NCBI RefSeq assembly: GCF_019649055.1
Contig: NW_026570293.1
Location: forward strand, 248,001 to 312,000
Source of the DNA: Paramacrobiotus metropolitanus
Taxonomy: Eukaryota > Tardigrada > Eutardigrada > Parachela > Macrobiotidae
Reading direction: 5' to 3'
DNA length: 64,000 nucleotides
In this document: in pieces, positions 1 to 64,000 of the stretch
Layout: each line of letters begins with the position of its first letter
Numbering within the stretch: position 1 is the stretch's first letter
Translations under genes and position numbers: made by a program
The notes under the pieces: model-generated
What the model saw: the letters and a program-made list of their open reading frames with translations, nothing else
Database searches by the model: none
What the model was told of the DNA's origin: nothing

Positions 1-1882
1 CCCAGTACTTCCCGCCGATTGGCAGAAGAAGGCTCCATGTTCCTTAGCGCGCACACGTTAGCCGCCCACCTGACAAAAACAGTCTCGATCTCGCAACAAC
101 AATCTCGATCGTATGTTCTGGACAAATGAGCGCCTGTACGGCTCTACCAGTTGTACCTGTCAACTGCCCCACAAATGGTGTCTTCATTGGCGGTCAACGT
201 ATCCCGTTGGAGAATAATGCGTAATGCTTCCTGTCCAATCGCGCCGAAGTGCGGCGAAAACCAGACCGACACCGCTGATGTATCAATCAAACATAAACAC
301 CGCACCAGGATGCTCGGCGCCGAAGTTTCGTACAGAATCGCCTAGGCAACACAAGCAGATTAAGGGAAAATGGCCCGGTACATAGTGTAACATAAAGTGA
401 TTCGGAGGGCGCGAAAGCGAAAGTTTTAGTGTATGTATCCCATTTTTGGCATGATGTACCGGGCCATTTTCCTTAATATCTGCGACTGTAAACTGCCAGG
501 AAAACGTGATAAGCCGCCGAGACCTACGTTGTCCAGAATATCCAGGCAGTTGCTGGTGTTGAGCGTATCCAGGACAAAGTCAGTGCACATGCCGACCAAG
601 AGTGGTAAGTCGTACTTGTCCGCGCAACCCAGTGTGGAGAAGACGTTATCCAGGGTGAAATCCGTCACGGCGTCGGTGTAGATAAAGCTGTACAATGGAC
701 GGCGTAGTGTAATGCACTGCATTCACTGCAGAGGGCGATAAAAAAGCGGACAACATACCTGAGCATATTAGCGAAGGCGTCGGGAAGAATGTCGGGAATA
801 CCGATGGGAGCTGAGCAGTTATCGGCCAAACTGCCAAAGAACATGGCATGGAACACCGTGCTGCGCGCACCCATTATCAACCTTTATCATAAAACCGATC
901 ACTGAGAAGATGAAATTAATTAACTAATTCATTATGGCGAAGGAAAAATCGACTGCATTGTGTAGTAATTACTGCGAATATGTATCTGTTTAATATCTGT
1001 ACATCCACAGTCTGATCTACATAGCGTCCTGTCTTACCTTCACCTCTTTTAATCGCATATGAACGATACTCTCTTTAGTTTTATTAGCATAAGACAGTCG
1101 CATATTCAAACATAACAAAACCATTAACAAACATCCAAAAATCACAGTAAACAGCACTATCTTTCAGCTTTCTTTTTCATGCACTATTGTTATGATAATT
1201 TTTATCATCAGTATACGTTCATGATAACTTCGTCCTGCACAACTCGGTTCGTTAATTTCTGGTACTATATTTATCATAAAGTGTAACGTAGGTATTTTTT
1301 AAAAATTTTTGTATTAATTTTTATTTCAAACTTGTATATGTCCAAGCAAATGCCATTTACATTTAAAACTCAAAAAAGCCAATAGCTAGAGCAAATAAAA
1401 CAGCTCGAGCTCTCTTGAAGTAGATATTTTATTATAAAATATCATTAGGGTATCCTTTTTCGTTGTTCATGCAATAGCCAATTAACATAACAACAAGCCA
1501 GCGCTGATAGACACTAAATAAAAGTTCGAATTTATACGTCCGTGCATTGAAAACATTACCAAAATCTACGCTTACCCTACCAATTTTGGTCGCGCTCTTA
1601 ATGTACCAAAAACAGCGACCGCATTTCCTTTAACAACAACCAGACTCAAACGTTTTATTGGTATTCTTATTTTATTGATAGAACCAATTACACTACAAGA
1701 TGCCACAAATTTAGCGCTTACCGGTGAGCTGAGAAGATCTTGACGGGGCCATAATCACGTCCCACCGCGAACTGAACATCGCTCATGTCTTCACAGCACA
1801 GCAACTGCTTTACACAATCACTCATCTTTGCCATCCCGGTACGCCGCTCCGCGTCCGTGTTTTGTGAGGAATTTCGGGACAT
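1..1882 (-). CDS. BTB-BACK domain protein, BTBD1/2/3/6-like, five exons seen, 3' end off window
   Basis: Exons read on the minus strand as 1882-1722, 881-759, 687-528, 341-157 and 69-1 (partial). Every inferred border is GT..AG and the phases close. BTB hallmarks are GRDYGPVKIFSAHR, then RSTVFHAMFFGSL, then SFIYTDAV and CADKYDLPLLV. The fourth exon begins the BACK domain (CLCLIDTSA, LQRDTLTANED, AVDRWAANVC), which continues to NRREVLG at the window edge. This wording fits the BTBD1/2/3/6 group, where BTB recruits cullin-3 ubiquitin ligase; that role is inferred from family. The start ATG at 1882 is the first in frame. A second in-frame ATG sixteen codons on matches the likely start of the paralogue at 7,280. 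A PHR domain expected after BACK would lie outside the window. Confidence 0.8.
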
Positions 1883-2805
1883 AGCTGCAGGGATTCTGAA
1901 TCTGCGGATTAAAATCGCTACATCGCTGGTATGATGTGACACAATTCGTGGTTAGCACTCAACAATTGTATTCTGCAGCGCAAGCCAAACGCATGTAATG
2001 CAGTTGCTTTGGATCTGATTTGATTTGGATCAGATCAACATATATCACTATTTCTAGCGGTGGTTGATACCACACCACGGCACGAGCGCGAGTGATAGCT
2101 CAATAATGAGAAAAAGTTTGATACATTTATATTACGGATTTCCACCAGTACAGTACTTCTTGATGTATTTATTGCGCCCGAGTAGTCCCGTTGCGCTATA
2201 AATGCTTTACGCAGCAACTGAGGAAAGGAATCTCAGGTATGGAATTCCACAAATCTCGTAGGAAGAAATGATAGGGGATGCATTCTAAGATCCGCCCACC
2301 AAACCGTCTGTCTAGCTGAACTCCCTGCCTTCTCTCTATCCTGTATCCTCTATTCAGCTTGACTGTGTCTTTGGCTGCCGTGACGCCGCCTTGAAAATTT
2401 GAGAACTATGAATTTCAGAATCCATAATTAACTGAAAACGAGAATTGGTACGGACGTACCCAAAGACATTAAATCCGCTATTTTTTCGAAAGCTTATATC
2501 TATATACAAAAACTTGTAAGATTATGTACATTCGATACAATTGCCCAAACCTACATAGGCCAGACATCACGTGCTCCAGGAAGCGCGGCAGAAGTAAGAG
2601 AAAAACAGAAGTTGCGGAAGTACAATGGCCGGACTCGCGGATCCATATGTAAGTAGTGCAACCTTTGGCTTTTGAAACTACGGGAACACTTGGACCGCTA
2701 ACAAAGAAATTACTTCAAGGATTTGTCAATCAAGGTCTGCGAATGTAGCGGTATAACCCTCGATCGGGAGAATTTTTGCGCCAGAAAATCAGTATCGAGA
2801 TACAA

Positions 2806-2880
2806 CGTGGGAAGTGCAGTGTCTGTCCTCGGAACATGTAAGGATATGAGAGACTACGAGGACGTTTTTTAGCTCTGCAA
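2806..2880. repeat. Dispersed repeat, copy 1 (second copy near 50766-50845)
   Basis: This stretch contains GGAAGTGCAGTG, then CTGTxCTxGGAACA, then GATATGAGAGAC and GAGGAxGTTTTTT. The same words occur in the same order and spacing at about 50766-50845 on the plus strand, with scattered substitutions. No coding frame is shared, so it looks like a noncoding interspersed repeat of unknown class. Confidence 0.6.
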
Positions 2881-3314
2881 ACAACAAACAACAGAATGTC
2901 TGGAAAAAAGAAAGCAGGTAAATTTCTCAACGGTGTGCGCTAGCGCCACCGACCGGCAGTTGATAAGATACCGGTAGCTGCTGTGTAGCAACTTCGGTCA
3001 CCCTGCTGCCATACGGTGTGAATTTGCCGCGTGATGTTTATGGGATTTCTTTTGTGACTGTACAGCCCGATCTTCCACCTGCTTCCAGACTCTGTCCGAT
3101 CTTTAATTTGTAAAACATGATCAACATGATAATTTGTTAATAACAGCTGTTTGGTTGGCGTTTTCTCGAAATCGCTTCTACGAGTCTTATCTGTACATAA
3201 AATTCATTTACTTTGCAGTGATGCGTAAGTAGTACTCTGTACTTAACGGAACATACTTTGAGACAGTTTGAGTTTTCGCATGCGCGTTTAGGAAGAATGA
3301 ATATAAAACTCCGA

Positions 3315-3402
3315 AACTTATTCAGGAACGGAGGGACTAAATATGTTTATTTCCTGATTTATTCAGGAACGGAGTGATTAAATTAATTTATTTCCTGTCT
3401 GA
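3315..3402. repeat. Two-copy tandem repeat
   Basis: Two adjacent units of about 40 bp each begin TTATTCAGGAACGGAG and end TTTATTTCCTG. They differ at a handful of positions. No gene overlaps them. Confidence 0.6.
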
Positions 3403-3662
3403 AATCTCCAAAGAATCTGAATGGAAAAAATAAAATACAGTACACTGGTATGACAACCATCAGGAAAATTTATGCCACTGAAGGATGCGCGGGTACACGT
3501 ATGCAACGTTTGCCTGGCTCCTTATTGTATTTGAGAAGTCTTCCATATGCGCGTACTGCATTTTGAAGATCTAATAGGCATGTGAGCGCCCAGCGCTCAG
3601 GTGAATTTTGCAGTTGCAACGCGAAGTCAGTAGGACTGACGCAGCCTTCCGTGCCACAAATG

Positions 3663-4600
3663 TCACCTGCCCCAGTGCCGGTATCGGCCACGCCTGCGTC
3701 CAGCCGCACCTCGACCGTAGACCGAATAGCCATGGTCACCGGTATCTTGGACTTCACGCGGGATAGCAACCACCTCCGAATAGGAAGCACGCCTGGCCGC
3801 AAATTCGGCCTGCATCTGGGCCCGCTTCATTGCATTGTACAAGGCCGCTATGGTGATTTTGGTCAGTTTGTTTACATCCAAATCGCGGACGTCCGACGGT
3901 GTCCATTGACAGTCGCGATAGTGCGTTGAACAGCGCGGATCCACGCTCTGGTAATCGCCGAGAGTCTATAAAATATTGATAAATAATCAGATATCCATGC
4001 ATCACCAAGCCCTGTTTAAAAAACGGTGGCGGAAAAAATTGATGGCATTGAATGCTTTGGCTGTTGGCTCTGTTAAAGAATAATTGAGTCTTATATCTTA
4101 TGGATCTAAGAAAATACTCCTTTAATCTCTTTATAATTGATGACCAGCAGGCTCGAGAGTTTGTCTGTTCTCTGAATAAACTAAATAAAACTAATACCCG
4201 TCGAAGCTCATAGAACTGCTCCGTCTGAATCAACTCGGCAATCCACTCCGACAATACCGTAAGATCGACCGGTGTCTCCACAACAAGATTCACCTCAAAC
4301 AGTTCCCATAACGCCGCGGGCAGCTGTCTTATCGGTGGGCGGGTAAGAAAGTGTTGCGTCACGACAGCGGTCAAACGCTGTTCAGCCACGCGACACTCCC
4401 TCCACACCACCCGTTCCGCAATGCGGCATACCTGCACCAGGCCGTTTATGGTCTTCGCCATACTTCTCTCCCACGAGCCGATGTGCGGCGCACATCGGTA
4501 AAACACAAGCGTCCCGGGCCGGCCGCCGGCGCAACGGATCATAGCCTCAGCGTCGTCGCAGGCGCCCATGTTCATTAGGATTACTGTCTGGGTAATCCTA
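3663..4600 (-). CDS. C-terminal coding region shared with the F-box family, fused behind BTB-BACK exon
   Basis: The minus-strand frame running through the last BACK exon (from 4681) continues open past 4570 into sequence unlike BACK, ending near 4160 with FYELRRVLVLFSLF. After an AT-rich intron-like gap, a further exon from about 3951 reads DVRDLDVNKLTKITIAALYN and then an Arg/Gly-rich tail to a stop at 3663. The DVRDLDV motif lines up with DLREIDVSTLNRLAIL and DLRELDVSTLNRLTIL in the last exons of the F-box genes at 10529-10652 and 46944-47067. The region is therefore probably the tail of an F-box-family gene joined to a BTB copy. An overlapping frame (3470-3802) is also protein-like, so the true 3' end is uncertain. 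Confidence 0.45.
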
Positions 4601-4606
4601 ATGAAC
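4570..4606. repeat. Perfect inverted repeat, 15-bp arms, 7-bp loop
   Basis: Arms GTTCATTAGGATTAC (4570-4584) and its exact complement (4592-4606) flank TGTCTGG. It lies inside the open frame exactly where BACK-domain similarity stops (after NRREVL), so it marks a rearrangement or insertion scar. Confidence 0.85.
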
Positions 4607-5570
4607 CACCAAATCAGTACTTCGCGTCGATTTTCGGTAGAAGGTTCCATGTTCCGTCGGGTGCACATGTTGGCAGCCCACCTGTCAGAAGCGTGATAAG
4701 CGTCAGCGCAACAAGAATTCGCGGGCTGAAATTTCCTGTGTTATCATAAAATTAATTCGCCACTAGCCGGACAGCAGTATCTTTGAACCTTTGCATTTTC
4801 ATATAATTTATCGAACAGTTTTCCCGTAGGCTGATAACATATCTGTTTTAATAATGACAATATTAAATGGAGATTTTCAAAAGGGGCTTACTTGTCAACC
4901 GCCGAACAAATGGTATCTTCATTGGCAGTCAACGTATCCCGTTGAAGAATGATGCAGAGCCTATCATGTCCAATCGCGCCGAACTGTTCCGATTCCCAGA
5001 AAGTTTCTGCTGATTCATCAATCAGGGATAAACACTTCTCCAGGATGCTCGGCGCCATATATATACTTCCAAATTGAACCGCCTACGCAATACAACAACC
5101 TTCTAACCGAACCGGCGCTGTTACTTAATACAAGCGCGGTAGAAAGAACGACATACGGTATCCCACATATCCAGGCAGTTGCGACTGTCCAGCTGTGCCG
5201 AGACAAAGTCAGCGCACAGGCCGACCAGCAGTGGCAAATCGTACTTGTCCGCGTAGATCAATGTGGGGAAAACGTTATCCGTATCGAAATCCGCCACAGC
5301 ACCCGTGTAGATAAAGCTGGACAAAATGGCTTCGTTGTCACACCGAATATTCCTCGCCACGTGATAAGAAATACCGTAACGGTCGAGACATACCTGAGCA
5401 TGTTGGCGAAGGCCTCGGGACGAATGTCGGGAATATCGACAAGAGCTGTGTCACTTTCTGGCAGACTGCTGTAGAACATGGCATGGAATACGGCGCTGTG
5501 AGCGCCTGTAGCCGGCAGGAAGGTTGACGGGTTGATGGTTGACGCTCAATGGAGGTCATCAACCTTTCTC

Positions 5571-5722
5571 TAAAGGTCATCAACCTTTTCTATTGGTCAT
5601 TAACCTTTCTCATCAACCTTTTCTAAAGGTCATCAACCTTTCTCATCAACCTTTTCTAAAGGTCATCAACCTTTCTGATCAACCTTTTTAAAAGGTCATC
5701 CACCTTTCTGCAGAAGCTTTTC
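5571..5722 (+). repeat. Array of AAAGGTCATCAACCTTT hairpin units (left)
   Basis: About seven units of roughly 17-27 bp follow the left terminal repeat. Each contains AAAGGT, a CATCA spacer and ACCTTT, so every unit is itself a 6-bp-stem palindrome. A matching shorter array occupies about 6263-6364 near the other side of the element. Confidence 0.85.
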
Positions 5723-6262
5723 ACCTTTTTGCCGGTTATTCTAATAGCCGCCCAACATATTTATCTTTCTGCTCATTGTTTATCTGTCTAATCTCTTTTG
5801 GCATTAACTTTTTGTTTCTTAACATTTTTTTCTCGGCATCCATTAATTTAAAAACTGCATTTGGAAACATTACGGCCATATGAAATCACTTTGCTCCCTA
5901 AGATTATGCGCTCAGAGTAGCCGAAACCTTACTGCAGGGACTTTCCTTTGCTTAATGCTCGGTTACAATTACTGGAAAAATTATCCGAATTAGGTATTGC
6001 CACATAGGAGCGCAACACTTCAAACTTAAGACGAAAGGCGCAGATGTCTTTCTTTGATTGTCACGTTCGCGCCATTTGTGCACTTTATCTGTAACTATTT
6101 TCCGACCTTTGTGCTTTAGGACAAGAACATTATGAACAGCATCGCGTTTTGCATTCAAATAGCGTCATTGCAACTCCTTGTTTTAGTGAGGGTTGTTATG
6201 GTAGTCCACCTGTCTGTCGAAAGTCATAATCCCTTTTTTAAAGATCATTAACAACTCAGTAT

Positions 6263-6364
6263 AGTCATCAAACTTTCTCTAAAGGCCATCAACCTTTCTC
6301 CAAAGGTCGTCAACCTTTCTGTAAAGGTCATCAACCTTTTCGCAAAGGTCATCGACCTTTCTGC
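6263..6364 (+). repeat. Array of AAAGGTCATCAACCTTT hairpin units (internal right)
   Basis: About five units of the same palindromic word as at 5571-5722, with small changes in the spacer (CATCA, CGTCA, CATCG). The two arrays are separated by about 540 bp of AT-rich sequence without a recognisable gene. Confidence 0.8.
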
Positions 6365-7280
6365 CGGCGGTGTCCTTTGATATTATTCTGCTCATTGTGC
6401 TGTAGTTCATTGTGCAACACAACTATTTCGCCACTCGGTAAGACGTATTATGTAGAATTGTCGACTATGTTCGTACCTTGCGTCTGCATGTTTGATCATA
6501 GATAAGCGAATTAACTGATTACTGATAAGCGATAGAGATGGAAGGAACTGTGACAGAAAATGTTTGCAATAGCGCAAAAACTTAATGAATGGATGCCGCC
6601 ACCGGTTCGGCAGAAAGGTGGATGCCACCGTTCGCTTTTTGCAGTTTTGTCTTATTGCATTGCAGGCAAATCATTTTTTGCTCGGTTTTTAATTAAAATT
6701 TTGAGTTAAGAATGAGGAAATTTCCAACCGATTAATCGTAAAATGACGCACATTGTGAAATTTCTACACCGCATACAGAAATCAACGAAAAAATGGCAAG
6801 ATCTTCTTCCATACCTAACTTTCTGCAGGAACGTTGGCGGGTCCTGTGGCTACTTTTTGCGCATTACGTGTCAGTATTAGACCTACTTACGCAATCGAAC
6901 ACGTGGACTTAGTGCGATGAAAAATACAATCACTAGGTTCCGCAAAATAAAGGCTTAAGCACACCGTGCCTTCAAAGCAGATCAGTGGATACAGCAAGTG
7001 GAAGGCTGTTGACCTTTCGAGAAAGGTTGATGACCTTCATTGAACATCAACCATCAACCCGTCAACCTTCCTGCCGGCTACAAGCGCCCAACAAAGCCAA
7101 CCAAACATTACGGATGAGGATCAAAGCAAGAACACTGCGAAACTGACCCAACCCACAAACAGCTCACCTTTGAGCTGGAAAGATCTTCACGGCGCCATAA
7201 TCGCGTCCCACCGCGAGCTGCACATCGCTCACGTCATCACCGGCTAACTGGTGCATCGCACGATCGGCAGACCCCGCCAT

Positions 7281-7870
7281 CCCGGTGTGACGGTCAGCAT
7301 CCGTGGATGTGCAGCTAAAGAGCGCCGGAATTGTTAGCCTTTGGATCAAAATCGCCTGGCTCACCGCACCTACGCTTCAGAGCAAGCAAAATTAAAAAGC
7401 GGTTATCTCAACCATGCATATTTATATGTTTAAAAATTCAAAGTAATCTCCCGAAAACACTGAGAATAAGAAACGACAAATGATCCGAAATCAAACTGCG
7501 TTGAATCATAGCCTTCTGACCTTGCTTTCTGCTTTACTTTGTTTCGCTGATCGGTAAACCAGCCAATCAACGTTGACGAGGCGCTAGTGCGCGTAGATCA
7601 GTATGTACAGAGCGCATACGGACCGCGGCAAGGGTGTCGTTCAGCCTAAGTGATTCACCTACGCTGCACGAAGAAGAAGAATATCTACAGTAGATTCATG
7701 TATTCCAGTATTCAGGTACTTACCACTTCTCACGAATCCTTCAGGGAGAACAACTTTAGTACTTATCGTGTAGCAAATAACGAATAATCAGCTCGCTGCG
7801 AATTGTGATCGTTCTGTTTTCGGTGTGATAAATCCAGCCAGATCGCCCGTCATTCACTCCACCACGTACG
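7281..7870. promoter_or_regulatory. Shared upstream region of divergent genes
   Basis: This 590-bp gap separates the first exon of the minus-strand BTB copy from the ATG of the plus-strand Tudor/F-box gene. It must contain the 5' region of both. I found no clear TATA box or other motif that would place the start sites. Confidence 0.35.
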
Positions 7871-10652
7871 ATGAACGTCACTCCACGCTACTATCGCCAG
7901 TTGTATTCCGGAGCGCGCGAGGTGAACTACGGGAATACGGTGCTGGTGCAGCGCGACAGCGGCCAGTGGTGGCTGGGATACGTTCAGGATATTGACGGCG
8001 ACCGTTACTTCGTAGACTTTGACTCGACCACGGTTACGGCCGAGTGGATTCACGCCAGCCAGCTGTGGCCGCATTTTCTCTTATGCCGGGATGTAATATC
8101 CTGGATCGGCTCATCAACCCAGGTGGCGCTGCCCACTGTCGATGGAGGACCGATGGTGTTCCGGCAGGGTACCATTACTGGCCCTTTCTGCCTCCAGTAC
8201 TACGCGGTCCGTCTGGATAATGATGTGGCGGACAGTTCCCCCGCGCGCAGTATCGTCGTGCAGCGGAATCAGCTCGTGCAGCACCTGCCACGAACCGATG
8301 CCGAGCCGAGTATATTTGCCCGCTGTAACGGGTTTATGTACCGCAAATATGTTATCCACTGGGATCAAGCAGATTTACTGCGGGATCTCGTCAGCCTGCC
8401 CAAGTTCTTGCTGCAGTCGGGTCGTATCGCACTGGGCCAGCAGGAACTCGTGTGTAATGCCAGCTGTCAGTTTGAACGGTTCGAGATTTGGGACGCCGTG
8501 AAATTCTACTGTGCCGGGGCGCATCGGTACCTGAACGAACTGAATGAGGTTATGGTGGGGTGTCGGGTGTTTGTGCGAGCCGGATCCGACAGGATCACCT
8601 TCATTTGTGCCGAAATGCACGGGGATACCGCTGGGCGCAGCTTTTTCTGGGATGAAAATGCCTTAAGGGAAGCCTGCCAAAACTACACTACTGAGCAGCA
8701 AGCGCAACAAGCGGTCAGCATTCGTTGTGTGGACCGTTTGAAAATGATGTTCGGTGAGCCTTGAAAGCAATAACGGCATGCGCGATGCACGCTGCCTTAT
8801 CCTGTGATTGAATACGTTGTTTTTGCTATTAGGTTGCAGACTGTTTTTGTTAGGTTGGTTTTACTATTAGGTTGTTATGATTTTGCTATTTTACTACTTA
8901 TATGTTGCAGAGGATGCTGAAGAAATGAGCATAACGGAGCTGTTTCATCCGGTCCTGGCAGATATACTGCTTCATTTGGACGTTGTTACACAATTACGGA
9001 TCAGTCGGTAAATCAGCTGTCTATGTTTTATGTTTGTTGTAATGTACCTCTTACACGAGTACCATACATTTACAGCACAGTGATACACTAACCGCAATTA
9101 CGACATCATGTTGTTGTGAATCAGGGTTTGCTTGCTGTGGAAGATTCTTCTACGCGAATCCGGAGCTAACCGGCATATTTTCTTTGAATTCCCGCCGTTT
9201 TCTGCAGCGGTACCCGCTAATGGACAAATGATTAGAGAGCACTACCATTTCGACTATAAGCTCATCACGATGCTGGAGCTCGCAGTTACCCGATGTACAC
9301 GTACGCTGGCCTTTGTGGATCAGGCACGGAACTACGACGAAACCACGCAGTTTGTTATCTCTTTTCCCTGGATAATGTCGGCTGTGCACAATGTTCTACG
9401 AACTAAAGCTATTCGGCTGCAACGCATAATCACCAAGAACGGCCGGGATCCCGTAAAGAAGCCGGGTTCGACATGGTTGGGACTCGGGCGAAATCAAGAC
9501 AACGGTAATAATTACGAGTGTCGCACGCTGTCGTCACTGAAGACTGTGTGCGAGGAGATGTTACTGATCAACTACACCGCGTCCAATCCGCGATTGTCCA
9601 AACTGGCGGTCATCTGCCTGTTTAAGCACAGCGGTGCACTATGGCCGGCGAACCTGCCGCTCAGGAGTTTTCTCAGCGACGACGCCCACCCGAATGCCGC
9701 GATTCCGTTTCTGCGCTTCCGCCCCACGGAAACCGCTGATGCGCAGCGCCGCCGCTTTTTGGCCGCCGTCAATGACAGCTGTACAGCCGTTAGTGAGGAG
9801 GACTATGCAAAGGTCATGGCGCTGCATGCTGGGTGGCGGCAGACGTTAGCTTATCCGGACGAGTGGATTGGCATTCGCATGTTTCTGCAAATGTAAGCGT
9901 TTTCTTGTGGTTTTCTTAAAAGACGCTTTTACTACTTCGATGTTTTTCACATTCCGAAAACTTTCACAGCATAGATTCCCGTTCCGAACATTAGAAACAT
10001 TCAAACATGGAATCCTCTGCTTTGTTCCACATTAGAAAACATGATAATTTTACATCAGTCTTGCGTAAAGTAAAGGCTATAAAAGTATTTTATAAAAGCA
10101 TTTATTATCGCCTAATCAAATTTTGAAACGTTTTTGTTATCGTGTCTGTGCTGTCCGGTACGCGAATCCATATTGTGGAATTGCCCGGCATGCGAAAAAC
10201 AACGAAGTACAGGAAATGTCTACTAGATAGATTTCCCGACACTGATTCACAGGAAAAACGTTTTTTTAACTGCGTAAGTGACGACTAGGACAGCGCAGCG
10301 CTTTAGAGACGCCGACGATGGAGCGGAATATTCGTTAATACAGCATTTTCAGTTTACTGTAATTTGATTCCTAGGATGACAGTCTTAGCTTGGGATTTCA
10401 AACCTGGTGCTTTTGCTTAGCGAAAGCGTTTATTTTGCGACAAACCCAGAAGTTCATCGAAACCGAAGTCAGAAGTCAAAAAGTTTTCAATGTGATAAGT
10501 TGACGAATTACACTATCTGGTTTGACAGGTTTTGCCCGTTTAGCGCGGACGACAGTGCGCAGTGCTGGGATGCCGTGGATCTGCGTGAGATCGACGTGTC
10601 CACGCTGAATCGACTAGCCATACTCATCTTGGCCGGATGCTGCGAGGCCTGA
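7871..10652 (+). CDS. Tudor/chromo-like plus F-box protein (gene A), four exons, 623 aa
   Basis: Exons 7871-8753, 8911-9007, 9125-9892 and 10529-10652 have GT..AG borders and phases that close to 624 codons. Exon 1 opens with a beta-rich module (VNYGNTVLVQRDSGQWWLGY, then DIDGDRYFVDFDS) resembling Tudor or chromo-barrel folds. Exons 2-3 form an F-box (LADILLHLDVVTQLRISR joined to VCLLWKILLRES), which would bind Skp1 in an SCF ubiquitin ligase. The C-terminal 280 residues are unrecognised and end DLREIDVSTLNRLAIL. The proof of structure is gene B, which has the same splice positions, an identical exon 2 length (97 nt), an identical exon 4 length (124 nt) and the same total length. Each apparent stop at an exon end falls just past a conserved GTRAG donor. 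Function beyond the F-box is unknown. Confidence 0.85.
9893..10528 (+). other. Intron 3 of gene A
   Basis: A 636-bp AT-rich intron bounded by GTAAGC and TTTGACAG. The corresponding intron of gene B (46633-46943) is about half as long and shares words such as CATTAGA and CGAATCCATATT, so part of it predates the duplication. No other gene is seen in it. Confidence 0.7.
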
Positions 10653-10998
10653 CGCACACGCTGGTTACCCGCGCCAAGTAGCGCGTGCCGGAACTAGGAT
10701 ACCTATATTATGCAGTAACGGTTGATTTTAGGAGTAGAATGTCCGAACCACGACAGCATTTTTTTAATTTTTCGTACTGTGGGAAGGTCGTTTGCATAAA
10801 CATTCGCTAACCGATAGCTTACTACTGTAATTACTAAATCTGCATCAGTGGTTTACTCTGCAAATCGGCACTTCGTAAATCCACTTTAGTCAAACCATCT
10901 GCTGCAATGAAAAATACAGGCGCTGGCGTAGTTTAGTATGGTGGAACCTCCCGATGTTGAACGCCCTCGGTGCTCGGTACGTAATGTATTGTTTAGGG

Positions 10999-11385
10999 TG
11001 TCAGATCAGACACAGAAGCAGGAAGAAATGGGGCAAATATAGCCTTTATTGTGATAACAATAAAGCAACAACACAAAAACCAACAGAAAACCCAATGCGG
11101 GAAAAGCTGGAAAAAGTGCCTGCAGTGCGCTGGTGAGGAATCGTGATTAATGATTCCGCGTGCTGCGGGTATGCAACCGCTGATGCTGCAAAGCATGGAA
11201 TCGCCCGTAGGCGCAGGGCTCCACCCCCAAGAGTGCAGAGAAATGCGCTGATTGGTCAGCGTAGACAAAGTATACGCTGAGTAAGCAGCGTAATAGCGCG
11301 GCACGAATGGAGTAGCCATGTGCGGGCGGGCGACAGAGCAAAGCCACGAGAGGTGTCTACCGCCTCGAGTGAGCGGTCTCTGACA
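10999..11385 (-). mobile_element. Solo LTR related in layout to the giant element's LTR
   Basis: The segment starts TGTCAG, ends CTGACA (a 6-bp terminal inverted repeat) and is flanked by AGGG on both sides (10995-10998 and 11386-11389). Like the 423-bp LTR at 13850, it carries CTTTATTG-loop-CAATAAAG (11044-11065) about 45 bp in, followed by an ACACAAA stretch and later a GATTGG (CCAAT) word. Orientation is assigned by analogy. It is the remnant of LTR-LTR recombination of a diverged relative. Confidence 0.8.
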
Positions 11386-11934
11386 AGGGTTCAAAGGTGT
11401 TCACGGTTCAGAGGATACGGTCAATACTAGGCATTACGCCGGTACGAAAAAATGTGTTCGAGGATCAAGTTTTAGGGGTGTTCATGGTTCAGGGGTGTTC
11501 AAACTCGGAGATTCCACTGAAATAAATTATAATAATGTTAGATAATAATGACATGCTCTACGCACAGCGTAGAGAATACCTGGAGATTGATTTTGCTGTG
11601 TACTGACTAGTTCCGTAGACAGCGGTACACATAAGTAGTCAGTACTGAAATACAGGACCTCACTCACACTAGCTGATACAGGAATGCCAACCTCCGCCTA
11701 GATACCCACTACTGCGTTCCCCATGCGAAGGTCACTCAACGCACAAACAGTAACAGATCAAGATGTTAGGCACTTTAATCGAACTTCACTTCAGTCACAT
11801 CGTAACTCTCACACAACCACCGGGGCACATGTGCGGGACTGCGGCTCCCAGGAAAAAAAAATTAAAGACGAACGTGAACTTGGGGAATGGCCGTGTAAAT
11901 AATACAGTTTTTTAACGAAATCTAAGTGACACTC

Positions 11935-12010
11935 AAATACATGCCTTCGATCAGGCTGATTCGATAGACAAACTCATCCCTGCTTTACTTCACTTGTTTA
12001 TTCACCTCAA
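11935..12010 (-). pseudogene. Decayed fragment of an F-box-family last exon
   Basis: The plus strand reads GGCTGATTCGATAGACAAAC, then TCATCC and TTTACTTC. This matches 49465-49515, which lies in the last exon of the minus-strand F-box paralogue, at roughly three positions in four. No splice sites or long frame surround it. Confidence 0.45.
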
Positions 12011-12573
12011 CGTCTACAACGATCAGGACAGGTTCCCGCATTAGGCTGTAGACTAATAATATGCTAGACCAACAATACTTCGTACTGTATGTTAAGTGTT
12101 AACAAACAATTTATATCAGATATTGCAAAGTACAGTTCCGGATGCCGGTTGCAGCGTAATGTATTGCACCACACATGTCTATGCGGGATAGCCGGTGACC
12201 ACTTCTTCATGTTCCTACGACCGCCTCGACGTGATATGGGGGCGCTACAGTCACGAAGCAAAATTCACTGCAACGAAGCAGCTGTGACTTGCTAAATCAG
12301 TCTGCAGAAAACCAGCCAACACAGATCGTTTTGTGTAGCCGGATTTGATATAATTGCGCTTGGCAGATTGCAGTATTCTTGCTCTGAATGCAATACTCCA
12401 GCTCAATGAATTTGACCCAAGAAACAACCTCGAACCTGTATATGTGTACGACTTCTTCGAACCCAAAAGGAGAACGACTTATCGTGCAGGAACCAACCAC
12501 TTCGTAGCCGCACGTGATTGATCTGTTTTCGATTAATTTGACCAGATCAGCCGTCATTGCCCAACTGCTAACG

Positions 12574-13462
12574 ATGAACGCCACACCACGCTACTTTCGC
12601 CAGTTGTTTTCGGGAGCGCGCGAGGTGAACTACGGGAATACGGTGCTGGTGCAGCGCGAGAGCGGCCAGTGGTGGCTGGGATACGTTCAGGATATTGACG
12701 GCGACCTTTACTTCGTAGACTTCGACTCCACCACGATTACGGCCGAGTGGATCCACACCAGCCAGCTGTGGCCGCACTCTCTCTTAGGCAGGAGCGTGTT
12801 ATTCTGGATCGGCTCGTCCGTACACGTGGCGCTGCCAACGGTCGATGGAGGGCCGCTGGTTCTCCGTTCAGGTACAATTACCGACGACGTGTGCTTTCTT
12901 TATTACGTGGTCCGTCTAGACGACGATGCGGTGAACCCTTCTCCCGCGCGCTATTTCGTCGTGCAGCGCAATCAGTGCGTAGAGCACCTGCCACGGACCG
13001 ACTATGAGCCGAGTCTGTTTGCCCGCCGTAACGGGTTCATGTACCGCAAATATGTCATCACCTGGGATAGAGCGGATCTTTTGCGTGATCTGGTTAACCT
13101 GCCCAGGTTCTTGCTACGGTCCAGCCGTATCGCACTGGGCCCGCAAGAACGCTTCTGTGATGCCAGTTGTCAGTTGGAGCGGTACGAGGTGTTGGACGCT
13201 GTTGAATTCTACTGTGCCGGGATGCACCGGATCCTGAACATTGTGAACGAGGTGACTGTGGGGTGTCGGGGTTTTGTACGAGCCGGCTCCGACAGGATCA
13301 CATTCATCTGTGCCGAAATGCACGGTGATGCCACCGGGCGCAGCTTATTCTGGAATGAAGATGCCCTGGTGGAAGCCTGCCAAAACTACGCCATCGAACT
13401 ACAAGCAAATCAAGCGGGCAGTGTTGGAAGCTGTCGTGGGGATGGGTTGCAGTTGAACTTCG
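12574..13462 (+). CDS. Gene B exon 1: Tudor/chromo-like N-terminal part
   Basis: The ATG at 12574 aligns with gene A's start (NATPRYFRQLFSGAREVNYG). An in-frame ATG at 12514 lies upstream without counterpart in gene A, so I prefer 12574. The exon is 889 nt and ends AACTTCG before a GTAAGT donor at 13463, exactly where gene A's exon 1 ends. The next exon of the same gene lies at 45198, beyond the giant retrotransposon. Most of the 296 codons are conserved with gene A and no stops interrupt them, so the coding part is intact despite the insertion. Confidence 0.88.
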
Positions 13463-13845
13463 GTAAGTCGTAATCCAATAACTTAGCAGTGATATGCCCG
13501 ATTAATACGTTGCCTCCTTGCTGTGCGTCGTGTGGAATTGAGGGAAAACGGGTTGACTTTGGATAACTCGACTGATGTACCAGTTAAATTACTAGATCCC
13601 TGTAATTTATTTTTATTTTAAACCGAAGTTTTGCCAGAGGAGTTCTTTAAGAACAAAAAATTCGTAGTCTGAAAACAGTTTTCAAATTTTTGCCAACTGC
13701 GCCGGAACTCTTTTACCGGATCACACTTTAACTCGTAATTTTTTATGCAAAATCTTAGTCAACAGTTGTGACAATTAACTGAAAATAAAGTAAATATTTT
13801 TCTGCGACGTTATTTCAATATACCGTACTCCGGAATCCCAGAACC

Positions 13846-13849
13846 CGAG
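13846..13849. repeat. Target-site duplication CGAG, left copy
   Basis: CGAG directly precedes the TG of the left LTR, and the same four bases follow the CA of the right LTR at 45136-45139. Four to six bp is the usual size for Ty3/gypsy integrases. Confidence 0.85.
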
Positions 13850-14272
13850 TGTGACAGCAGGCGAACAAAGGCTCACGATAGTGAGAAGGCTTTATTGTGG
13901 ATAGCAATAAAGTACAGAGAACCAAAAACACAAAGGCTCGATGTGAGCTGTAGAGTAGAAATCACCGAATCTCAGCTAATGAATGAAAATGAATGGCACA
14001 TCGAGCCATAACATGGGAAAAAGCCTAATGCGGCACTGGGCAGATCCAACACGAGCGAACGAACGCTGATAGGCCGAGATGTGGAAAGGAGGCGTGGCTC
14101 CGCCTACATCGAGGCCGATGATTGGCCGAGACGAAAGGCTGGGCGGAAAGCTGCCTGAGTCGAGGCCGATCTAGCGCTCGACAGCGAGTGCGACTCGGTG
14201 TGAGTCAGCACACCGGAAGCGGGACTGTCGCTGGCTGCCTACTCGTAGGCTGCCATAGCGACTGGCCCAACA
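13850..14272 (-). repeat. 3' LTR of the giant element (423 bp)
   Basis: It begins TGTGACAGCAGG and ends CCCAACA on the plus strand. Compared with the copy at 44714-45135 there is one A-run indel (after GAGAACC) and about five substitutions, all within roughly 35 bp near 13957-13985; the remaining 300 bp look identical. A hairpin CTTTATTG-TGGATAG-CAATAAAG (13890-13912) carries AATAAA on both strands. Next to it is CTCAC-GATA-GTGAG (13872-13885). Being near the U5 end in element orientation, the AATAAA could act as polyadenylation signal. A CCAAT word occurs at about 14119-14125 on the element strand; no TATA box is evident. Confidence 0.95.
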
Positions 14273-15224
14273 TGCCTCTGGGCGGGAGTCCGAGCCCCTG
14301 CGAAGGACCGGCCTCGTACCGCTCCAGTGCCCGCTCCGCACACGACCCTATTGGGGTCGGTGGCTGCGCCTCGGGGGTGTCCGATGACGAAGGTCTCTCG
14401 GTGCCGCGTTCTCCTCCGGACCCGTGGTGGCGATACAACTCACGGCCGAAATCCGAAGGTCGGTCGGTGGTGTTTTGGACCGGTGTAGGCATCTGTTGGT
14501 CGTGTCCGTGACGGCGAAAAAGTAAAAAAAAATAAAGTAATAAAGTATTATTCCATTTCTCTCTCTCTCTAGTAAAAATAACATCACAATTCCTGGTGAG
14601 CAGGTTAGTGAAAAGATCAATAAAATTGAGAACATCATTTCGAGATTAGAAAAAGTAAACTCAAAGTCTTTGGTCCGGGGCTTTGGTCCGGGTGCTCATT
14701 CCGACTAGAGCTGATCCGCTCACGGGGGCTCCAGTCCACAGGATATCCGGCCATCTAGGTCCGAGGCATCAGTTCTCGGGATACCAAGTGGTACCGGTTC
14801 ATTTCACCGAGGGTCGGAGGTTCGACCCTCGAGGGTCAAAGGTTCGACCCTATTAACTTCGGGTAAAGGTACGGATCTCCATTGCCGGGTGTGAAACGGG
14901 CGTGAAACACACTTTCCGACTGGGATCCTCCGGTAAAAGTTCGCTTGGAACCTCCGTTGCCGGGTAAGATAGCTCGTACTTACGTCCAGCCGAGGTTCAT
15001 CGGGTAAGGTTGATAGAGAGGCACCGTCGCATCCGCGAATACCGTAAGGTACCCTTCTCTGAGTGCAGGATAAGACCTATTGGGTCTATTGGTCGGTGGA
15101 TCCTCCGGGGAAGTCCGGTGATCCGAGGTTCGACCCGGGCAAAACCGTTATTTTGTATCCTGTCGCCTATTGGGCAACAAGGACCGGTTAACGCCTGGTC
15201 TCCATAGGGTTGAATAGTCGATAG

Positions 15225-15261
15225 ACGTGGTTTACACTGCACTGTGCAGTGTAAACCACGT
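15225..15261. repeat. Perfect palindrome, 18-bp arms, 1-bp centre
   Basis: ACGTGGTTTACACTGCAC, then T, then its exact complement. It lies in the noncoding region of the giant element between two constant-loop hairpins. Confidence 0.9.
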
Positions 15262-15890
15262 TCTGGTCCGAATGATGATATGGCCTCTGTACGGGAGTCC
15301 GACCCTGTATCCGGTTGGTTTCAAGGTTTTGAAGTCCGATGGTAGCCTCGGTAACCGAGGGTCAGCTCCGGTTGCAAAATCAGAGTCCAAGCTCAGCCTC
15401 GGTTGCTGAGTCTAAGTCCATTGGCAGCCTCGGTACTCAAGTTAGAGTCCGGGTTGTACCCTCGGCTGCGTTGGTCATTGGATACGGTGATGTTCCGCTC
15501 GGCTGACAATCCTGAATTCGTCTCCCGTCACCTATTGGGTAACTCGGAGAGGATGATTGCCGAGATTCGGAGGGTCTAAGGCTCCGAGTCCGAGGGTCGG
15601 GGGTTCCGAGCCTCGGTATCCGACGGTCTGATGGTCGTTTCATCGAGGGTCTCGCCGGTAAGGTAAAGTTGCTGCCCGAGGCAGCCTCCGTGTCCGGGGT
15701 AGCCTCGGTGGTGAGGTAGTCAGCATCCGCTAAGGCTGGTCCAAAGGCATTCTGCCCGGGCAAAAACCCTTTTTAACGTCTCCCGTCACCTATTGGGTAA
15801 CATGGAGAGGGTCAATGCCGCTGGACAGGGTCCGAACAAGTATCCGAGGGTCAATTAGCCTCGGTGTCCAGGGGTCCAAGCCTCGGTAAC

Positions 15891-15923
15891 GAGACTGGCC
15901 CAACATGCTCTGGTGGGAGTCCG
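15891..15923 (-). repeat. Internal copy of the LTR/internal junction
   Basis: GACTGGCCCAACATG followed by CTCTGG and GGGAGTCCG repeats the sequence spanning the 3' LTR border at 14260-14292 with two small gaps. On the element strand it is a second polypurine-site-plus-U3-start, 1.6 kb inside the border. Confidence 0.75.
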
Positions 15924-18254
15924 CTTGATGCTGGGAGATGTCCACCGGGTGACTAGCAAAATCATGCAAAAGAGGCTCCTCGGCGGCTGCATAAGGCCTA
16001 ATTGGGTCAAAGCTGCGAGGTAGGCACTCTAAGTTTTAAAGACGGAATCCGTGCTGGTCCGTTCCTCGGCTGATCCCGTGCTTCCACTTAGGCGGAAACA
16101 CCCGGGATGCCGGAATATAGGGCTAAAGGCCTATTGGGCCTGTTGGCGTAGTTATAGACGTCCGTGGCCTCCTTCTGAGCGTGCAGTCGTGCCGGACTCA
16201 TGAATCCTCTGCCGGGCTGTTATAGCTCTTCAGGGGATTCATGAGTGCCCTAACGTCCTGGTGCATCCTTCCGGTGACCACGGTCCGATTCACGGTGAAA
16301 TGGTCATGCCGGTCACTCATACCATTACTCCAACACAGCGTTGTGCGTAGGGGTGAGGGCATGAGTGTGCCCTAATGTCCCACTTCTTCCGTTCCGTTCC
16401 GGGGGTGGAAGGGAGGCCTATTGGGCCTCGATGGGGATCCACAGTAAGGTAGAGATCGTGGTTGATCTGCGGCACTTGACATGGTAACAGGTCGTGGTTG
16501 TACGCGATCTGCGCGCGATCTGCGAAGGCTTGCATCCTCCGATGGTCCTTCTGCCGGAGGGACAGGCCGGTGGAGCGAAGCGGATCGCGCCGCGCAGCAC
16601 CGTCCCGTCGCTTTTCGTACGACGGATTCCGCCGGAGTTATGCTGCCGAGGCCTATTGGGCTCTCGTGCTGACTTCAAGTGGAGGTCAGTCAGCTATTAC
16701 TCCGATTCCCGGGGTGTCCATGGGTCTGTTGGCAAACACGTTGCTGAAGATTGCGGTGGCTTCTTCGGGAACATGTTAGCGGAATCCTCCTGGATTAGGT
16801 TCCGGAAATTGGTCATATGGGTTCACTGACCGAGGGGGTATTTCTTCCGAGGTCGGCGTAATCCGTACTCCATTAAAGGTTCGAGTCGTGCGGATCGGGT
16901 TGTCAGGGGATATGGCTTCCTGTACCACACGGTCCGCATTCGGTTGAGGGATGGGAGCCTATTGGGCTCGGAGGGTTAGAGTTATGGAACTGGAGTTCCA
17001 CCGGGTCCTTCTGCCGGCTGGGTGCGAGCAGGAGTATCCAGCAGATCATGCTGGGAACTTCTGTCCGACCTCCTTACGTGCGAAGGGTCCGATACTGGGG
17101 CTGTCACCAGGGCCTTGCTGATATAGGACGTTTTCGCTGCCCATATCCACGAGGTCCCGGCTGGTAAGGTTCGAGGGTAAGAGCCTATTGGGCTCTACAG
17201 TCCGAGTTACGGAACTGATCCGCCGGGAGTCCTCTGTCGGAGGGACCTGAACAGGGACAACTGTGTTGTGCGCAGTTGTGCTTGTCCAGTCGCTATTCGT
17301 ACGATTCGTCCCGGTGTGACGTCCCTTGGTTCACACTTTTATCCGGGGGTCAGCCTCCAGGATCCTTCTGCCGGAGGGGCTGACGAGAGATGAACTGTGT
17401 TGTCACAGTTCGCCGCTAGCCAGCCGCTATTCGTGCGATTCATCCCGGTGAACTGAGGTCTTTCTTCGGGTTCGACCCTTCCAATCAGAGGGTCGGAGGG
17501 TCGGACATCGGGGTATCCCTATTGGGGTCTACTCCCTAAGTCAATGGTGGGTCGGGATTCTACCACGCCCTATGATGTTCCCTTTTAGCTCCGGGGATAG
17601 CAGGTCGGCGGAGTCGCTGATCCAGCTGGAGCCAGCTAACCGTCGGGGGTCGGCTAACCCTTTAGTTCGGTTGCATCCCCTCGCTTTTTGGCTCGGTTCG
17701 CCTCCTGTCATTGTCGCCGGAGACCGGAACATTCCGTCCGGTTCATCCAGGGGAAACCTGGGGAGACGTCCGGTACGGTTCAGGTTGAACTCGTACTTAT
17801 CGGGTCTATCCGAGGGATCCATCCGAGGCTCGATTCCAGAGTCTTCTGCCGGAGTGGATTATCCGTGCAGAGCAGAAGGTCATCCTGATCTGCGCGGAGA
17901 AACCGCCTTTCGTGCGAAGGTCCGGACTAACGTGGTTTAGGAGGCTTCTCTTCCAGAACTACGGTAGTCCGAGGGTTGCCGGTTCGGTCTTCCTCTATTG
18001 ACGACGAGGTCGGAGTTTCTGCCTCAGTCGTCCGCAGGGGATTAGGCTCCGCTAACTTCTGGCGGCCTATTGGGCTCCTTCCCTCGGAACCTATTGGGTT
18101 CACAAGGTAGTTGTCGGGCCTTTCGTGAGGTGAAATCCGGTCAGGTCCACTTCTTTGGACTCTGTCTTTCGATCCGAGGTATTTCCGTTCCCGCGATGTG
18201 GGTGATATCGCTCCCCGCGTCGGAGGGACGGAACTTAGAATATTCATTCACAGG

Positions 18255-18516
18255 TGGAGGCCTATTGGGCCTCATACCCCGGAGCCTTTAGGGTCCGGTG
18301 AGGTGTCGAGCAATCTGCTCGGATCGAAGACAGTTCGCATTCTGCTTCCGCTGCCGTTGTTCAGCAATGGATTGGAGCTATGTAAGATATAGGAACCGAA
18401 GTTCCTATATGATGCCGAAGTCTGGATCCTTCTGCAGATGGAGGCCTATTGGGCCTCATACCCCGGAGCCTTTAGGGTCCGGTGAGGTATCGAGCAGTCT
18501 GCTCGGATCGAAAGAC
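18255..18516. repeat. 77-bp direct repeat pair within the noncoding region
   Basis: 18255-18331 and 18439-18516 share TGGAGGCC, the TATTG-loop hairpin, ACCCCGGAGCCTTTAGGGTC and CTGCTCGGATCGAA with about three differences. Between them lies a 24-bp hairpin with loop CGAA (18387-18410). Confidence 0.85.
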
Positions 18517-19016
18517 AGGTTGGTCAATCGTGGTTAGATGCGGTCTGCAGGTTGCCTTCCTCACTGAGATCACCACGGACAGCCGTACTTGTGGCTGACT
18601 CTGTAACTTCTTAATGGTAGCAGATGTGGTTAGGACTGCGGTCTGCAGGAGGATAAGGTCGTGGTTAAGGCTATAATCTGCGGGGTGATGAAGATTGGCT
18701 CGGTGAAAGATATCCCCCGGGCCGTTTGGACGCAATACCAGGTCAGGTCTACCGCCGTATCCCTTATTGAGGGTCCGGTTTAGGTAGCTAATCGTGGTTA
18801 ATGCGATCTGCGCTGGTGTTGGACGGTGTCCCTTGTTGAGGGTCCGGCTTGGTAGCAGATGTGGTTTAACGAGCTGTAAAGTGGTTGGCCAACGATCTGT
18901 GGCTCCACAGACTGAATTCCGTCAATGGGATACGTCTCTATTGGAGACGTCGTCATGTCCATTTGACCGGTTTTACGGTTAGCCTAACCCTATTGGGGTC
19001 CAGCTACCGGTCTCTT

Positions 19017-21332
19017 TTATTCCAAGTCCACGTTGACCGGGGCTCCACCACCGAAGTGGGAACCTTCCGAGTCATCGTCCTTATCCCGTTCCCGTCGTTC
19101 TGGGTGGTTCGAGGATCTAGCCTCCTGGGTACAGGTTGACTGCGATTCCGAGGCTTCCTGTCCGGGCTTTTCAGCTTTGGTTCGGCGGGCTTCGCGTCTT
19201 CGGCGGTTCCTGCCCGAGGATGATGAACCTGGCCACATGTTATACCGGTAGGATGACTTGCCCTCGGGCATCGGTGGTGATGTGAACCCGGGTGGCAAGT
19301 GGCGATGGGTCCGGCACCATTCCGAGAGGGTCGAGGCTTCGTCGACGTCCTTTTCCTCGTCCGGATGGTACTGATATTCCTTATACCATCGCTCTGCCGT
19401 CATCAAGAAGTCACGTAGCCATAATCCCACCACTGTGTCTCGCATCGGCGCGCTCAGCTGGGCCACCGCCGTCCGAAGTCGGGGCGGAATGTTGTTATTC
19501 CGGTACGCGCAGTACAGGGTGTAATGGCTGTGATGGTGGCCAAGTCGGGCCGCGAAGATCAGTCGCAAGGCTGTCTGGAAGGCCAACGGAGCGTCTCCCC
19601 GGGCTTCTGGTTCGATGTTGCCAAGGTATTCGGGCAAGCCCTGGGCCGCTCTGGCTGCAGTGATCACCATGGCTGCTTGTGCCTCGGTGAGTACGAACTG
19701 CGCCACCCATTCCGTGTGGTCCGTGATCTCCCGTTCCGAAGAAAACAACGGGAGCTGGCTCAGTTGAGACCAATCCAAGTGGTCAAGTGGCAATCCCAAA
19801 GTCGCTGGGTCGGTTGTGCTAGGCAAACCGTTCGTCCGGTAGTATGGGAATCCGATGCCATAGGACAGCCGATCGTGCATCTCAAAGTCCTCGGACCATT
19901 GCCGATGTTCGAACATCTGTTGGTATCCGGAATGGTCGAGGAAAATCCGAAGGTCATTGACCAGGTGCCAGATTTGGTTTCGTCGATCCTCCCGGTACTG
20001 CATAGTGCCCATGATATAGTTCGTCCGTTCCGTCGGGTGTGGAATTTCCACTGCAATACCCTGTCGGCGCGCGTGGTCGTACCGAGGGTCATGCTGGCCA
20101 GGCACTACTGGTTCCGGATCTGGTAATGGACGCTGTTGCACTGGCAGCTGGTCCAGCTGCTCCAAAGGTGGGGGTGGTCGCAGGGCTGGGTGTCGAGCCG
20201 TCTGGTGTCGGGCCACAGGCTGCGTGAAGTTACGCCGGGACTTGCTGTTGGAGTCCACGACGAGCCCGGTATCCTCCGAACCGGATCGCTTGCCGGGGGA
20301 GGGTCGGGTCCGATCCTTCGAAGGCTGTTCATCTGGCCTATGTTGAGCCTCCAGCTTGTGTCGTAGGTCCCTTCCCAGCCTATGACGCAGGTCACCGGGT
20401 GCCAAGTCCGACACACTCTGGGTTCTGCGGTTAGACGGAGTGGACCCTATTGGGGTCACTGCTGCCGTCGCTGGTGGTTCTGCCGATCGAACCACTGGTT
20501 GGGCCGGGGGCTGCAAGGGTGTGCTGTCCATTTGCTGGGGTGAGCCACCTTCTTGTGGGGCTACCAGCTGCTGTTCTACCTGGCTCCGCTGAATTGCCGG
20601 CAGAGCCTCCGTTTGTTGGGGGTCGAGGATTTGGGCCATATATTGTCGGCCGTCAGGTCCGGTGAGTGTTACCGTCAACCCAGTAAGTGGGGCGGGGCCG
20701 GCCTGGAACGCGTCTTGAAGGCTGGACGTTTTTAGGGTCCGATCCGGATTCAGCACGTCCATGTCAAGAGGTGCTGAGGGCTCATCCGGGAACCTTTTGG
20801 GTTCCGCCATGAGCCTAGCCTGTAAGTCGCCGGCTACGCCTAAGATGGGATTCTTGTTCTCCTTCGGGCGTGTCCGTTTTTCGTGCTCACGCTGGGCCTT
20901 AGCGATCCGTCGGTCGGCTGCCTCTATTTCTCGGCGATCATCCTCGCGCTCCTGCTCTCGTCGTTGTTCACGGGCATGGACCAATCGGGCGTTGTCCGGG
21001 ACTGCTGGGGTGTTATCCCAGCCGGGCTCGTGGGTACGTCTGCGGTAGCGCTGCATGTCCCACATGTAGAGCAATTGTCGACCGTCCAACTCATCGAGGA
21101 TGCGGCTATTATGGATGGCGTGCATATAAGCACTCAAGTTCCCGGTGACGACCTGGACGTACAGGGCATTGGCCTGGTCCCGTCGTGTGACTCTGTGATC
21201 CCCGGCTTGTCTGTCCAAGTGTCGTAACAGGCATTCCGCACAGGGTTGGCGTGTCCGAGGAGAGTTGTTATTGGCCTTGCACGCCTGGCAATCCGGGTCG
21301 TAGGCTTCCGTTCGGGGCTGGGAAGGCTGTGG
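19017..21332 (-). CDS. Giant-element ORF of about 770 codons after the 2,996-codon ORF, unknown function
   Basis: The frame is open on the minus strand from 21332 (stop at 21333-21335) to 19017. It has no ATG near its 5' end, so it probably starts by splicing; CCACAG at 21327-21332 is a reasonable acceptor. The first 30 residues contain C-x2-C-x12-C-x2-C, a probable zinc ribbon. A charged helix (EQRREQEREDDRREIEAADR) follows, then a Pro/Gln-rich middle. A folded-looking part (about 400-640) contains WHLVNDLRIFLDHSGY and LRLIFAARLGHHHSHY, and the C-terminus is Arg- and Ser-rich. No signal peptide or membrane segment is visible, so it is not an envelope protein. I do not recognise the family. 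Confidence 0.7.
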   Translation of the reverse strand, partial: PQPSQPRTEAYDPDCQACKANNNSPRTRQPCAECLLRHLDRQAGDHRVTRRDQANALYVQVVTGNLSAYMHAIHNSRILDELDGRQLLYMWDMQRYRRRTHEPGWDNTPAVPDNARLVHAREQRREQEREDDRREIEAADRRIAKAQREHEKRTRPKENKNPILGVAGDLQARLMAEPKRFPDEPSAPLDMDVLNPDRTLKTSSLQDAFQAGPAPLTGLTVTLTGPDGRQYMAQILDPQQTEALPAIQRSQVEQQLVAPQEGGSPQQMDSTPLQPPAQPVVRSAEPPATAAVTPIGSTPSNRRTQSVSDLAPGDLRHRLGRDLRHKLEAQHRPDEQPSKDRTRPSPGKRSGSEDTGLVVDSNSKSRRNFTQPVARHQTARHPALRPPPPLEQLDQLPVQQRPLPDPEPVVPGQHDPRYDHARRQGIAVEIPHPTERTNYIMGTMQYREDRRNQIWHLVNDLRIFLDHSGYQQMFEHRQWSEDFEMHDRLSYGIGFPYYRTNGLPSTTDPATLGLPLDHLDWSQLSQLPLFSSEREITDHTEWVAQFVLTEAQAAMVITAARAAQGLPEYLGNIEPEARGDAPLAFQTALRLIFAARLGHHHSHYTLYCAYRNNNIPPRLRTAVAQLSAPMRDTVVGLWLRDFLMTAERWYKEYQYHPDEEKDVDEASTLSEWCRTHRHLPPGFTSPPMPEGKSSYRYNMWPGSSSSGRNRRRREARRTKAEKPGQEASESQSTCTQEARSSNHPERRERDKDDDSEGSHFGGGAPVNVDLE

Positions 21333-21567
21333 TCAAAACACTTAACTTAATATTGTTAAGTTATTTTTGTTTTTAAACCTTTTGGGTCATTACGTAAACC
21401 TATTGGGTTAAACGTTCTACGGTTAGATGTAAGCTTAAACGGTCGGGTACGGTCAGGTCTTGTCCGATCCTTTCCTTTCTCGCCTATTGGGCAAGAGAGA
21501 CATCCCCGTTACGGAGGTTATAGGGTCTCGCCTATTGGGCAAGGAACCTCCGATGATGTATTTCCGT

Positions 21568-24500
21568 TTAGCTTTTCTTCTTCGGCAGGTCAGCCGGGTT
21601 AGTTGACTTAGCCCGTGCCAACCGCTTCTGGGCTTCCGTTTCGGCCGAGGTGGGAGCCTTCGGTGGGCTCGCCGAGCTTGCCCGCGTCTTCGGCAGGTGC
21701 TGTCCGAAGTCTTCAGGTAGGTAGAAGACGGAGAAACGCTGCCCGTGGGTCTTGTAAACCTCACTCGATCCGAGGACTTTCTGTCGGCAGGCTTGTTCCA
21801 GGACGTACTCCAGCTCATCGGCCAGGTAGTACAGGTTGGTTTCCTTTCTTCGGACCGGTCGGTACCGTGCATCTTCCAATTGAGGGTAAGCGGACATCAG
21901 TATGAACTCGAACCGACCTATTAGGTGGTTCAAAATCTCCCGGCGAGTTAATCCTTCCGGGTGTCGATCCGTCCGCAGGCAGGCAATTACTGCATCCCGC
22001 CATCCGAGGTATGTCTTCGGTGCAGGGTCTTGTTCTTCCCTCGGAAAGACGTAATATGCCCGTTCCGTTTTAGTATACACCCGGAGGATGGCACCGGTCT
22101 CGTATGCCATCCGACAGTAGGTCTTAACCCTGTCCAAGCTAAGGTCAAACCAGCTTCCGTCCTTGTCGACGCGCCAATGTTTCAGCAGCTGGTAAGCCAA
22201 CTCCGGGGTTGCATAGGTTGGGCCCGACCATGACAGCGACTTGAGTGCAGCGTGAACATGCACCCATCCAGGGTCGGTGTCGGAGATCCGAGGCTTCGGT
22301 CTGGATGCTCGCATAGTTGCCGGCTGTTTTGGCCGGGGAAGCCGAATGATGGGCTTCGATGGGATCTCCCGAGGCAAGACTTGCGCTGTGTCTTCATGCC
22401 ACTTCATAAGTAGCTGGTCGGCCGGAGGGCTCGGGGTCCGTTGGTCGAAAAAGCCCGAGGCTTGTTGTCCGGAGGGGACCGTCGATCCCGCATCTTCCAT
22501 CGGATCGTCCGGGTCATCTGCCGGAGGTTGTTCCCGATTGTCAGGCTCATCCTCCGGTTCTGGATGTTCGGGTGCCGCTGTTGGCGGCTGCCCTTTGCCA
22601 TCTTCGTTGTCGTCGTCGTCGCCATCCGAATCGTCGGATTTGTCAGAGTCTTGGTCTGACTTGGCGTCCTTGTCATCATCATCCTCCGAAGAGGGTTCTT
22701 CTTCCTCCTCGAGGGACTGAGCATTCCGCGAAGTCCTACCCTTGTTCTTGCGCTTCTTAGTCAAGGACTGGCCCCTTGTTGAGGTTCCAGCCTGCGAAGA
22801 CGACAAGTCCATGGGTGACGGGGGTTGGGATCCCGGAGGGGCTGAATGTGTGTCCTTGACAAATTTACCCCTTCTGTCTCGAGCCGAATGCTTAATGGGT
22901 TTACTGCCGGAGTCTTGGTCGGCTGAGGCGGACCTTTGCAAGCCACCCGGGGCTCTTGGTCGTTCTGGAGGGAATCTGCTACCTGAGGAGGCTGCCGTTG
23001 ATCTGGCCAGCTCCAACCATACTTTGGCTTGGGGTGCAGGGTCTTCCTCTGGTCTGATCTGGACCTCAGCTCCTTCCGGGCTATATTTCTTTGTGTGGAG
23101 GTACGACATCCGAAGCTTCTGTTCCCTCCGGTTCTTTTCGGGGATGAAGTTCGGTACGGTATACCGAAGGTGGACTCTGCGCTGCGCGTTAGTGGTCTGC
23201 AGCTCCCTTCGTAGCACCATCTTCTCGAGGGTAGGGTTTGCTTCCCTCATGATATCCTCGATCTCGGCCTCACCTTTCGGTTTATCGCCGTAGGTGTACA
23301 TCTTGTTGAGGAACCGTGCAATCTGGAGGCGAGTGGTACCTCTTGGGTTCCGGTAATAGCCAATGGCTCTAACTATCCGCTGTTCTGGTGTTTCCATCTG
23401 GCTTAACTTAGCCGGTGGTTTCGGGAGTACCAGTTCGCCCATTCGGTCCCAGGATCGATGGAGTATAAAGGCCATACATTCATCCTGGATCCAGCTGACT
23501 ATCTTCCGCATGAATTGTGCGGTAAGGAAATGGCCTCGCTCTACCCGGTATTCTTCGGTGAGCTTCTCCACTAGGGCCTGGTAGACGTCTCTGCGTTCCG
23601 CGTCAGCTGTGGTGATGATCCGCCGGACATCTTCCTTAAAGATCGCCTTGGAGAAGGTCGGTTCCGGTTCCCCAGGCTGTCTGTCCGGTAGTCTGTTGCG
23701 GATGTTATCCGGGGCTGGGAGATCGGACTCGTCGGTGTCAGCATGGTAGTCCCACATCTCTTCATGGGGACCCTCGGCCAGATGTTTGGCCGAGCTTGGT
23801 TCCAGCTGGTCCGATTCGTTAAGCCTCCGCTTGACTGGGGTATCCTCCGTTTCAATCTCCGGGGATGCCGAGCGTTCTAAGTCCCTGTCCCTTTGCTGGA
23901 TGTTGTCAACCATCCGCTGGAGATATGGTGGGAGCGAGGAGTCTCCTTGTGACTCCTTTTTCTCCTTCTTGACCTTAGGTGCCTCTTTTGGAGGCTTCTC
24001 CTCGGCCCAGTTGCGGATCTCGTTGATCCAACTCTCGATGCTTTGGCCGGGTTTCAACTCGGGCCTAGGCCCCCGATTCTTGTCGGGTTCCTGTCGGCTC
24101 GATGTTGACTCTGGTTCACTATCCGAGGATGGTTGCTCGGGTCGGACCTTTCTTCGGCCCTTGTTACGGCGAACTTCTACGTCCGAGACGTCGGTATCTC
24201 CGCCGCCGCGAGGTTTCTTGGGCAGTCGGTTAGGAGACTCCTTCTTTGAGGTCGACTTCTTAGCCTCACGCTTCTTCCGTACAGTAGTGGAGTTGGCTGA
24301 GTGGATAACCGAGCCGCTGAATGTCGGCATTTCCTCGTCCTCGATCTCCACTGATGGCCGCCGTTTAGGGTCAACCATCCGTTTTGACGGGACCACGGAC
24401 GCCTTTTGGGGTACCGTGGCCTTCGAGGCTTCTTGTCCGCTGATTGGGGAAGGTGCGATGGGGTGCGGCGCCGGGATTTCTCCGGAGGCTCGCTTCTTGC

Positions 24501-27500
24501 GATAGTCATCGCCCATCTGCTGCACAATCTCTTTCATCCGTTGGGTCAGGTTATGGTACTCACGGATGGTTTCGTTGGAGTCATTGTCGGGCAGGTTATC
24601 GCGGCGACTCTTGAGAGCGTTATAGTAGTTACGCTCCGCGCTCGCGGCCCTATTGATGCAGTCATCCCTTTCGGTCATGGTCAGATCCTTTATGGAGTCC
24701 ATGGCCGGGTCGTTGTGATACTGACGGTGGGTCTGGTTACTAACCGCGGGCCCTAATTGGGGCTGCACAGCCGGTTGTACCTGACTTTCAACCGTCACTT
24801 CGGCGGCTATGTCCGGCACCGAGGTTGACATCGATGCTGTGCTGCCCGGCTCTTTTACCGCTATCTCCAGTTTTGCCGGAGACGAAGTGTCCATCCGTTC
24901 TTGGGAGGCTTGCCGAGGTGTCCGCTTCGGGGAAAACCTCGGTGGTGGAGGCTGGAGAGGGGTCATACTAGGCATCCGGTTCGGCTGAGACAGAGCCCTA
25001 GTTGGGGACACCTGTTTCACCGGGGACCTACTTCGTCCACTAGTTGACCGAGGCTCGGTCGAGAGCCTTGATGTTGACCGAAGGTCGTTTAACAGGGCTT
25101 GTTGCCACTGTCGTTCCTCTTCACTATCCTCCGCGCCATAAACGTTAGGGTCATCATCGTTACCTCCCGAGTTGTCGGGGTCGATTTCAGGGATAAGGTC
25201 GGTTTTAAGCTGGCCTTCCTCCAGGGGTGGTTCACGGATGTATACGGCCGGGTTAATCCTCGGGTTCCGTAACAGCTGGACATAGTCCAAAACCACCCTC
25301 GGTAACCTCTGTGTCCGAAGTACCTGCATGCTGCTCCGGAGGGTCATGAGTCTTCGTATAATGGCGTCGCGGTCGGTCGCAAAGTCCAAGATTGTCTGGG
25401 TCATGCGGTTCCGATCTCTTGACGACATCTTATGTTCGAGCTGTCCACCGGTAAGTTCACCTTCTTGGATGACCCGGTAGAATTCGGCCTGTTTAATCTG
25501 GTCTACCAACTGGTTGTGGTAAGCCACAGCTTCCCGTTCCGTTGCGGTTAAGTCCGGTTGGATGGCCTGTAGTACTAACTGAGGCTGGGGGGCCGTCTTG
25601 TGGTTCTCACCCGGCGTCGGTCGTACCTTCTGACGGGGCTTCGATGGGTCTGAAGCTGTTTCCCGCATCACAATCTCTCGGACCTGTTCGAGGGTCCGGA
25701 CTTGTCTCGGTGGTGATGAGAACAGCTTCCGTTTCGGGCCTTTATCCTCATCCCTGTCCTTAGACCGAGGCTTCCTCGCGAACTTGGGCGAGTCTGGGCC
25801 TCCGGGCTGATGAATAGCCCTACCGTCCGGGGTTCTCTCCGGGTCATTGGACTGTTCGGTCGGACGTCGGATGACGAGCACCTGTTCCGTTCGTTCTGGC
25901 CGAGCCGAACCGCCTATTGGGGGTACCGGCAATGTTGTTGGCCTCGGTGCCTTACTTGTGCTCGGTGGGTCCGGGGTTAAGTCCCGCGTCCGAGCGTAAG
26001 CTTCCCGTTCCGCTGTGGAGGGCTCAAGGGTCTCTTCTTCACCTTCTAAGGGTGGAACATCCATAGGTTCACCGGGCGGCGTAGCTGGTCGTGCGGGTGG
26101 CTTAGCCTGTTGGGCTTTACGCTCCGCGGCTTCACGTCGCTTGTTACGGTAGTAACCCTCGGTGATCCGCTTAATGTCTTGCAGCGCCTGTATCAGGGTC
26201 TCCTCGGTGTCCGAAGATCTCGCTGCCGATAGGGTGAGTATGGTGGCAATGGTCTTCCGGCTCGTGTCCAGGGTATTGGTGTCAACGTCGAGCCTTGCCG
26301 CCCTAGGGTCCCAGGCGTTCATGGCATGCAGTTGGGCATGCATCTCATGGCTGGCATCCTCGGCTCGCTGAAGTGCTCGCCGAATCGTTTCCTCCATTCC
26401 GGGTACTGCCAGTGGCCAATTTCCTGACGGTGGAGTAGCCGTCGAGGGTGGCTTGATGGTCGGTCTCCGAGTTGACTGGTCAGATGTACCCTGCTCTGGG
26501 GGTTCGATCTGCCTAATCCGAGACTGATCCTTGGAGGCTCGGTCTGCCTCTCGCCGTTCTTTGGCCTGCTTTTCTTCCTCGTAATCCCGGATGAAACCCG
26601 AGAGCCAAAGCACGCATGATTGCAGCTGAGCCTGGCTGTACTGATGCTTCGGAGTTTCCGGGTGTAGAAGTATCCGAGTTGCCCTGGTGTGGTTCTCAAC
26701 TCCGGTGATGTCACCATCCAGTTTGAAGAATTCTGCGCTATGACGGTCGCAGAAGCCTCGGCGAGTCCGCATCTCAGTCAAGATATTATTAGCCCGAGTC
26801 ATGGCTTCAACTATGTAGGGTTGAGCGTCGGGCGGCAGAACTCCCGGGTCCGGTATGTTTTCCATCGCCCGTACCATTGAGCGGGGCGACAGGCGCTGGG
26901 TCGGTGCAACCTGTTGGGTCGCTACCGGCCGTTCTGGTTGCTGCGGTGGATTCGCAGAGGTTTGGGTCGGCGGGTTGACCGGAGGCTGAGTTGCCTGGTT
27001 TGCCGAGGCTTGGGTCGGCGGAGTGGCCGGAGGCTGAGGTGGAACCGTTTTGCGGCTCTCTTCCTCATGCTTCCTTTTTGCAAGTGCCACTTCTAGGTCG
27101 GCTTTTAAGCTCTCCACATCCATCATGGCCATTACGTACTGGTCTCGGATCCGCTCCTTCAGCTTCTTCTGAGCCGGGGTCCGATCCTCCAACTGGTTAA
27201 CCTGAGCGGCTAAGTCCCGGATATAGCCTTCGTTAAGGGCTATATCATCACGGAGGGTTTGAATCTCCTGTTCCGTCGGGGCTGGTTGGAGTTGAGGTGG
27301 CTCAGTTGGGTTGACCCTCGAAGGTCCGGGGGTCCGAGGTTGAGGAGGCCCCGATGGTTGAGCCTGTTGAGGTCCGGGGGTCCGAGGTTGAGCCTCCTTG
27401 TGGCTTCTTTCCTCAAGCTTCCTCCGGAGCTTCTCAGCATGTCCCCGAGCCATGTCACGCTGTTCGGTGATGGTCCGTCGGGTGGCTTCGTCGTCAGGTT

Positions 27501-30500
27501 GTAGCGTGGCGATCCGTTGGGTCAGAAGGTCCGCTGTTAGCTCCGTTTCGGCTAAGTCCCTCCGCAATTCTTCGGTAGTTATGGTAATACCGAAGTCCAT
27601 TTCCGGTGGGTCATCGAGCATCTCGATGTCCGGTGAGGGTATCGGTGACGGAGGTTCTGACGTTGGTGATGCGCTTCGGTGTGAGCCTGGGCCGGGGGTC
27701 ACTGTTGGTTCCCCATCACGGCTACGGCTCCGACTCGGACTATATTCCGAGTATTCATCCGAGTCCAAGTCACCTTCTTCGGCAATACGCCTCTGTAGGT
27801 ATCTAAGAGAGGCTTCCAAGTCCCGTATCTCGTCTGGTGTAGTTGGGATCCCTGCTTCGGTTAGCGTGGCAACGTGACGTAAGTTTTGCGTGATGTTGTT
27901 AAGGTAGTTGTACACCCTGGACTGCTCCATAGTCTCCTCTGGGCCTTCTTTGGATAGGCTGCTTGCTTGTCGTTGAAGGTTCTTGCGCAGCTTATGGCCC
28001 TGTTCCAGGATCTCTCTGATCTGTTGCCATCTCCGAAGTCTTGCCTCGGCCTCATCGGGCCGGTTTGCTGGGTCATCGGAGAGGACTATGCCGTAATTGT
28101 CGGCACGTCGCTCAATGGAAGAGAGAAGTCTCGGGAGCTCGCGGGTTTCCCAGGGTCCTGTTGGGAGCCCTTCCCAGACGAGGCCTGTGATGTCGGCTGT
28201 TTCCCGGTTAACTTCGGTAATAAGGTCGGAGACTCGTCGGGCAGCCTCTTGTCCGTTGAGGCTATAGGCCTGTTCACGGCGTCGTATCAACATCGTTATG
28301 ATGTTGTCGCTGAGCCTCCTTACTCGGTTGACTCTTTCCCAGAGTGCCATTCTGTCTCTGGCTCGGTCATACGCTTGGCGGGTTGCGGGGCTTGGTTGTT
28401 GCCCTTCCGGTCCGGCTCCCTCGGTTAGGTTGAAAGCCGCTACCTGTTGTTCCACGTAGGCCGCCGCACCCTCCAAGGTCCATCTGTCACGGACACTTGC
28501 TGGAATTCTGTCGTGGCTGAGACGCTCAATTTCACCGAGCTTCAATTGGATCTCGATGTTGAGCTTATCGGTTTCTGCCCACTGTTCCGAGTTAAGAGGG
28601 TATCGGTCTCGGCGCCGGCGTAGTTCCGTTAGGAGTACGAGTCCTTGTTGCCGAGTTCTGCGGATAGCCACAAACGCGTCTGACTTGGCTACGTCGCGTG
28701 GGGTCGGTGATGCCGGGTTTTGGTTGTCATCAATGACCCTACGCAGGTTCCGGAACGCTTGCCGGGACTGCTGAATCTGCTGCGGGGTGAAGTTAGTAAC
28801 TTCAGTTGACCGTCGGAGCATGTAGGAATCATGGATAATACGGTTGATGGTCAATTCCTGATCCAAGTACCGAGGGTCGGTCGGTGAGGTTTCCTGATGC
28901 TCGCGGTTAAGTCGTACCGCTAAGTCGTCCGACTCCCTCAAGGTCGCGTAAATCTGCAGCCGGCTTGGGCTCGCTTCTCTGTCTTCCGGGGTCCTTGTTG
29001 TACCAGCCGAAGCCCCCATACTTGTGGTTGCGACGGCTGATCCCCATTCCGTCCCTCGGCTCGTCAATCCAGGCACATTATCCACCGTTCTCGGGGGTGC
29101 CAGAGGGTGTTCGTCTCGAGCCTCTTCTATCTGGGCCTTCAGAAGCCAATAGTGGGTGTGGATCAATTGCAGTTGTTGTCCTGTTAGAGGGGTTCGCGAC
29201 AGCAGTTTCCGGAGTATTTCTACTCCAAGGTTCAAGGAGCTGACCACGTGCGTTCGGATGCCGGATTTTCCAGTCCTTCGGCTTGTATCTGGCCTCTCAT
29301 CCCTTTCACGAGAGCTTCGGTCTGTCCGAGCAATGCGTGTACTTCGGCCATTGAAGGGTGAGGAGGAGAGGTTGGTCGCTCCGGCCGAAGCCCCCGTAGT
29401 TGCGGTTGCTAAGGCTGGCCCTCTTTCTGAGGCTGGAGTCTCGGAGGTTGACTTCCGGGCTCTAAGTATGGCTCGGGTATCCTGGATATATTGTTCCAGT
29501 TCCTTCATTTCCGAGTTTAATCGGGTCAATTCCTGCGCAAAGTTAGGGTCGCTCAACTTGAGAGCTTCTATCTTGCGCTGGACGAGGGTCCATTCACTCT
29601 CAGCTTCCATAAGACCCAGTGTGAGTTCTTCCGAGGGTCGGATCTGCCTTCGCGATCCAGCTGAAGATGCAGCCGAAATCGGTTCAACCGTAATTGCGGT
29701 TGCCGGAGATCTGGCTGTGGAAGGTCCGGGTATCGAGGGCTCAGCTGTCAGTTGAGCCGAGGCTGCCTCCGCTGATGATGTCAGAGGCTTGGGTCGTTTC
29801 AGCATGTGGACTGAAAAAGCCTTCGTTCCATCCTCGTAGTATCGAGTGAATGGGGATGGTGTCCGTTGGCGTTCCGGCCGAGCCGTCGCTGATACCACCG
29901 GAGGCATATTTGTGCCATCCTGTCGTGGCGCCGCCGGTAAAGTCGGCTGCTGCGAGGCTCCCATGGGTCCAGTAACTATGGGGTATCCCATCAGAGGGTT
30001 GACCGCGCCGCCTTGTGGCTGGTTCATACCCATCTGGTTGCACCATTGGGTGAACATGGCGAACATTTGGTTCGGCATGGGGTTCATCCCGGCTTGAGTC
30101 ATCAGCGGCCCTATTGGGGCCGGCTGGATGCTCGTTACCGTAATCGGGATGTATGGTAGCGTCGGTGGCATGACTGGTCCGGGGATGAATGGTCCCGGTA
30201 GAAGTGGCGGGCGGATCTGACCTATTGGGTCGATCGGTACTGCCGGTACGTTCTGACCGGTGGCCGCGCTCACATTCACCAAAAGTCCAGTTTCGTCGAG
30301 CATAGTGCCCGGTGGCAAGGTCTGGAGGGGGATCGTCCGGGGTTGAGTGACCATCCGTGACCCGACCGTTAAACCTGCCAAAGAATCAGCCGCTACGTTC
30401 GCATGCGGGTTTGTTACCTGTGGGATTGGGGTTTGAGTGGCCGAACGCGTCTCAGCTCGGGAGCCCGATCGGTCGTGCGGGTACGGCTGAGATCGTCGGT

Positions 30501-30558
30501 TGTCGCGTCGGCTGCTGTTCGATCCGCTCGATGGAGGGTCTCGTCGTCGGTCAGACAT
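21568..30558 (-). CDS. Giant-element ORF of 2,996 codons, low-complexity and coiled-coil with C-terminal winged-helix-like modules
   Basis: It opens with ATG at 30558, 162 bp after the integrase stop. The first 300 residues are Pro/Ser-rich. Residues about 300-1,900 are long charged helices with Arg/Glu repeats separated by Pro-rich linkers, a shape expected of a fibrous or scaffold protein. Lys- and Asp-rich stretches follow. Near residues 2,390-2,470 a segment (RAIGYYRNPRGTTRLQIARF, then MVLRRELQTT, then VHLRYTVP) has the helix-helix-helix-wing pattern of linker-histone-type winged helices. Two more such segments occur at about 2,760-2,850 and 2,860-2,950. DNA or chromatin binding is inferred from this resemblance only. 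No enzyme motif is seen. Confidence 0.75.
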   Translation of the reverse strand: MSDRRRDPPSSGSNSSRRDNRRSQPYPHDRSGSRAETRSATQTPIPQVTNPHANVAADSLAGLTVGSRMVTQPRTIPLQTLPPGTMLDETGLLVNVSAATGQNVPAVPIDPIGQIRPPLLPGPFIPGPVMPPTLPYIPITVTSIQPAPIGPLMTQAGMNPMPNQMFAMFTQWCNQMGMNQPQGGAVNPLMGYPIVTGPMGASQQPTLPAAPRQDGTNMPPVVSATARPERQRTPSPFTRYYEDGTKAFSVHMLKRPKPLTSSAEAASAQLTAEPSIPGPSTARSPATAITVEPISAASSAGSRRQIRPSEELTLGLMEAESEWTLVQRKIEALKLSDPNFAQELTRLNSEMKELEQYIQDTRAILRARKSTSETPASERGPALATATTGASAGATNLSSSPFNGRSTRIARTDRSSRERDERPDTSRRTGKSGIRTHVVSSLNLGVEILRKLLSRTPLTGQQLQLIHTHYWLLKAQIEEARDEHPLAPPRTVDNVPGLTSRGTEWGSAVATTSMGASAGTTRTPEDREASPSRLQIYATLRESDDLAVRLNREHQETSPTDPRYLDQELTINRIIHDSYMLRRSTEVTNFTPQQIQQSRQAFRNLRRVIDDNQNPASPTPRDVAKSDAFVAIRRTRQQGLVLLTELRRRRDRYPLNSEQWAETDKLNIEIQLKLGEIERLSHDRIPASVRDRWTLEGAAAYVEQQVAAFNLTEGAGPEGQQPSPATRQAYDRARDRMALWERVNRVRRLSDNIITMLIRRREQAYSLNGQEAARRVSDLITEVNRETADITGLVWEGLPTGPWETRELPRLLSSIERRADNYGIVLSDDPANRPDEAEARLRRWQQIREILEQGHKLRKNLQRQASSLSKEGPEETMEQSRVYNYLNNITQNLRHVATLTEAGIPTTPDEIRDLEASLRYLQRRIAEEGDLDSDEYSEYSPSRSRSRDGEPTVTPGPGSHRSASPTSEPPSPIPSPDIEMLDDPPEMDFGITITTEELRRDLAETELTADLLTQRIATLQPDDEATRRTITEQRDMARGHAEKLRRKLEERSHKEAQPRTPGPQQAQPSGPPQPRTPGPSRVNPTEPPQLQPAPTEQEIQTLRDDIALNEGYIRDLAAQVNQLEDRTPAQKKLKERIRDQYVMAMMDVESLKADLEVALAKRKHEEESRKTVPPQPPATPPTQASANQATQPPVNPPTQTSANPPQQPERPVATQQVAPTQRLSPRSMVRAMENIPDPGVLPPDAQPYIVEAMTRANNILTEMRTRRGFCDRHSAEFFKLDGDITGVENHTRATRILLHPETPKHQYSQAQLQSCVLWLSGFIRDYEEEKQAKERREADRASKDQSRIRQIEPPEQGTSDQSTRRPTIKPPSTATPPSGNWPLAVPGMEETIRRALQRAEDASHEMHAQLHAMNAWDPRAARLDVDTNTLDTSRKTIATILTLSAARSSDTEETLIQALQDIKRITEGYYRNKRREAAERKAQQAKPPARPATPPGEPMDVPPLEGEEETLEPSTAEREAYARTRDLTPDPPSTSKAPRPTTLPVPPIGGSARPERTEQVLVIRRPTEQSNDPERTPDGRAIHQPGGPDSPKFARKPRSKDRDEDKGPKRKLFSSPPRQVRTLEQVREIVMRETASDPSKPRQKVRPTPGENHKTAPQPQLVLQAIQPDLTATEREAVAYHNQLVDQIKQAEFYRVIQEGELTGGQLEHKMSSRDRNRMTQTILDFATDRDAIIRRLMTLRSSMQVLRTQRLPRVVLDYVQLLRNPRINPAVYIREPPLEEGQLKTDLIPEIDPDNSGGNDDDPNVYGAEDSEEERQWQQALLNDLRSTSRLSTEPRSTSGRSRSPVKQVSPTRALSQPNRMPSMTPLQPPPPRFSPKRTPRQASQERMDTSSPAKLEIAVKEPGSTASMSTSVPDIAAEVTVESQVQPAVQPQLGPAVSNQTHRQYHNDPAMDSIKDLTMTERDDCINRAASAERNYYNALKSRRDNLPDNDSNETIREYHNLTQRMKEIVQQMGDDYRKKRASGEIPAPHPIAPSPISGQEASKATVPQKASVVPSKRMVDPKRRPSVEIEDEEMPTFSGSVIHSANSTTVRKKREAKKSTSKKESPNRLPKKPRGGGDTDVSDVEVRRNKGRRKVRPEQPSSDSEPESTSSRQEPDKNRGPRPELKPGQSIESWINEIRNWAEEKPPKEAPKVKKEKKESQGDSSLPPYLQRMVDNIQQRDRDLERSASPEIETEDTPVKRRLNESDQLEPSSAKHLAEGPHEEMWDYHADTDESDLPAPDNIRNRLPDRQPGEPEPTFSKAIFKEDVRRIITTADAERRDVYQALVEKLTEEYRVERGHFLTAQFMRKIVSWIQDECMAFILHRSWDRMGELVLPKPPAKLSQMETPEQRIVRAIGYYRNPRGTTRLQIARFLNKMYTYGDKPKGEAEIEDIMREANPTLEKMVLRRELQTTNAQRRVHLRYTVPNFIPEKNRREQKLRMSYLHTKKYSPEGAEVQIRPEEDPAPQAKVWLELARSTAASSGSRFPPERPRAPGGLQRSASADQDSGSKPIKHSARDRRGKFVKDTHSAPPGSQPPSPMDLSSSQAGTSTRGQSLTKKRKNKGRTSRNAQSLEEEEEPSSEDDDDKDAKSDQDSDKSDDSDGDDDDNEDGKGQPPTAAPEHPEPEDEPDNREQPPADDPDDPMEDAGSTVPSGQQASGFFDQRTPSPPADQLLMKWHEDTAQVLPREIPSKPIIRLPRPKQPATMRASRPKPRISDTDPGWVHVHAALKSLSWSGPTYATPELAYQLLKHWRVDKDGSWFDLSLDRVKTYCRMAYETGAILRVYTKTERAYYVFPREEQDPAPKTYLGWRDAVIACLRTDRHPEGLTRREILNHLIGRFEFILMSAYPQLEDARYRPVRRKETNLYYLADELEYVLEQACRQKVLGSSEVYKTHGQRFSVFYLPEDFGQHLPKTRASSASPPKAPTSAETEAQKRLARAKSTNPADLPKKKS

Positions 30559-30720
30559 CGTTATGAGGGGCTGTTGGGATAAAGGAGATACGGCTCGTTA
30601 GCATTCTGATAAGGCCAAATAAGTTCAACTGAAGATTCCATGCACAACTGAAGAGGTCCCATTCCGACACCAAAGGTCCATTCTTAACTATGTCCTAGCT
30701 AAGCCCTAACTTATTCTAGG

Positions 30721-32750
30721 TTAACTATGGCCCCATGTTTGTGGTGTGGTGGGTTTTGATGTTTTGGGCTTCTTTGTGGGTTTGGTCGATTTGACCGGTT
30801 CTGCCCGTCCTTCAGCGATCCTGTCGAGGATATCCTTGTGTGCTTCATCTTCGGCCACTTGAGCTTCTTCAAGTACCTCCTGAGCCGTTAACTTAGGCTT
30901 CTTGACCGTCCCGTACTTCCGCTTTGGAGCCGGGGGTTCAACCGTCTTATCGGTTGGGGTTGCCGGGACCGGTGTGTCAGGTCGCTTCTTCGCCGTTTTC
31001 TTCGCTTTTACCGGCTTCTCCTTCGATGCCTTAGGCTCCTTAGGCTTGGTTAAGGTAGCCTCGGGTGCTGCGGCTAAGTCCACTGACTTCTTCGGGTTAG
31101 CCTCGGATGATCCGGCTAAGTCCTTAGGCTTCTCCGGGACAGCCTCGGGTTCATCCTCTATCACAGCCTGCTTCTGCAATTCCTGCAGGGCTGGTGTCTC
31201 GAAGTCCGACGGAGGCTTCTTCCTCGGTCGGCCACGTTTTCCCTTGGGTTTGGGAGGTTCCTCCGGACTTAGTTTGTCGGACGAACCCTTATTGGGGTCC
31301 TGAACCGACGTTAATTCCAGTTTCTGAGGCTCCTTTGCCGGTTCCTTCGGCTTATCTTCGGCTGAGTTAGCCTTTCGGGCCCGGGTATTGCGAGCGGGCT
31401 GACCCTCATGGGGGTACGGCACCGTTGCAAGGTTATTACCCGGGGTTACCTCGGATTTCTTCTGGCCGTAAGATCGGGTGATCCGCCGACGCTTGTTGCT
31501 TGGATGATGCTTACATCTATCCACGGCGACAACATCTTCCTTTCCGGTTTCGACGTTGCGGAGCCAAAGGTTGTTGGGTCCTTTATAGTTGAGTACCGTC
31601 CATACTCCATCGTACCGTTCCTTCCTGGTAGGATCCTTATTGGGATACTCTACCAGGACGAGGTCCCTCTTCTGGAAGTCCGGTACGGATTTCTTCTTGT
31701 TGTAAAGTTCGGCTGCTTTCTGGAAGGCTTCATCGATGTTCGTCTTCGCGATGTCGTGAGCCCTTCGGAGCCGTTCCTTCATCCTTCTGATGTATTGTTC
31801 CTTGTCTGTGTAGTGTTCCGGTGCGTTGGTTCCGGTGATGACGTCCTGAGGTATGGTCATCTCACGTCCGTACAGCATGTAGTAGGGTGAGAACCCGGTG
31901 GTCGCATGTTTGGCTCGGTTGATTCCGCATACTACGTACTGTAGGTTCCGGTGCCATCGGTGACCATCCTTGGCGTCGCATTCCTTCCGAATTCCGTCCC
32001 AGATCGTCTGCATGGAACGTTCGACTTGGCCTTGACCCTCTGGGTGGTAGGCTGTTCCGAAGGTATGCTCGATCCCGAAGATCCTGGCCACTTTGGCGAA
32101 GGTCTTAGCCGTGAAGTGGGATCCTTGGTCGGTGTGAAGGTGGGTTGGCATGCCGTATTTTAGGACGACATCCTCCACGAAGAACTTTTCGAACTCCTTT
32201 GCCGAGTTAGTCTTGGTCGCTCGGGCTATGGTGAACTTGGTGAACTGGTCGGTAACGACCGCGATGTATTGGTATCCTTTCGACTCAGTCCGAGGTAAAG
32301 GTCCTTTAAAGTCCGCGTAGATTCGGAACCATGGTTCACCGACCTCCATCTTCTGGAGTTTACCGGGTGGTTTGGTCCGAGGCTTGTTCACCAAGGTACA
32401 CCGGGGGCAGTTATCCACATAGTCGTGAATGTCGGATAGCATCCGGTCCCAGTAGTACCGAAGCTTCGCTGCCTCCAATGTCTTCACGCGGCCGAAGTGG
32501 TTGCCGGTTTTTCCGTCGTGAAGTGCTCGGATGATGCCTTTTCGCATGAAGAGCGGGACCACGAACCGTCGTTCCAACTTGGTGTTGTGGGTGGTCAGCC
32601 GGTACAATAGACCTCCGCTCATCTGGTAATGTTCCAACAATGGGGACTTATGGTCCAGCTGGTCCTGGTTTTCCAGCTCATCGATCTTCTTTCCGGAGGT
32701 GAGGGTCCCGGAGTTGCAGTCTGCGTAACTCCTTGTTGGACTCCATCGGC
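30721..32750 (-). CDS. pol: Integrase of the giant element
   Basis: The frame is read from about 32750, where it overlaps the end of the protease-RT frame, to the stop at 30721. No ATG opens it, so it must be reached by a +1 shift from the upstream frame, perhaps at CGA-UGA near 32680. The N-terminal zinc site is HDGKTGNH then CPRC (H-x6-H, C-x2-C). The catalytic triad is visible as YADFKG, HLHTDQGSH and GQGQVERSMQ. After a C-terminal barrel-like part comes a 250-residue Lys/Pro/Ala-rich tail, much longer than usual. In typical gypsy elements integrase is in one frame with reverse transcriptase, so the split is notable. Confidence 0.9.
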
Positions 32751-35700
32751 TTTTCTTCTTCTTCGTCCTCGGGTTCGCCTTGTGAACCCGGGACCTCCGG
32801 TCCGTTAACCTCGGTAGTCCGTACCTTTGCGGTTCCGACCCTCGACTCGCCTTGTGAGCCCGGGTCGTCCGGTACGACTACGTTGATTACCCGTACATAT
32901 GGGGTGGATAGGTCGTTCCAGTCCGAGATGACCTTGCATCCGGGCAGCGGAGTTGCTTTTGGAACGGGGCGACGCATATTTGTGGTCTGCCTCCATTCAG
33001 CTGCCACTCGGAGAGACCTTATTTTAGCCTCGTCCGTCCAGCCTCCGGGCTCGAGTATGAGGTCCGGATGTCTTCGGCTCTTTTCCTTGATTTCATGTCG
33101 TTGTACCCGGAGAGACCTTATTTTGATCTCATCCTTGAAGTCCTCAAAGTTAGGTACCTGGTCCAATTCTTCATGGGGGTCATTATCGTCGGGTCGTTCA
33201 AGGGGCCACCGAGACAGAGCATCCGCGTTGTCGCAGAAGACTCCAGGTTTGTACTCGATGGTGATGTCCTTGCCTTGCAGAGCCAAAGCCCACCGTGTTA
33301 ACCGGGGGTTGATGCCGGGTCTATTGGACTCACAGCGCATCAGGTTCTGTAAGGCTCGGTGATCCGTTCTGACGGTGAAGGGTCCATGGTCAATGAAGTG
33401 TTTAAACTTCTGGACGGCCCAAACTACGGCTAGGCATTCCCATTCGGTGACTCCGTAGTTCTTCTCGGCTCCATGGAGAACTCGGCTGGCAAATGCTACA
33501 GGGTGGTCTTCTTGTGACAACACCGCGCCAAGTCCGGCTCCACTGGCATCGCATTCGATTACCGTCTTCTTGGTCGGGTCGAACTTTGCGAGTACCGGGG
33601 CTGTGGTTAGAGCCTCTTTGATGCCGTTGAACTCCGCTGTATGGTCGTCCGTCCAGTCTGTCCGGATGGAATTAGTCTTCCGAAGGAGTTCATACATCTT
33701 CGATGTCCGTTGGGCATAGTTGCGGATAAACTTTCGATAGTAGTTGGCCAACCCGAGGAACGACCGTAATTGGCGTTCTGTTCGCGGGGGTTGGTGTTGC
33801 GCAATAGCCGCTACCTTTTCGTCGTCGGTCTGGACTCCGGCTTTGCTGAGGACATGTCCGAGGAAGGGTAACTTATCCGTTCCAACCTCGCACTTCGAGG
33901 GTTTGATGGTGAACCCGGCCTCAAGTAGGCAGTCCAGGGTGGCTCGGAAGGCTTCCTTGAATTCTTCAAAGGTCCGGCCGAAGAAGATGATGTCATCGAT
34001 GTACGCAAAAACACCTTTCTTGCGGGCTTTTGCAGTTATCTTATCGACATGCATCTGGAAGGTTGCGGGTCCGTTACAGACTCCGAACGGCATCCGGTTA
34101 AACCTGTACATGCCTTCTGGCGTAACGAAGGTTGTCATGTCCTTCGAGGCTTCGTCCATTGGGATCTGCCAAAAACCGGATTGGCAATCTACCTTGCCGT
34201 AATATTCCATCCCGGCGCACTTGTCCAGTAGTTCGTCCGGGTTCGGGAGAGGGTAGTTGTTCTTCTTGGTAACTGCATTCAGCTTGATGTAGTTGATGCA
34301 GAACCTGGTTCCGACGGAGCCGTCCGGGTTTTTCTTGGCTGCCAAGACCACGGGGAAGCTCCATGCTGCGTCGGAGGGTTCGATCACTCCTTGGTCCAGC
34401 ATCTCTTGGACGTGTTTGGAGATGAATTCACGACCCTTCCAACTGGTTCTAGTTGGGTTCATTTTTATAGGCTTTGCACCTTGGACGTCGATGACGTGGG
34501 TGACTCCCTTGACGTCACCGTAGGGTCGTTTTGAGGTTGGAAATACAAGCCGATACTCCCATGCGATGTCCCGTAGAACTTGTCGCTGCTCATCGGTTAA
34601 GTTGTCACCGAGCCTCATGGAGTTAATGGCTTTCTTTTGTTCTTCGACGGTTGCCGGGTCTTCGTCACCTTCTTGGGTAAGTCGGACCCGGGCCTTTTGG
34701 TCGTCCGTCATATGTTCGTACGGCTCGACTCGACCCATTGGGGTTCCTTTCCGGATGGTTATGTCCTTATTAGTGTGGTTAGCCACGAGGATGGTGAACT
34801 TCTTCCCGTCATGTGGGGTCGGACCATCCTTCATCTCGATACCTTCCGCTAAGGCTTCTTCCGAGCCGAGGTACATCAGGTACTTGTTCTTAGCGGGGTC
34901 GACTTCTATGTCGAGGGTTACCGTAACTTCGACGATAGCCCTGGGAAGTAGCTGGACCTTCTGCTGGGTCCGTACCGTAGTGGCGTCATATTGTGTCGTC
35001 CTCGGTAAGCTGTATGGCCGGTCTCCATGTTGTGAGACCCGGGCTACTCCCATCGGGATTTCCCATTCGATGCCTTCATTGTCGGGCTCGAACCCGTAGG
35101 TGTCGCTGTAGTGCATGTATCCGATCTTCGCACCCCTTCGGAGTACCTGGTTGTACTCAGTCGCGTTTTGGATCTTGATCCATGCGGTATCGCAAGTTGG
35201 TCGGATCTCGATCGTGTCTTCGATCGGCCGCACTCCGGAATGCTTCCGCCGGAAGGATTCAAAATGGATCTCCCGGTGAAGGGCCATGCTCTTAAGAGTT
35301 CGCACCAGTACGGCACATGTTGAAAAGGGTGGTAAGGTGCACTTGTTCTCAACGAACACGGGCTGTCGGTCTTCGTCCTTATCTTCGGTGTGGAGCTGAA
35401 GACGGTTGACGGTTGGGCCTGTAGCTATTGGCTTCGGCCTCCGTACCCGTTTCCATGGGTTATAGACGGTCTTCTCGGACTTAGTCTGTCGTACCGAGGC
35501 TGCCTTCGGTTTAGCCGAGGCTCCGTCTGGACTTGTATTTTTGTCGGGTTCAACCGGGTTACCTCCGACGAATGTCGCCTGTTGGGCAATCTGTTCGTCG
35601 TCGGTCTGAGATACCCGTTGTCCCGCCGCACGGACGTCATACGTGGGGCTGCCTTCCGAGGATTCAGCTTCGGAGGTGTTAGGGTCCTGTTCTAGGCCCG

Positions 35701-38464
35701 TATCGCTGGACGTAGCCGAGGTTGAAGGGCTGTCCGCCGGGTGAGAAACCGTAATTGCGGTTAACTCAGCCCGTTGTTGGCCCGAGCCTCCGTTCTGGGG
35801 TTGCTGGGCTTCCTTTGAGGGTTCGTTGCCGGACGATCCACCTTTTGGGGGTTCGTCCGGGGGTGTGTCGATTCCTACCCATTGAACCGAAGGGTCGAAG
35901 CCGATATCATTATCGTCGTCGTCATCGGAAGTATCCGATGAGTTATTGTCTGAAGGGTCGGATGGCTCATTATCGGAGTCAGTGTCCGGTGAGTCACTTG
36001 TGCTCTGTACATCCGAGGCTTCCGAGTCCCAATCTCCAAATTCGTCGGCTTCGCCTTCCTCCGCTGTTCCGGCGGATGGTCCAAGTAGACCGTCAGTAAC
36101 CCTAGTTGGGGTCTGCTGAGTCGGTCCTTCCCACCTTCCCGGTTCGGGAGGTCCGGGGGATGGTGGCCTACCATGCTCCCAGACTTCTTCATTCCGAGTT
36201 CTGAGGGCTTGGACGATCGCTCCATTGTTTTCGTGGCAGATCGGGCATTCTAAGGCCATATATTCCTGACCCGGGGCTTGTGCTCGTGTATTAGCTAGGC
36301 GGCCCCCGTTTTGTGGGTGCACAGCCTCGGCTAGCCTTACTTTCTTGGCCTGGTGCCAGTTACAAGGCTCGATCGGAGGTTCAGGGTCCGGTACGACCCT
36401 AGTTATACGGGTGTCTTCTCCGTATCGACTCCAAAAGGAGGCAGTGTCCAGGGTACCGAAGTGGTAAGGGTCCCGGAAGTGCCACATAAGGCGTCGGCCC
36501 AGTTCATGGGACTGGATCTCCAGTAGCGCCGGTATGGGGAGCTGATGTTCCACAAATTGTGCGTGGAGTACGATCCGCTCTTCTTCCCATTCGATGATCT
36601 CCTCTTCTAAGGCTTCGGTTAGGTTAATTACCTCCTGGCATTCTTCCCTTGCGGCTCGGATCTGATCATCCGTCCTTGCGCCGACTCGATCAAGTGCGAG
36701 TCTTATGCCAATCGTCCGGGTTTCGAGGAGGTGTCGAATGCCGGAAGACCAGGTTCGGTACCTTTGATTAAGTATACCAGAGGCCGATGCTTCTGGTATC
36801 GGGATAGACTTTAGTATCCCTCGGACTGGTTCCAATCGGGTCGTCCGTACTTTCGCCAAGTATTGTTCGATGGCGTTATGGATCTGCAGCTCCGTTACGA
36901 GGCTTCGTTCGGTATCCGAGCATTGCGGGCAGACCGGGGGTCCGGGGTTCATCGGGTGATCAAGCCGACTTATCCGAGCCTCATTCGCTGCCGTGCCCGA
37001 TGCCTCTGGTATCGGGATAGGCTGCACTACACCCGAAGATGGGTTCCGCTGACCCTCGTTGGGGGTCGGCGCCCGGATGAAGACAAACTTGGAATGCAAG
37101 TAGTCGCATCCAAGAAGTACAGGAACGTCCGAGTCGTTGGGTTGGACGTGGAAGGTATGGGGACTGGTGAATCCTTGCAAGGTTACCGGTACGGTACAGC
37201 AATGGGTCACCATGAAGGCGATTTGTCCGCCAACACCGCGTATTTTGGTGAAGTACCCCAGGGATTCGAGTTTAAGATTGTTGGCCCGGCAGAAACGCTC
37301 CTCTATTAGGGATGTTTCGGCTCCGGTGTCCAACATGGCCGTGGTTGTTACCGGTCCAATTTGAACTTCATGTGTCCATGCCCGGACCACCTTCGGTCGT
37401 TCGGTGGACTGTAACGGTTGGATCGTTACTTCTCGGATGGTCACTTCGACCGGAATTAGAGTTGTCGTTGATCCGCCGGGGACACTATTGGTGTCTACAC
37501 GCGACGGTAATAAGATTCTGTCCAGCCTCGGTGGGTCTACTCCGTCTTGTGGGTTGACCTCCGAGGGTCGGTGTGGACTTAGTCGTTCTGCCGGGGCTTG
37601 TGAGCCTGGTAGCCCGGATGGAACTTCCATAACCGAGTGATTCGCCTCTGGCCGGTTAGCTACTCCGTCCATCAACGATTCGGCGGTTTCCATCGGGTAT
37701 ATCCGGCTTGCTATCCGTTCTTCCATGGATGGTTGACCTTCTCGTAAGGTTGAGAGGTTGTATTGCATGTTGAAGAACGTGCGCGATCCGGTTACAGTTC
37801 GTGCCGGTTGTCGCTGGAAGAGGTCCGCTTCCTGCTGCAGACAGTAGGCGGGTACCTGTGCCTCCAAAGGTACTGCTTCCCAGTCTTCGAAGTACTCCGT
37901 TACTTCGTCGGTCGGAGCCTCCGGCCGTCTACCTGGTTGGCCTACCAAGGACGGTTCAGGCGTCATTCTGACGTCCTGCGAGGTTGCGGGTCGGCGTCCC
38001 GATTCTCCGCTTAGCCCGTGGCTCGTAATGCCTAATTGGGCACCGAGCCGTCCGGGCAGCCTGGTGACGTTTCTCGTCCCGGCTGGTCGGGTCCGGTTTC
38101 TCCGGCCGACATCCCCGGCTTCGCCTTCTGGGCCTGGGGGTCCGGGCACGTTCTGTGTCCCGGCTGCCGATCGGGTCCAAGTTCCTTGGCCGATCCTCCC
38201 AGGTACCTGTTCTGGTCCGGGAGCCGCATTTTCGGCGTGGCGAGGTTCGGGTCGATTCTCCGAGTATCCGAACCGGGGATGTTCGGTGCCTAGTTGGGCT
38301 ACCGTCCCCGCCGCTAAGATTCTAGCGGACTCGCTGACCGTTGCGGAGGCTAAATTCTCGTTGAGGTTCCGAGTTGTGTCCGAAGGGTTATTCCGGTTAG
38401 TAGGGTTATCCTTATCCGGTGGTTCCGTTGGATGACGGAGGTCGAATGAGTCACCGGAGCTCAT
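32678..38464 (-). CDS. pol: Pol of the giant element: protease, reverse transcriptase, RNase H
   Basis: The 1,928-codon frame follows Gag in the -1 frame. About 330 disordered residues come first. The aspartic protease has DTGAE (D379) and LLGCDYL. A 600-residue spacer, acidic and Ser/Pro-rich, with CPICHENN, separates it from two beta-rich segments of the kind seen before gypsy RT (RRGAKIGYMHYS; IRKGTPMGRV). Reverse transcriptase has FCINYIKLNAVT, the MPFGVCNGPATFQ box and YIDD at 1,488. RNase H has ECDASGAGLGAVLSQ, a central Glu in TEWECLAVVWAV and RTDHRAL. The unusual length comes from the disordered head and the protease-RT spacer. An in-frame ATG at 38464 exists, but the frameshift signal suggests Gag-Pol fusion. 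Confidence 0.93.
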   Translation of the reverse strand: MSSGDSFDLRHPTEPPDKDNPTNRNNPSDTTRNLNENLASATVSESARILAAGTVAQLGTEHPRFGYSENRPEPRHAENAAPGPEQVPGRIGQGTWTRSAAGTQNVPGPPGPEGEAGDVGRRNRTRPAGTRNVTRLPGRLGAQLGITSHGLSGESGRRPATSQDVRMTPEPSLVGQPGRRPEAPTDEVTEYFEDWEAVPLEAQVPAYCLQQEADLFQRQPARTVTGSRTFFNMQYNLSTLREGQPSMEERIASRIYPMETAESLMDGVANRPEANHSVMEVPSGLPGSQAPAERLSPHRPSEVNPQDGVDPPRLDRILLPSRVDTNSVPGGSTTTLIPVEVTIREVTIQPLQSTERPKVVRAWTHEVQIGPVTTTAMLDTGAETSLIEERFCRANNLKLESLGYFTKIRGVGGQIAFMVTHCCTVPVTLQGFTSPHTFHVQPNDSDVPVLLGCDYLHSKFVFIRAPTPNEGQRNPSSGVVQPIPIPEASGTAANEARISRLDHPMNPGPPVCPQCSDTERSLVTELQIHNAIEQYLAKVRTTRLEPVRGILKSIPIPEASASGILNQRYRTWSSGIRHLLETRTIGIRLALDRVGARTDDQIRAAREECQEVINLTEALEEEIIEWEEERIVLHAQFVEHQLPIPALLEIQSHELGRRLMWHFRDPYHFGTLDTASFWSRYGEDTRITRVVPDPEPPIEPCNWHQAKKVRLAEAVHPQNGGRLANTRAQAPGQEYMALECPICHENNGAIVQALRTRNEEVWEHGRPPSPGPPEPGRWEGPTQQTPTRVTDGLLGPSAGTAEEGEADEFGDWDSEASDVQSTSDSPDTDSDNEPSDPSDNNSSDTSDDDDDNDIGFDPSVQWVGIDTPPDEPPKGGSSGNEPSKEAQQPQNGGSGQQRAELTAITVSHPADSPSTSATSSDTGLEQDPNTSEAESSEGSPTYDVRAAGQRVSQTDDEQIAQQATFVGGNPVEPDKNTSPDGASAKPKAASVRQTKSEKTVYNPWKRVRRPKPIATGPTVNRLQLHTEDKDEDRQPVFVENKCTLPPFSTCAVLVRTLKSMALHREIHFESFRRKHSGVRPIEDTIEIRPTCDTAWIKIQNATEYNQVLRRGAKIGYMHYSDTYGFEPDNEGIEWEIPMGVARVSQHGDRPYSLPRTTQYDATTVRTQQKVQLLPRAIVEVTVTLDIEVDPAKNKYLMYLGSEEALAEGIEMKDGPTPHDGKKFTILVANHTNKDITIRKGTPMGRVEPYEHMTDDQKARVRLTQEGDEDPATVEEQKKAINSMRLGDNLTDEQRQVLRDIAWEYRLVFPTSKRPYGDVKGVTHVIDVQGAKPIKMNPTRTSWKGREFISKHVQEMLDQGVIEPSDAAWSFPVVLAAKKNPDGSVGTRFCINYIKLNAVTKKNNYPLPNPDELLDKCAGMEYYGKVDCQSGFWQIPMDEASKDMTTFVTPEGMYRFNRMPFGVCNGPATFQMHVDKITAKARKKGVFAYIDDIIFFGRTFEEFKEAFRATLDCLLEAGFTIKPSKCEVGTDKLPFLGHVLSKAGVQTDDEKVAAIAQHQPPRTERQLRSFLGLANYYRKFIRNYAQRTSKMYELLRKTNSIRTDWTDDHTAEFNGIKEALTTAPVLAKFDPTKKTVIECDASGAGLGAVLSQEDHPVAFASRVLHGAEKNYGVTEWECLAVVWAVQKFKHFIDHGPFTVRTDHRALQNLMRCESNRPGINPRLTRWALALQGKDITIEYKPGVFCDNADALSRWPLERPDDNDPHEELDQVPNFEDFKDEIKIRSLRVQRHEIKEKSRRHPDLILEPGGWTDEAKIRSLRVAAEWRQTTNMRRPVPKATPLPGCKVISDWNDLSTPYVRVINVVVPDDPGSQGESRVGTAKVRTTEVNGPEVPGSQGEPEDEEEEKPMESNKELRRLQLRDPHLRKEDR

Positions 38465-38482
38465 CGACCTTAGGCGTTTCCC
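38439..38482 (-). promoter_or_regulatory. -1 ribosomal frameshift signal between gag and pol
   Basis: On the element strand the heptamer GGGAAAC (38482-38476) is in the Gag frame as G-GGA-AAC, six bases before the Gag stop TAA (38472-38470). After a 5-nt spacer comes a hairpin: AGGTCGA then TGAG pair with CTCA then TCGACCT (38470-38439), 11 pairs with one bulged T and a 9-nt loop. The -1 frame entered runs without stops into Pol. GGGAAAC is a known slippery site in retroviral gag-pro junctions. Confidence 0.85.
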
Positions 38483-40785
38483 TGGGATGTACCCGGGACA
38501 GGCCCGCCAATTGCCGGTTGGTATCCGCCCGGGCCCCTATTGGGGGCCGGGGACGGCGGCAGTTGCGGCCGTTGGGCTGGTGGCGGGGTTGCCAATGGGG
38601 GTCGGCCGCCGTTCTGGGGGTTCCCTCCATTTCCCTGGCCAGGCTGCCGGTTAGGGCTGCCTTGGCCGCCGAATCCGCCGGCGTTCTGCTGACGGGGGCG
38701 CGGGGGTGGTACGATGTTCGGGTAGTTCTGATTCGCCGAACCTAACGGCCATCCGTTATCGTACCGGTACCTCCAGTCCAGGTACCATCTCCGGTTTGGA
38801 TTGTCTTCCAGCCGGAGGTTGGCATAGCCACAACTCGCTTGGTTGTGGTTGCCCCATAGGCAGTGACCACAGGAAAATATTCCGTCCTGGGTCCACTGGA
38901 AGAACTTGGCTTCCATCCGATCGACGTAGGTTGCCTGCTGGCGGGCCTCCTGCTGTGGTGTCCGAGGCTGCCGCTGCACGTTCTGGGGCTGTCCGCCTCC
39001 ACCCGCGCGGTTGCCGAAGTTTCCGCGGCCGCGATTCCCGCCGCCACGTCTTCCGCCGGAGCCACCATATTGTGAGGCTCCACCGCGTCCATATCCGCCT
39101 CCGAAGCCATACCCCTGGTTCTGAGGTTGGCCGTAGCCGGAGTTCTGGCCGTAGCCCTGTTGGGGCTGGCCATAGCCGGGGCTCCGAGGCTGGCTGTAGC
39201 CCTGTTGGGGCTGGCCATAGCCGGAGTAACCCTGGCTCTGTGATTGGCCGTAGCCGGGGCTCCGAGGCTGACTCGGTTGGCCGCTATTTCCATAGGCTGG
39301 CGGCGTGACCATGGTCCCTGTTGGGGCTCCATTCAGGTTCATCGCCGCCATTGCCGCCCAAGTCTGTTCAATTTGACCGCGGGGCTGGGGTGGTGGTGTC
39401 GCCGGAGGGCTCTGTCGGTGAAGCCCCGGTTGCACGTTCTGGTAACCTGGCGAGTTGGGTTGGATGTATCCGGGAGCCGGTTGGGTCACAGGAACGGGAG
39501 TCGCCGTCCTGACGGTAATGTAGTTGGTGGAATTGCCACCTTTAACTACCTGATACATCGGCTTGCCCCGGGTAAAGTCCCGTACGTAGTCCCGGAACTC
39601 ACGCGTCGTCTTCGGCATTCGAACGTCCAGGGCTGCCCGAAGGATTGGCTCCGTGACGTTCGTCCGCAGGTAGAAGACCGCCAATTCGTCGGTGAGGTTG
39701 CCTCGTTGTTTGAGGTTTATGATGGCGTCATAGTACTGCTCGGGGGTCTCTTGCCCCAGCATGTACTTTCTGGTGGTGATGTCCGCGACTGCCGTGACCT
39801 GCTTGTCAGGGTCCATAAACCGGGCCGCAAATTGCTGCAGCCAGTAGTCGACGGTCCATCCATTCTCTTCAGGTTCCAGAGTTGACTGGTTCTGGTACCA
39901 TTCCAGGGCTTGTCCAGTTAGGGCGCCCTCTAGCTCCGTCATAAAGGCTACGTCCGTCATTGCGACGCCGTCAGCCTCCGAGCGATAGATTCGCCGGATC
40001 TTTGTGATCCAGCCTTCCACCTTGGCCCCGTCGCCGTTGAACTTCGGCAACTCTGCCCGATTCTTCCGAGCCAAGATCCGGTTGTTCCGCTCTTCGTATC
40101 GGCGCCGGCCTTCTTCATAGCCCTCCTGTCGGGCTTGAGCAATGTCTTGCTCATCGGGTGGTGGGGTTTGACGGTGTTGGACCGCCGGCATTGCCTGTTG
40201 GGCTACCGGAGGGTTCCAAGCCACCGGGTAGGCCGCTTGCTGGTTCTGCGCAGCCGGGGCGGGTTGAGGTGGGTACGGCTGTGGTTGGGGTTGGGGGTAT
40301 GGGTTACCAGGGGGTGCCGGCTGGGGCTGTCCAGGTCCGGGCGGAGGATTCTGCGCTCCATACCCTTGGTTCGGCGGCGGGTTTGGTGCCACATACCCAG
40401 GCATCCTTTGAAGGACTCTGTTGTGGTCAAGCCACATCCCCGGTGGTATAACCACGTATTGGTCGGCCTGGGGCACCGGACCTATTGGGTCCATATTGCC
40501 TTGCCGAGGCTGGCAAGGTCCATTGCCGACAGCGCCGGGGCCAACCAGACCTATTGGGTCACGGTTGTCTGGCCGAGGCTGCTGTGGTGCGTTATCCGGA
40601 TATCCGGGGCGTACCGGGTCAGCCCAATTGCGCTGCCCTGCCGATACAGGTTGAACTTCGATCCTCGGCGGGTACGTGTTCTGGGAGCCCGAACGTTGTC
40701 GGTCCCGGTTGGAATTCCCCGAATTAGGCTGTGAGGCCTCCCGCCGAAGCGTTTGTCGGCGGTCGGAGTCCCATGCCAGATCCGT
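38470..40785 (-). CDS. gag: Gag of the giant element with zinc knuckle and prion-like Gly/Tyr/Gln region
   Basis: An ATG lies at 40494, but the frame is open and protein-like back to the TAA at 40786-40788, so translation may begin further upstream. The capsid region (about 160-320 from the ATG) carries ALTGQALEWYQNQ, AARFMDPDKQV and YYDAIINLKQRG, typical of gypsy Gag. A stretch of GYGQPQ, GYSQPRSPGYGQ and RGG repeats (about 390-510) resembles FUS/EWS-type low-complexity domains. A canonical C-x2-C-x4-H-x4-C knuckle starts at C542. The tail is Pro/Gly-rich. It ends at TAA 38470, six bases after a slippery heptamer. A constant-loop hairpin (40478-40492) abuts the ATG. Confidence 0.9.
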   Translation of the reverse strand, partial: TDLAWDSDRRQTLRREASQPNSGNSNRDRQRSGSQNTYPPRIEVQPVSAGQRNWADPVRPGYPDNAPQQPRPDNRDPIGLVGPGAVGNGPCQPRQGNMDPIGPVPQADQYVVIPPGMWLDHNRVLQRMPGYVAPNPPPNQGYGAQNPPPGPGQPQPAPPGNPYPQPQPQPYPPQPAPAAQNQQAAYPVAWNPPVAQQAMPAVQHRQTPPPDEQDIAQARQEGYEEGRRRYEERNNRILARKNRAELPKFNGDGAKVEGWITKIRRIYRSEADGVAMTDVAFMTELEGALTGQALEWYQNQSTLEPEENGWTVDYWLQQFAARFMDPDKQVTAVADITTRKYMLGQETPEQYYDAIINLKQRGNLTDELAVFYLRTNVTEPILRAALDVRMPKTTREFRDYVRDFTRGKPMYQVVKGGNSTNYITVRTATPVPVTQPAPGYIQPNSPGYQNVQPGLHRQSPPATPPPQPRGQIEQTWAAMAAMNLNGAPTGTMVTPPAYGNSGQPSQPRSPGYGQSQSQGYSGYGQPQQGYSQPRSPGYGQPQQGYGQNSGYGQPQNQGYGFGGGYGRGGASQYGGSGGRRGGGNRGRGNFGNRAGGGGQPQNVQRQPRTPQQEARQQATYVDRMEAKFFQWTQDGIFSCGHCLWGNHNQASCGYANLRLEDNPNRRWYLDWRYRYDNGWPLGSANQNYPNIVPPPRPRQQNAGGFGGQGSPNRQPGQGNGGNPQNGGRPPLATPPPAQRPQLPPSPAPNRGPGGYQPAIGGPVPGTSQGNA

Positions 40786-41380
40786 TTACCGGGGCTCGGG
40801 GGTTCGAGCCTCGGGGGTCCGAGCCTCGGGGGTCCGAGCCTCGGGGTTCGAGGCTCGGGGGTCGTCCTGTCCGGTTGAAGTCGATACTACAGGCCTTGTT
40901 CCGGTTGAGAACATCGTCGTTGTGGATGTTCCTCCGTAGGCCGTAGTCGTTGTGGTAGTTGAGTGGGTCGGTGCGTTGGGGGTGGCCGTCGAAGTGTTTC
41001 GCTCCGGCTCCGGGGCTGTCGGTACCAACGGCGGCCTCGGTACAGGTCCTACCGATGGTTCAGCCCTAAGCATTCCGACCTGGTAGGTTTGACTCTCGAG
41101 AGCCCCCGTTTGACCTGTTGGGTTCAGCAGGGGGTTGTCTCGGCGCAGGTAGTCATCAATCTGTCGACATTTGTCCTGCTCTTGGGTAGTCCGGTAGGAT
41201 GGAGGTTGCTCAGTCATAGAGTCCTCAAGGTAGGTCTTTTCCTCCTTCAGGCACGCGACCTCGATACCCAGGTCTTCTCGTTCCTGGACCAGCTGATTGT
41301 ACTTGTCGCACAGGCCGGTATACTTGTTGGTCACGTCCGTGGTATATAGTCGTAAAGTTCCTGTTGGTACTTTAGAAGAG
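40786..41380 (-). CDS. Pre-Gag frame 3 of the giant element: coiled coil and EARTP repeats
   Basis: It is in the same frame as Gag and separated from it by a single TAA at 40786-40788. It opens with a helix (KYNQLVQEREDLGIEV) that continues the coiled coil of the preceding frame. It ends with Thr-rich sequence and tandem PEART repeats (DNA repeat at about 40793-40862). There is no ATG at its start and the frame is open into the 3' end of pre-Gag frame 2, so it is reached by a -1 shift, or the split is a mutation. A Gag-like product covering 43491-38470 is possible only with two shifts and one readthrough. Confidence 0.6.
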
Positions 41381-42701
41381 AGTCCTGATCGATTTGTAGT
41401 TGGGTCTTCTCGGACTCCAACTGTGTGATCCGGGCCCGTTGAGCCTCGATGACTGCGAGATTCTCAACGCGAGCCTGTTCGAACCGGGCTGTTTCGTTCT
41501 GAAGATGGGTGGTGAGGGCGAGGATCTGCTGGCCAAGTTGGGCCTGGCATAGCCGAAGGTCTAAGGCTATACCCTCCGGGTCGTTCTGGTTCTCCCGGAG
41601 ATTCGCATAGGCCGTCCGGAGGAAGTCGAGTTCCGAGTTGAGCTCGTCGATCTCTCCCTCCAGGCCGATGATGCCTTGTTTGAGGTGATGGTTCTCCTCG
41701 CGATACTCATCCACCCGGTCGAACATCTTATGGAGTTCCGCCGAGCCAGCCTCGGAGTAGCCGAGGGCCTGTAACCGCTGCTCCAAGTCCTGGCGCAGGG
41801 TGGCCACTTCGGCCCGAGACTGCTCCAGCATGTCCTGGAGTCTAGTGACTTCGGCTTGTTCGTGACGGCGGGGCTCCTCAGTTACTTGCAACTGGGCCTC
41901 TAACCGTTCAATCTCTTGGGTGAGGTCATCAATGACAGCATTCGCACGTTCAAGTTCGTCAGTGAGCCTCTTGCGCTCCTGTTTGTGCGAAGCCACCGTC
42001 TGGGACAGAACATTCTCCGTCGATTCGACGATGTTTTGTCCGGCCAAGAGCTGGTTTTGCAGCTCGTAAATCCGTTGACGGAGGACTTGTGGGTTGTCAA
42101 TCTTCTCCGGAGGGGTCTTTGTCAGGTACCGCCGGGGTGTGTAGTCCGAGGCTCCGATGTGTGAGCCTGGGTATTGCTTCGGTGACGGAAACCTGAAGCC
42201 TTTCCTGCTGTCCGGACGCTCGGTCACCTTATTGGGTAACACGGTTGCGTCGAAGACATCGTCGGTCGGTGATGGAGTTTTACCAGCCCCGAGGTCCGAG
42301 GGTTCGAACATCGGGGGTGTGGCCGGAAGGTCCGAGGTTGGCTTTGCAACCTTCGGTGAAGCCGATTTCGACTTCCGATCAGCCTTTGAGGCTTCGATCC
42401 GGCTGGCTCGGGTCAGCATAGGTTCACTGCCGGGGGTTTTGGGTTTCGGGGATGACGGTCCGCCAGCCGAGGTTAAGTTAACCTCGGTAACCGAACCCTC
42501 AACCTCGCCCGTGGAGGTTGCAACCGACGAAATCCGGAATTTGACCGGGGAAACGGCTTTTTTAGCCGAGGAAGTGGGGGTTGCCGGCCGGGTCTTGGGT
42601 GTTCCAACCTGTTGGGTCGGAGTCCGGACCCCGGTGTTGGGGGTCCGAGCCTCGGTGTCCGAGGCTCGAGCCTCGGTGTTCGAGGTTCCAGCCGACTGCA
42701 A
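41331..42701 (-). CDS. Pre-Gag frame 2 of the giant element: long coiled coil
   Basis: The 456-codon frame lacks an ATG at its start and overlaps pre-Gag frame 1 by about 140 bp in the +1 frame. Residues 1-190 are Pro/Ser/Thr-rich with SDTEARTP repeats. Residues about 195-450 form an almost uninterrupted coiled coil (ERLEAQLQVTEE, EINELNSELDFL-type heptads). Such a domain before capsid is found in several long Gag proteins and would mediate oligomerisation. Role is inferred. Confidence 0.6.
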   Translation of the reverse strand: MQSAGTSNTEARASDTEARTPNTGVRTPTQQVGTPKTRPATPTSSAKKAVSPVKFRISSVATSTGEVEGSVTEVNLTSAGGPSSPKPKTPGSEPMLTRASRIEASKADRKSKSASPKVAKPTSDLPATPPMFEPSDLGAGKTPSPTDDVFDATVLPNKVTERPDSRKGFRFPSPKQYPGSHIGASDYTPRRYLTKTPPEKIDNPQVLRQRIYELQNQLLAGQNIVESTENVLSQTVASHKQERKRLTDELERANAVIDDLTQEIERLEAQLQVTEEPRRHEQAEVTRLQDMLEQSRAEVATLRQDLEQRLQALGYSEAGSAELHKMFDRVDEYREENHHLKQGIIGLEGEIDELNSELDFLRTAYANLRENQNDPEGIALDLRLCQAQLGQQILALTTHLQNETARFEQARVENLAVIEAQRARITQLESEKTQLQIDQDSLLKYQQELYDYIPRT

Positions 42702-43491
42702 CCTTCCCGTTGAAGATTTGGGAAGTCCCCGAGGTCGGCTTCGGTGAGGTCGAAGTCCGATTCGAAGTCCCGGTGAGGGTCCTCGGGTCCGGTGTGGTCG
42801 CCTTCGGAGTCCCCGAGGGTCGCTTCGGGTCCGGCGACGTCGATTTCCGGTTGTTGTCCGAAGATTTTAGGTTGTTGCCCGTTGGTTTGGGGCTTTGAGC
42901 CAGGGTCGATGGGGACTTAGTCGGTGAACCCGCCTTGTGGGTCACCCCCCGGGTCGGTGATACCGTACCCTTCGTCTGGCTCGGGCTCATCTGGCCTTGC
43001 CTCGGTTTCGGTCCAGCCATGCTGCCCTGTTGGGGCTGCACAGGGTCACCCATGTCTGGTGACGCCTCGGAGCTACTTAGCGCCGGGCTCGAGGCTCCAT
43101 GGTCCGGGGTGATGGCCGGGAAGAAGACTGGCGAGGCACCTGTTGGGTGCACAAGTCCAGCCGCAGGCTCGGAGTTCGCAGTTTGACCTATTGGGTCATG
43201 CAGAACCTCCGACTCAGCCTGTGGTAGCTCGAGGAACGTCCGGTCGTGGGCGTCCTCGAAGCTATCCTCCGGCGATTGGGTGAAGTCGTTTGCCAGGATC
43301 CGCGCATCCCGCTTCTCCTTGGCCGACTTAGTCGACTGGTTCGACTTGCCGGACTTACTCGATCGGTTGGAATCCGACGAGTGAGGCTCACTACCCGGGC
43401 CGGCATGGCGGAAGGTGTACCCGCCTGCGTTGTCTCGTCGGGCGTAGCCTTGGTCGAACTTCCGTTCATACGGGTTCTCTCGACCGGACAT
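42562..43491 (-). CDS. Pre-Gag frame 1 of the giant element, disordered, ATG start
   Basis: ATG at 43491 starts MSGRENPYERKFDQGYARR. The 309 codons are rich in Ser, Pro, Thr and Lys with no folded domain. It is the first ATG-initiated long frame after the 5' LTR and so the probable translation start of the genomic RNA. A constant-loop hairpin (43502-43516, stem GGCTC/GAGCC) lies 11 bp upstream of the ATG, and two more (43136-43150 and 43184-43198) lie inside the frame, where they encode Pro-Thr-Gly and Pro-Ile-Gly. Confidence 0.65.
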   Translation of the reverse strand: MSGRENPYERKFDQGYARRDNAGGYTFRHAGPGSEPHSSDSNRSSKSGKSNQSTKSAKEKRDARILANDFTQSPEDSFEDAHDRTFLELPQAESEVLHDPIGQTANSEPAAGLVHPTGASPVFFPAITPDHGASSPALSSSEASPDMGDPVQPQQGSMAGPKPRQGQMSPSQTKGTVSPTRGVTHKAGSPTKSPSTLAQSPKPTGNNLKSSDNNRKSTSPDPKRPSGTPKATTPDPRTLTGTSNRTSTSPKPTSGTSQIFNGKVAVGWNLEHRGSSLGHRGSDPQHRGPDSDPTGWNTQDPAGNPHFLG

Positions 43492-44713
43492 CTTCGGTGG
43501 TGGCTCTATTGGAGCCTTGAAGTAGCCTCCGGGTTAACCCTTCAGCCAAGAAGTCAGACTATCCCTATTGGGGACTTGTCCGAAATTGATGAGGCTTTTT
43601 GCCTGTTGAAGGTCCGAGGGTCCGGTGGGGGGGCAGAGGTCCGGTGGGGTGTGGGGTGATGGTGTAGGTGTGCTTGTACTACTTGCAACTCAGTACTGTT
43701 GTCAATACAGGGTACAGCTTACGTACGTCCTATACTACAGCACTGACCGCTATGACGTCACACACCGTTAAGTGGTCTTGCAGATTACTGCCTACGTCAC
43801 GATTCTGCGCGCCGCGTGCAAAATTCCAAAAAACTATGAGTCACTACGGGCCTATAGCATAGGGAATCTCCCCGCTATCCTGATTGGTCAATTATTATAA
43901 TGTAAAATCGGCCGTCGTGACGTCACAATTATTTAAATTTTTGAATTAATTATTTTCCGCGTTAGAAAAATTCCAGAAATTCAGGAAAAATTCAGGAAAA
44001 ATTTTCTAGCCGGCCAAAAATTGATTTAGCCGGGGGAAATTAGTTCCCTTAATTTTCTAAAGGTTCAGAAAGGTCGTTAGCCGAGGCTCAGAGGGTCTAC
44101 ACCGAGGCTCGAGGGTCCGGCCTAGTAAGGCTGGCTAACCCTATTTTTACCCGTTAAAGATGTTTTTAAGCCCGTTTCTCCGGGTGAAAATAAGTTTTAG
44201 CCGGCCAAAACTACTTTTGGTCCGGTGAAAATAAAAAATGCCCGGCTATATCGGGTCTTATGAGGCTCTACGAGGCTTACCGAGGGTCAGTTGACCCTAT
44301 CTACCGGGTAAATCCGCGTGAATCCGCTGGTTGATTCGGTGAATCCCGCGCTGGTAAAGTTGCGGGTGCCACTTAAGGCAAAGGCGACCCCGATTGATGA
44401 GGCTGAGAGGGTCCGCGAGGGTCCGTGCCGTCCGTTCTGTCCGGGGATCCGCGGGAACCGCTAATCAACCCGGTCAAGTCCGTCCGAGGGTTGTTTCCGC
44501 GAGGAACGTTCCGTCCACGCGCAAGGAGAAGGGTCTGCCGAGGCTTTCTGCCCGCAAGAGAGAGAAAAGAGACCAGACCGTTCTGGCTGGCGGCGATCAG
44601 ATGGGGATGGGAACCGTTGGTTCTCCCCTTTCTTCACGTCGGCCGTACGGATGTAGGTCTACACCGTGGTCTCGAGAGGTTCGCAGAAGGAAAAACTCAA
44701 CGATCTGCTATCA
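43492..44713 (-). other. 5' untranslated region of the giant element
   Basis: 1.2 kb between the 5' LTR and the first ATG. It contains two TGACGTCA (CRE-like) palindromes near 43752 and 43917, an AT-rich block (about 43880-44100) and further constant-loop hairpins (43502-43516, 43562-43574). No long frame on the element strand was recognised. Confidence 0.6.
44704..44713 (-). other. Probable primer-binding site, initiator-Met tRNA type
   Basis: On the element strand the bases right after the 5' LTR read TGATAGCAGA. Animal initiator-Met tRNA ends so that a matching site would read TGGTAGCAGA, giving nine of ten matches. The mismatch falls opposite the CCA end, which is unusual and keeps the call tentative. 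Confidence 0.55.
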
Positions 44714-45135
44714 TGTGACAGCAGGCGAACAAAGGCTCACGATAGTGAGAAGGCTTTATTGTGGATAGCAATAAAGTACAGAGAACCAAAACACAAAGGC
44801 TCGATGTGAGCTGTAGAATGTAAATCACCGAATGTCAGCTAGTGAATGAAAATGAATGGCACATCGAGCCATAACATGGGAAAAAGCCTAATGCGGCACT
44901 GGGCAGATCCAACACGAGCGAACGAACGCTGATAGGCCGAGATGTGGAAAGGAGGCGTGGCTCCGCCTACATCGAGGCCGATGATTGGCCGAGACGAAAG
45001 GCTGGGCGGAAAGCTGCCTGAGTCGAGGCCGATCTAGCGCTCGACAGCGAGTGCGACTCGGTGTGAGTCAGCACACCGGAAGCGGGACTGTCGCTGGCTG
45101 CCTACTCGTAGGCTGCCATAGCGACTGGCCCAACA
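44714..45135 (-). repeat. 5' LTR of the giant element (422 bp)
   Basis: Same ends as the copy at 13850-14272 (TGTGACAGCAGG to CCCAACA), followed by the target duplication CGAG at 45136-45139. The AATAAA-bearing hairpin lies at 44754-44776. Transcription of the element would start in this copy and run leftward. Confidence 0.95.
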
Positions 45136-45197
45136 CGAGACATAAGTTCTAACGCGGCAGCGTTGCATGTGTGTAATTGCTCATTGCTATTTTGCAG

Positions 45198-47067
45198 AGA
45201 ATACTGGAGAACTGAGCATGACTGACCTTTTCCACCCGATCCTAGCGGATATTCTGCTTCATTTGGACGTTATTACGCAATTACGTATCAGCCGGTAAAT
45301 CCACTGGGGTGCTGATAACAAACAGTACCCTGTACTCCTGTTTATAATCTACACACCATCTGAACATTTTTCACTCGCAGGGAGAAACCAGGGATTTTGC
45401 TTATAGACAGTCTTAACAGCTAGAAAGTGAGGCGGCTCCAGCTTTCTTCACTCACATACAATCCGTTTAAATTTGTGAACAGTAAATGTTAGCAGCCATA
45501 CTACAGCAAGTACACAGTTCTACACAATCCCACTCTTTTTGCAGCAAAATGTCCAGATGGACTGTATAATGGGAGATGTCAGTTGCTCTGTGTAAGACTT
45601 ACGCGACGCGCAGGCGGCAGTCGGGTAAAAAAACACGACGTCACGGCGCGTAAGCAGGTAAACGATTCGATTGGCAAATCAGAATTCTGGGATCGGTTTG
45701 CAGATTACCCGTCCGTGTAACCGCTGCGCTTCGACGTCGAAGCGCAACCGTTACTCAGATTTAACGGTAATTGTTACCACTGACCCGAGGGCCATATGTA
45801 CAGTACCTATATGTCATGATAACATAACCTTTGTTACGATTTCTGCTGACCTGGATATGTTGGGAAACAGGGTTTGCTGGCTCTGGAAGAATCTTCTGAG
45901 CGAATCCGTAGTCAACCGGCACATTATCTTTGAAATCCCGCCGTTTTCTGCAACGAACCCCTCGAACGGGCACTTCACCCGAGAAGAGCACTATGTCGTG
46001 TATAAGCTCATAACGATGCTGGAGCAAACAGTTACCCGGTGTACACGTACGTTGGCCTTTCTGGATCAAGAAAGGAACTACAATTCAACCTCGCTGCTGG
46101 TTATCTCGTTTCCCTGGATAATGTCTGCTGTTCACGAGGTTCTACGAAGTAAAACTATTCGACTGCAACGCATAATCACCAAGAACGGCCGGGATCCCGT
46201 CCGTTCACCGGGTTTCACGTGGTTGGGTCTCGAACGAAATCACGGAAACAAATTCGAGTGTCTGACGCTGTCGTCACTGACGACGGTGTGCAGTGAGATG
46301 CTGCTAATCAACTACACCGCGTCCAATCCACGTTTCATGAAGCTGTCGGTGATCTGTTTATTTAAACACAGCGGTGCCCCGTGGCCAGCGAACTTGCCGT
46401 ACAGCAGTAATATGAGCGACGACACCCACCCGAATGCCGCGATTCCGTTTCTGCGCTTCCGCTCCACGGAAACTGCCGCTGCACAGCGCCGGCGCATTTT
46501 AGCCGCCGTCAACGACATCTGCTCGGCCGTTAGTGAGGAGGACTACAGAAAGGTCACTGCGCTGCATGCTCGCTGGCGGCAAACGTTGGCGTATCCGGAT
46601 GAGTGGACCGGCATTTGCATGTTTTTGCAACTGTAAGCGCTTTCATGCGGTTTGTATAGACGCTTTTACTGCTTCGACGTTTTTCCCATTTCGGACACTT
46701 CCACAATATGGATTCGCGTACCGGACATTAGATACCTTAGATACCTTTTTACAAGCACTAATTATCACGTATTCAGTTTTCGAAAAGTTGCGGTTTTTGA
46801 AACAACGCAGCAAATTCCGTGTTTCTGGTTTCCAGTATGCGAATCCATATTACGGAAGTCTGCCGAACACGAAAAACGTCGAAGTATAGAAAATGCTCAC
46901 CCGCTCACCCATCGGATGACAAAATCCACGGCCTTTTTGACAGGTTTTGCCCGTTTAGCGCGGACGACAGTGCGCAGTGTTGGGATGCCGTGGATCTGCG
47001 TGAGCTCGACGTTTCCACTCTTAATCGGTTAACCATACTCACCTTGGCCGGATGCTGCGAGGCCTAA
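45198..47067 (+). CDS. Gene B exons 2-4: F-box and C-terminal domain
   Basis: Exons 45198-45294, 45871-46632 and 46944-47067 continue exon 1 (12574-13462) with closing phases: 889+97+762+124 = 1,872 nt, or 623 residues, the same as gene A. Exon 2 begins after TTTTGCAG and carries LADILLHLDVITQLRISR; exon 3 continues VCWLWKNLLSES, completing the F-box. Exon 4 ends DLRELDVSTLNRLTIL. There are no stops or frameshifts. Intron 1 is 31,735 bp because of the giant element and would be about 445 bp without it. Whether the gene is still spliced correctly cannot be told from sequence. Confidence 0.87.
45295..45870 (+). other. Intron 2 of gene B
   Basis: A 576-bp intron from GTAAAT to AACAG. The gene A counterpart (9008-9124) is only 117 bp, so this one gained sequence. 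No other gene was recognised in it. Confidence 0.7.
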
Positions 47068-47369
47068 CGCGTCAAACAGCACAGGACCGTTTCCACTTTG
47101 TATTACACTTAGCAAGTTTGTCAGAATGAATTTGAGTTTATAGTTGGTTTTGGAGCAGAGTTTTTCCGACTCGCGAATACATTTTTCATACGTCTTTGGG
47201 TATGGCTTTTGGCTATAAAATTTACTAGCATCTGTGGTTCGGTTTGAAGGTAAGATAGGCGTTCAATAAAGGATCCGATTTCGGGTTTTTTTTTCAGCTT
47301 GAAAAAGTCTAGGTCTGACAGGTTTTGGCTTGCACCTCCCGGTTTCACAAGGAAATTTTATTATTCTGC

Positions 47370-47467
47370 AATCTGCACTACTTCTATAGCAAGAAAACGC
47401 TTTAATACAATATATAACAATCTGCACTACTTCTATAGCAAGAAAACGCTTTAATACAATATATAAC
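47370..47467 (+). repeat. Exact 49-bp tandem duplication
   Basis: Two head-to-tail copies of a 49-bp unit starting ATCTGCACTACTTCTATAGC and ending in AATATATAACA. I see no difference between them, so the duplication is young. Confidence 0.85.
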
Positions 47468-47519
47468 AACAAGAGATCCATTCAAAAACGCATGGTCAGT
47501 GTATGTACTTACAATTCGC

Positions 47520-47625
47520 TACTACGAAATTTACTAGTAAGGACTAGTAAGGACTTTACTAGTAAGGAATTTGCTAGTAAGGAATTTACTAGTAAGGACT
47601 AGTAAATTTACTAGTAAGTCTTCAC
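47520..47625 (+). repeat. CTAGTAAGGA minisatellite
   Basis: About eight units of ACTAGTAAGGA with interspersed TTT (TTTACTAGTAAGGA). The core ACTAGT is palindromic. Confidence 0.85.
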
Positions 47626-47641
47626 GGACAGAAAGAGAAAT

Positions 47642-47945
47642 TTAGAAAATCAAGATACTAAGTGAAACGTAGGAAAGGTTAGTGTAGTTAAATTTAAGTA
47701 GGTCGCTGACATATTGTGCGAGGCCATCGTCATTTTCCGTGAACCATTTAAACGGCGGGTGCACTGCATTTACAGTTCTAGTGGGGATGTCAGCACTCAG
47801 GTGAATTTGCAGTTTCAAAGGGAAAAATGAGTCGGATTGCCGTATCCATTCGTTGGATTCAGTAAGTCCGCGGAGAACATTATCCGGAAAAGCCTGTGTG
47901 ACGAAGAATTTTACTCGCACAGGGACGATCACCTCCAGAAACTTA
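47642..47945 (-). CDS. Possible gene fragment related to sequence at 3470-3660
   Basis: A minus-strand frame reads VRVKFFVTQAFPDNVL and FFPLKLQIHLS. The nucleotide string around TCAGGTGAATTTGCAGTT matches about 3598-3620 downstream of the second BTB copy with a one-base indel. This suggests a shared exon or repeat, but I do not recognise a domain and the gene boundaries are unclear. Confidence 0.3.
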
Positions 47946-48370
47946 TAATATGCGTATCCCTAATCATTTTCGTCCGTGCAGAACTGATGAGAGGTTGATA
48001 AAACCCTAGCAATACGTCTGCAGAACGCTCAATAAGAAAAAAGCTTAACTTTTATTCACTCCTGACAGCTGTACTCCCGACAACTGTGCCGTCTCCTTAT
48101 AGTTGCATCAACTTATATCCCACATCAATACGAGTATTCGCATACAGCCACAAAGCTATAAAAACACACGCACCAATCCCATCACTACATTTCACATTAA
48201 CCACATCTGCAGGCCACATTCATCCTGCCTTCTCATCATTCCCACTTGACCAGCGGTCAGCGATCTTTCACAGATAGGTAACGACATAAATGTCATCACA
48301 CACATATGGCCATAAATATCTTCACACAGATGCGGTCATAATAATACGCGTACTAACGAGCATGCAGACC

Positions 48371-48418
48371 AAGCATATTGGTAATCAGTAATTACTATTA
48401 CTGATTACCAATATGCTT
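48371..48418. repeat. Perfect palindrome, 22-bp arms, loop TACT
   Basis: Arm 48371-48392 starts AAGCATATTGG and is the exact complement of 48397-48418. It lies in intergenic DNA upstream of the Myb-like gene. Confidence 0.9.
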
Positions 48419-48755
48419 CGACAGACACTCAAAACCACGATAGCCGCTGTCCACGGTGACTCGGTACAATATTGTCATTGTCAGCACAGCTTTCAAAATT
48501 TGGTCTTACGGTGCTAACAGCACAACAATCCGTTACATCTCTCAATGACCGTAGCTCCCGGTTTACCCGGGAGAAAGGAAAATAACCTGGCACGTCGACG
48601 AATCGGTTTCCGGATAGCGAGGACACTGCAGATAGTAACCGATAGCAGCTAGGAGATCCATCTTCGATGGTCTTGCACACCTTGATGCTCCTGCAAAACC
48701 CGTCAAGCTGAGAAGGTCTGCGCTAGTGCCTGCCTCCGAGTGCCTACATAGAAAA

Positions 48756-48766
48756 TATATATAAAG
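48756..48766 (+). promoter_or_regulatory. Probable TATA box of the Myb-like gene
   Basis: TATATATAAAG lies 58 bp upstream of the ATG at 48824 on the same strand. Confidence 0.5.
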
Positions 48767-48823
48767 AAACGAGTGTCGCTTCACAAAGATTGAAAGATAA
48801 ATTCAAAAGAAAGATCTGAATAG

Positions 48824-49302
48824 ATGATGACTTCACTGACTTCTAGAGCGGTACGAAGACGTACCTGCGACAATATCACTTGGTACTGGTCGGAAGCTGA
48901 GAACCGATGCCTGGTGGAGTGGTTTCAGAATCCGGACAACTGTCGCCAGTGGAAAATCGTCGATTACTTGCGGATAAATGCTGGTATAATACGGAGGGCC
49001 ATTGCCATCAAGGGGCGGAACGCTAAACTGACAGCCGCAGTCCTGCAACCAGACTTCGCAGAACCGGTGAAGGTGGCAGTGTTCCGGAAAGCGTACCCAA
49101 CGCGGTTGACATTGCCGAGGACGTAGCGGAAATGGTAAATTCCATGATGGTAGAGAGGCATACAAAGCAGACTCACGGAAAAAATCACCGCTGGTCGACG
49201 ACCGAAGAAGCTGCTCTCTTGGATTGGTTGGTAACAGGTGATAGTTTGGAAAAATGGCGAAACGCTGGAGTTGGAGATCCGTCCGCCGAAATTTCCGTTT
49301 AA
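48824..49302 (+). CDS. Small protein with two Trp-rich Myb/SANT-like repeats, apparent frameshift
   Basis: The first frame (ATG 48824) holds WSEAENRCLVEWFQNPDN and CRQWK. A second repeat in another frame (HRWSTTEEAALLDWL, then LEKWRNAG) ends at TAA 49300-49302. The pattern W-S/T-x2-E-x6-W-x9-W is that of Myb/SANT-type DNA-binding repeats. The frame must change by one base near 49075-49090, where VPESVPNAVDIAEDV picks up in the new frame; no sensible intron fits, so this copy may be damaged or contain a base error. A broken relative lies at 54014-54410 on the other strand. DNA binding is inferred. Confidence 0.5.
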
Positions 49303-49392
49303 AGTGAAAGATGGCGGCGTAACTGTGGCATTCACGGGAGCAGTGAACGGGGCTGTGGTGTACAGGAAAGGGAAATTAAAGATGACGCGGAT

Positions 49393-52300
49393 TTAATGAA
49401 TGGTTGTGCCTTCAATCAATCTTTTGACGAAATCTAACCGGTAAGTGTCGCTCACATTCATACTTCCTATGAGGCGTGATTCGATAGACAGATTCATCTC
49501 TGAGTTACTTCGCTGCTGATGTAAAAGATTTTTTTCATTATTATTGCTGTCCAGGTACCAGCGCAGTGCGAACAAGGTTAACTTTCGCAAGGCACGAAGT
49601 CGTACATGCGCCAACGGATTACCCAGGTTATCCGTAAAACGTGGGTCACTGGCTTGCCACTGTCTTAACAACTGTAAAAGTTCACAAGAAAGTTAGCTGC
49701 CCAAGAGCAGCAGTTTCGAAAGCCAGGCTTGTTACCTGTAACAGGATGTTCTGCGGTATAGAATGCTTGTCTAACCGGCTTTGTAACATTTGAAGAACTT
49801 CATTGCTCATCGGTTGGCAGTTATCTTCCAGTATCTTCCTTGCACTCTGCATTTGTTCGTCTTGATTTGTGGTGATAACGTGCTTGCCTAAGCGTCCGAT
49901 GGGTGAATTGTATGTTCGGCACAATGGATTAGGGTCAACCGTGGTATCCAAGTCCCGAAAATGAAACCTGTCGCAATAAGGTCCAGCAAAAGCTTCCCGG
50001 TTACATCTGCACGATTCGGCATCCACAAACATCAGCCCGTTGATGTAGACATTCTCCAGTATTAGTTCTTCACAAATATCTCTCCAATCCGATCGAAACT
50101 GCAGAGTCAAGGAACTGGACCACGACCAGACATCCGGTGCCCACACGTACCAATTACAAATAGCGACTGTCTGCAGTTTGATGTTTTTTGCTTTCAGCAA
50201 ACCAATAAGAATACCGATGGGATCGGAGGAGCAGGACCATTTGCAGCCATCTCCCGATAATATAATTTTTCTAGTAGACTCATTGATATTCTTATCGAAA
50301 GCGAAAGCTAGCGCATCGTTCCCATATGTCTGCAGATTGAATTCCATCCGTAAACACGTGGGAGCGGTGGTCAAAATAGCGTGCCAGGATTTACACACTT
50401 TACGGCAATTAAGTTGTTCCCGAAAGTCCAGAAAAGAAAATATGCGACGAAAGGCTTCCACGGGTATGCAAGTGTTGATGCAGGGTTGATAGTGGTGCAG
50501 GCTTCTCAGTGCTGTGGATTTGAGAGCCTAATAAAACAGTGTGTCAGGTCAACTGTGATAGAGCATACGTAATTATAGCCTGCGTGATCCTGGAAGTAAT
50601 TTTAATAGCATGTACGTTCAGCTGCATTCTGCAGTCAGATCATTTATATAAAAACGGATTGTGCAACCCGCAAACATGCTGCCGGTGCCAGCTAGCCGGT
50701 TAGGTTATAAAGTATAGCGTAGGAAAATATGTAGCACGGTAAATAAGAACCCAGAATGCTATTATACAGTAAACGCGGAAGTGCAGTGCCTGTTCTGGGA
50801 ACAGTTAATGATATGAGAGACAATGAGGATGTTTTTTTCTGCTTTTAGAGTGGCTGATCGGAAACTATTAGTGCCTGATGTTGTTTTCTGGGCATCTATG
50901 CGACTTTTTAAATTCACTCACTTGTATATGTTTTGAATGAAGAAAACACCAAATAAGTTCAGAAAAAAACTGTGCGGAAAATGCATATTAAGCAGTGTTA
51001 TGGTATTGACAAACACATTTGACAAAAATCCCTAAATTATCGTACACTTCATCTGCTCAAGACTGTTTTTCAGTAACCGCCTTGCGAAGGGTGGTAAGGT
51101 TGCTGGGATTATTTTTGGTTTTTTAGGTTTTTATGTTATCCTTATTTCCTATGTTTTCTTATGATAATCTTATTTTCTTATGTTTTCTTATGTTAGTCTT
51201 ATGTTATCTTATTGTAATGTTATTCTTATGTTTGTTATGTTATTCCTGTGTTTGCTTATGCTCTCGTGCGTTTTCTATGAGCGTTTCGCTGTATGTGTGC
51301 TTTTAACGCTGTCTATACAAGTCTGACTATCGCGACTTTTAGCTTTCTTGTTGATATTTTCAGAAGTTTTTTAATTTCCTCTCCTGTGGACAAACTTTTT
51401 TGGATTCGCGCATAAAAATTATGTATATAGAAAACGCGAAAAGCTACGTCAAAAGGTCGCGCCCACTATAATGGCACGTATATCATCTATGCTGTGAGAT
51501 TTGTTATACATATTAAACTCACTTACTTGAAAAAATAGTATACTGTGAAGTGTGAAGTGAGCGAAACTACTTCTGCTGTAGCCTCTTATATTGACCTTAC
51601 CAGGCAGGATTCTGAACGAAGGCGCTCTCCGCGTTCTTTTTTTCCAACTCTCATGCCAGTCGACAATTCGTTGAGTGTTGTCCGGTTAGCCATCATCCGT
51701 AATATCTCGATCTTCGAAAACAAATTAAAACGCCATCGATACAATATAGAGTGACAGAAGCCATACTAAAATTTGTACAAGTGCCGCACTGTTTAACACT
51801 ATTTATTTAAGTACACTGTACGTACCAGTCTCCACGAGCTTGGCCATCGTGGTTTACGGCTGGTGGTAATATAGATCAGCTTTCCTCTTTCAACCTTCAC
51901 GAGTATGGTATTAGTTAAGTGCCCATATTCCTGATTCCACCACTGAAAATCTTGTGGAGTGCGCGCCCTGGCAAGAATGGAAACTATCCAGTTTAAAGAC
52001 AAACTCTGCCGTTTGTAATACTTTCGCTCCAACGGTGGTCGTTCTCTTAAAGGCATGATGCAACTGTGTCCCACCACTTCCCTTATGATTTTCCCGTGGC
52101 GTTGCGTCTCGACAAAAGCGGATGTGTAAGACGAACCCGCGATCACTCTGGCCGGATACCAACGAAATGCTTCGCTCTCTGAGCCTCGCCATAAGATTTG
52201 TACAGTGTCCCCCGGGGCGAACAGATAGTGAGGGATCGTCCCAAAACATCGGTGAAAAGGAACTAGCTCAGCACGGTGGTCGGAATATTTAAAATCAACG

Positions 52301-52425
52301 ATAAAGCCTTCCGCGGGGTCCATATCCACTATTAGACCGTGACGGAAAGATCCGTCGACATCCTGCACGTCCACGGCGCCATAATACCACAGAGGGTGGA
52401 AGTGACGGGGGTCGCCTTCCGACAT
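49393..52425 (-). CDS. Third Tudor/F-box family gene (gene C)
   Basis: Minus-strand exons: about 52425-51810 (HPLWYYGAVDVQDVDG, YSDHRAELVPFHR; Tudor/chromo-like as in genes A and B), 50511-49736 (F-box PVEAFRRIFSFLDF then CRKVCKSWHAIL), and 49671-49393 (last exon, LRALRKLTLFALRWYL). The 64-bp intron 49735-49672 has clear GTAACA..TTACAG borders; the donor after exon 1 is uncertain (GTACGT or GTACAG near 51815). The start ATG at 52425 is preferred because sequence above it is a local duplication. Identity to genes A and B is low, so this is an old paralogue with rearranged introns. The middle region is unrecognised but includes a Cys cluster (CRCNREAFAGPYC). Confidence 0.65.
50766..50845 (+). 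repeat. Dispersed repeat, copy 2
   Basis: Matches 2806-2880: GGAAGTGCAGTG, CTGTTCTGGGAACA, GATATGAGAGAC and GAGGATGTTTTTTT in the same order. It lies in the intron or spacer of gene C on the opposite strand. Confidence 0.6.
51120..51260 (+). repeat. TTATG-rich simple sequence
   Basis: Irregular repeats of TTATGTT, TCTTATG and TTATTCTTATG. It appears to lie inside the first intron of gene C. Confidence 0.8.
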
Positions 52426-52540
52426 GTCTGTTATCGGCTGCCTCTTTACGACAAAGCCTTCCGCGGGGTCCATATCCAGTTACATTAAGTGTAGAGGGTC
52501 GCTTTCCAACATGTATTATCGGATGCTTCCTTACGATGTG
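52407..52540 (-). repeat. Diverged local duplication over the start of gene C
   Basis: 52407-52450 and 52498-52540 share GGTCGCxTTCCxACATGT, TTATCGG and CTTTACGA-like words. The 27-bp word containing CCTTCCGCGGGGTCCATATC occurs both at 52299-52326 (coding, DPAEGF) and 52451-52478. The duplicated piece creates an upstream in-frame ATG at 52473. Confidence 0.7.
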
Positions 52541-52832
52541 TTGGTTATAAACGCGAAACAAGCAGTACCAACTAAAAACTGTTCGGCCTAACTCTCGTTT
52601 TAGTCATCAAAATGTGGATGAAGCAAAATGTTTCTCACCGTATAATATTGAAAAAAAATGAATATAATATCTATAGTTTGCCAAAGACATCGCCAGCACA
52701 TTAAAATTTTAAACAACAGTGTTAGAGTATAATATCATCCAATGAGTCTGTCGGCGGGAGTGCTGCAACAACTTCCCCAACCATCCGTACTCACTTGCTT
52801 TCCTTATTGGGCCAGTTTGCCTGTCCCGCACA

Positions 52833-53153
52833 GTGCTTTCAGCTTTTCATCCTGGAGTAACCTCTGAGTCTGACTCCGTAGATTTATCGATTGCTTATGT
52901 CGTGAAGTTGTGCGGCACGGAGCGGTTTATCGTGCAATGGACCGCAGTAGTTGCAAATACGTATTACGAGCAATTTTCAAGTATGTGCAGTATTCGTCTG
53001 TCGTCTGTTACAATAACTTCCTCATATAACCACCACAAGCCGGTATTAGGCGGTGGGCCAGTGAACGTTACCAACTTCTCACAGTCAGGCGTAAGTCACG
53101 TGATTGTAATTAATATTATCACGATATCTGCATACTGGTTGGGCCCTCATTAA
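52833..53153 (+). CDS. Hypothetical ORF, 106 codons
   Basis: An ATG-started frame with a Ser/Val-rich, beta-prone composition (LSSVTITSSYNHHKPV) and no recognised motif or signal peptide. It may be an exon of a longer gene or chance. It is listed because nothing else occupies the stretch. Confidence 0.25.
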   Translation: MLSAFHPGVTSESDSVDLSIAYVVKLCGTERFIVQWTAVVANTYYEQFSSMCSIRLSSVTITSSYNHHKPVLGGGPVNVTNFSQSGVSHVIVINIITISAYWLGPH

Positions 53154-53901
53154 TTCTGGACTTCAAATTTAGTAGTGGCTTCTTGCTCCTGCAGCTTACT
53201 TCACTTGACTTTAGCTTTTGCTCACGCCAAAATCGATCAATAAATTTAGCACTTTTACTCACGTACGTAAACCATTGAAATCCGCATAGACATTTGCTTT
53301 ACCGCACATTATACGATTAACGTATGCGACCGTGACCTTTTTGTTACTCTAATTTACTGTCTGAACTTTTCATATACGGTAAGTTAGATATTTTGATGTC
53401 TGTTCTGAGTAACGGTGAGCTTATTCATTAAACTATCTGTGTGACTAGTTTTTCGCCTAGAACTCACTAAAGTCAAGTGGAACTGGATCGCTGCAGACAG
53501 CGTGCCGGCAAGTGCGTGTGTACTTGGTTCTGTGGTGGTTCTATAGGTTCAGAACCAGTGAACCACTAGTGTCCTAACTTGGACATTCTCTCCAAATCAA
53601 AGGCGATTTCGCCATCCTTGTTAAGCAAATCATAGGCCGTGAGGGGTGCTACGTAGTGCGCTGCTTTGTACAATACATATAGTTATAGGTGTCTATTAGG
53701 TACCAACAACTACGTAGCACCGCCGTCCGTACCAGCCATATATCGCAACGATGAGTCGTAATTGTCCACGAATTAATCACCAACAAGCGAAAAAAATCAT
53801 TAACACCCTTTACCTTACAATGGAAAGGCTAAATACAGTTCCGGTATAATATACTAGTGCCGGGAGCCGGGAGGTAAGGTGTACGAAGTGGTGCGCAACG
53901 G

Positions 53902-53984
53902 TTCTTCTTGAGCATATACATCAGCAAAGCTGTTCTGCTTTGCTGTCAGTTGCTGATGTACTCGTATAATATGCTCAAGAAGAA
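53902..53984. ncRNA. 83-nt imperfect hairpin, pre-miRNA-sized
   Basis: TTCTTCTTGAGCATAT (53902-53917) pairs fully with 53969-53984. Inside it, ACATCAGC pairs with GCTGATGT, and AGCAAAGC pairs with GCTTTGCT around loop TGTTCT. The arms hold small internal loops. Length and shape fit a microRNA precursor, but a short foldback repeat would look alike. Confidence 0.35.
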
Positions 53985-54013
53985 AGACGCAACGATAAGG
54001 CGCATGATCGCAT

Positions 54014-54410
54014 CTTAAAGGAGCTCAAAACCAACCAAAGTGACTCCCGCGCGCTGCCACTGCCGATAGTTCGCGGGATTTTCCAGCCATTTAATAGTCA
54101 ACGCCTCCTCTTGCGACGTCCACTTGCGGTATACCGCCGTTTCTGCGGCCGCTTGCTACTGCTATCTAGCAGCCCGGGGATTTTCGTTACAATATGCTGA
54201 GCGAAAAATTCTGCCCCTCCCCGCCCGACCAGGTACGCCGCGATAACCCGCGCCACCTCCCTTCTGGTCTGCAGTATGCCCGACACCGGATTATTCTTCC
54301 CGGCGCACTGCCACATCCTCAGGTTGCTCGGACTGTCTAGCATGTTTTTTTTGCAGCCGCTAGCCCTTCTCCGACCAAGTGCGCTGATTTGCGTTGGACT
54401 CTACGGGGAG
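54014..54410 (-). pseudogene. Broken copy of the Trp-rich Myb/SANT-like gene
   Basis: On the minus strand RTWSEKG is followed by a TAG and an A-run frameshift. Then SPSNLRMWQCAGK and VARVIAAYLVGRGG appear in one frame, and KWTSQEEALTIKWLENPANY then RQWQRAGV in another, ending at TAA 54014-54016. Repeats and spacing match 48824-49302. At least one stop and two frame changes make it a pseudogene. Confidence 0.6.
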
Positions 54411-54583
54411 TCCGTCCGGCAGAAGCGCTACCGGTGAATTTGTCGCATCGTCTTTCATCGACGGATCTGCGCATTCGGCCAGTCTGCTACTGATGCTGTT
54501 CGAACATCCGCTGTTACGGAGTCGTAGCCCACGCCGAATTTGTCCGCGACGCTCTAAACCAGGTTAACGGCGTTGCATTCAAA

Positions 54584-54613
54584 GCGAAACCGGCGAACAT
54601 TCGCCGGTTTCGC
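54584..54613. repeat. Perfect inverted repeat, 14-bp arms, 2-bp loop
   Basis: GCGAAACCGGCGAA, then CA, then its exact complement, in intergenic DNA. Confidence 0.9.
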
Positions 54614-54797
54614 GTTCGTCGGCATTCGTTGTCGATGTTTAAACTTTTAGCTTTAGTCACGCTTTGGCTTTTTCGTTTCCGCTTTTGGTATGCAATCTGA
54701 CAAATTTTCAACGGGCATTATCGCCAGGAATATCAAAAGAAAACTTTGACCTGTCACTTATCTAGTGGCTGTTTGTCCAGTGCGTATTGCAGTCAAA

Positions 54798-54857
54798 GAT
54801 CGGTTACTGAGGAAACCGAAGTACACATGTGTACTTCGGTTTCCTCAGTAACCGATC
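54798..54857. repeat. Perfect 60-bp palindrome without loop
   Basis: It starts GATCGGTTACTGAGG at 54798, centres on CACATGTG at 54827/54828 and returns exactly. Such a perfect dyad is rare by chance and is often unstable in cloning. Confidence 0.92.
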
Positions 54858-55173
54858 ATTTTCACAATAAATTTTGATCAACCGGTCGCCGACTGGGCGC
54901 ATGATCTGTTACATGACGAACTGCTGAACACTTAGCGCTATAATATGGTGTTCGGGGGGTCAAAATGATAATGAAAATTATTGGCTATTGAGAAAAATGG
55001 TAGAAGCTGGCGTCGAATATTAAACTTCGAGATGAGCATATATATACCATTGCACAGCCGAGCTTTGTCAAATCATATTACTGTTCATTCACCATATTAC
55101 GGTTTCTTTATGTCTTTACTCGTATGGAATTAAAATATGACAATAATTAAGAATTTTGGAAACACTTTTTAAA

Positions 55174-55600
55174 ATGAACACCATTGCTATTGCAACCGCC
55201 ATACTTCTGATGGCAGGAATGAGTTCCAGTGCTTTTACTGCTTATTCCCAAACCAGTAAGTCGCCGTTTATACAGATATTCGATAACTCTTGTCCATAAT
55301 TTTTCACAAGAAAATAAGTGCATGGTTAATTTCTCTGCAGTTGATCTGCAATCCCAATGCGGAGAAACCATCACCGTCCCCTGCCCATCGAACTTTACAG
55401 GTTACGCGGGGATCCTGCGCTGGTCGCCTCCACCGACATTTAACTGCTTGGTGAACTTTACACTGGACAGCAACTGTGGTTTTCCCTCTGATCAATACGC
55501 TATTTATTTCAATATCCGGTATGCACACTATTTACGCATTGTGTGTTGTTTAACAACGCTATGTTGCCTGACACTCGAAGAATGTTTTTGCACTAAATAA
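55174..55600 (+). CDS. Secreted Cys-rich, CUB-like protein, partial
   Basis: Exon 1 (55174-55255) encodes a signal peptide (NTIAIATAILLMAGMSSS). An 85-bp intron (GTAAGT..CTGCAG, 55256-55340) leads to exon 2 with SQCGETITVPCPSNFTGY, LRWSPPP, CLVNFTLDSNCGF. Cys spacing and the aromatic/Asn pattern recall CUB domains. Exon 2 either ends at a GTATGC donor (55519) or reads on to TAA at 55600, which adds a Cys-rich tail. A TATA-like ATATATATA is at 55038-55046. If the donor is used, later exons are missing or lie beyond the retrotransposon that begins nearby. Confidence 0.55.
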
Positions 55601-56314
55601 GCTTTCCGGCCCTCGTGTTTTTAAAAATTTGAAATGTATTTCGTAAATTTTGAAAATATAATTTGCGCGCACAAGCGAGTTTTACGCCAGTACAAACACA
55701 TCTTTTGGCCATACGATGTCTTAAAACAATGGAACAAGTTGACTTGTGGGAATAGGACCACACGCCGGAGTACGTACGGATGCTGACTGTCCGCCTTCCA
55801 CCTGCAACACAAACGGATAATCTAGTCAATCTCTTCTGTGATTTGCTGTTCTCTTTTACTAGCGATGTATATGATGTCATAACGCGAAGTCTATATAAGT
55901 TCGTGTGATGCCTAATATCGGAATCAGTAGTCTGAGATTCACTTCTGAGACTGCTTCCTAATGACAATTTCCTAGCGTTGTGAACTGTGGTGTGAATTGG
56001 ATAAAGAGACAGCAATACTTGTTCCTTCTGATGTACATGATCGTTCCCGGATTATTGCATAGAATACAGGTTTGCTCGTGACACAATCGTCCTAGCTCTT
56101 GCCAATCCTCGCAGGACTCGCGACCGGAAGTTGTGATTAGCTCGTTCCTGAGGGATTCCTGAATTCTTGTGTTCCTGGATCGTTCGTCATTTCTCTACCA
56201 TAGTTCTTCTGTTACAGTTTGAGAGTACGAGTGCCTAACGACTGACATTTACAGGCGTGGAAGAGTAAAGATAGTTCATGGAGCCTTAATCGGCGTGAAC
56301 GCTTATACACGACA
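55601..56314 (+). repeat. 5' LTR of a second retrotransposon (left border not determined)
   Basis: The right border is set by ACACGACA followed at once by a primer site at 56315. TATATAAG at 55892-55899 followed by TCGTGTGATG is a plausible LTR promoter. The left border needs the 3' LTR, which lies outside the window; 55601 is only an outer limit. Confidence 0.6.
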
Positions 56315-56327
56315 TGGCGCCCACCGG
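56315..56327 (+). other. Primer-binding site, tRNA-Lys type
   Basis: TGGCGCCCACCGG starts directly after the LTR. TGGCGCCCA is the beginning of the site used with tRNA-Lys in many gypsy elements and lentiviruses. Confidence 0.8.
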
Positions 56328-57108
56328 TGTCTTTTAATTTTCCCGATGTAACAGAAAATTATTGGTGGAAAGTCTGACGGTAATTTATTCGTAAAAGTGG
56401 TCCGTTTTGAAAGGCGTCGAACCGCAAAGGTACGCCGAAGGAGGTCAGCGTTCCAGATCTGGCCTAGTTAATTTATTTCTGGCGAGCTTCCTCGCAATTG
56501 TGAGCTTCCTCACTGGTGAGCTTCCTCGCCAATTAAATTAATAATTAATTTAAATTGGACCGTAGGGATTAAACAGTCGAAACCTTAAAGGTCGGCTGTG
56601 TTAAGTAAACCAGTACTGTGTGGGTAACTTCCGGGTTGTCTGCGCAAAGCAGTAACCGCGGTAAATAAAGCGTAATCAGCAGTGTCAGTGCGACTGGCCT
56701 GCAGATAAATCAGATAGGGGGCACCGAGCCATTGTCAGTGGCTAGGTGAGATAACGATCTCCAGCAGCTAGATAAAGGCAAGCCGCAAGCGGTAGCCAGA
56801 ATCAGCAGCTAGAGAGAGTTGACCGTGAAAAAAGGTAAACACCGGCAAACGGTGATTGACCTGTGAGTTTAAAATTACAGCAGCACGCAAAGTGCAGCAG
56901 TGTAATTTTAGGAATCATTTGCAGTCGAAAACCGCAAAGGTCGGCTGTTATTGAATTATCACGGAACAATTCAAACCTCAAAGGAGGATTGGGAAGTTAT
57001 TGTTATTGCACGACAGCAATAACGGTATTTGTAGGAAACAGTAGCACAATCGCTGCTGTACGTATTATTTTAAATAGCCGCAAAGGTTATTTAAAATAAA
57101 AAGCTGAA
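56328..57108 (+). other. Untranslated leader of the second retrotransposon with GCAAA-loop hairpins
   Basis: The 781-bp leader repeats ACC-GCAAA-GGT and relatives: about 56428, 56580 (loop TTAAA), 56842 (stem CACCG/CGGTG), 56927, 56974 (loop TCAAA) and 57078. It also has short CTGxTGAGCTTCCTCxC repeats at 56486-56540. No AUG-started long frame precedes 57109 apart from a 78-codon frame at 56863. Confidence 0.65.
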
Positions 57109-60100
57109 ATGTCGGGTGGGTCGATTCCTAAAAATCGCCCTCCACCGCGTAAAATTCCTGATAACAAGGTAATCATCGGAGCGTATGATGGGTCGAGAGC
57201 TCAGACAAGGTTTAAATTTAATGCAAAAGAAATCCCGTTGAATTTGATGTACGTGGCTCTGAACGTGGAACCACCAGAAGCACAAGATGCATTCTGTGGG
57301 AAAGCATGGATTGAATATCAGGAAATCAGACGGTACTTAAATTCCAAAACGAGATTACCGGCGCATTTTAAACCCTGGATTGAGTACGAAGGGTGTATCC
57401 CTGAAGCTTACCTGGACATCACTGATGAGCAGTTTAAAACGGCCTTGCAGGATGCAATCAGGTGGCTGCCAGAATACACGGAAGATTTGAATAGACGAAG
57501 AGAGGCGGCTCAAGCTGCACTCACAGCGTCAAAAACAACACGAAAAACTCCCAAAAAACAGGCAGCGAATGAGCGCGTCACGCGAGGTGCCAAGGAGAAG
57601 AATCCAGCCCAGGCGTCTGGCGCGATATTGGATGAACCCATATCGGAAGCTCCAAGCGTGGCCGAGAGCCAGACAGAACCCCAGTCGTCCCAGTCAGACA
57701 ATAACTTGATAGCATTGTCGGCTGCGGATAAAGCAGATATTTCCGAGGGATCTGAAACAAGAGCAAACAAAAGTATTCGTGGTGGAACGATGACATTCCA
57801 CCCGGCACAATTGAAATTGCATAGCTTTGTGTCCGAAAAAGATTTCGAACAACCAGATGAGGATTTCCTTACTCAAGCTAGGGAAGTCGATGAGCAGTTA
57901 GCCGCGGCAGAAACCGATCAAGACGTTGGCTTGATAGTTCGGCAAACTATGCCCGTTTTGATTCAAAGTCTCCGTACTCTCATCGCATCTACAAAAACAA
58001 AAGTAGATGAAATGGGTAATACAATGTCCTTGGATGCCCGCGTAGATGAGGAACGAAGTGAAAAATTAAAGTTCCAAAATGATTACAACGAAATGCGTAT
58101 TAAATTCGAAAATGAACAAACAGAAAATGACAGATTGGCCAACGAGATACGCGTTGCGAATACTAATCTGCACGATTTAAGACAAACTAACAGAAATGCG
58201 GAGGTAGCATATAACGCAATGAAAGACGAGCGTGATACCTTAAAAGATACGAATCGAGGTCTGGAAAAACAGTTGGAAAATGCTCAGAGAGATCTTTCAA
58301 GCGCAAAAGCCACGATTGATGGTCTCAGTGCTCAGCAACCACCGGATACGGCTAAGCAGATTATCGACTTAGACCAAAAACTAACGAAGGCTTGTAGGGA
58401 TTTAAACGCCGAAAGAGATGCGCACAAATTAACTAATAAAAATTTAACGGACGCGCAAAACCAGGTCACGAAACTCACCAAGGATTTGGAAGATGAGAAG
58501 AAGCGGGCAAAAGATAGCGAGGAATCTCTTCAACGGGAACTCACTCAGGCGAAAATCCAGCTGAATAAATTGTCCACGGTCGGTTCCGTGCACGTATCTA
58601 AAGAAAGAGATGAAGCAAGCCAAAAAGAAATTGAACGATTGCAGGGATTAGTGGACACAGAGAGAGAAAGTCTGCAGAAAGCTCAGGCTTATGCTTTTGA
58701 AAAATTTGAAAACTGTACTCGCCTCTATGAAGAAAATAAACAACTTCGTGATGAATGGCATCAGAAACATGACCTGATGGTGAAAATGGCGGAAGACCTA
58801 CAATCTCTGCATAATCAAGTTCGCCAGTATAAAAATAAAAATGTCACTGTCGTTGGCGGGGAACAGCGTTTTGAACCTCCAGTACCTGTAGCCTCAGGAG
58901 ATGTGGCACATCCCACCCCGCTTCAGTCTTTTGATCATCAGAATTTCCCTGTCTTAAATGAGCAATTGTTAGCGGAGGAAAGTAACCCGGCAAGTATCTT
59001 ACGGAAGTCCAGGCCAGAAACACGGGTCGGATTTTTGGATACGCATTCTATGCCGCGCTCGTCTTCGGACAGCCAAATTCCAAGGGAATCAGCATCCAAT
59101 AAGCAAATGAAAAACAGGTCAAATGATCTGCGGCAGGACATATTTAAAAAGGCCCCTGAAGGTGCCAGTCGTCAGACGCATAGAACCGAAAATAGAGATA
59201 GCTCAGATACAGAAAATGAATTTGGGGATGACGTACTGTTGGATGATGAACACCGTCGTCCCAGCAGCACAACCAGTAACGAGTCTGCTTTCAGAAATCC
59301 TCAGCTGGAGGAATGGCTAATTAAACAAACACAGATATCGGATAGAACTGCCCTCACCCAAGAGAGTGTGGTGGAATTGATTGCGAAGCTCGCGGAAAAA
59401 GACGGTGATAAGATGGTGGGAGGCATGAAGTTACTTCCCTTTGATGACGCTCATCCGGAAAAAATCCAGAGATGGCTCATGAATGTTGAACAATGCAGAG
59501 CTACGAATAACTGGAACGATGAAACAACATGTCGCAGAGTAATTGGCGCATTCACCGGACCATCCTTTCAGTGGTTCGAAAAATTCTGGAAAGACAACAA
59601 AGGAAAATCCTGGGTGGATATCTTCAAGCCAGCTATTGTTGAGCATTTTAACGGCTCGTTATCTAAAGCCGACATTTGCCGGAAAATGAATAACCGTAAA
59701 TTGGAATATTATGAACCAGTTCGCGCTTACCTGGATAGCTTCCTCCCATGGTTCGAAGAATTAAAAGTATCCGATGAGGAGCAGGTTGAAGCACTCTTGG
59801 AGGGCGTACAGGAACACCGACCGGCGTGGTTCCGAGAAATATATAATGCAGCGCCTAAAAATTATTCAGAATTTGAAAAGAAGCTGCAAGAGTGCGAAAG
59901 ACTATGGAAACGTATGAACAAAGATAAGAAAGTAACTGAATCACAGAAAAGTGCTCCTTCAGAACCGAGAAGCGCTGGCAATAATAATAACTCGAACTAC
60001 GAAAATCGAGGCGGCCGCGGTGGCTCGTCTCAAAAGGGAAATTATTATTCGAACCGGGGAGGCAGAGGAAATTACGGGAACAATCGTGGTGGATATTCCC

Positions 60101-63100
60101 GCTCGTACACTGAAACGGTAATTCCTCAGCCACAGAATCCTCAGGCTCCAGTTCAGCCTGTCCTGAGTGTATCCCAGCCGCAATTCGTTCCAGTTCCGGT
60201 ATACTCGCAGCCACAATTTGTTGAGCAGCAACCGGTGCAATTTGCGCAGACCTTTCAGCAGCCAATCCCCATGCAGGCTCCTATGTCTGTCCCAGTTCAA
60301 ATGATGAATCCGATGATGCCGGTTATGCAGCCTCAGTTTCAGCAACCGGTGCAGAATCCGCAGTACCAACAGGACGGCCCTATGATTAATAACAATTATA
60401 ATGGTGGTAATAACCGTGGAAACTACCGGAATAATAATAATAATTATCGCGGGCGCGGCGGTTATAATAATAATAATCGCCAACAAAATCAAAATCAGAA
60501 TCAGAATTTCAGACTGAACCAGCAGGCCAGCAGTCAGCCTCCGTTTGACGAACGAAATATTCTCAAGGATAAATGGCGAACAAATCGCGGAGTTGAAATT
60601 TGTTTCCGCTGTCATGGCCTCCATCCGGCAGCAGGTTGTACGAATCAGTTCGTTCTCCCTCGTCAGTACGAACCGTCTGCAGAATTGTTAGCCAGGTACA
60701 ATAATCCAACGCAACAAATTAATATGATGGAATTGGACTTACCAGCTGGATTGTCCTCTCCGACGCCGCAGTGTAATAAAATGGAAGTCCAGGATTTTTC
60801 GCAATATCCGTTGGCAGATCACGTATGTTTGCTGCCGACGCTCGACGCCCAGGCATGGTATTCTGTAATTGACATAAATTACCAGAAGGTGAAAACCATG
60901 CTAGATACCGGTTCAAGCATTTCAGTCATGTCTCTCAAAATGGCTAACGATTTAAAATTAAATATCCATCGCTGTCCTGATCACATTAAAGGCAGAGTTG
61001 TTCACACGGCTTACCAGGGAAGACAGTTGATTGAGCCGTTGTTGGTGGTGGTCACCATCCATGAATTTGGGATGGCCTTCGAACACGCAATTCTTGTGAG
61101 TTCCACTTTTGATAGGGACCACGTTGTTTTAGGTTTAGACTTTTTAGCTACAAAACCATTTGTTCTTGACATGAATACTATGACTTGGCGCCTCTCGCGC
61201 AGACAGCCTAATGCTCCGGCATTCTTCCGTCGCGAAACTCACCTCATGTCCGACGTCATTCGCTCGCATGATTTTGACCCGCTAATTCCCCCGGGAGTTA
61301 AGCCGTCTCCCGCAATCCCCGCATTGATGTTAACAGAGCGCATCGGTGTCGCTAAGGAGGCAAAATTTGTCCCATATGAGTCAGCCCATTTGATCCTGGC
61401 GAAAGCTGATCCAGAGATTTGTATTTTACACTTACAAAAAGCCAAGCAGGAATGGCCGCGTCCAGTCCAATCGTCACCAGCAATAAAAGTAGCTGATGCT
61501 CCAGTGAAAGCGGAAACTAAAGAAATTGTGCCCGTGCTGACGGTGCCGACCAAAAAGGGATCTGACCAACGTGATGAGGAGTTTGTGCGAAGTGTAGTCC
61601 AGGAAATGATCAGGCAATATTTGCCGAGAGCAGCTTCCGTTGCTGACGAATCTGTCCGTCCTGCAATCAAAAAGGAAATTAAAGTGGAGAAAAACCCAGA
61701 ACCGAGTCAAGTTCGTGGGGGAGGCGGTGAATCAATTGTAAATAGTATGCAGTCAAGTTCGTGGGGGAGAGAACAGGCGTCTCCTCAGCCGCCAATTAAA
61801 AAGGAAAAAATTTCGCAGCCGTTACCGGCAAGCAGTTCAAGTATCTCGTCTTCGGCATCGGTCAGTCCTGTGCCTACTTCTGGCTCCAGTCAAGTTCGTG
61901 GGGGTGACGATTCCCTACAACTTCCGATTCAAATCTCTTCTGTAGATGCAGTGTTGAAGCAGCATCCGGCTGCGAGATACCTGTACATGGGTGTTCTGGA
62001 CAAATCTGCGAAGTCAGTCGAATGTCTAAGCATGGACAACAAGCTGTTGAATGTCATACCGGTTGAGCGTGACCGCAGAGACTTCGATGAAGTCCACGAC
62101 TATCCGTCCTATATGGCACGGAATCCAGAATTGAAAAAGTGGATGACGCCGATGGACAGGCCACAGGATAAGCAGTTGTTCCCTACAGAGAAAAGATTTC
62201 GTGACCCACAGTTCTGGCGTGAAACCCAACAGCAGTGTGTTGATAGCCGGATGTGGTACAAGATGTACAAAAAACCGTCGCATGCTAATACGAATTTTAC
62301 TAAGTATGAAATAAATCGGTTTGTAATCTGCGAAGGAATTTTGTGTAGAGTACCTGATCACTCTGGTGCTTGCCCACGGATTTACGTGCCGCACCAATGG
62401 CGACAAAAGTTGATAGCCTGCTTTCACGAAATATTAATTCATAAGCAAGCGTATGGCCCGCATGAGAAATTGTATCCGTATTTGGTCAAGCTTTTCTATT
62501 GGCCTGACTGCATTATTGAAATTGAGCGTTATGAGAAAAATTGTGATGTATGTCGAAACTCGGTTAATGATCGCCGGCATTTTGAAACTTTAAAACGTAC
62601 CGAGCAATTACATGCACAAAAAGCTACAGGAAAACGTAAGGTTACCTTTTCTGTGGATAACCCGGCTCCGGCAGGAGAATTCGAGAATGGTAGCTTTGTC
62701 CCAGCTGATGGCATGAAGCCCATCAATATCGGCTCGTGTCCGGTCTCCTATGAAGATAAACAGGCGGAGAAGCAAAGGGAAATTAATTCGCAAACAATTA
62801 ATAACTCACCGCAGCAGAAACAATCTGAGTTCGTTTCAAAGGAGTCCAGAGCGATCTACGATGTCTCAACAAATGTTAACATTAACGAGCAGTGGGAAAT
62901 CTGGAATGAAATACAGAAGCAAAAAGCGCTGAGAGATTCTGCAGCCGTCAGTTTAGCTCAACCCACTGCCGGAAATGTCGAACCGTCAACAGAAGGTTCG
63001 GGAAGGAGTTCTCCACGGCGTAAAAAGTCTAGTTACAGTCGTAGAATTAAACGTGAATATGCGGAAAGAGAAGCTGCAAGTCAAATGTCGGCTGAAACTG

Positions 63101-63267
63101 TGCAGCCAGCCCCCGTTCAGCAGCAGCCAGTGGCTAAAAACTTACCCAAACGGTCCCAGGACGTCCGTGAATCCAGGGATCCCGGCATGTGTGTAAACGA
63201 AAGATGCCATCGAGTTGGCGTACAGGGATGCCCATCTGAAACAGGCACAAGCACAAACGGAAATTGA
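57109..63267 (+). CDS. gag: Gag-protease polyprotein of the second Ty3/gypsy-type element, 2,052 codons
   Basis: ATG at 57109. A coiled coil spans about 285-565. The capsid (about 770-930) reads FTGPSFQWFEKFW and FNGSLSKADICRKMNNRKLE. RGG and Asn-rich stretches follow, then a knuckle CFRCHGLHPAAGC at 1,165, one residue shorter than the usual C-x2-C-x4-H-x4-C. Aspartic protease: DTGSSISVM (D1266) and VVLGLDFLA. Unusually, an integrase-type zinc segment (ICEGILCRVP, LFYWPDCIIEIERYEKNC, CDVC) lies at about 1,735-1,815, before reverse transcriptase. The tail is Lys/Gln-rich. The stop at 63265 is overlapped by the next frame. Confidence 0.88.
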   Translation: MSGGSIPKNRPPPRKIPDNKVIIGAYDGSRAQTRFKFNAKEIPLNLMYVALNVEPPEAQDAFCGKAWIEYQEIRRYLNSKTRLPAHFKPWIEYEGCIPEAYLDITDEQFKTALQDAIRWLPEYTEDLNRRREAAQAALTASKTTRKTPKKQAANERVTRGAKEKNPAQASGAILDEPISEAPSVAESQTEPQSSQSDNNLIALSAADKADISEGSETRANKSIRGGTMTFHPAQLKLHSFVSEKDFEQPDEDFLTQAREVDEQLAAAETDQDVGLIVRQTMPVLIQSLRTLIASTKTKVDEMGNTMSLDARVDEERSEKLKFQNDYNEMRIKFENEQTENDRLANEIRVANTNLHDLRQTNRNAEVAYNAMKDERDTLKDTNRGLEKQLENAQRDLSSAKATIDGLSAQQPPDTAKQIIDLDQKLTKACRDLNAERDAHKLTNKNLTDAQNQVTKLTKDLEDEKKRAKDSEESLQRELTQAKIQLNKLSTVGSVHVSKERDEASQKEIERLQGLVDTERESLQKAQAYAFEKFENCTRLYEENKQLRDEWHQKHDLMVKMAEDLQSLHNQVRQYKNKNVTVVGGEQRFEPPVPVASGDVAHPTPLQSFDHQNFPVLNEQLLAEESNPASILRKSRPETRVGFLDTHSMPRSSSDSQIPRESASNKQMKNRSNDLRQDIFKKAPEGASRQTHRTENRDSSDTENEFGDDVLLDDEHRRPSSTTSNESAFRNPQLEEWLIKQTQISDRTALTQESVVELIAKLAEKDGDKMVGGMKLLPFDDAHPEKIQRWLMNVEQCRATNNWNDETTCRRVIGAFTGPSFQWFEKFWKDNKGKSWVDIFKPAIVEHFNGSLSKADICRKMNNRKLEYYEPVRAYLDSFLPWFEELKVSDEEQVEALLEGVQEHRPAWFREIYNAAPKNYSEFEKKLQECERLWKRMNKDKKVTESQKSAPSEPRSAGNNNNSNYENRGGRGGSSQKGNYYSNRGGRGNYGNNRGGYSRSYTETVIPQPQNPQAPVQPVLSVSQPQFVPVPVYSQPQFVEQQPVQFAQTFQQPIPMQAPMSVPVQMMNPMMPVMQPQFQQPVQNPQYQQDGPMINNNYNGGNNRGNYRNNNNNYRGRGGYNNNNRQQNQNQNQNFRLNQQASSQPPFDERNILKDKWRTNRGVEICFRCHGLHPAAGCTNQFVLPRQYEPSAELLARYNNPTQQINMMELDLPAGLSSPTPQCNKMEVQDFSQYPLADHVCLLPTLDAQAWYSVIDINYQKVKTMLDTGSSISVMSLKMANDLKLNIHRCPDHIKGRVVHTAYQGRQLIEPLLVVVTIHEFGMAFEHAILVSSTFDRDHVVLGLDFLATKPFVLDMNTMTWRLSRRQPNAPAFFRRETHLMSDVIRSHDFDPLIPPGVKPSPAIPALMLTERIGVAKEAKFVPYESAHLILAKADPEICILHLQKAKQEWPRPVQSSPAIKVADAPVKAETKEIVPVLTVPTKKGSDQRDEEFVRSVVQEMIRQYLPRAASVADESVRPAIKKEIKVEKNPEPSQVRGGGGESIVNSMQSSSWGREQASPQPPIKKEKISQPLPASSSSISSSASVSPVPTSGSSQVRGGDDSLQLPIQISSVDAVLKQHPAARYLYMGVLDKSAKSVECLSMDNKLLNVIPVERDRRDFDEVHDYPSYMARNPELKKWMTPMDRPQDKQLFPTEKRFRDPQFWRETQQQCVDSRMWYKMYKKPSHANTNFTKYEINRFVICEGILCRVPDHSGACPRIYVPHQWRQKLIACFHEILIHKQAYGPHEKLYPYLVKLFYWPDCIIEIERYEKNCDVCRNSVNDRRHFETLKRTEQLHAQKATGKRKVTFSVDNPAPAGEFENGSFVPADGMKPINIGSCPVSYEDKQAEKQREINSQTINNSPQQKQSEFVSKESRAIYDVSTNVNINEQWEIWNEIQKQKALRDSAAVSLAQPTAGNVEPSTEGSGRSSPRRKKSSYSRRIKREYAEREAASQMSAETVQPAPVQQQPVAKNLPKRSQDVRESRDPGMCVNERCHRVGVQGCPSETGTSTNGN

Positions 63268-64000
63268 CTCGGTTGAACAGGACATTTACCGGTTCGAGCC
63301 TGAACCTGGTCCTATTGACTGCTTTAAAATGGAGCTTTTTCCGGCTTCACCGGTTATAATTCAGCCCCATTCACAGGGAATTATTCGGGCAACGACGTCA
63401 ATGTCCGATGAGCAGTTTATGGAATTCCAGGATGAGTACCTATACACTCAGCCCTTTCTCTATGAAGGGTGTATCCCTGCAACAAATAAAAATGCGGTAT
63501 TATTGGATGGCGTTTTAACGCTAAATGAGTACGATAATTGCCGAGTCTGTGTTGTAAACGTCTCCGACAAGCCGCTAGTTTTAAATGAAGAAACGAACCT
63601 TGGCGAAGTGGCTCTAGTTGATGCAGTGTACCAGATGGACTCTCCGGAGTTCCAAAAGAATTGTCAGGAAGCAATTGCTGACATTCCCAGTATTGAGGAG
63701 GGTGTTCCGGCACCGGAGAAAATTAACGAATGTGTGGCTATGCAGCTGCCGCCACCCGCTGTTAGTGTGGTTGATCCTGAAACAGAAGAAACCTTCGCGA
63801 AAATCAAAGTCGGAGACATTTGTCCGAGCAAGGAGGAATTAAAAGCTATCTTCTATCAGGCAAAAGCTGTACTTCCGACTAAAGCGCGCCCCGTGGGATG
63901 CTGTACCATTTATGAGCACTCCGTGGATACAGGTACCAGTTTGCCGGTCAGAACTCCTCCGTACCGCACGTCATTTGAAGATCGTAAATGGCTTCAATCT
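63197..64000 (+). CDS. pol: Pol frame of the second element, start of reverse transcriptase, runs off window
   Basis: The frame is +1 relative to Gag and open from 63197 (stop at 63194-63196), a 71-nt overlap. It reads DAIELAYRDAHLKQAQ, then a beta-rich segment (SPVIIQPHSQGIIR, VVNVSDKPLVLNEETNLGEV) like the module before gypsy RT. At the window end HSVDTGTSLPVRTPPYR is the classic RT entry sequence. There is no ATG at its start, so a +1 (or -2) shift in the overlap is needed, perhaps at the AGA codon at 63202; a simple mutation is the alternative. Confidence 0.8.

Follow-up and report, generated by a model that had tools for sequence, protein, structure and literature searches.

Dispersed hairpins with a nearly fixed loop in a giant Ty3-type retrotransposon of the tardigrade Paramacrobiotus metropolitanus, and different loops in its sister lineages

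A giant Ty3-type LTR retrotransposon of Paramacrobiotus metropolitanus contains 31 perfect hairpins of at least 4 bp with the sense-RNA loop CAAYA, and sister lineages in the same genome bear dispersed hairpins of their own with other loops. The changes seen in the stems are strong support for selection on nucleic-acid structure. Judging from the sequences, we give a probability of roughly 0.55 to the reading that the hairpins are dispersed recognition sites, for packaging or assembly, whose reader is encoded by each lineage itself and is most likely Gag, which would package the element's own RNA.

Results

The element

The window analysed, 64,000 nucleotides long, contains a 31,286-bp element at 13850–45135 on the minus strand. 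Its LTRs are 98.6% identical over 423 columns, and a 4-bp CGAG flanks the element on either side, as expected of a target-site duplication. Pfam searches returned the domain order protease, reverse transcriptase, RNase H, integrase, and the translation of 38470–40494 contains the CX2CX4HX4C knuckle expected of a Ty3-type Gag, a protein for which Pfam itself gave no match. By its LTRs, target-site duplication, pol order and CCHC knuckle, the host element of the hairpins is a Ty3-type (Metaviridae-like) LTR retrotransposon. Its main parts are:

13850..14272, minus strand: 3' LTR, TG...CA ends (element sense is the minus strand)
19017..21218, minus strand: 733-aa ORF
21568..30558, minus strand: ORF of a 2996-aa product, alternative candidate hairpin reader
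30721..32640, minus strand: integrase (Pfam H2C2 and rve)
32678..38464, minus strand: aspartic protease, reverse transcriptase and RNase H (Pfam RVP/gag-asp_proteas, RVT_1, RT_RNaseH)
38470..40494, minus strand: Gag, with a capsid-like region, GYGQ/RGG linker and knuckle in its translation; candidate hairpin reader
44714..45135, minus strand: 5' LTR, TG...CA ends

A protein search with the 2996-aa product found no relatives at E<=0.001 among 5532 candidates, and a PDB profile search with its C-terminal part was empty up to E 1. A second element in the window, at 57109–63267, has no enriched loop.

The hairpin family

A family of hairpins with the plus-strand loop TATTG had been described in the first-pass annotation, and all eleven of the coordinates given there are exact. 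With perfect stems of at least 4 bp, there are 25 such hairpins in the window, 24 of them within the element; the TGTTG variant, which had likewise been noted in Gag and at 43136, accounts for 7, all within the element. The sense-RNA loop had been taken to be a fixed CAATA, but the loop actually kept is CAAYA: most sites have T or C as the fourth base, and between homologous sites this base changes from T to C 17 times, from C to T 3 times and from T to A 4 times. The hairpins of the element, with loops as in the sense RNA, are:

14343..14359, minus: CAATA, 6 bp
15073..15087, minus: CAATA, 5 bp; GACC/GGTC becomes GGCC/GGCC in L003 and L004
16127..16141, minus: CAATA, 5 bp
16413..16429, minus: CAATA, 6 bp; disrupted in L039
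16955..16969, minus: CAATA, 5 bp
17180..17196, minus: CAATA, 6 bp
18087..18101, minus: CAATA, 5 bp
18257..18273, minus: CAATA, 6 bp; within a 78-nt local repeat
18441..18457, minus: CAATA, 6 bp; second copy of the 78-nt repeat
18761..18773, minus: CAATA, 4 bp
18830..18842, minus: CAACA, 4 bp
18932..18950, minus: CAATA, 7 bp
18987..18999, minus: CAATA, 4 bp, next pair G.U
20443..20457, minus: CAATA, 733-aa ORF; CAACA in 5/5 homologous copies found
21343..21363, minus: CAATA, 8 bp, intergenic; absent from L041 and L042
21397..21409, minus: CAATA, 4 bp, intergenic
22574..22588, minus: CAACA, 2996-aa ORF
26104..26116, minus: CAACA, 2996-aa ORF
30106..30122, minus: CAATA, 2996-aa ORF; one pair across copies is C-G 17, U.G 4, U-A 1
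30219..30231, minus: CAATA, 2996-aa ORF; one pair across copies is A-U 14, G.U 3, G-C 6
37481..37495, minus: CAATA, PR-RT ORF
38532..38548, minus: CAATA, 3' end of Gag ORF; GGCCCC/GGGGCC becomes GGCTCC/GGAGCC in a copy
39153..39167, minus: CAACA, Gag
39198..39212, minus: CAACA, Gag
40478..40492, minus: CAATA, extends as far as the final base of the start codon of Gag; GGACC/GGTCC becomes GGGCC/GGCCC in a copy
40548..40560, minus: CAATA, intergenic
43024..43036, minus: CAACA, 309-aa ORF; several pairs altered jointly in a copy
43136..43150, minus: CAACA
43184..43198, minus: CAATA; TGACC/GGTCA becomes TGGCC/GGCCA in copies
43502..43516, minus: CAATA, 5' noncoding; disrupted in one diverged copy
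43562..43574, minus: CAATA, 5' noncoding

Eighteen of the 25 TATTG hairpins have stems of at least 5 bp, every one inside the element. On the opposite strand, the loop CAATA gave a single 4-bp match in the window, outside the element, and the loop CAACA gave no hairpin in the window. The comparison with shuffled sequence, which had been set beforehand, bore the family out: among 100 dinucleotide shuffles of the element, 98 had no CAATA hairpin of at least 5 bp and 2 had one, and no 5-nt loop went above 3, which rules out chance or composition as the cause. When overlapping loci are counted repeatedly, 183 of 475 CAATA occurrences form hairpins of at least 4 bp, versus 0.6% for all pentamers, and 13 one-letter variants of the loop (CAACA and CAAAA excepted) form 0 to 3 hairpins each. 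Given two closing pairs, pairing is raised at stem positions 3–6 and at chance level at 7–10; that it ends after position 6 points to a ligand of defined size. Hairpins with other loop lengths are in surplus too (for instance 6 nt, 41 vs 21.6; 7 nt, 44 vs 22.0; 20 shuffles), so that the element is in general richer in structure than the CAAYA set accounts for. Genome-wide, CCCAATAGG occurs 1360 times, versus 710 for the reversed pattern, and on contig C1, 50 of its 57 occurrences fall in three same-strand clusters of 16–17 that match known copies. A search of 13800–45150 against Rfam 15 at the gathering score gave no matches.

The hairpins had been placed in noncoding DNA, across start codons and inside ORFs. 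Sites do occur in noncoding DNA and inside ORFs, with the correction that noncoding DNA is denser (2.74/kb in 14273–19016 vs 0.55/kb in ORFs) and that the LTRs contain none of the CAAYA family. Pro-Ile-Gly or Pro-Thr-Gly, the proposed coding outcome, applies to 6 of 13 ORF hairpins; the remainder encode QPQQG, APNRG, DTNSV and others. Selection for a protein motif such as Pro-Ile-Gly is rejected, because the ORF hairpins occupy three reading frames and the density is higher in noncoding DNA.

Compensation in the stems

Every one of the 21 two-sided stem changes counted among homologous copies leads from one Watson-Crick pair to another, versus 17 of 84 in the flanks; these 21, against 3.5 expected under independence, come from 58 reference sites in four partly homologous sequences and therefore represent fewer independent events. 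The selection for nucleic-acid structure that the first-pass annotation had proposed, and the compensation across related copies set beforehand as its check, are thus both upheld. At sites 30112 and 30223, followed in 23 copies, the covariation score was reached by 0 of 500 shuffles, which ignore relatedness, while two of five covariation measures (pairs changed on both sides and further pair types) were reached by 86 and 95 of 500. The sister lineage with 88% identical reverse transcriptase shows 6 of 8 two-sided stem changes as Watson-Crick, with 2 of 8 in the flanks; the copies of the 82% lineage are too alike, with 1 of 3 in stems and 5 of 16 in flanks.

Sister lineages with other loops

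Sister Ty3 lineages in the same genome, with reverse transcriptases 80–89% identical to that of the window lineage, bear dispersed hairpins with the tetraloop YAHC, the heptaloop MACNNAA and, on few sites, VACRAAG. Counting CAAYA, three loop classes are thus clear and a fourth is seen on few sites, and we regard this as the most telling fact for interpretation. CAAYA gave 31/127, 25/68 and 19/61 in the window lineage and 0–2 hairpins in each of 8 sister loci. YAHC gave 15/342, 19/338, 18/333 and 14/340 in the 82% lineage; it was chosen from L046 with the loop profile of L047 and L046, and the independent counts are those of L048 and L051. MACNNAA gave 17/88 and 9/49 in the 88% lineage (chosen from L050, independent count from L045). 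VACRAAG gave 9/26 and 3/12 in two further copies, having been chosen on L053 and seen in L052 in the last 6.5 kb, at 3/12 only. Neither composition nor a mobile hairpin nor a single RNA-binding protein of the host would predict such lineage-specific loops. Two side observations are that CAAYA in L047, at 2/29, lies above chance at the 1% mark, and that the 82% lineage has an excess of 5-nt loops (44 vs 14.1).

Gag homologs are present in the sister lineages, and the CX2CX4HX4C knuckle was found in all three Gags read from the window and sister lineages. Identity between lineages is 42–55% in the Gag capsid region and 50–58% in the knuckle region, versus 82–90% in reverse transcriptase.

An internally deleted 23-kb copy on C5 is without window positions 27075–34854 and retains hairpins. 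We considered whether a non-autonomous relative had been amplified together with its hairpins. Of 56 candidates, 40 were scored, and among 48 matches the deletion junction was intact in 1, that copy itself, so the data do not show amplification in trans.

Discussion

Proposed function

We propose that the hairpins serve this giant retrotransposon as cis-acting recognition sites spread along its genomic RNA. The ligand would be a 6-bp stem of free sequence displaying a nearly fixed CAAYA pentaloop, about 30 times per 31-kb RNA, and an element-encoded protein would bind the loop at many places. We infer that a protein reads the loop, that this reader is Gag, most likely by way of the RGG and zinc-knuckle part, and that the hairpins serve packaging; binding would mark, gather and package the element's own long RNA. 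Sister lineages may have changed the loop (YAHC, MACNNAA, VACRAAG) along with a strongly diverged Gag, which suggests an own address label for each lineage. A private RNA address code of this kind, with loop length and sequence co-evolving with the lineage's own RNA-binding protein for selective self-packaging, is put forward tentatively, at slightly less than even confidence. Gag usually evolves faster than reverse transcriptase, so its divergence is weak support for Gag as the reader. Retroviral knuckles mostly favour unpaired G. The CAAYA and YAHC loops contain no G, an observation that counts against reading by the Gag knuckle.

Alternative explanations

A clearly less probable reader than Gag, though a credible one, is the 2996-aa or 733-aa product, which might act through the loops in export of the RNA from the nucleus, in translating the many ORFs, in stability or in evading silencing, rather than in packaging. 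Hairpin density does peak in noncoding and intergenic DNA, and partial relatives of the 2996-aa protein occur in sister lineages; in the 82% lineage, the counterpart of its C-terminal part matches linker histone weakly (E 0.035, short of the curated cut-off). No recognised RNA-binding domain, however, was found in either ORF, and the Gag and PR-RT ORFs contain hairpins as well.

Cellular RNA-binding proteins typically have as ligands short single-stranded motifs in the loops of simple stems, which favours a host protein as the reader, serving for instance in localisation or repression of the RNA. We consider this unlikely, since the loops differ among lineages of one genome and several host proteins would be needed; the compensatory upkeep of the stems also suggests that the sites benefit the element.

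More doubtful still is action of the structure in DNA, as a cruciform or in single-stranded cDNA during reverse transcription, bound for instance by integrase or nucleocapsid. Among one-sided changes at homologous sites, G.U and A.C are nearly equal (20 vs 19; 9 vs 8 in the 82% lineage and 3 vs 4 in the 88% lineage), as expected if wobble gives no help. Across sites, in contrast, G.U exceeds A.C at stem positions 3–4 (45 vs 16), though not at 5–6 (36 vs 35), and dispersed loop-motif hairpins have their known use in RNA. RNA, and not DNA, is probably the form that acts; we put this no more firmly because the wobble test is mixed.

Spread of a small mobile palindrome, or of palindromes made by template switching, is highly improbable: a few local duplications include a hairpin (sites 18263/18447 within the 78-nt repeat; 15533/15791 with common flanks), but most sites differ in stem, flanks are mostly unrelated, and compensating pairs change at one and the same site. 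Among the uses suggested earlier, packaging or protein binding fits best and a spreading hairpin does not fit; pausing of reverse transcription would presumably need no fixed loop. Kissing among the hairpins is also unlikely, as CAAYA is not self-complementary and complementary partner loops are lacking (TRTTG-loop hairpins, 0/22 on the sense strand).

Comparison with known systems

Retroviruses have a small number of packaging and dimerisation hairpins, located close to the 5' end. Regions of this kind in retroviruses and Ty1 (psi, kissing loops) are described as cis-acting hairpins of the genomic RNA read by Gag (PMC8396678, PMC5454406), those of Ty1 being likewise few and near the 5' end (PMC5454406). 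The tardigrade element, unlike these, has about 30 hairpins along its RNA and no partner loop.

There is also a likeness to the dispersed packaging signals of single-stranded RNA viruses (MS2, satellite tobacco necrosis virus, enterovirus-E) and of hepatitis B virus (HBV) RNA, in which many genome-wide stem-loops with a common motif (for HBV, the core loop motif RGAG) are reported to cooperate in assembly (PMC6281560, PMC7793301, PMC7612645, PMC8677749, PMC4751978, PMC3593212). As in those reports, many stem-loops with a common loop motif lie along the genomic RNA, here 31 CAAYA hairpins, and the structure is kept despite sequence drift. The tardigrade case differs in being an animal LTR retrotransposon with perfect stems and a nearly invariant loop, and in that sibling lineages of one genome differ in loop; protein binding is reported for the viral signals, whereas the tardigrade hairpins are known from sequence alone. 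The conserved 3' UTR stem-loops described for L1 and Alu (PMC5135761) are similar as a structured RNA mark by which the element's machinery may find its RNA, but, unlike those described there, the tardigrade mark is dispersed and repeated and belongs to an LTR element. A literature search found no sibling loop code in retrotransposons, and we know of none of such a kind; what is new here is that sister Ty3 lineages of one genome have their own dispersed hairpins with different loops.

Implications

Little is known of how LTR retrotransposons pick their own RNA among cell transcripts and relatives. In this element the cis-acting part can be read from the sequence, as a defined ligand with about 30 copies per RNA, and the sister lineages in one host are natural loop swaps, so that co-evolution of the recognising protein can be tested directly. 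Other giant elements could be scanned for dispersed RNA signals in a simple way, by comparing the hairpin rate per loop sequence with background. If the proposal is true, the private loop codes would be a set of orthogonal RNA-protein recognition pairs that evolved in nature.

Constant-loop hairpins are concentrated in one giant retrotransposon

The first-pass annotation had proposed a family of hairpins with a constant TATTG loop, and such a family is real: on the plus strand, 25 TATTG loops and 7 TGTTG loops are enclosed by perfect arms of at least 4 bp, with 24 of the 25 TATTG hairpins located in a single minus-strand LTR retrotransposon of 31,286 bp (13850-45135). Arms of at least 5 bp are present in 18 of the 25, every one in the element, while dinucleotide shuffles contained none (98 of 100) or one (2 of 100). 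The reverse-complement loops gave a single 4-bp match, outside the element.

The LTR pair is 98.6% identical over 423 columns, starts with TG and ends with CA, and CGAG flanks the element on both sides. By the domain order of its predicted products, the element is Ty3-type.

Features of the window element in RNA sense (minus strand)
5' LTR
309-aa ORF
Coiled-coil-like ORFs, 456 and 182 aa
38470-40494, minus: Gag, 674 aa, with GYGQ repeats (FUS-like), an RGG stretch and a CX2CX4HX4C knuckle
Minus: protease-reverse transcriptase-RNase H, 1928 aa
Minus: integrase, 639 aa
21568-30558, minus: 2996-aa ORF
Minus: 733-aa protein, between the 2996-aa ORF and the 3' noncoding part
Minus: noncoding stretch, 4.7 kb, before the 3' LTR
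3' LTR

A protein search retrieved no homolog of the 2996-aa ORF at E<=0.001; the counterpart of its C-terminal part in a sister lineage (the 82% lineage described below) matches linker histone only weakly, under the curated cut-off. All four proteins matched by Gag are from Paramacrobiotus metropolitanus. The closest NCBI proteins, named salivary proline-rich protein or tyrosine phosphatase non-receptor type 23-like (tardigrade), are probably mis-named retrotransposon Gags. Both LTRs (13850-13927, 44714-44791) carry an identical 8-bp hairpin of another kind, CTTTATTG-TGGATAG-CAATAAAG. The flanks at 9112-9801 and 45858-46541 are 80-82% alike in places and share their order, so the element lies inside one copy of another repeat or between two of them. 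A 23-kb copy on contig C5 (L054:8841) retains both LTRs and has an internal deletion joining window positions 27075 and 34854, a junction found whole in that copy only among 48 matches.

Elsewhere in the window, a second Ty3-like element (57109-63267, plus strand) has a 2052-aa ORF with an aspartic protease and a weak H2C2 match below cut-off, and no enriched hairpin loop was found in it. Tandem repeats at 5553-6363, also outside the giant element, have a unit that can form AAGGT-CATCA-ACCTT, another constant-loop hairpin.

Loop, stem and placement

The RNA-sense loop had been given as CAATA, which is indeed the commonest form, but loop position 4 is variable, so the loop is better written CAAYA. 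Hairpins of at least 4 bp per loop occurrence numbered 183/475 for CAATA, 22/375 for CAACA and 11/296 for CAAAA, against a background of 1271/204,841 for all pentamers; the 13 other one-letter changes gave 0 to 3 hairpins each. These rates come from the window element and 42 of 46 loci with its copies or relatives elsewhere in the genome (L009, L038, L045 and L046 excluded), with identical 17-mers within a locus counted once and, the loci partly overlapping, some sites counted more than once. A set of 206 distinct 25-mers, each having a CAAYA loop closed by two pairs, showed pairing far more often than expected at stem positions 3-6; over positions 7-10 it did not exceed expectation, small excesses at 8 excepted. 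The unit is thus a 6-bp stem and a nearly fixed pentaloop. Local folding of 125-base pieces gave an innermost-pair probability of at least 0.7 in 39 of 42 sites, a consistency check only, as the sites were preselected for pairing.

As had been noted from the sequence, hairpins occupy both noncoding DNA and ORFs: of 31, 13 lie in the 3' noncoding 4.7 kb (2.74/kb) and 13 in ORFs (0.55/kb), where they occur across all three reading frames. Two lie in a 349-base gap between ORFs, one in another gap and two in 5' noncoding sequence, whereas the LTRs have none. The genome as a whole contains CCCAATAGG 1360 times vs 710 for the reversed pattern. On contig C1, 50 of the 57 places among the first 100 listed for the genome fall in three one-strand clusters of 16-17 that match element copies, the scattered places being matches to the pattern alone.

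Stem changes are compensated across copies

Homologous sites were collected by blastn for 58 reference sites from four partly homologous sequences, so that cells are not independent events. Stem cells at positions 1-6 that pair in the reference numbered 768; among them, 61 changes were one-sided and 21 two-sided, vs 3.5 two-sided expected under independence. All 21 kept Watson-Crick pairing, in contrast to 17 of 84 two-sided changes in the flanks (positions 9-20), which bears out the proposed compensation of stems around a conserved loop. Change rates per side were 0.019 at stem positions 1-2 vs 0.14-0.21 in the flanks. Loop positions 1, 2, 3 and 5 changed in 5, 2, 4 and 3 of 184 cells, and position 4 in 24, mainly by T/C swaps.

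For sites 30112 and 30223, aligned over 23 copies, 90.0% of cells were paired, and none of 500 shuffles matched the pairing, the score for covariation or the count of 8 cells with two-sided change; the three pairs with two-sided change were equalled in 86 of 500 shuffles, and the six further pair types in 95. Shifting the partner by 1-3 columns lowered pairing to 9-53%. For instance, GGCCCC/GGGGCC at site 38532 reads GGCTCC/GGAGCC in one copy, TGACC/GGTCA at 43184 stands against TGGCC/GGCCA in copies, and one pair at 30219 is A-U in 14 copies, G.U in 3 and G-C in 6. Against this, a few sites are broken or lost in copies (16419 in L039, 21351 in L041 and L042, 30112 in L017), as expected if some copies decay.

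Sister lineages carry other loops

The window reverse transcriptase (RT) belongs to a large genomic group (97 matched of 97 scored, from 1698 candidates). Sister lineages, whose RT shares about 80-89% identity with it over 312-320 residues, have much of the gene set in common with the window element but not the CAAYA set, with 0, 0, 1, 0, 2, 0, 0 and 0 CAAYA hairpins in eight loci. In loop-length counts against 20 shuffles, 5-nt loops exceeded shuffles in all lineages, 4-nt loops were in excess in the lineage of 82% RT identity (45 vs 17.6) and 7-nt loops in that of 88% (58 vs 13.2).

Hairpins per loop occurrence in sister lineages
YAHC (82% lineage): 15/342, 19/338, 18/333, 14/340; expected about 1.2 each
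MACNNAA (88% lineage): 17/88, 9/49; expected 0.3 and 0.2
VACRAAG (L053 and L052): 9/26, 3/12; expected 0.1 or less

These motifs were chosen partly on the same data, the independent counts being those of L045 (MACNNAA) and of L048 and L051 (YAHC); VACRAAG is the weakest. None of the three was in excess at the 1% mark on the sense strand of the window lineage. Both heptaloops have an AC core in common, and of the five lineages compared theirs are the closest to one another (RT 90-92%), so loop similarity tracks descent. Besides YAHC, the 82% lineage (L047 and L046) has an excess of A-rich 5-nt loops (44 vs 14.1 in shuffles). In the 88% lineage, L050:2-10000 (plus strand) has one open frame, at least 3333 aa long, that spans the N-terminal ORFs and Gag and extends into RT, in contrast to the separate ORFs of the window element.

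A possible reader of the hairpins

The RNA strand is likely the acting form. Across sites, wobble pairing points to the sense strand at stem positions 3-4 but not at 5-6; among one-sided changes it shows no sense-strand preference. As to what reads the loops, recognition of them all by one host protein is unlikely, since they differ among lineages within one host. An element-encoded reader is the simpler account, and Gag is the natural candidate: it has to locate the genomic RNA, its sequence includes a knuckle and an RGG stretch, and it diverges more than RT between lineages (identity 42-55% in the capsid region and 50-58% in the knuckle region, vs 82-90% for RT). Gag is, however, generally quick to evolve in any case.

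In the accessible part of the open-licence literature on retrotransposon hairpins, giant LTR elements and tardigrade LTR elements, no such hairpin set was found described; papers retrieved for the host's transposable elements did not name the host. Many hairpin sites along the 31-kb RNA would aid its collection and compaction, a role proposed for the packaging signals dispersed along the RNA of hepatitis B virus and of RNA viruses.
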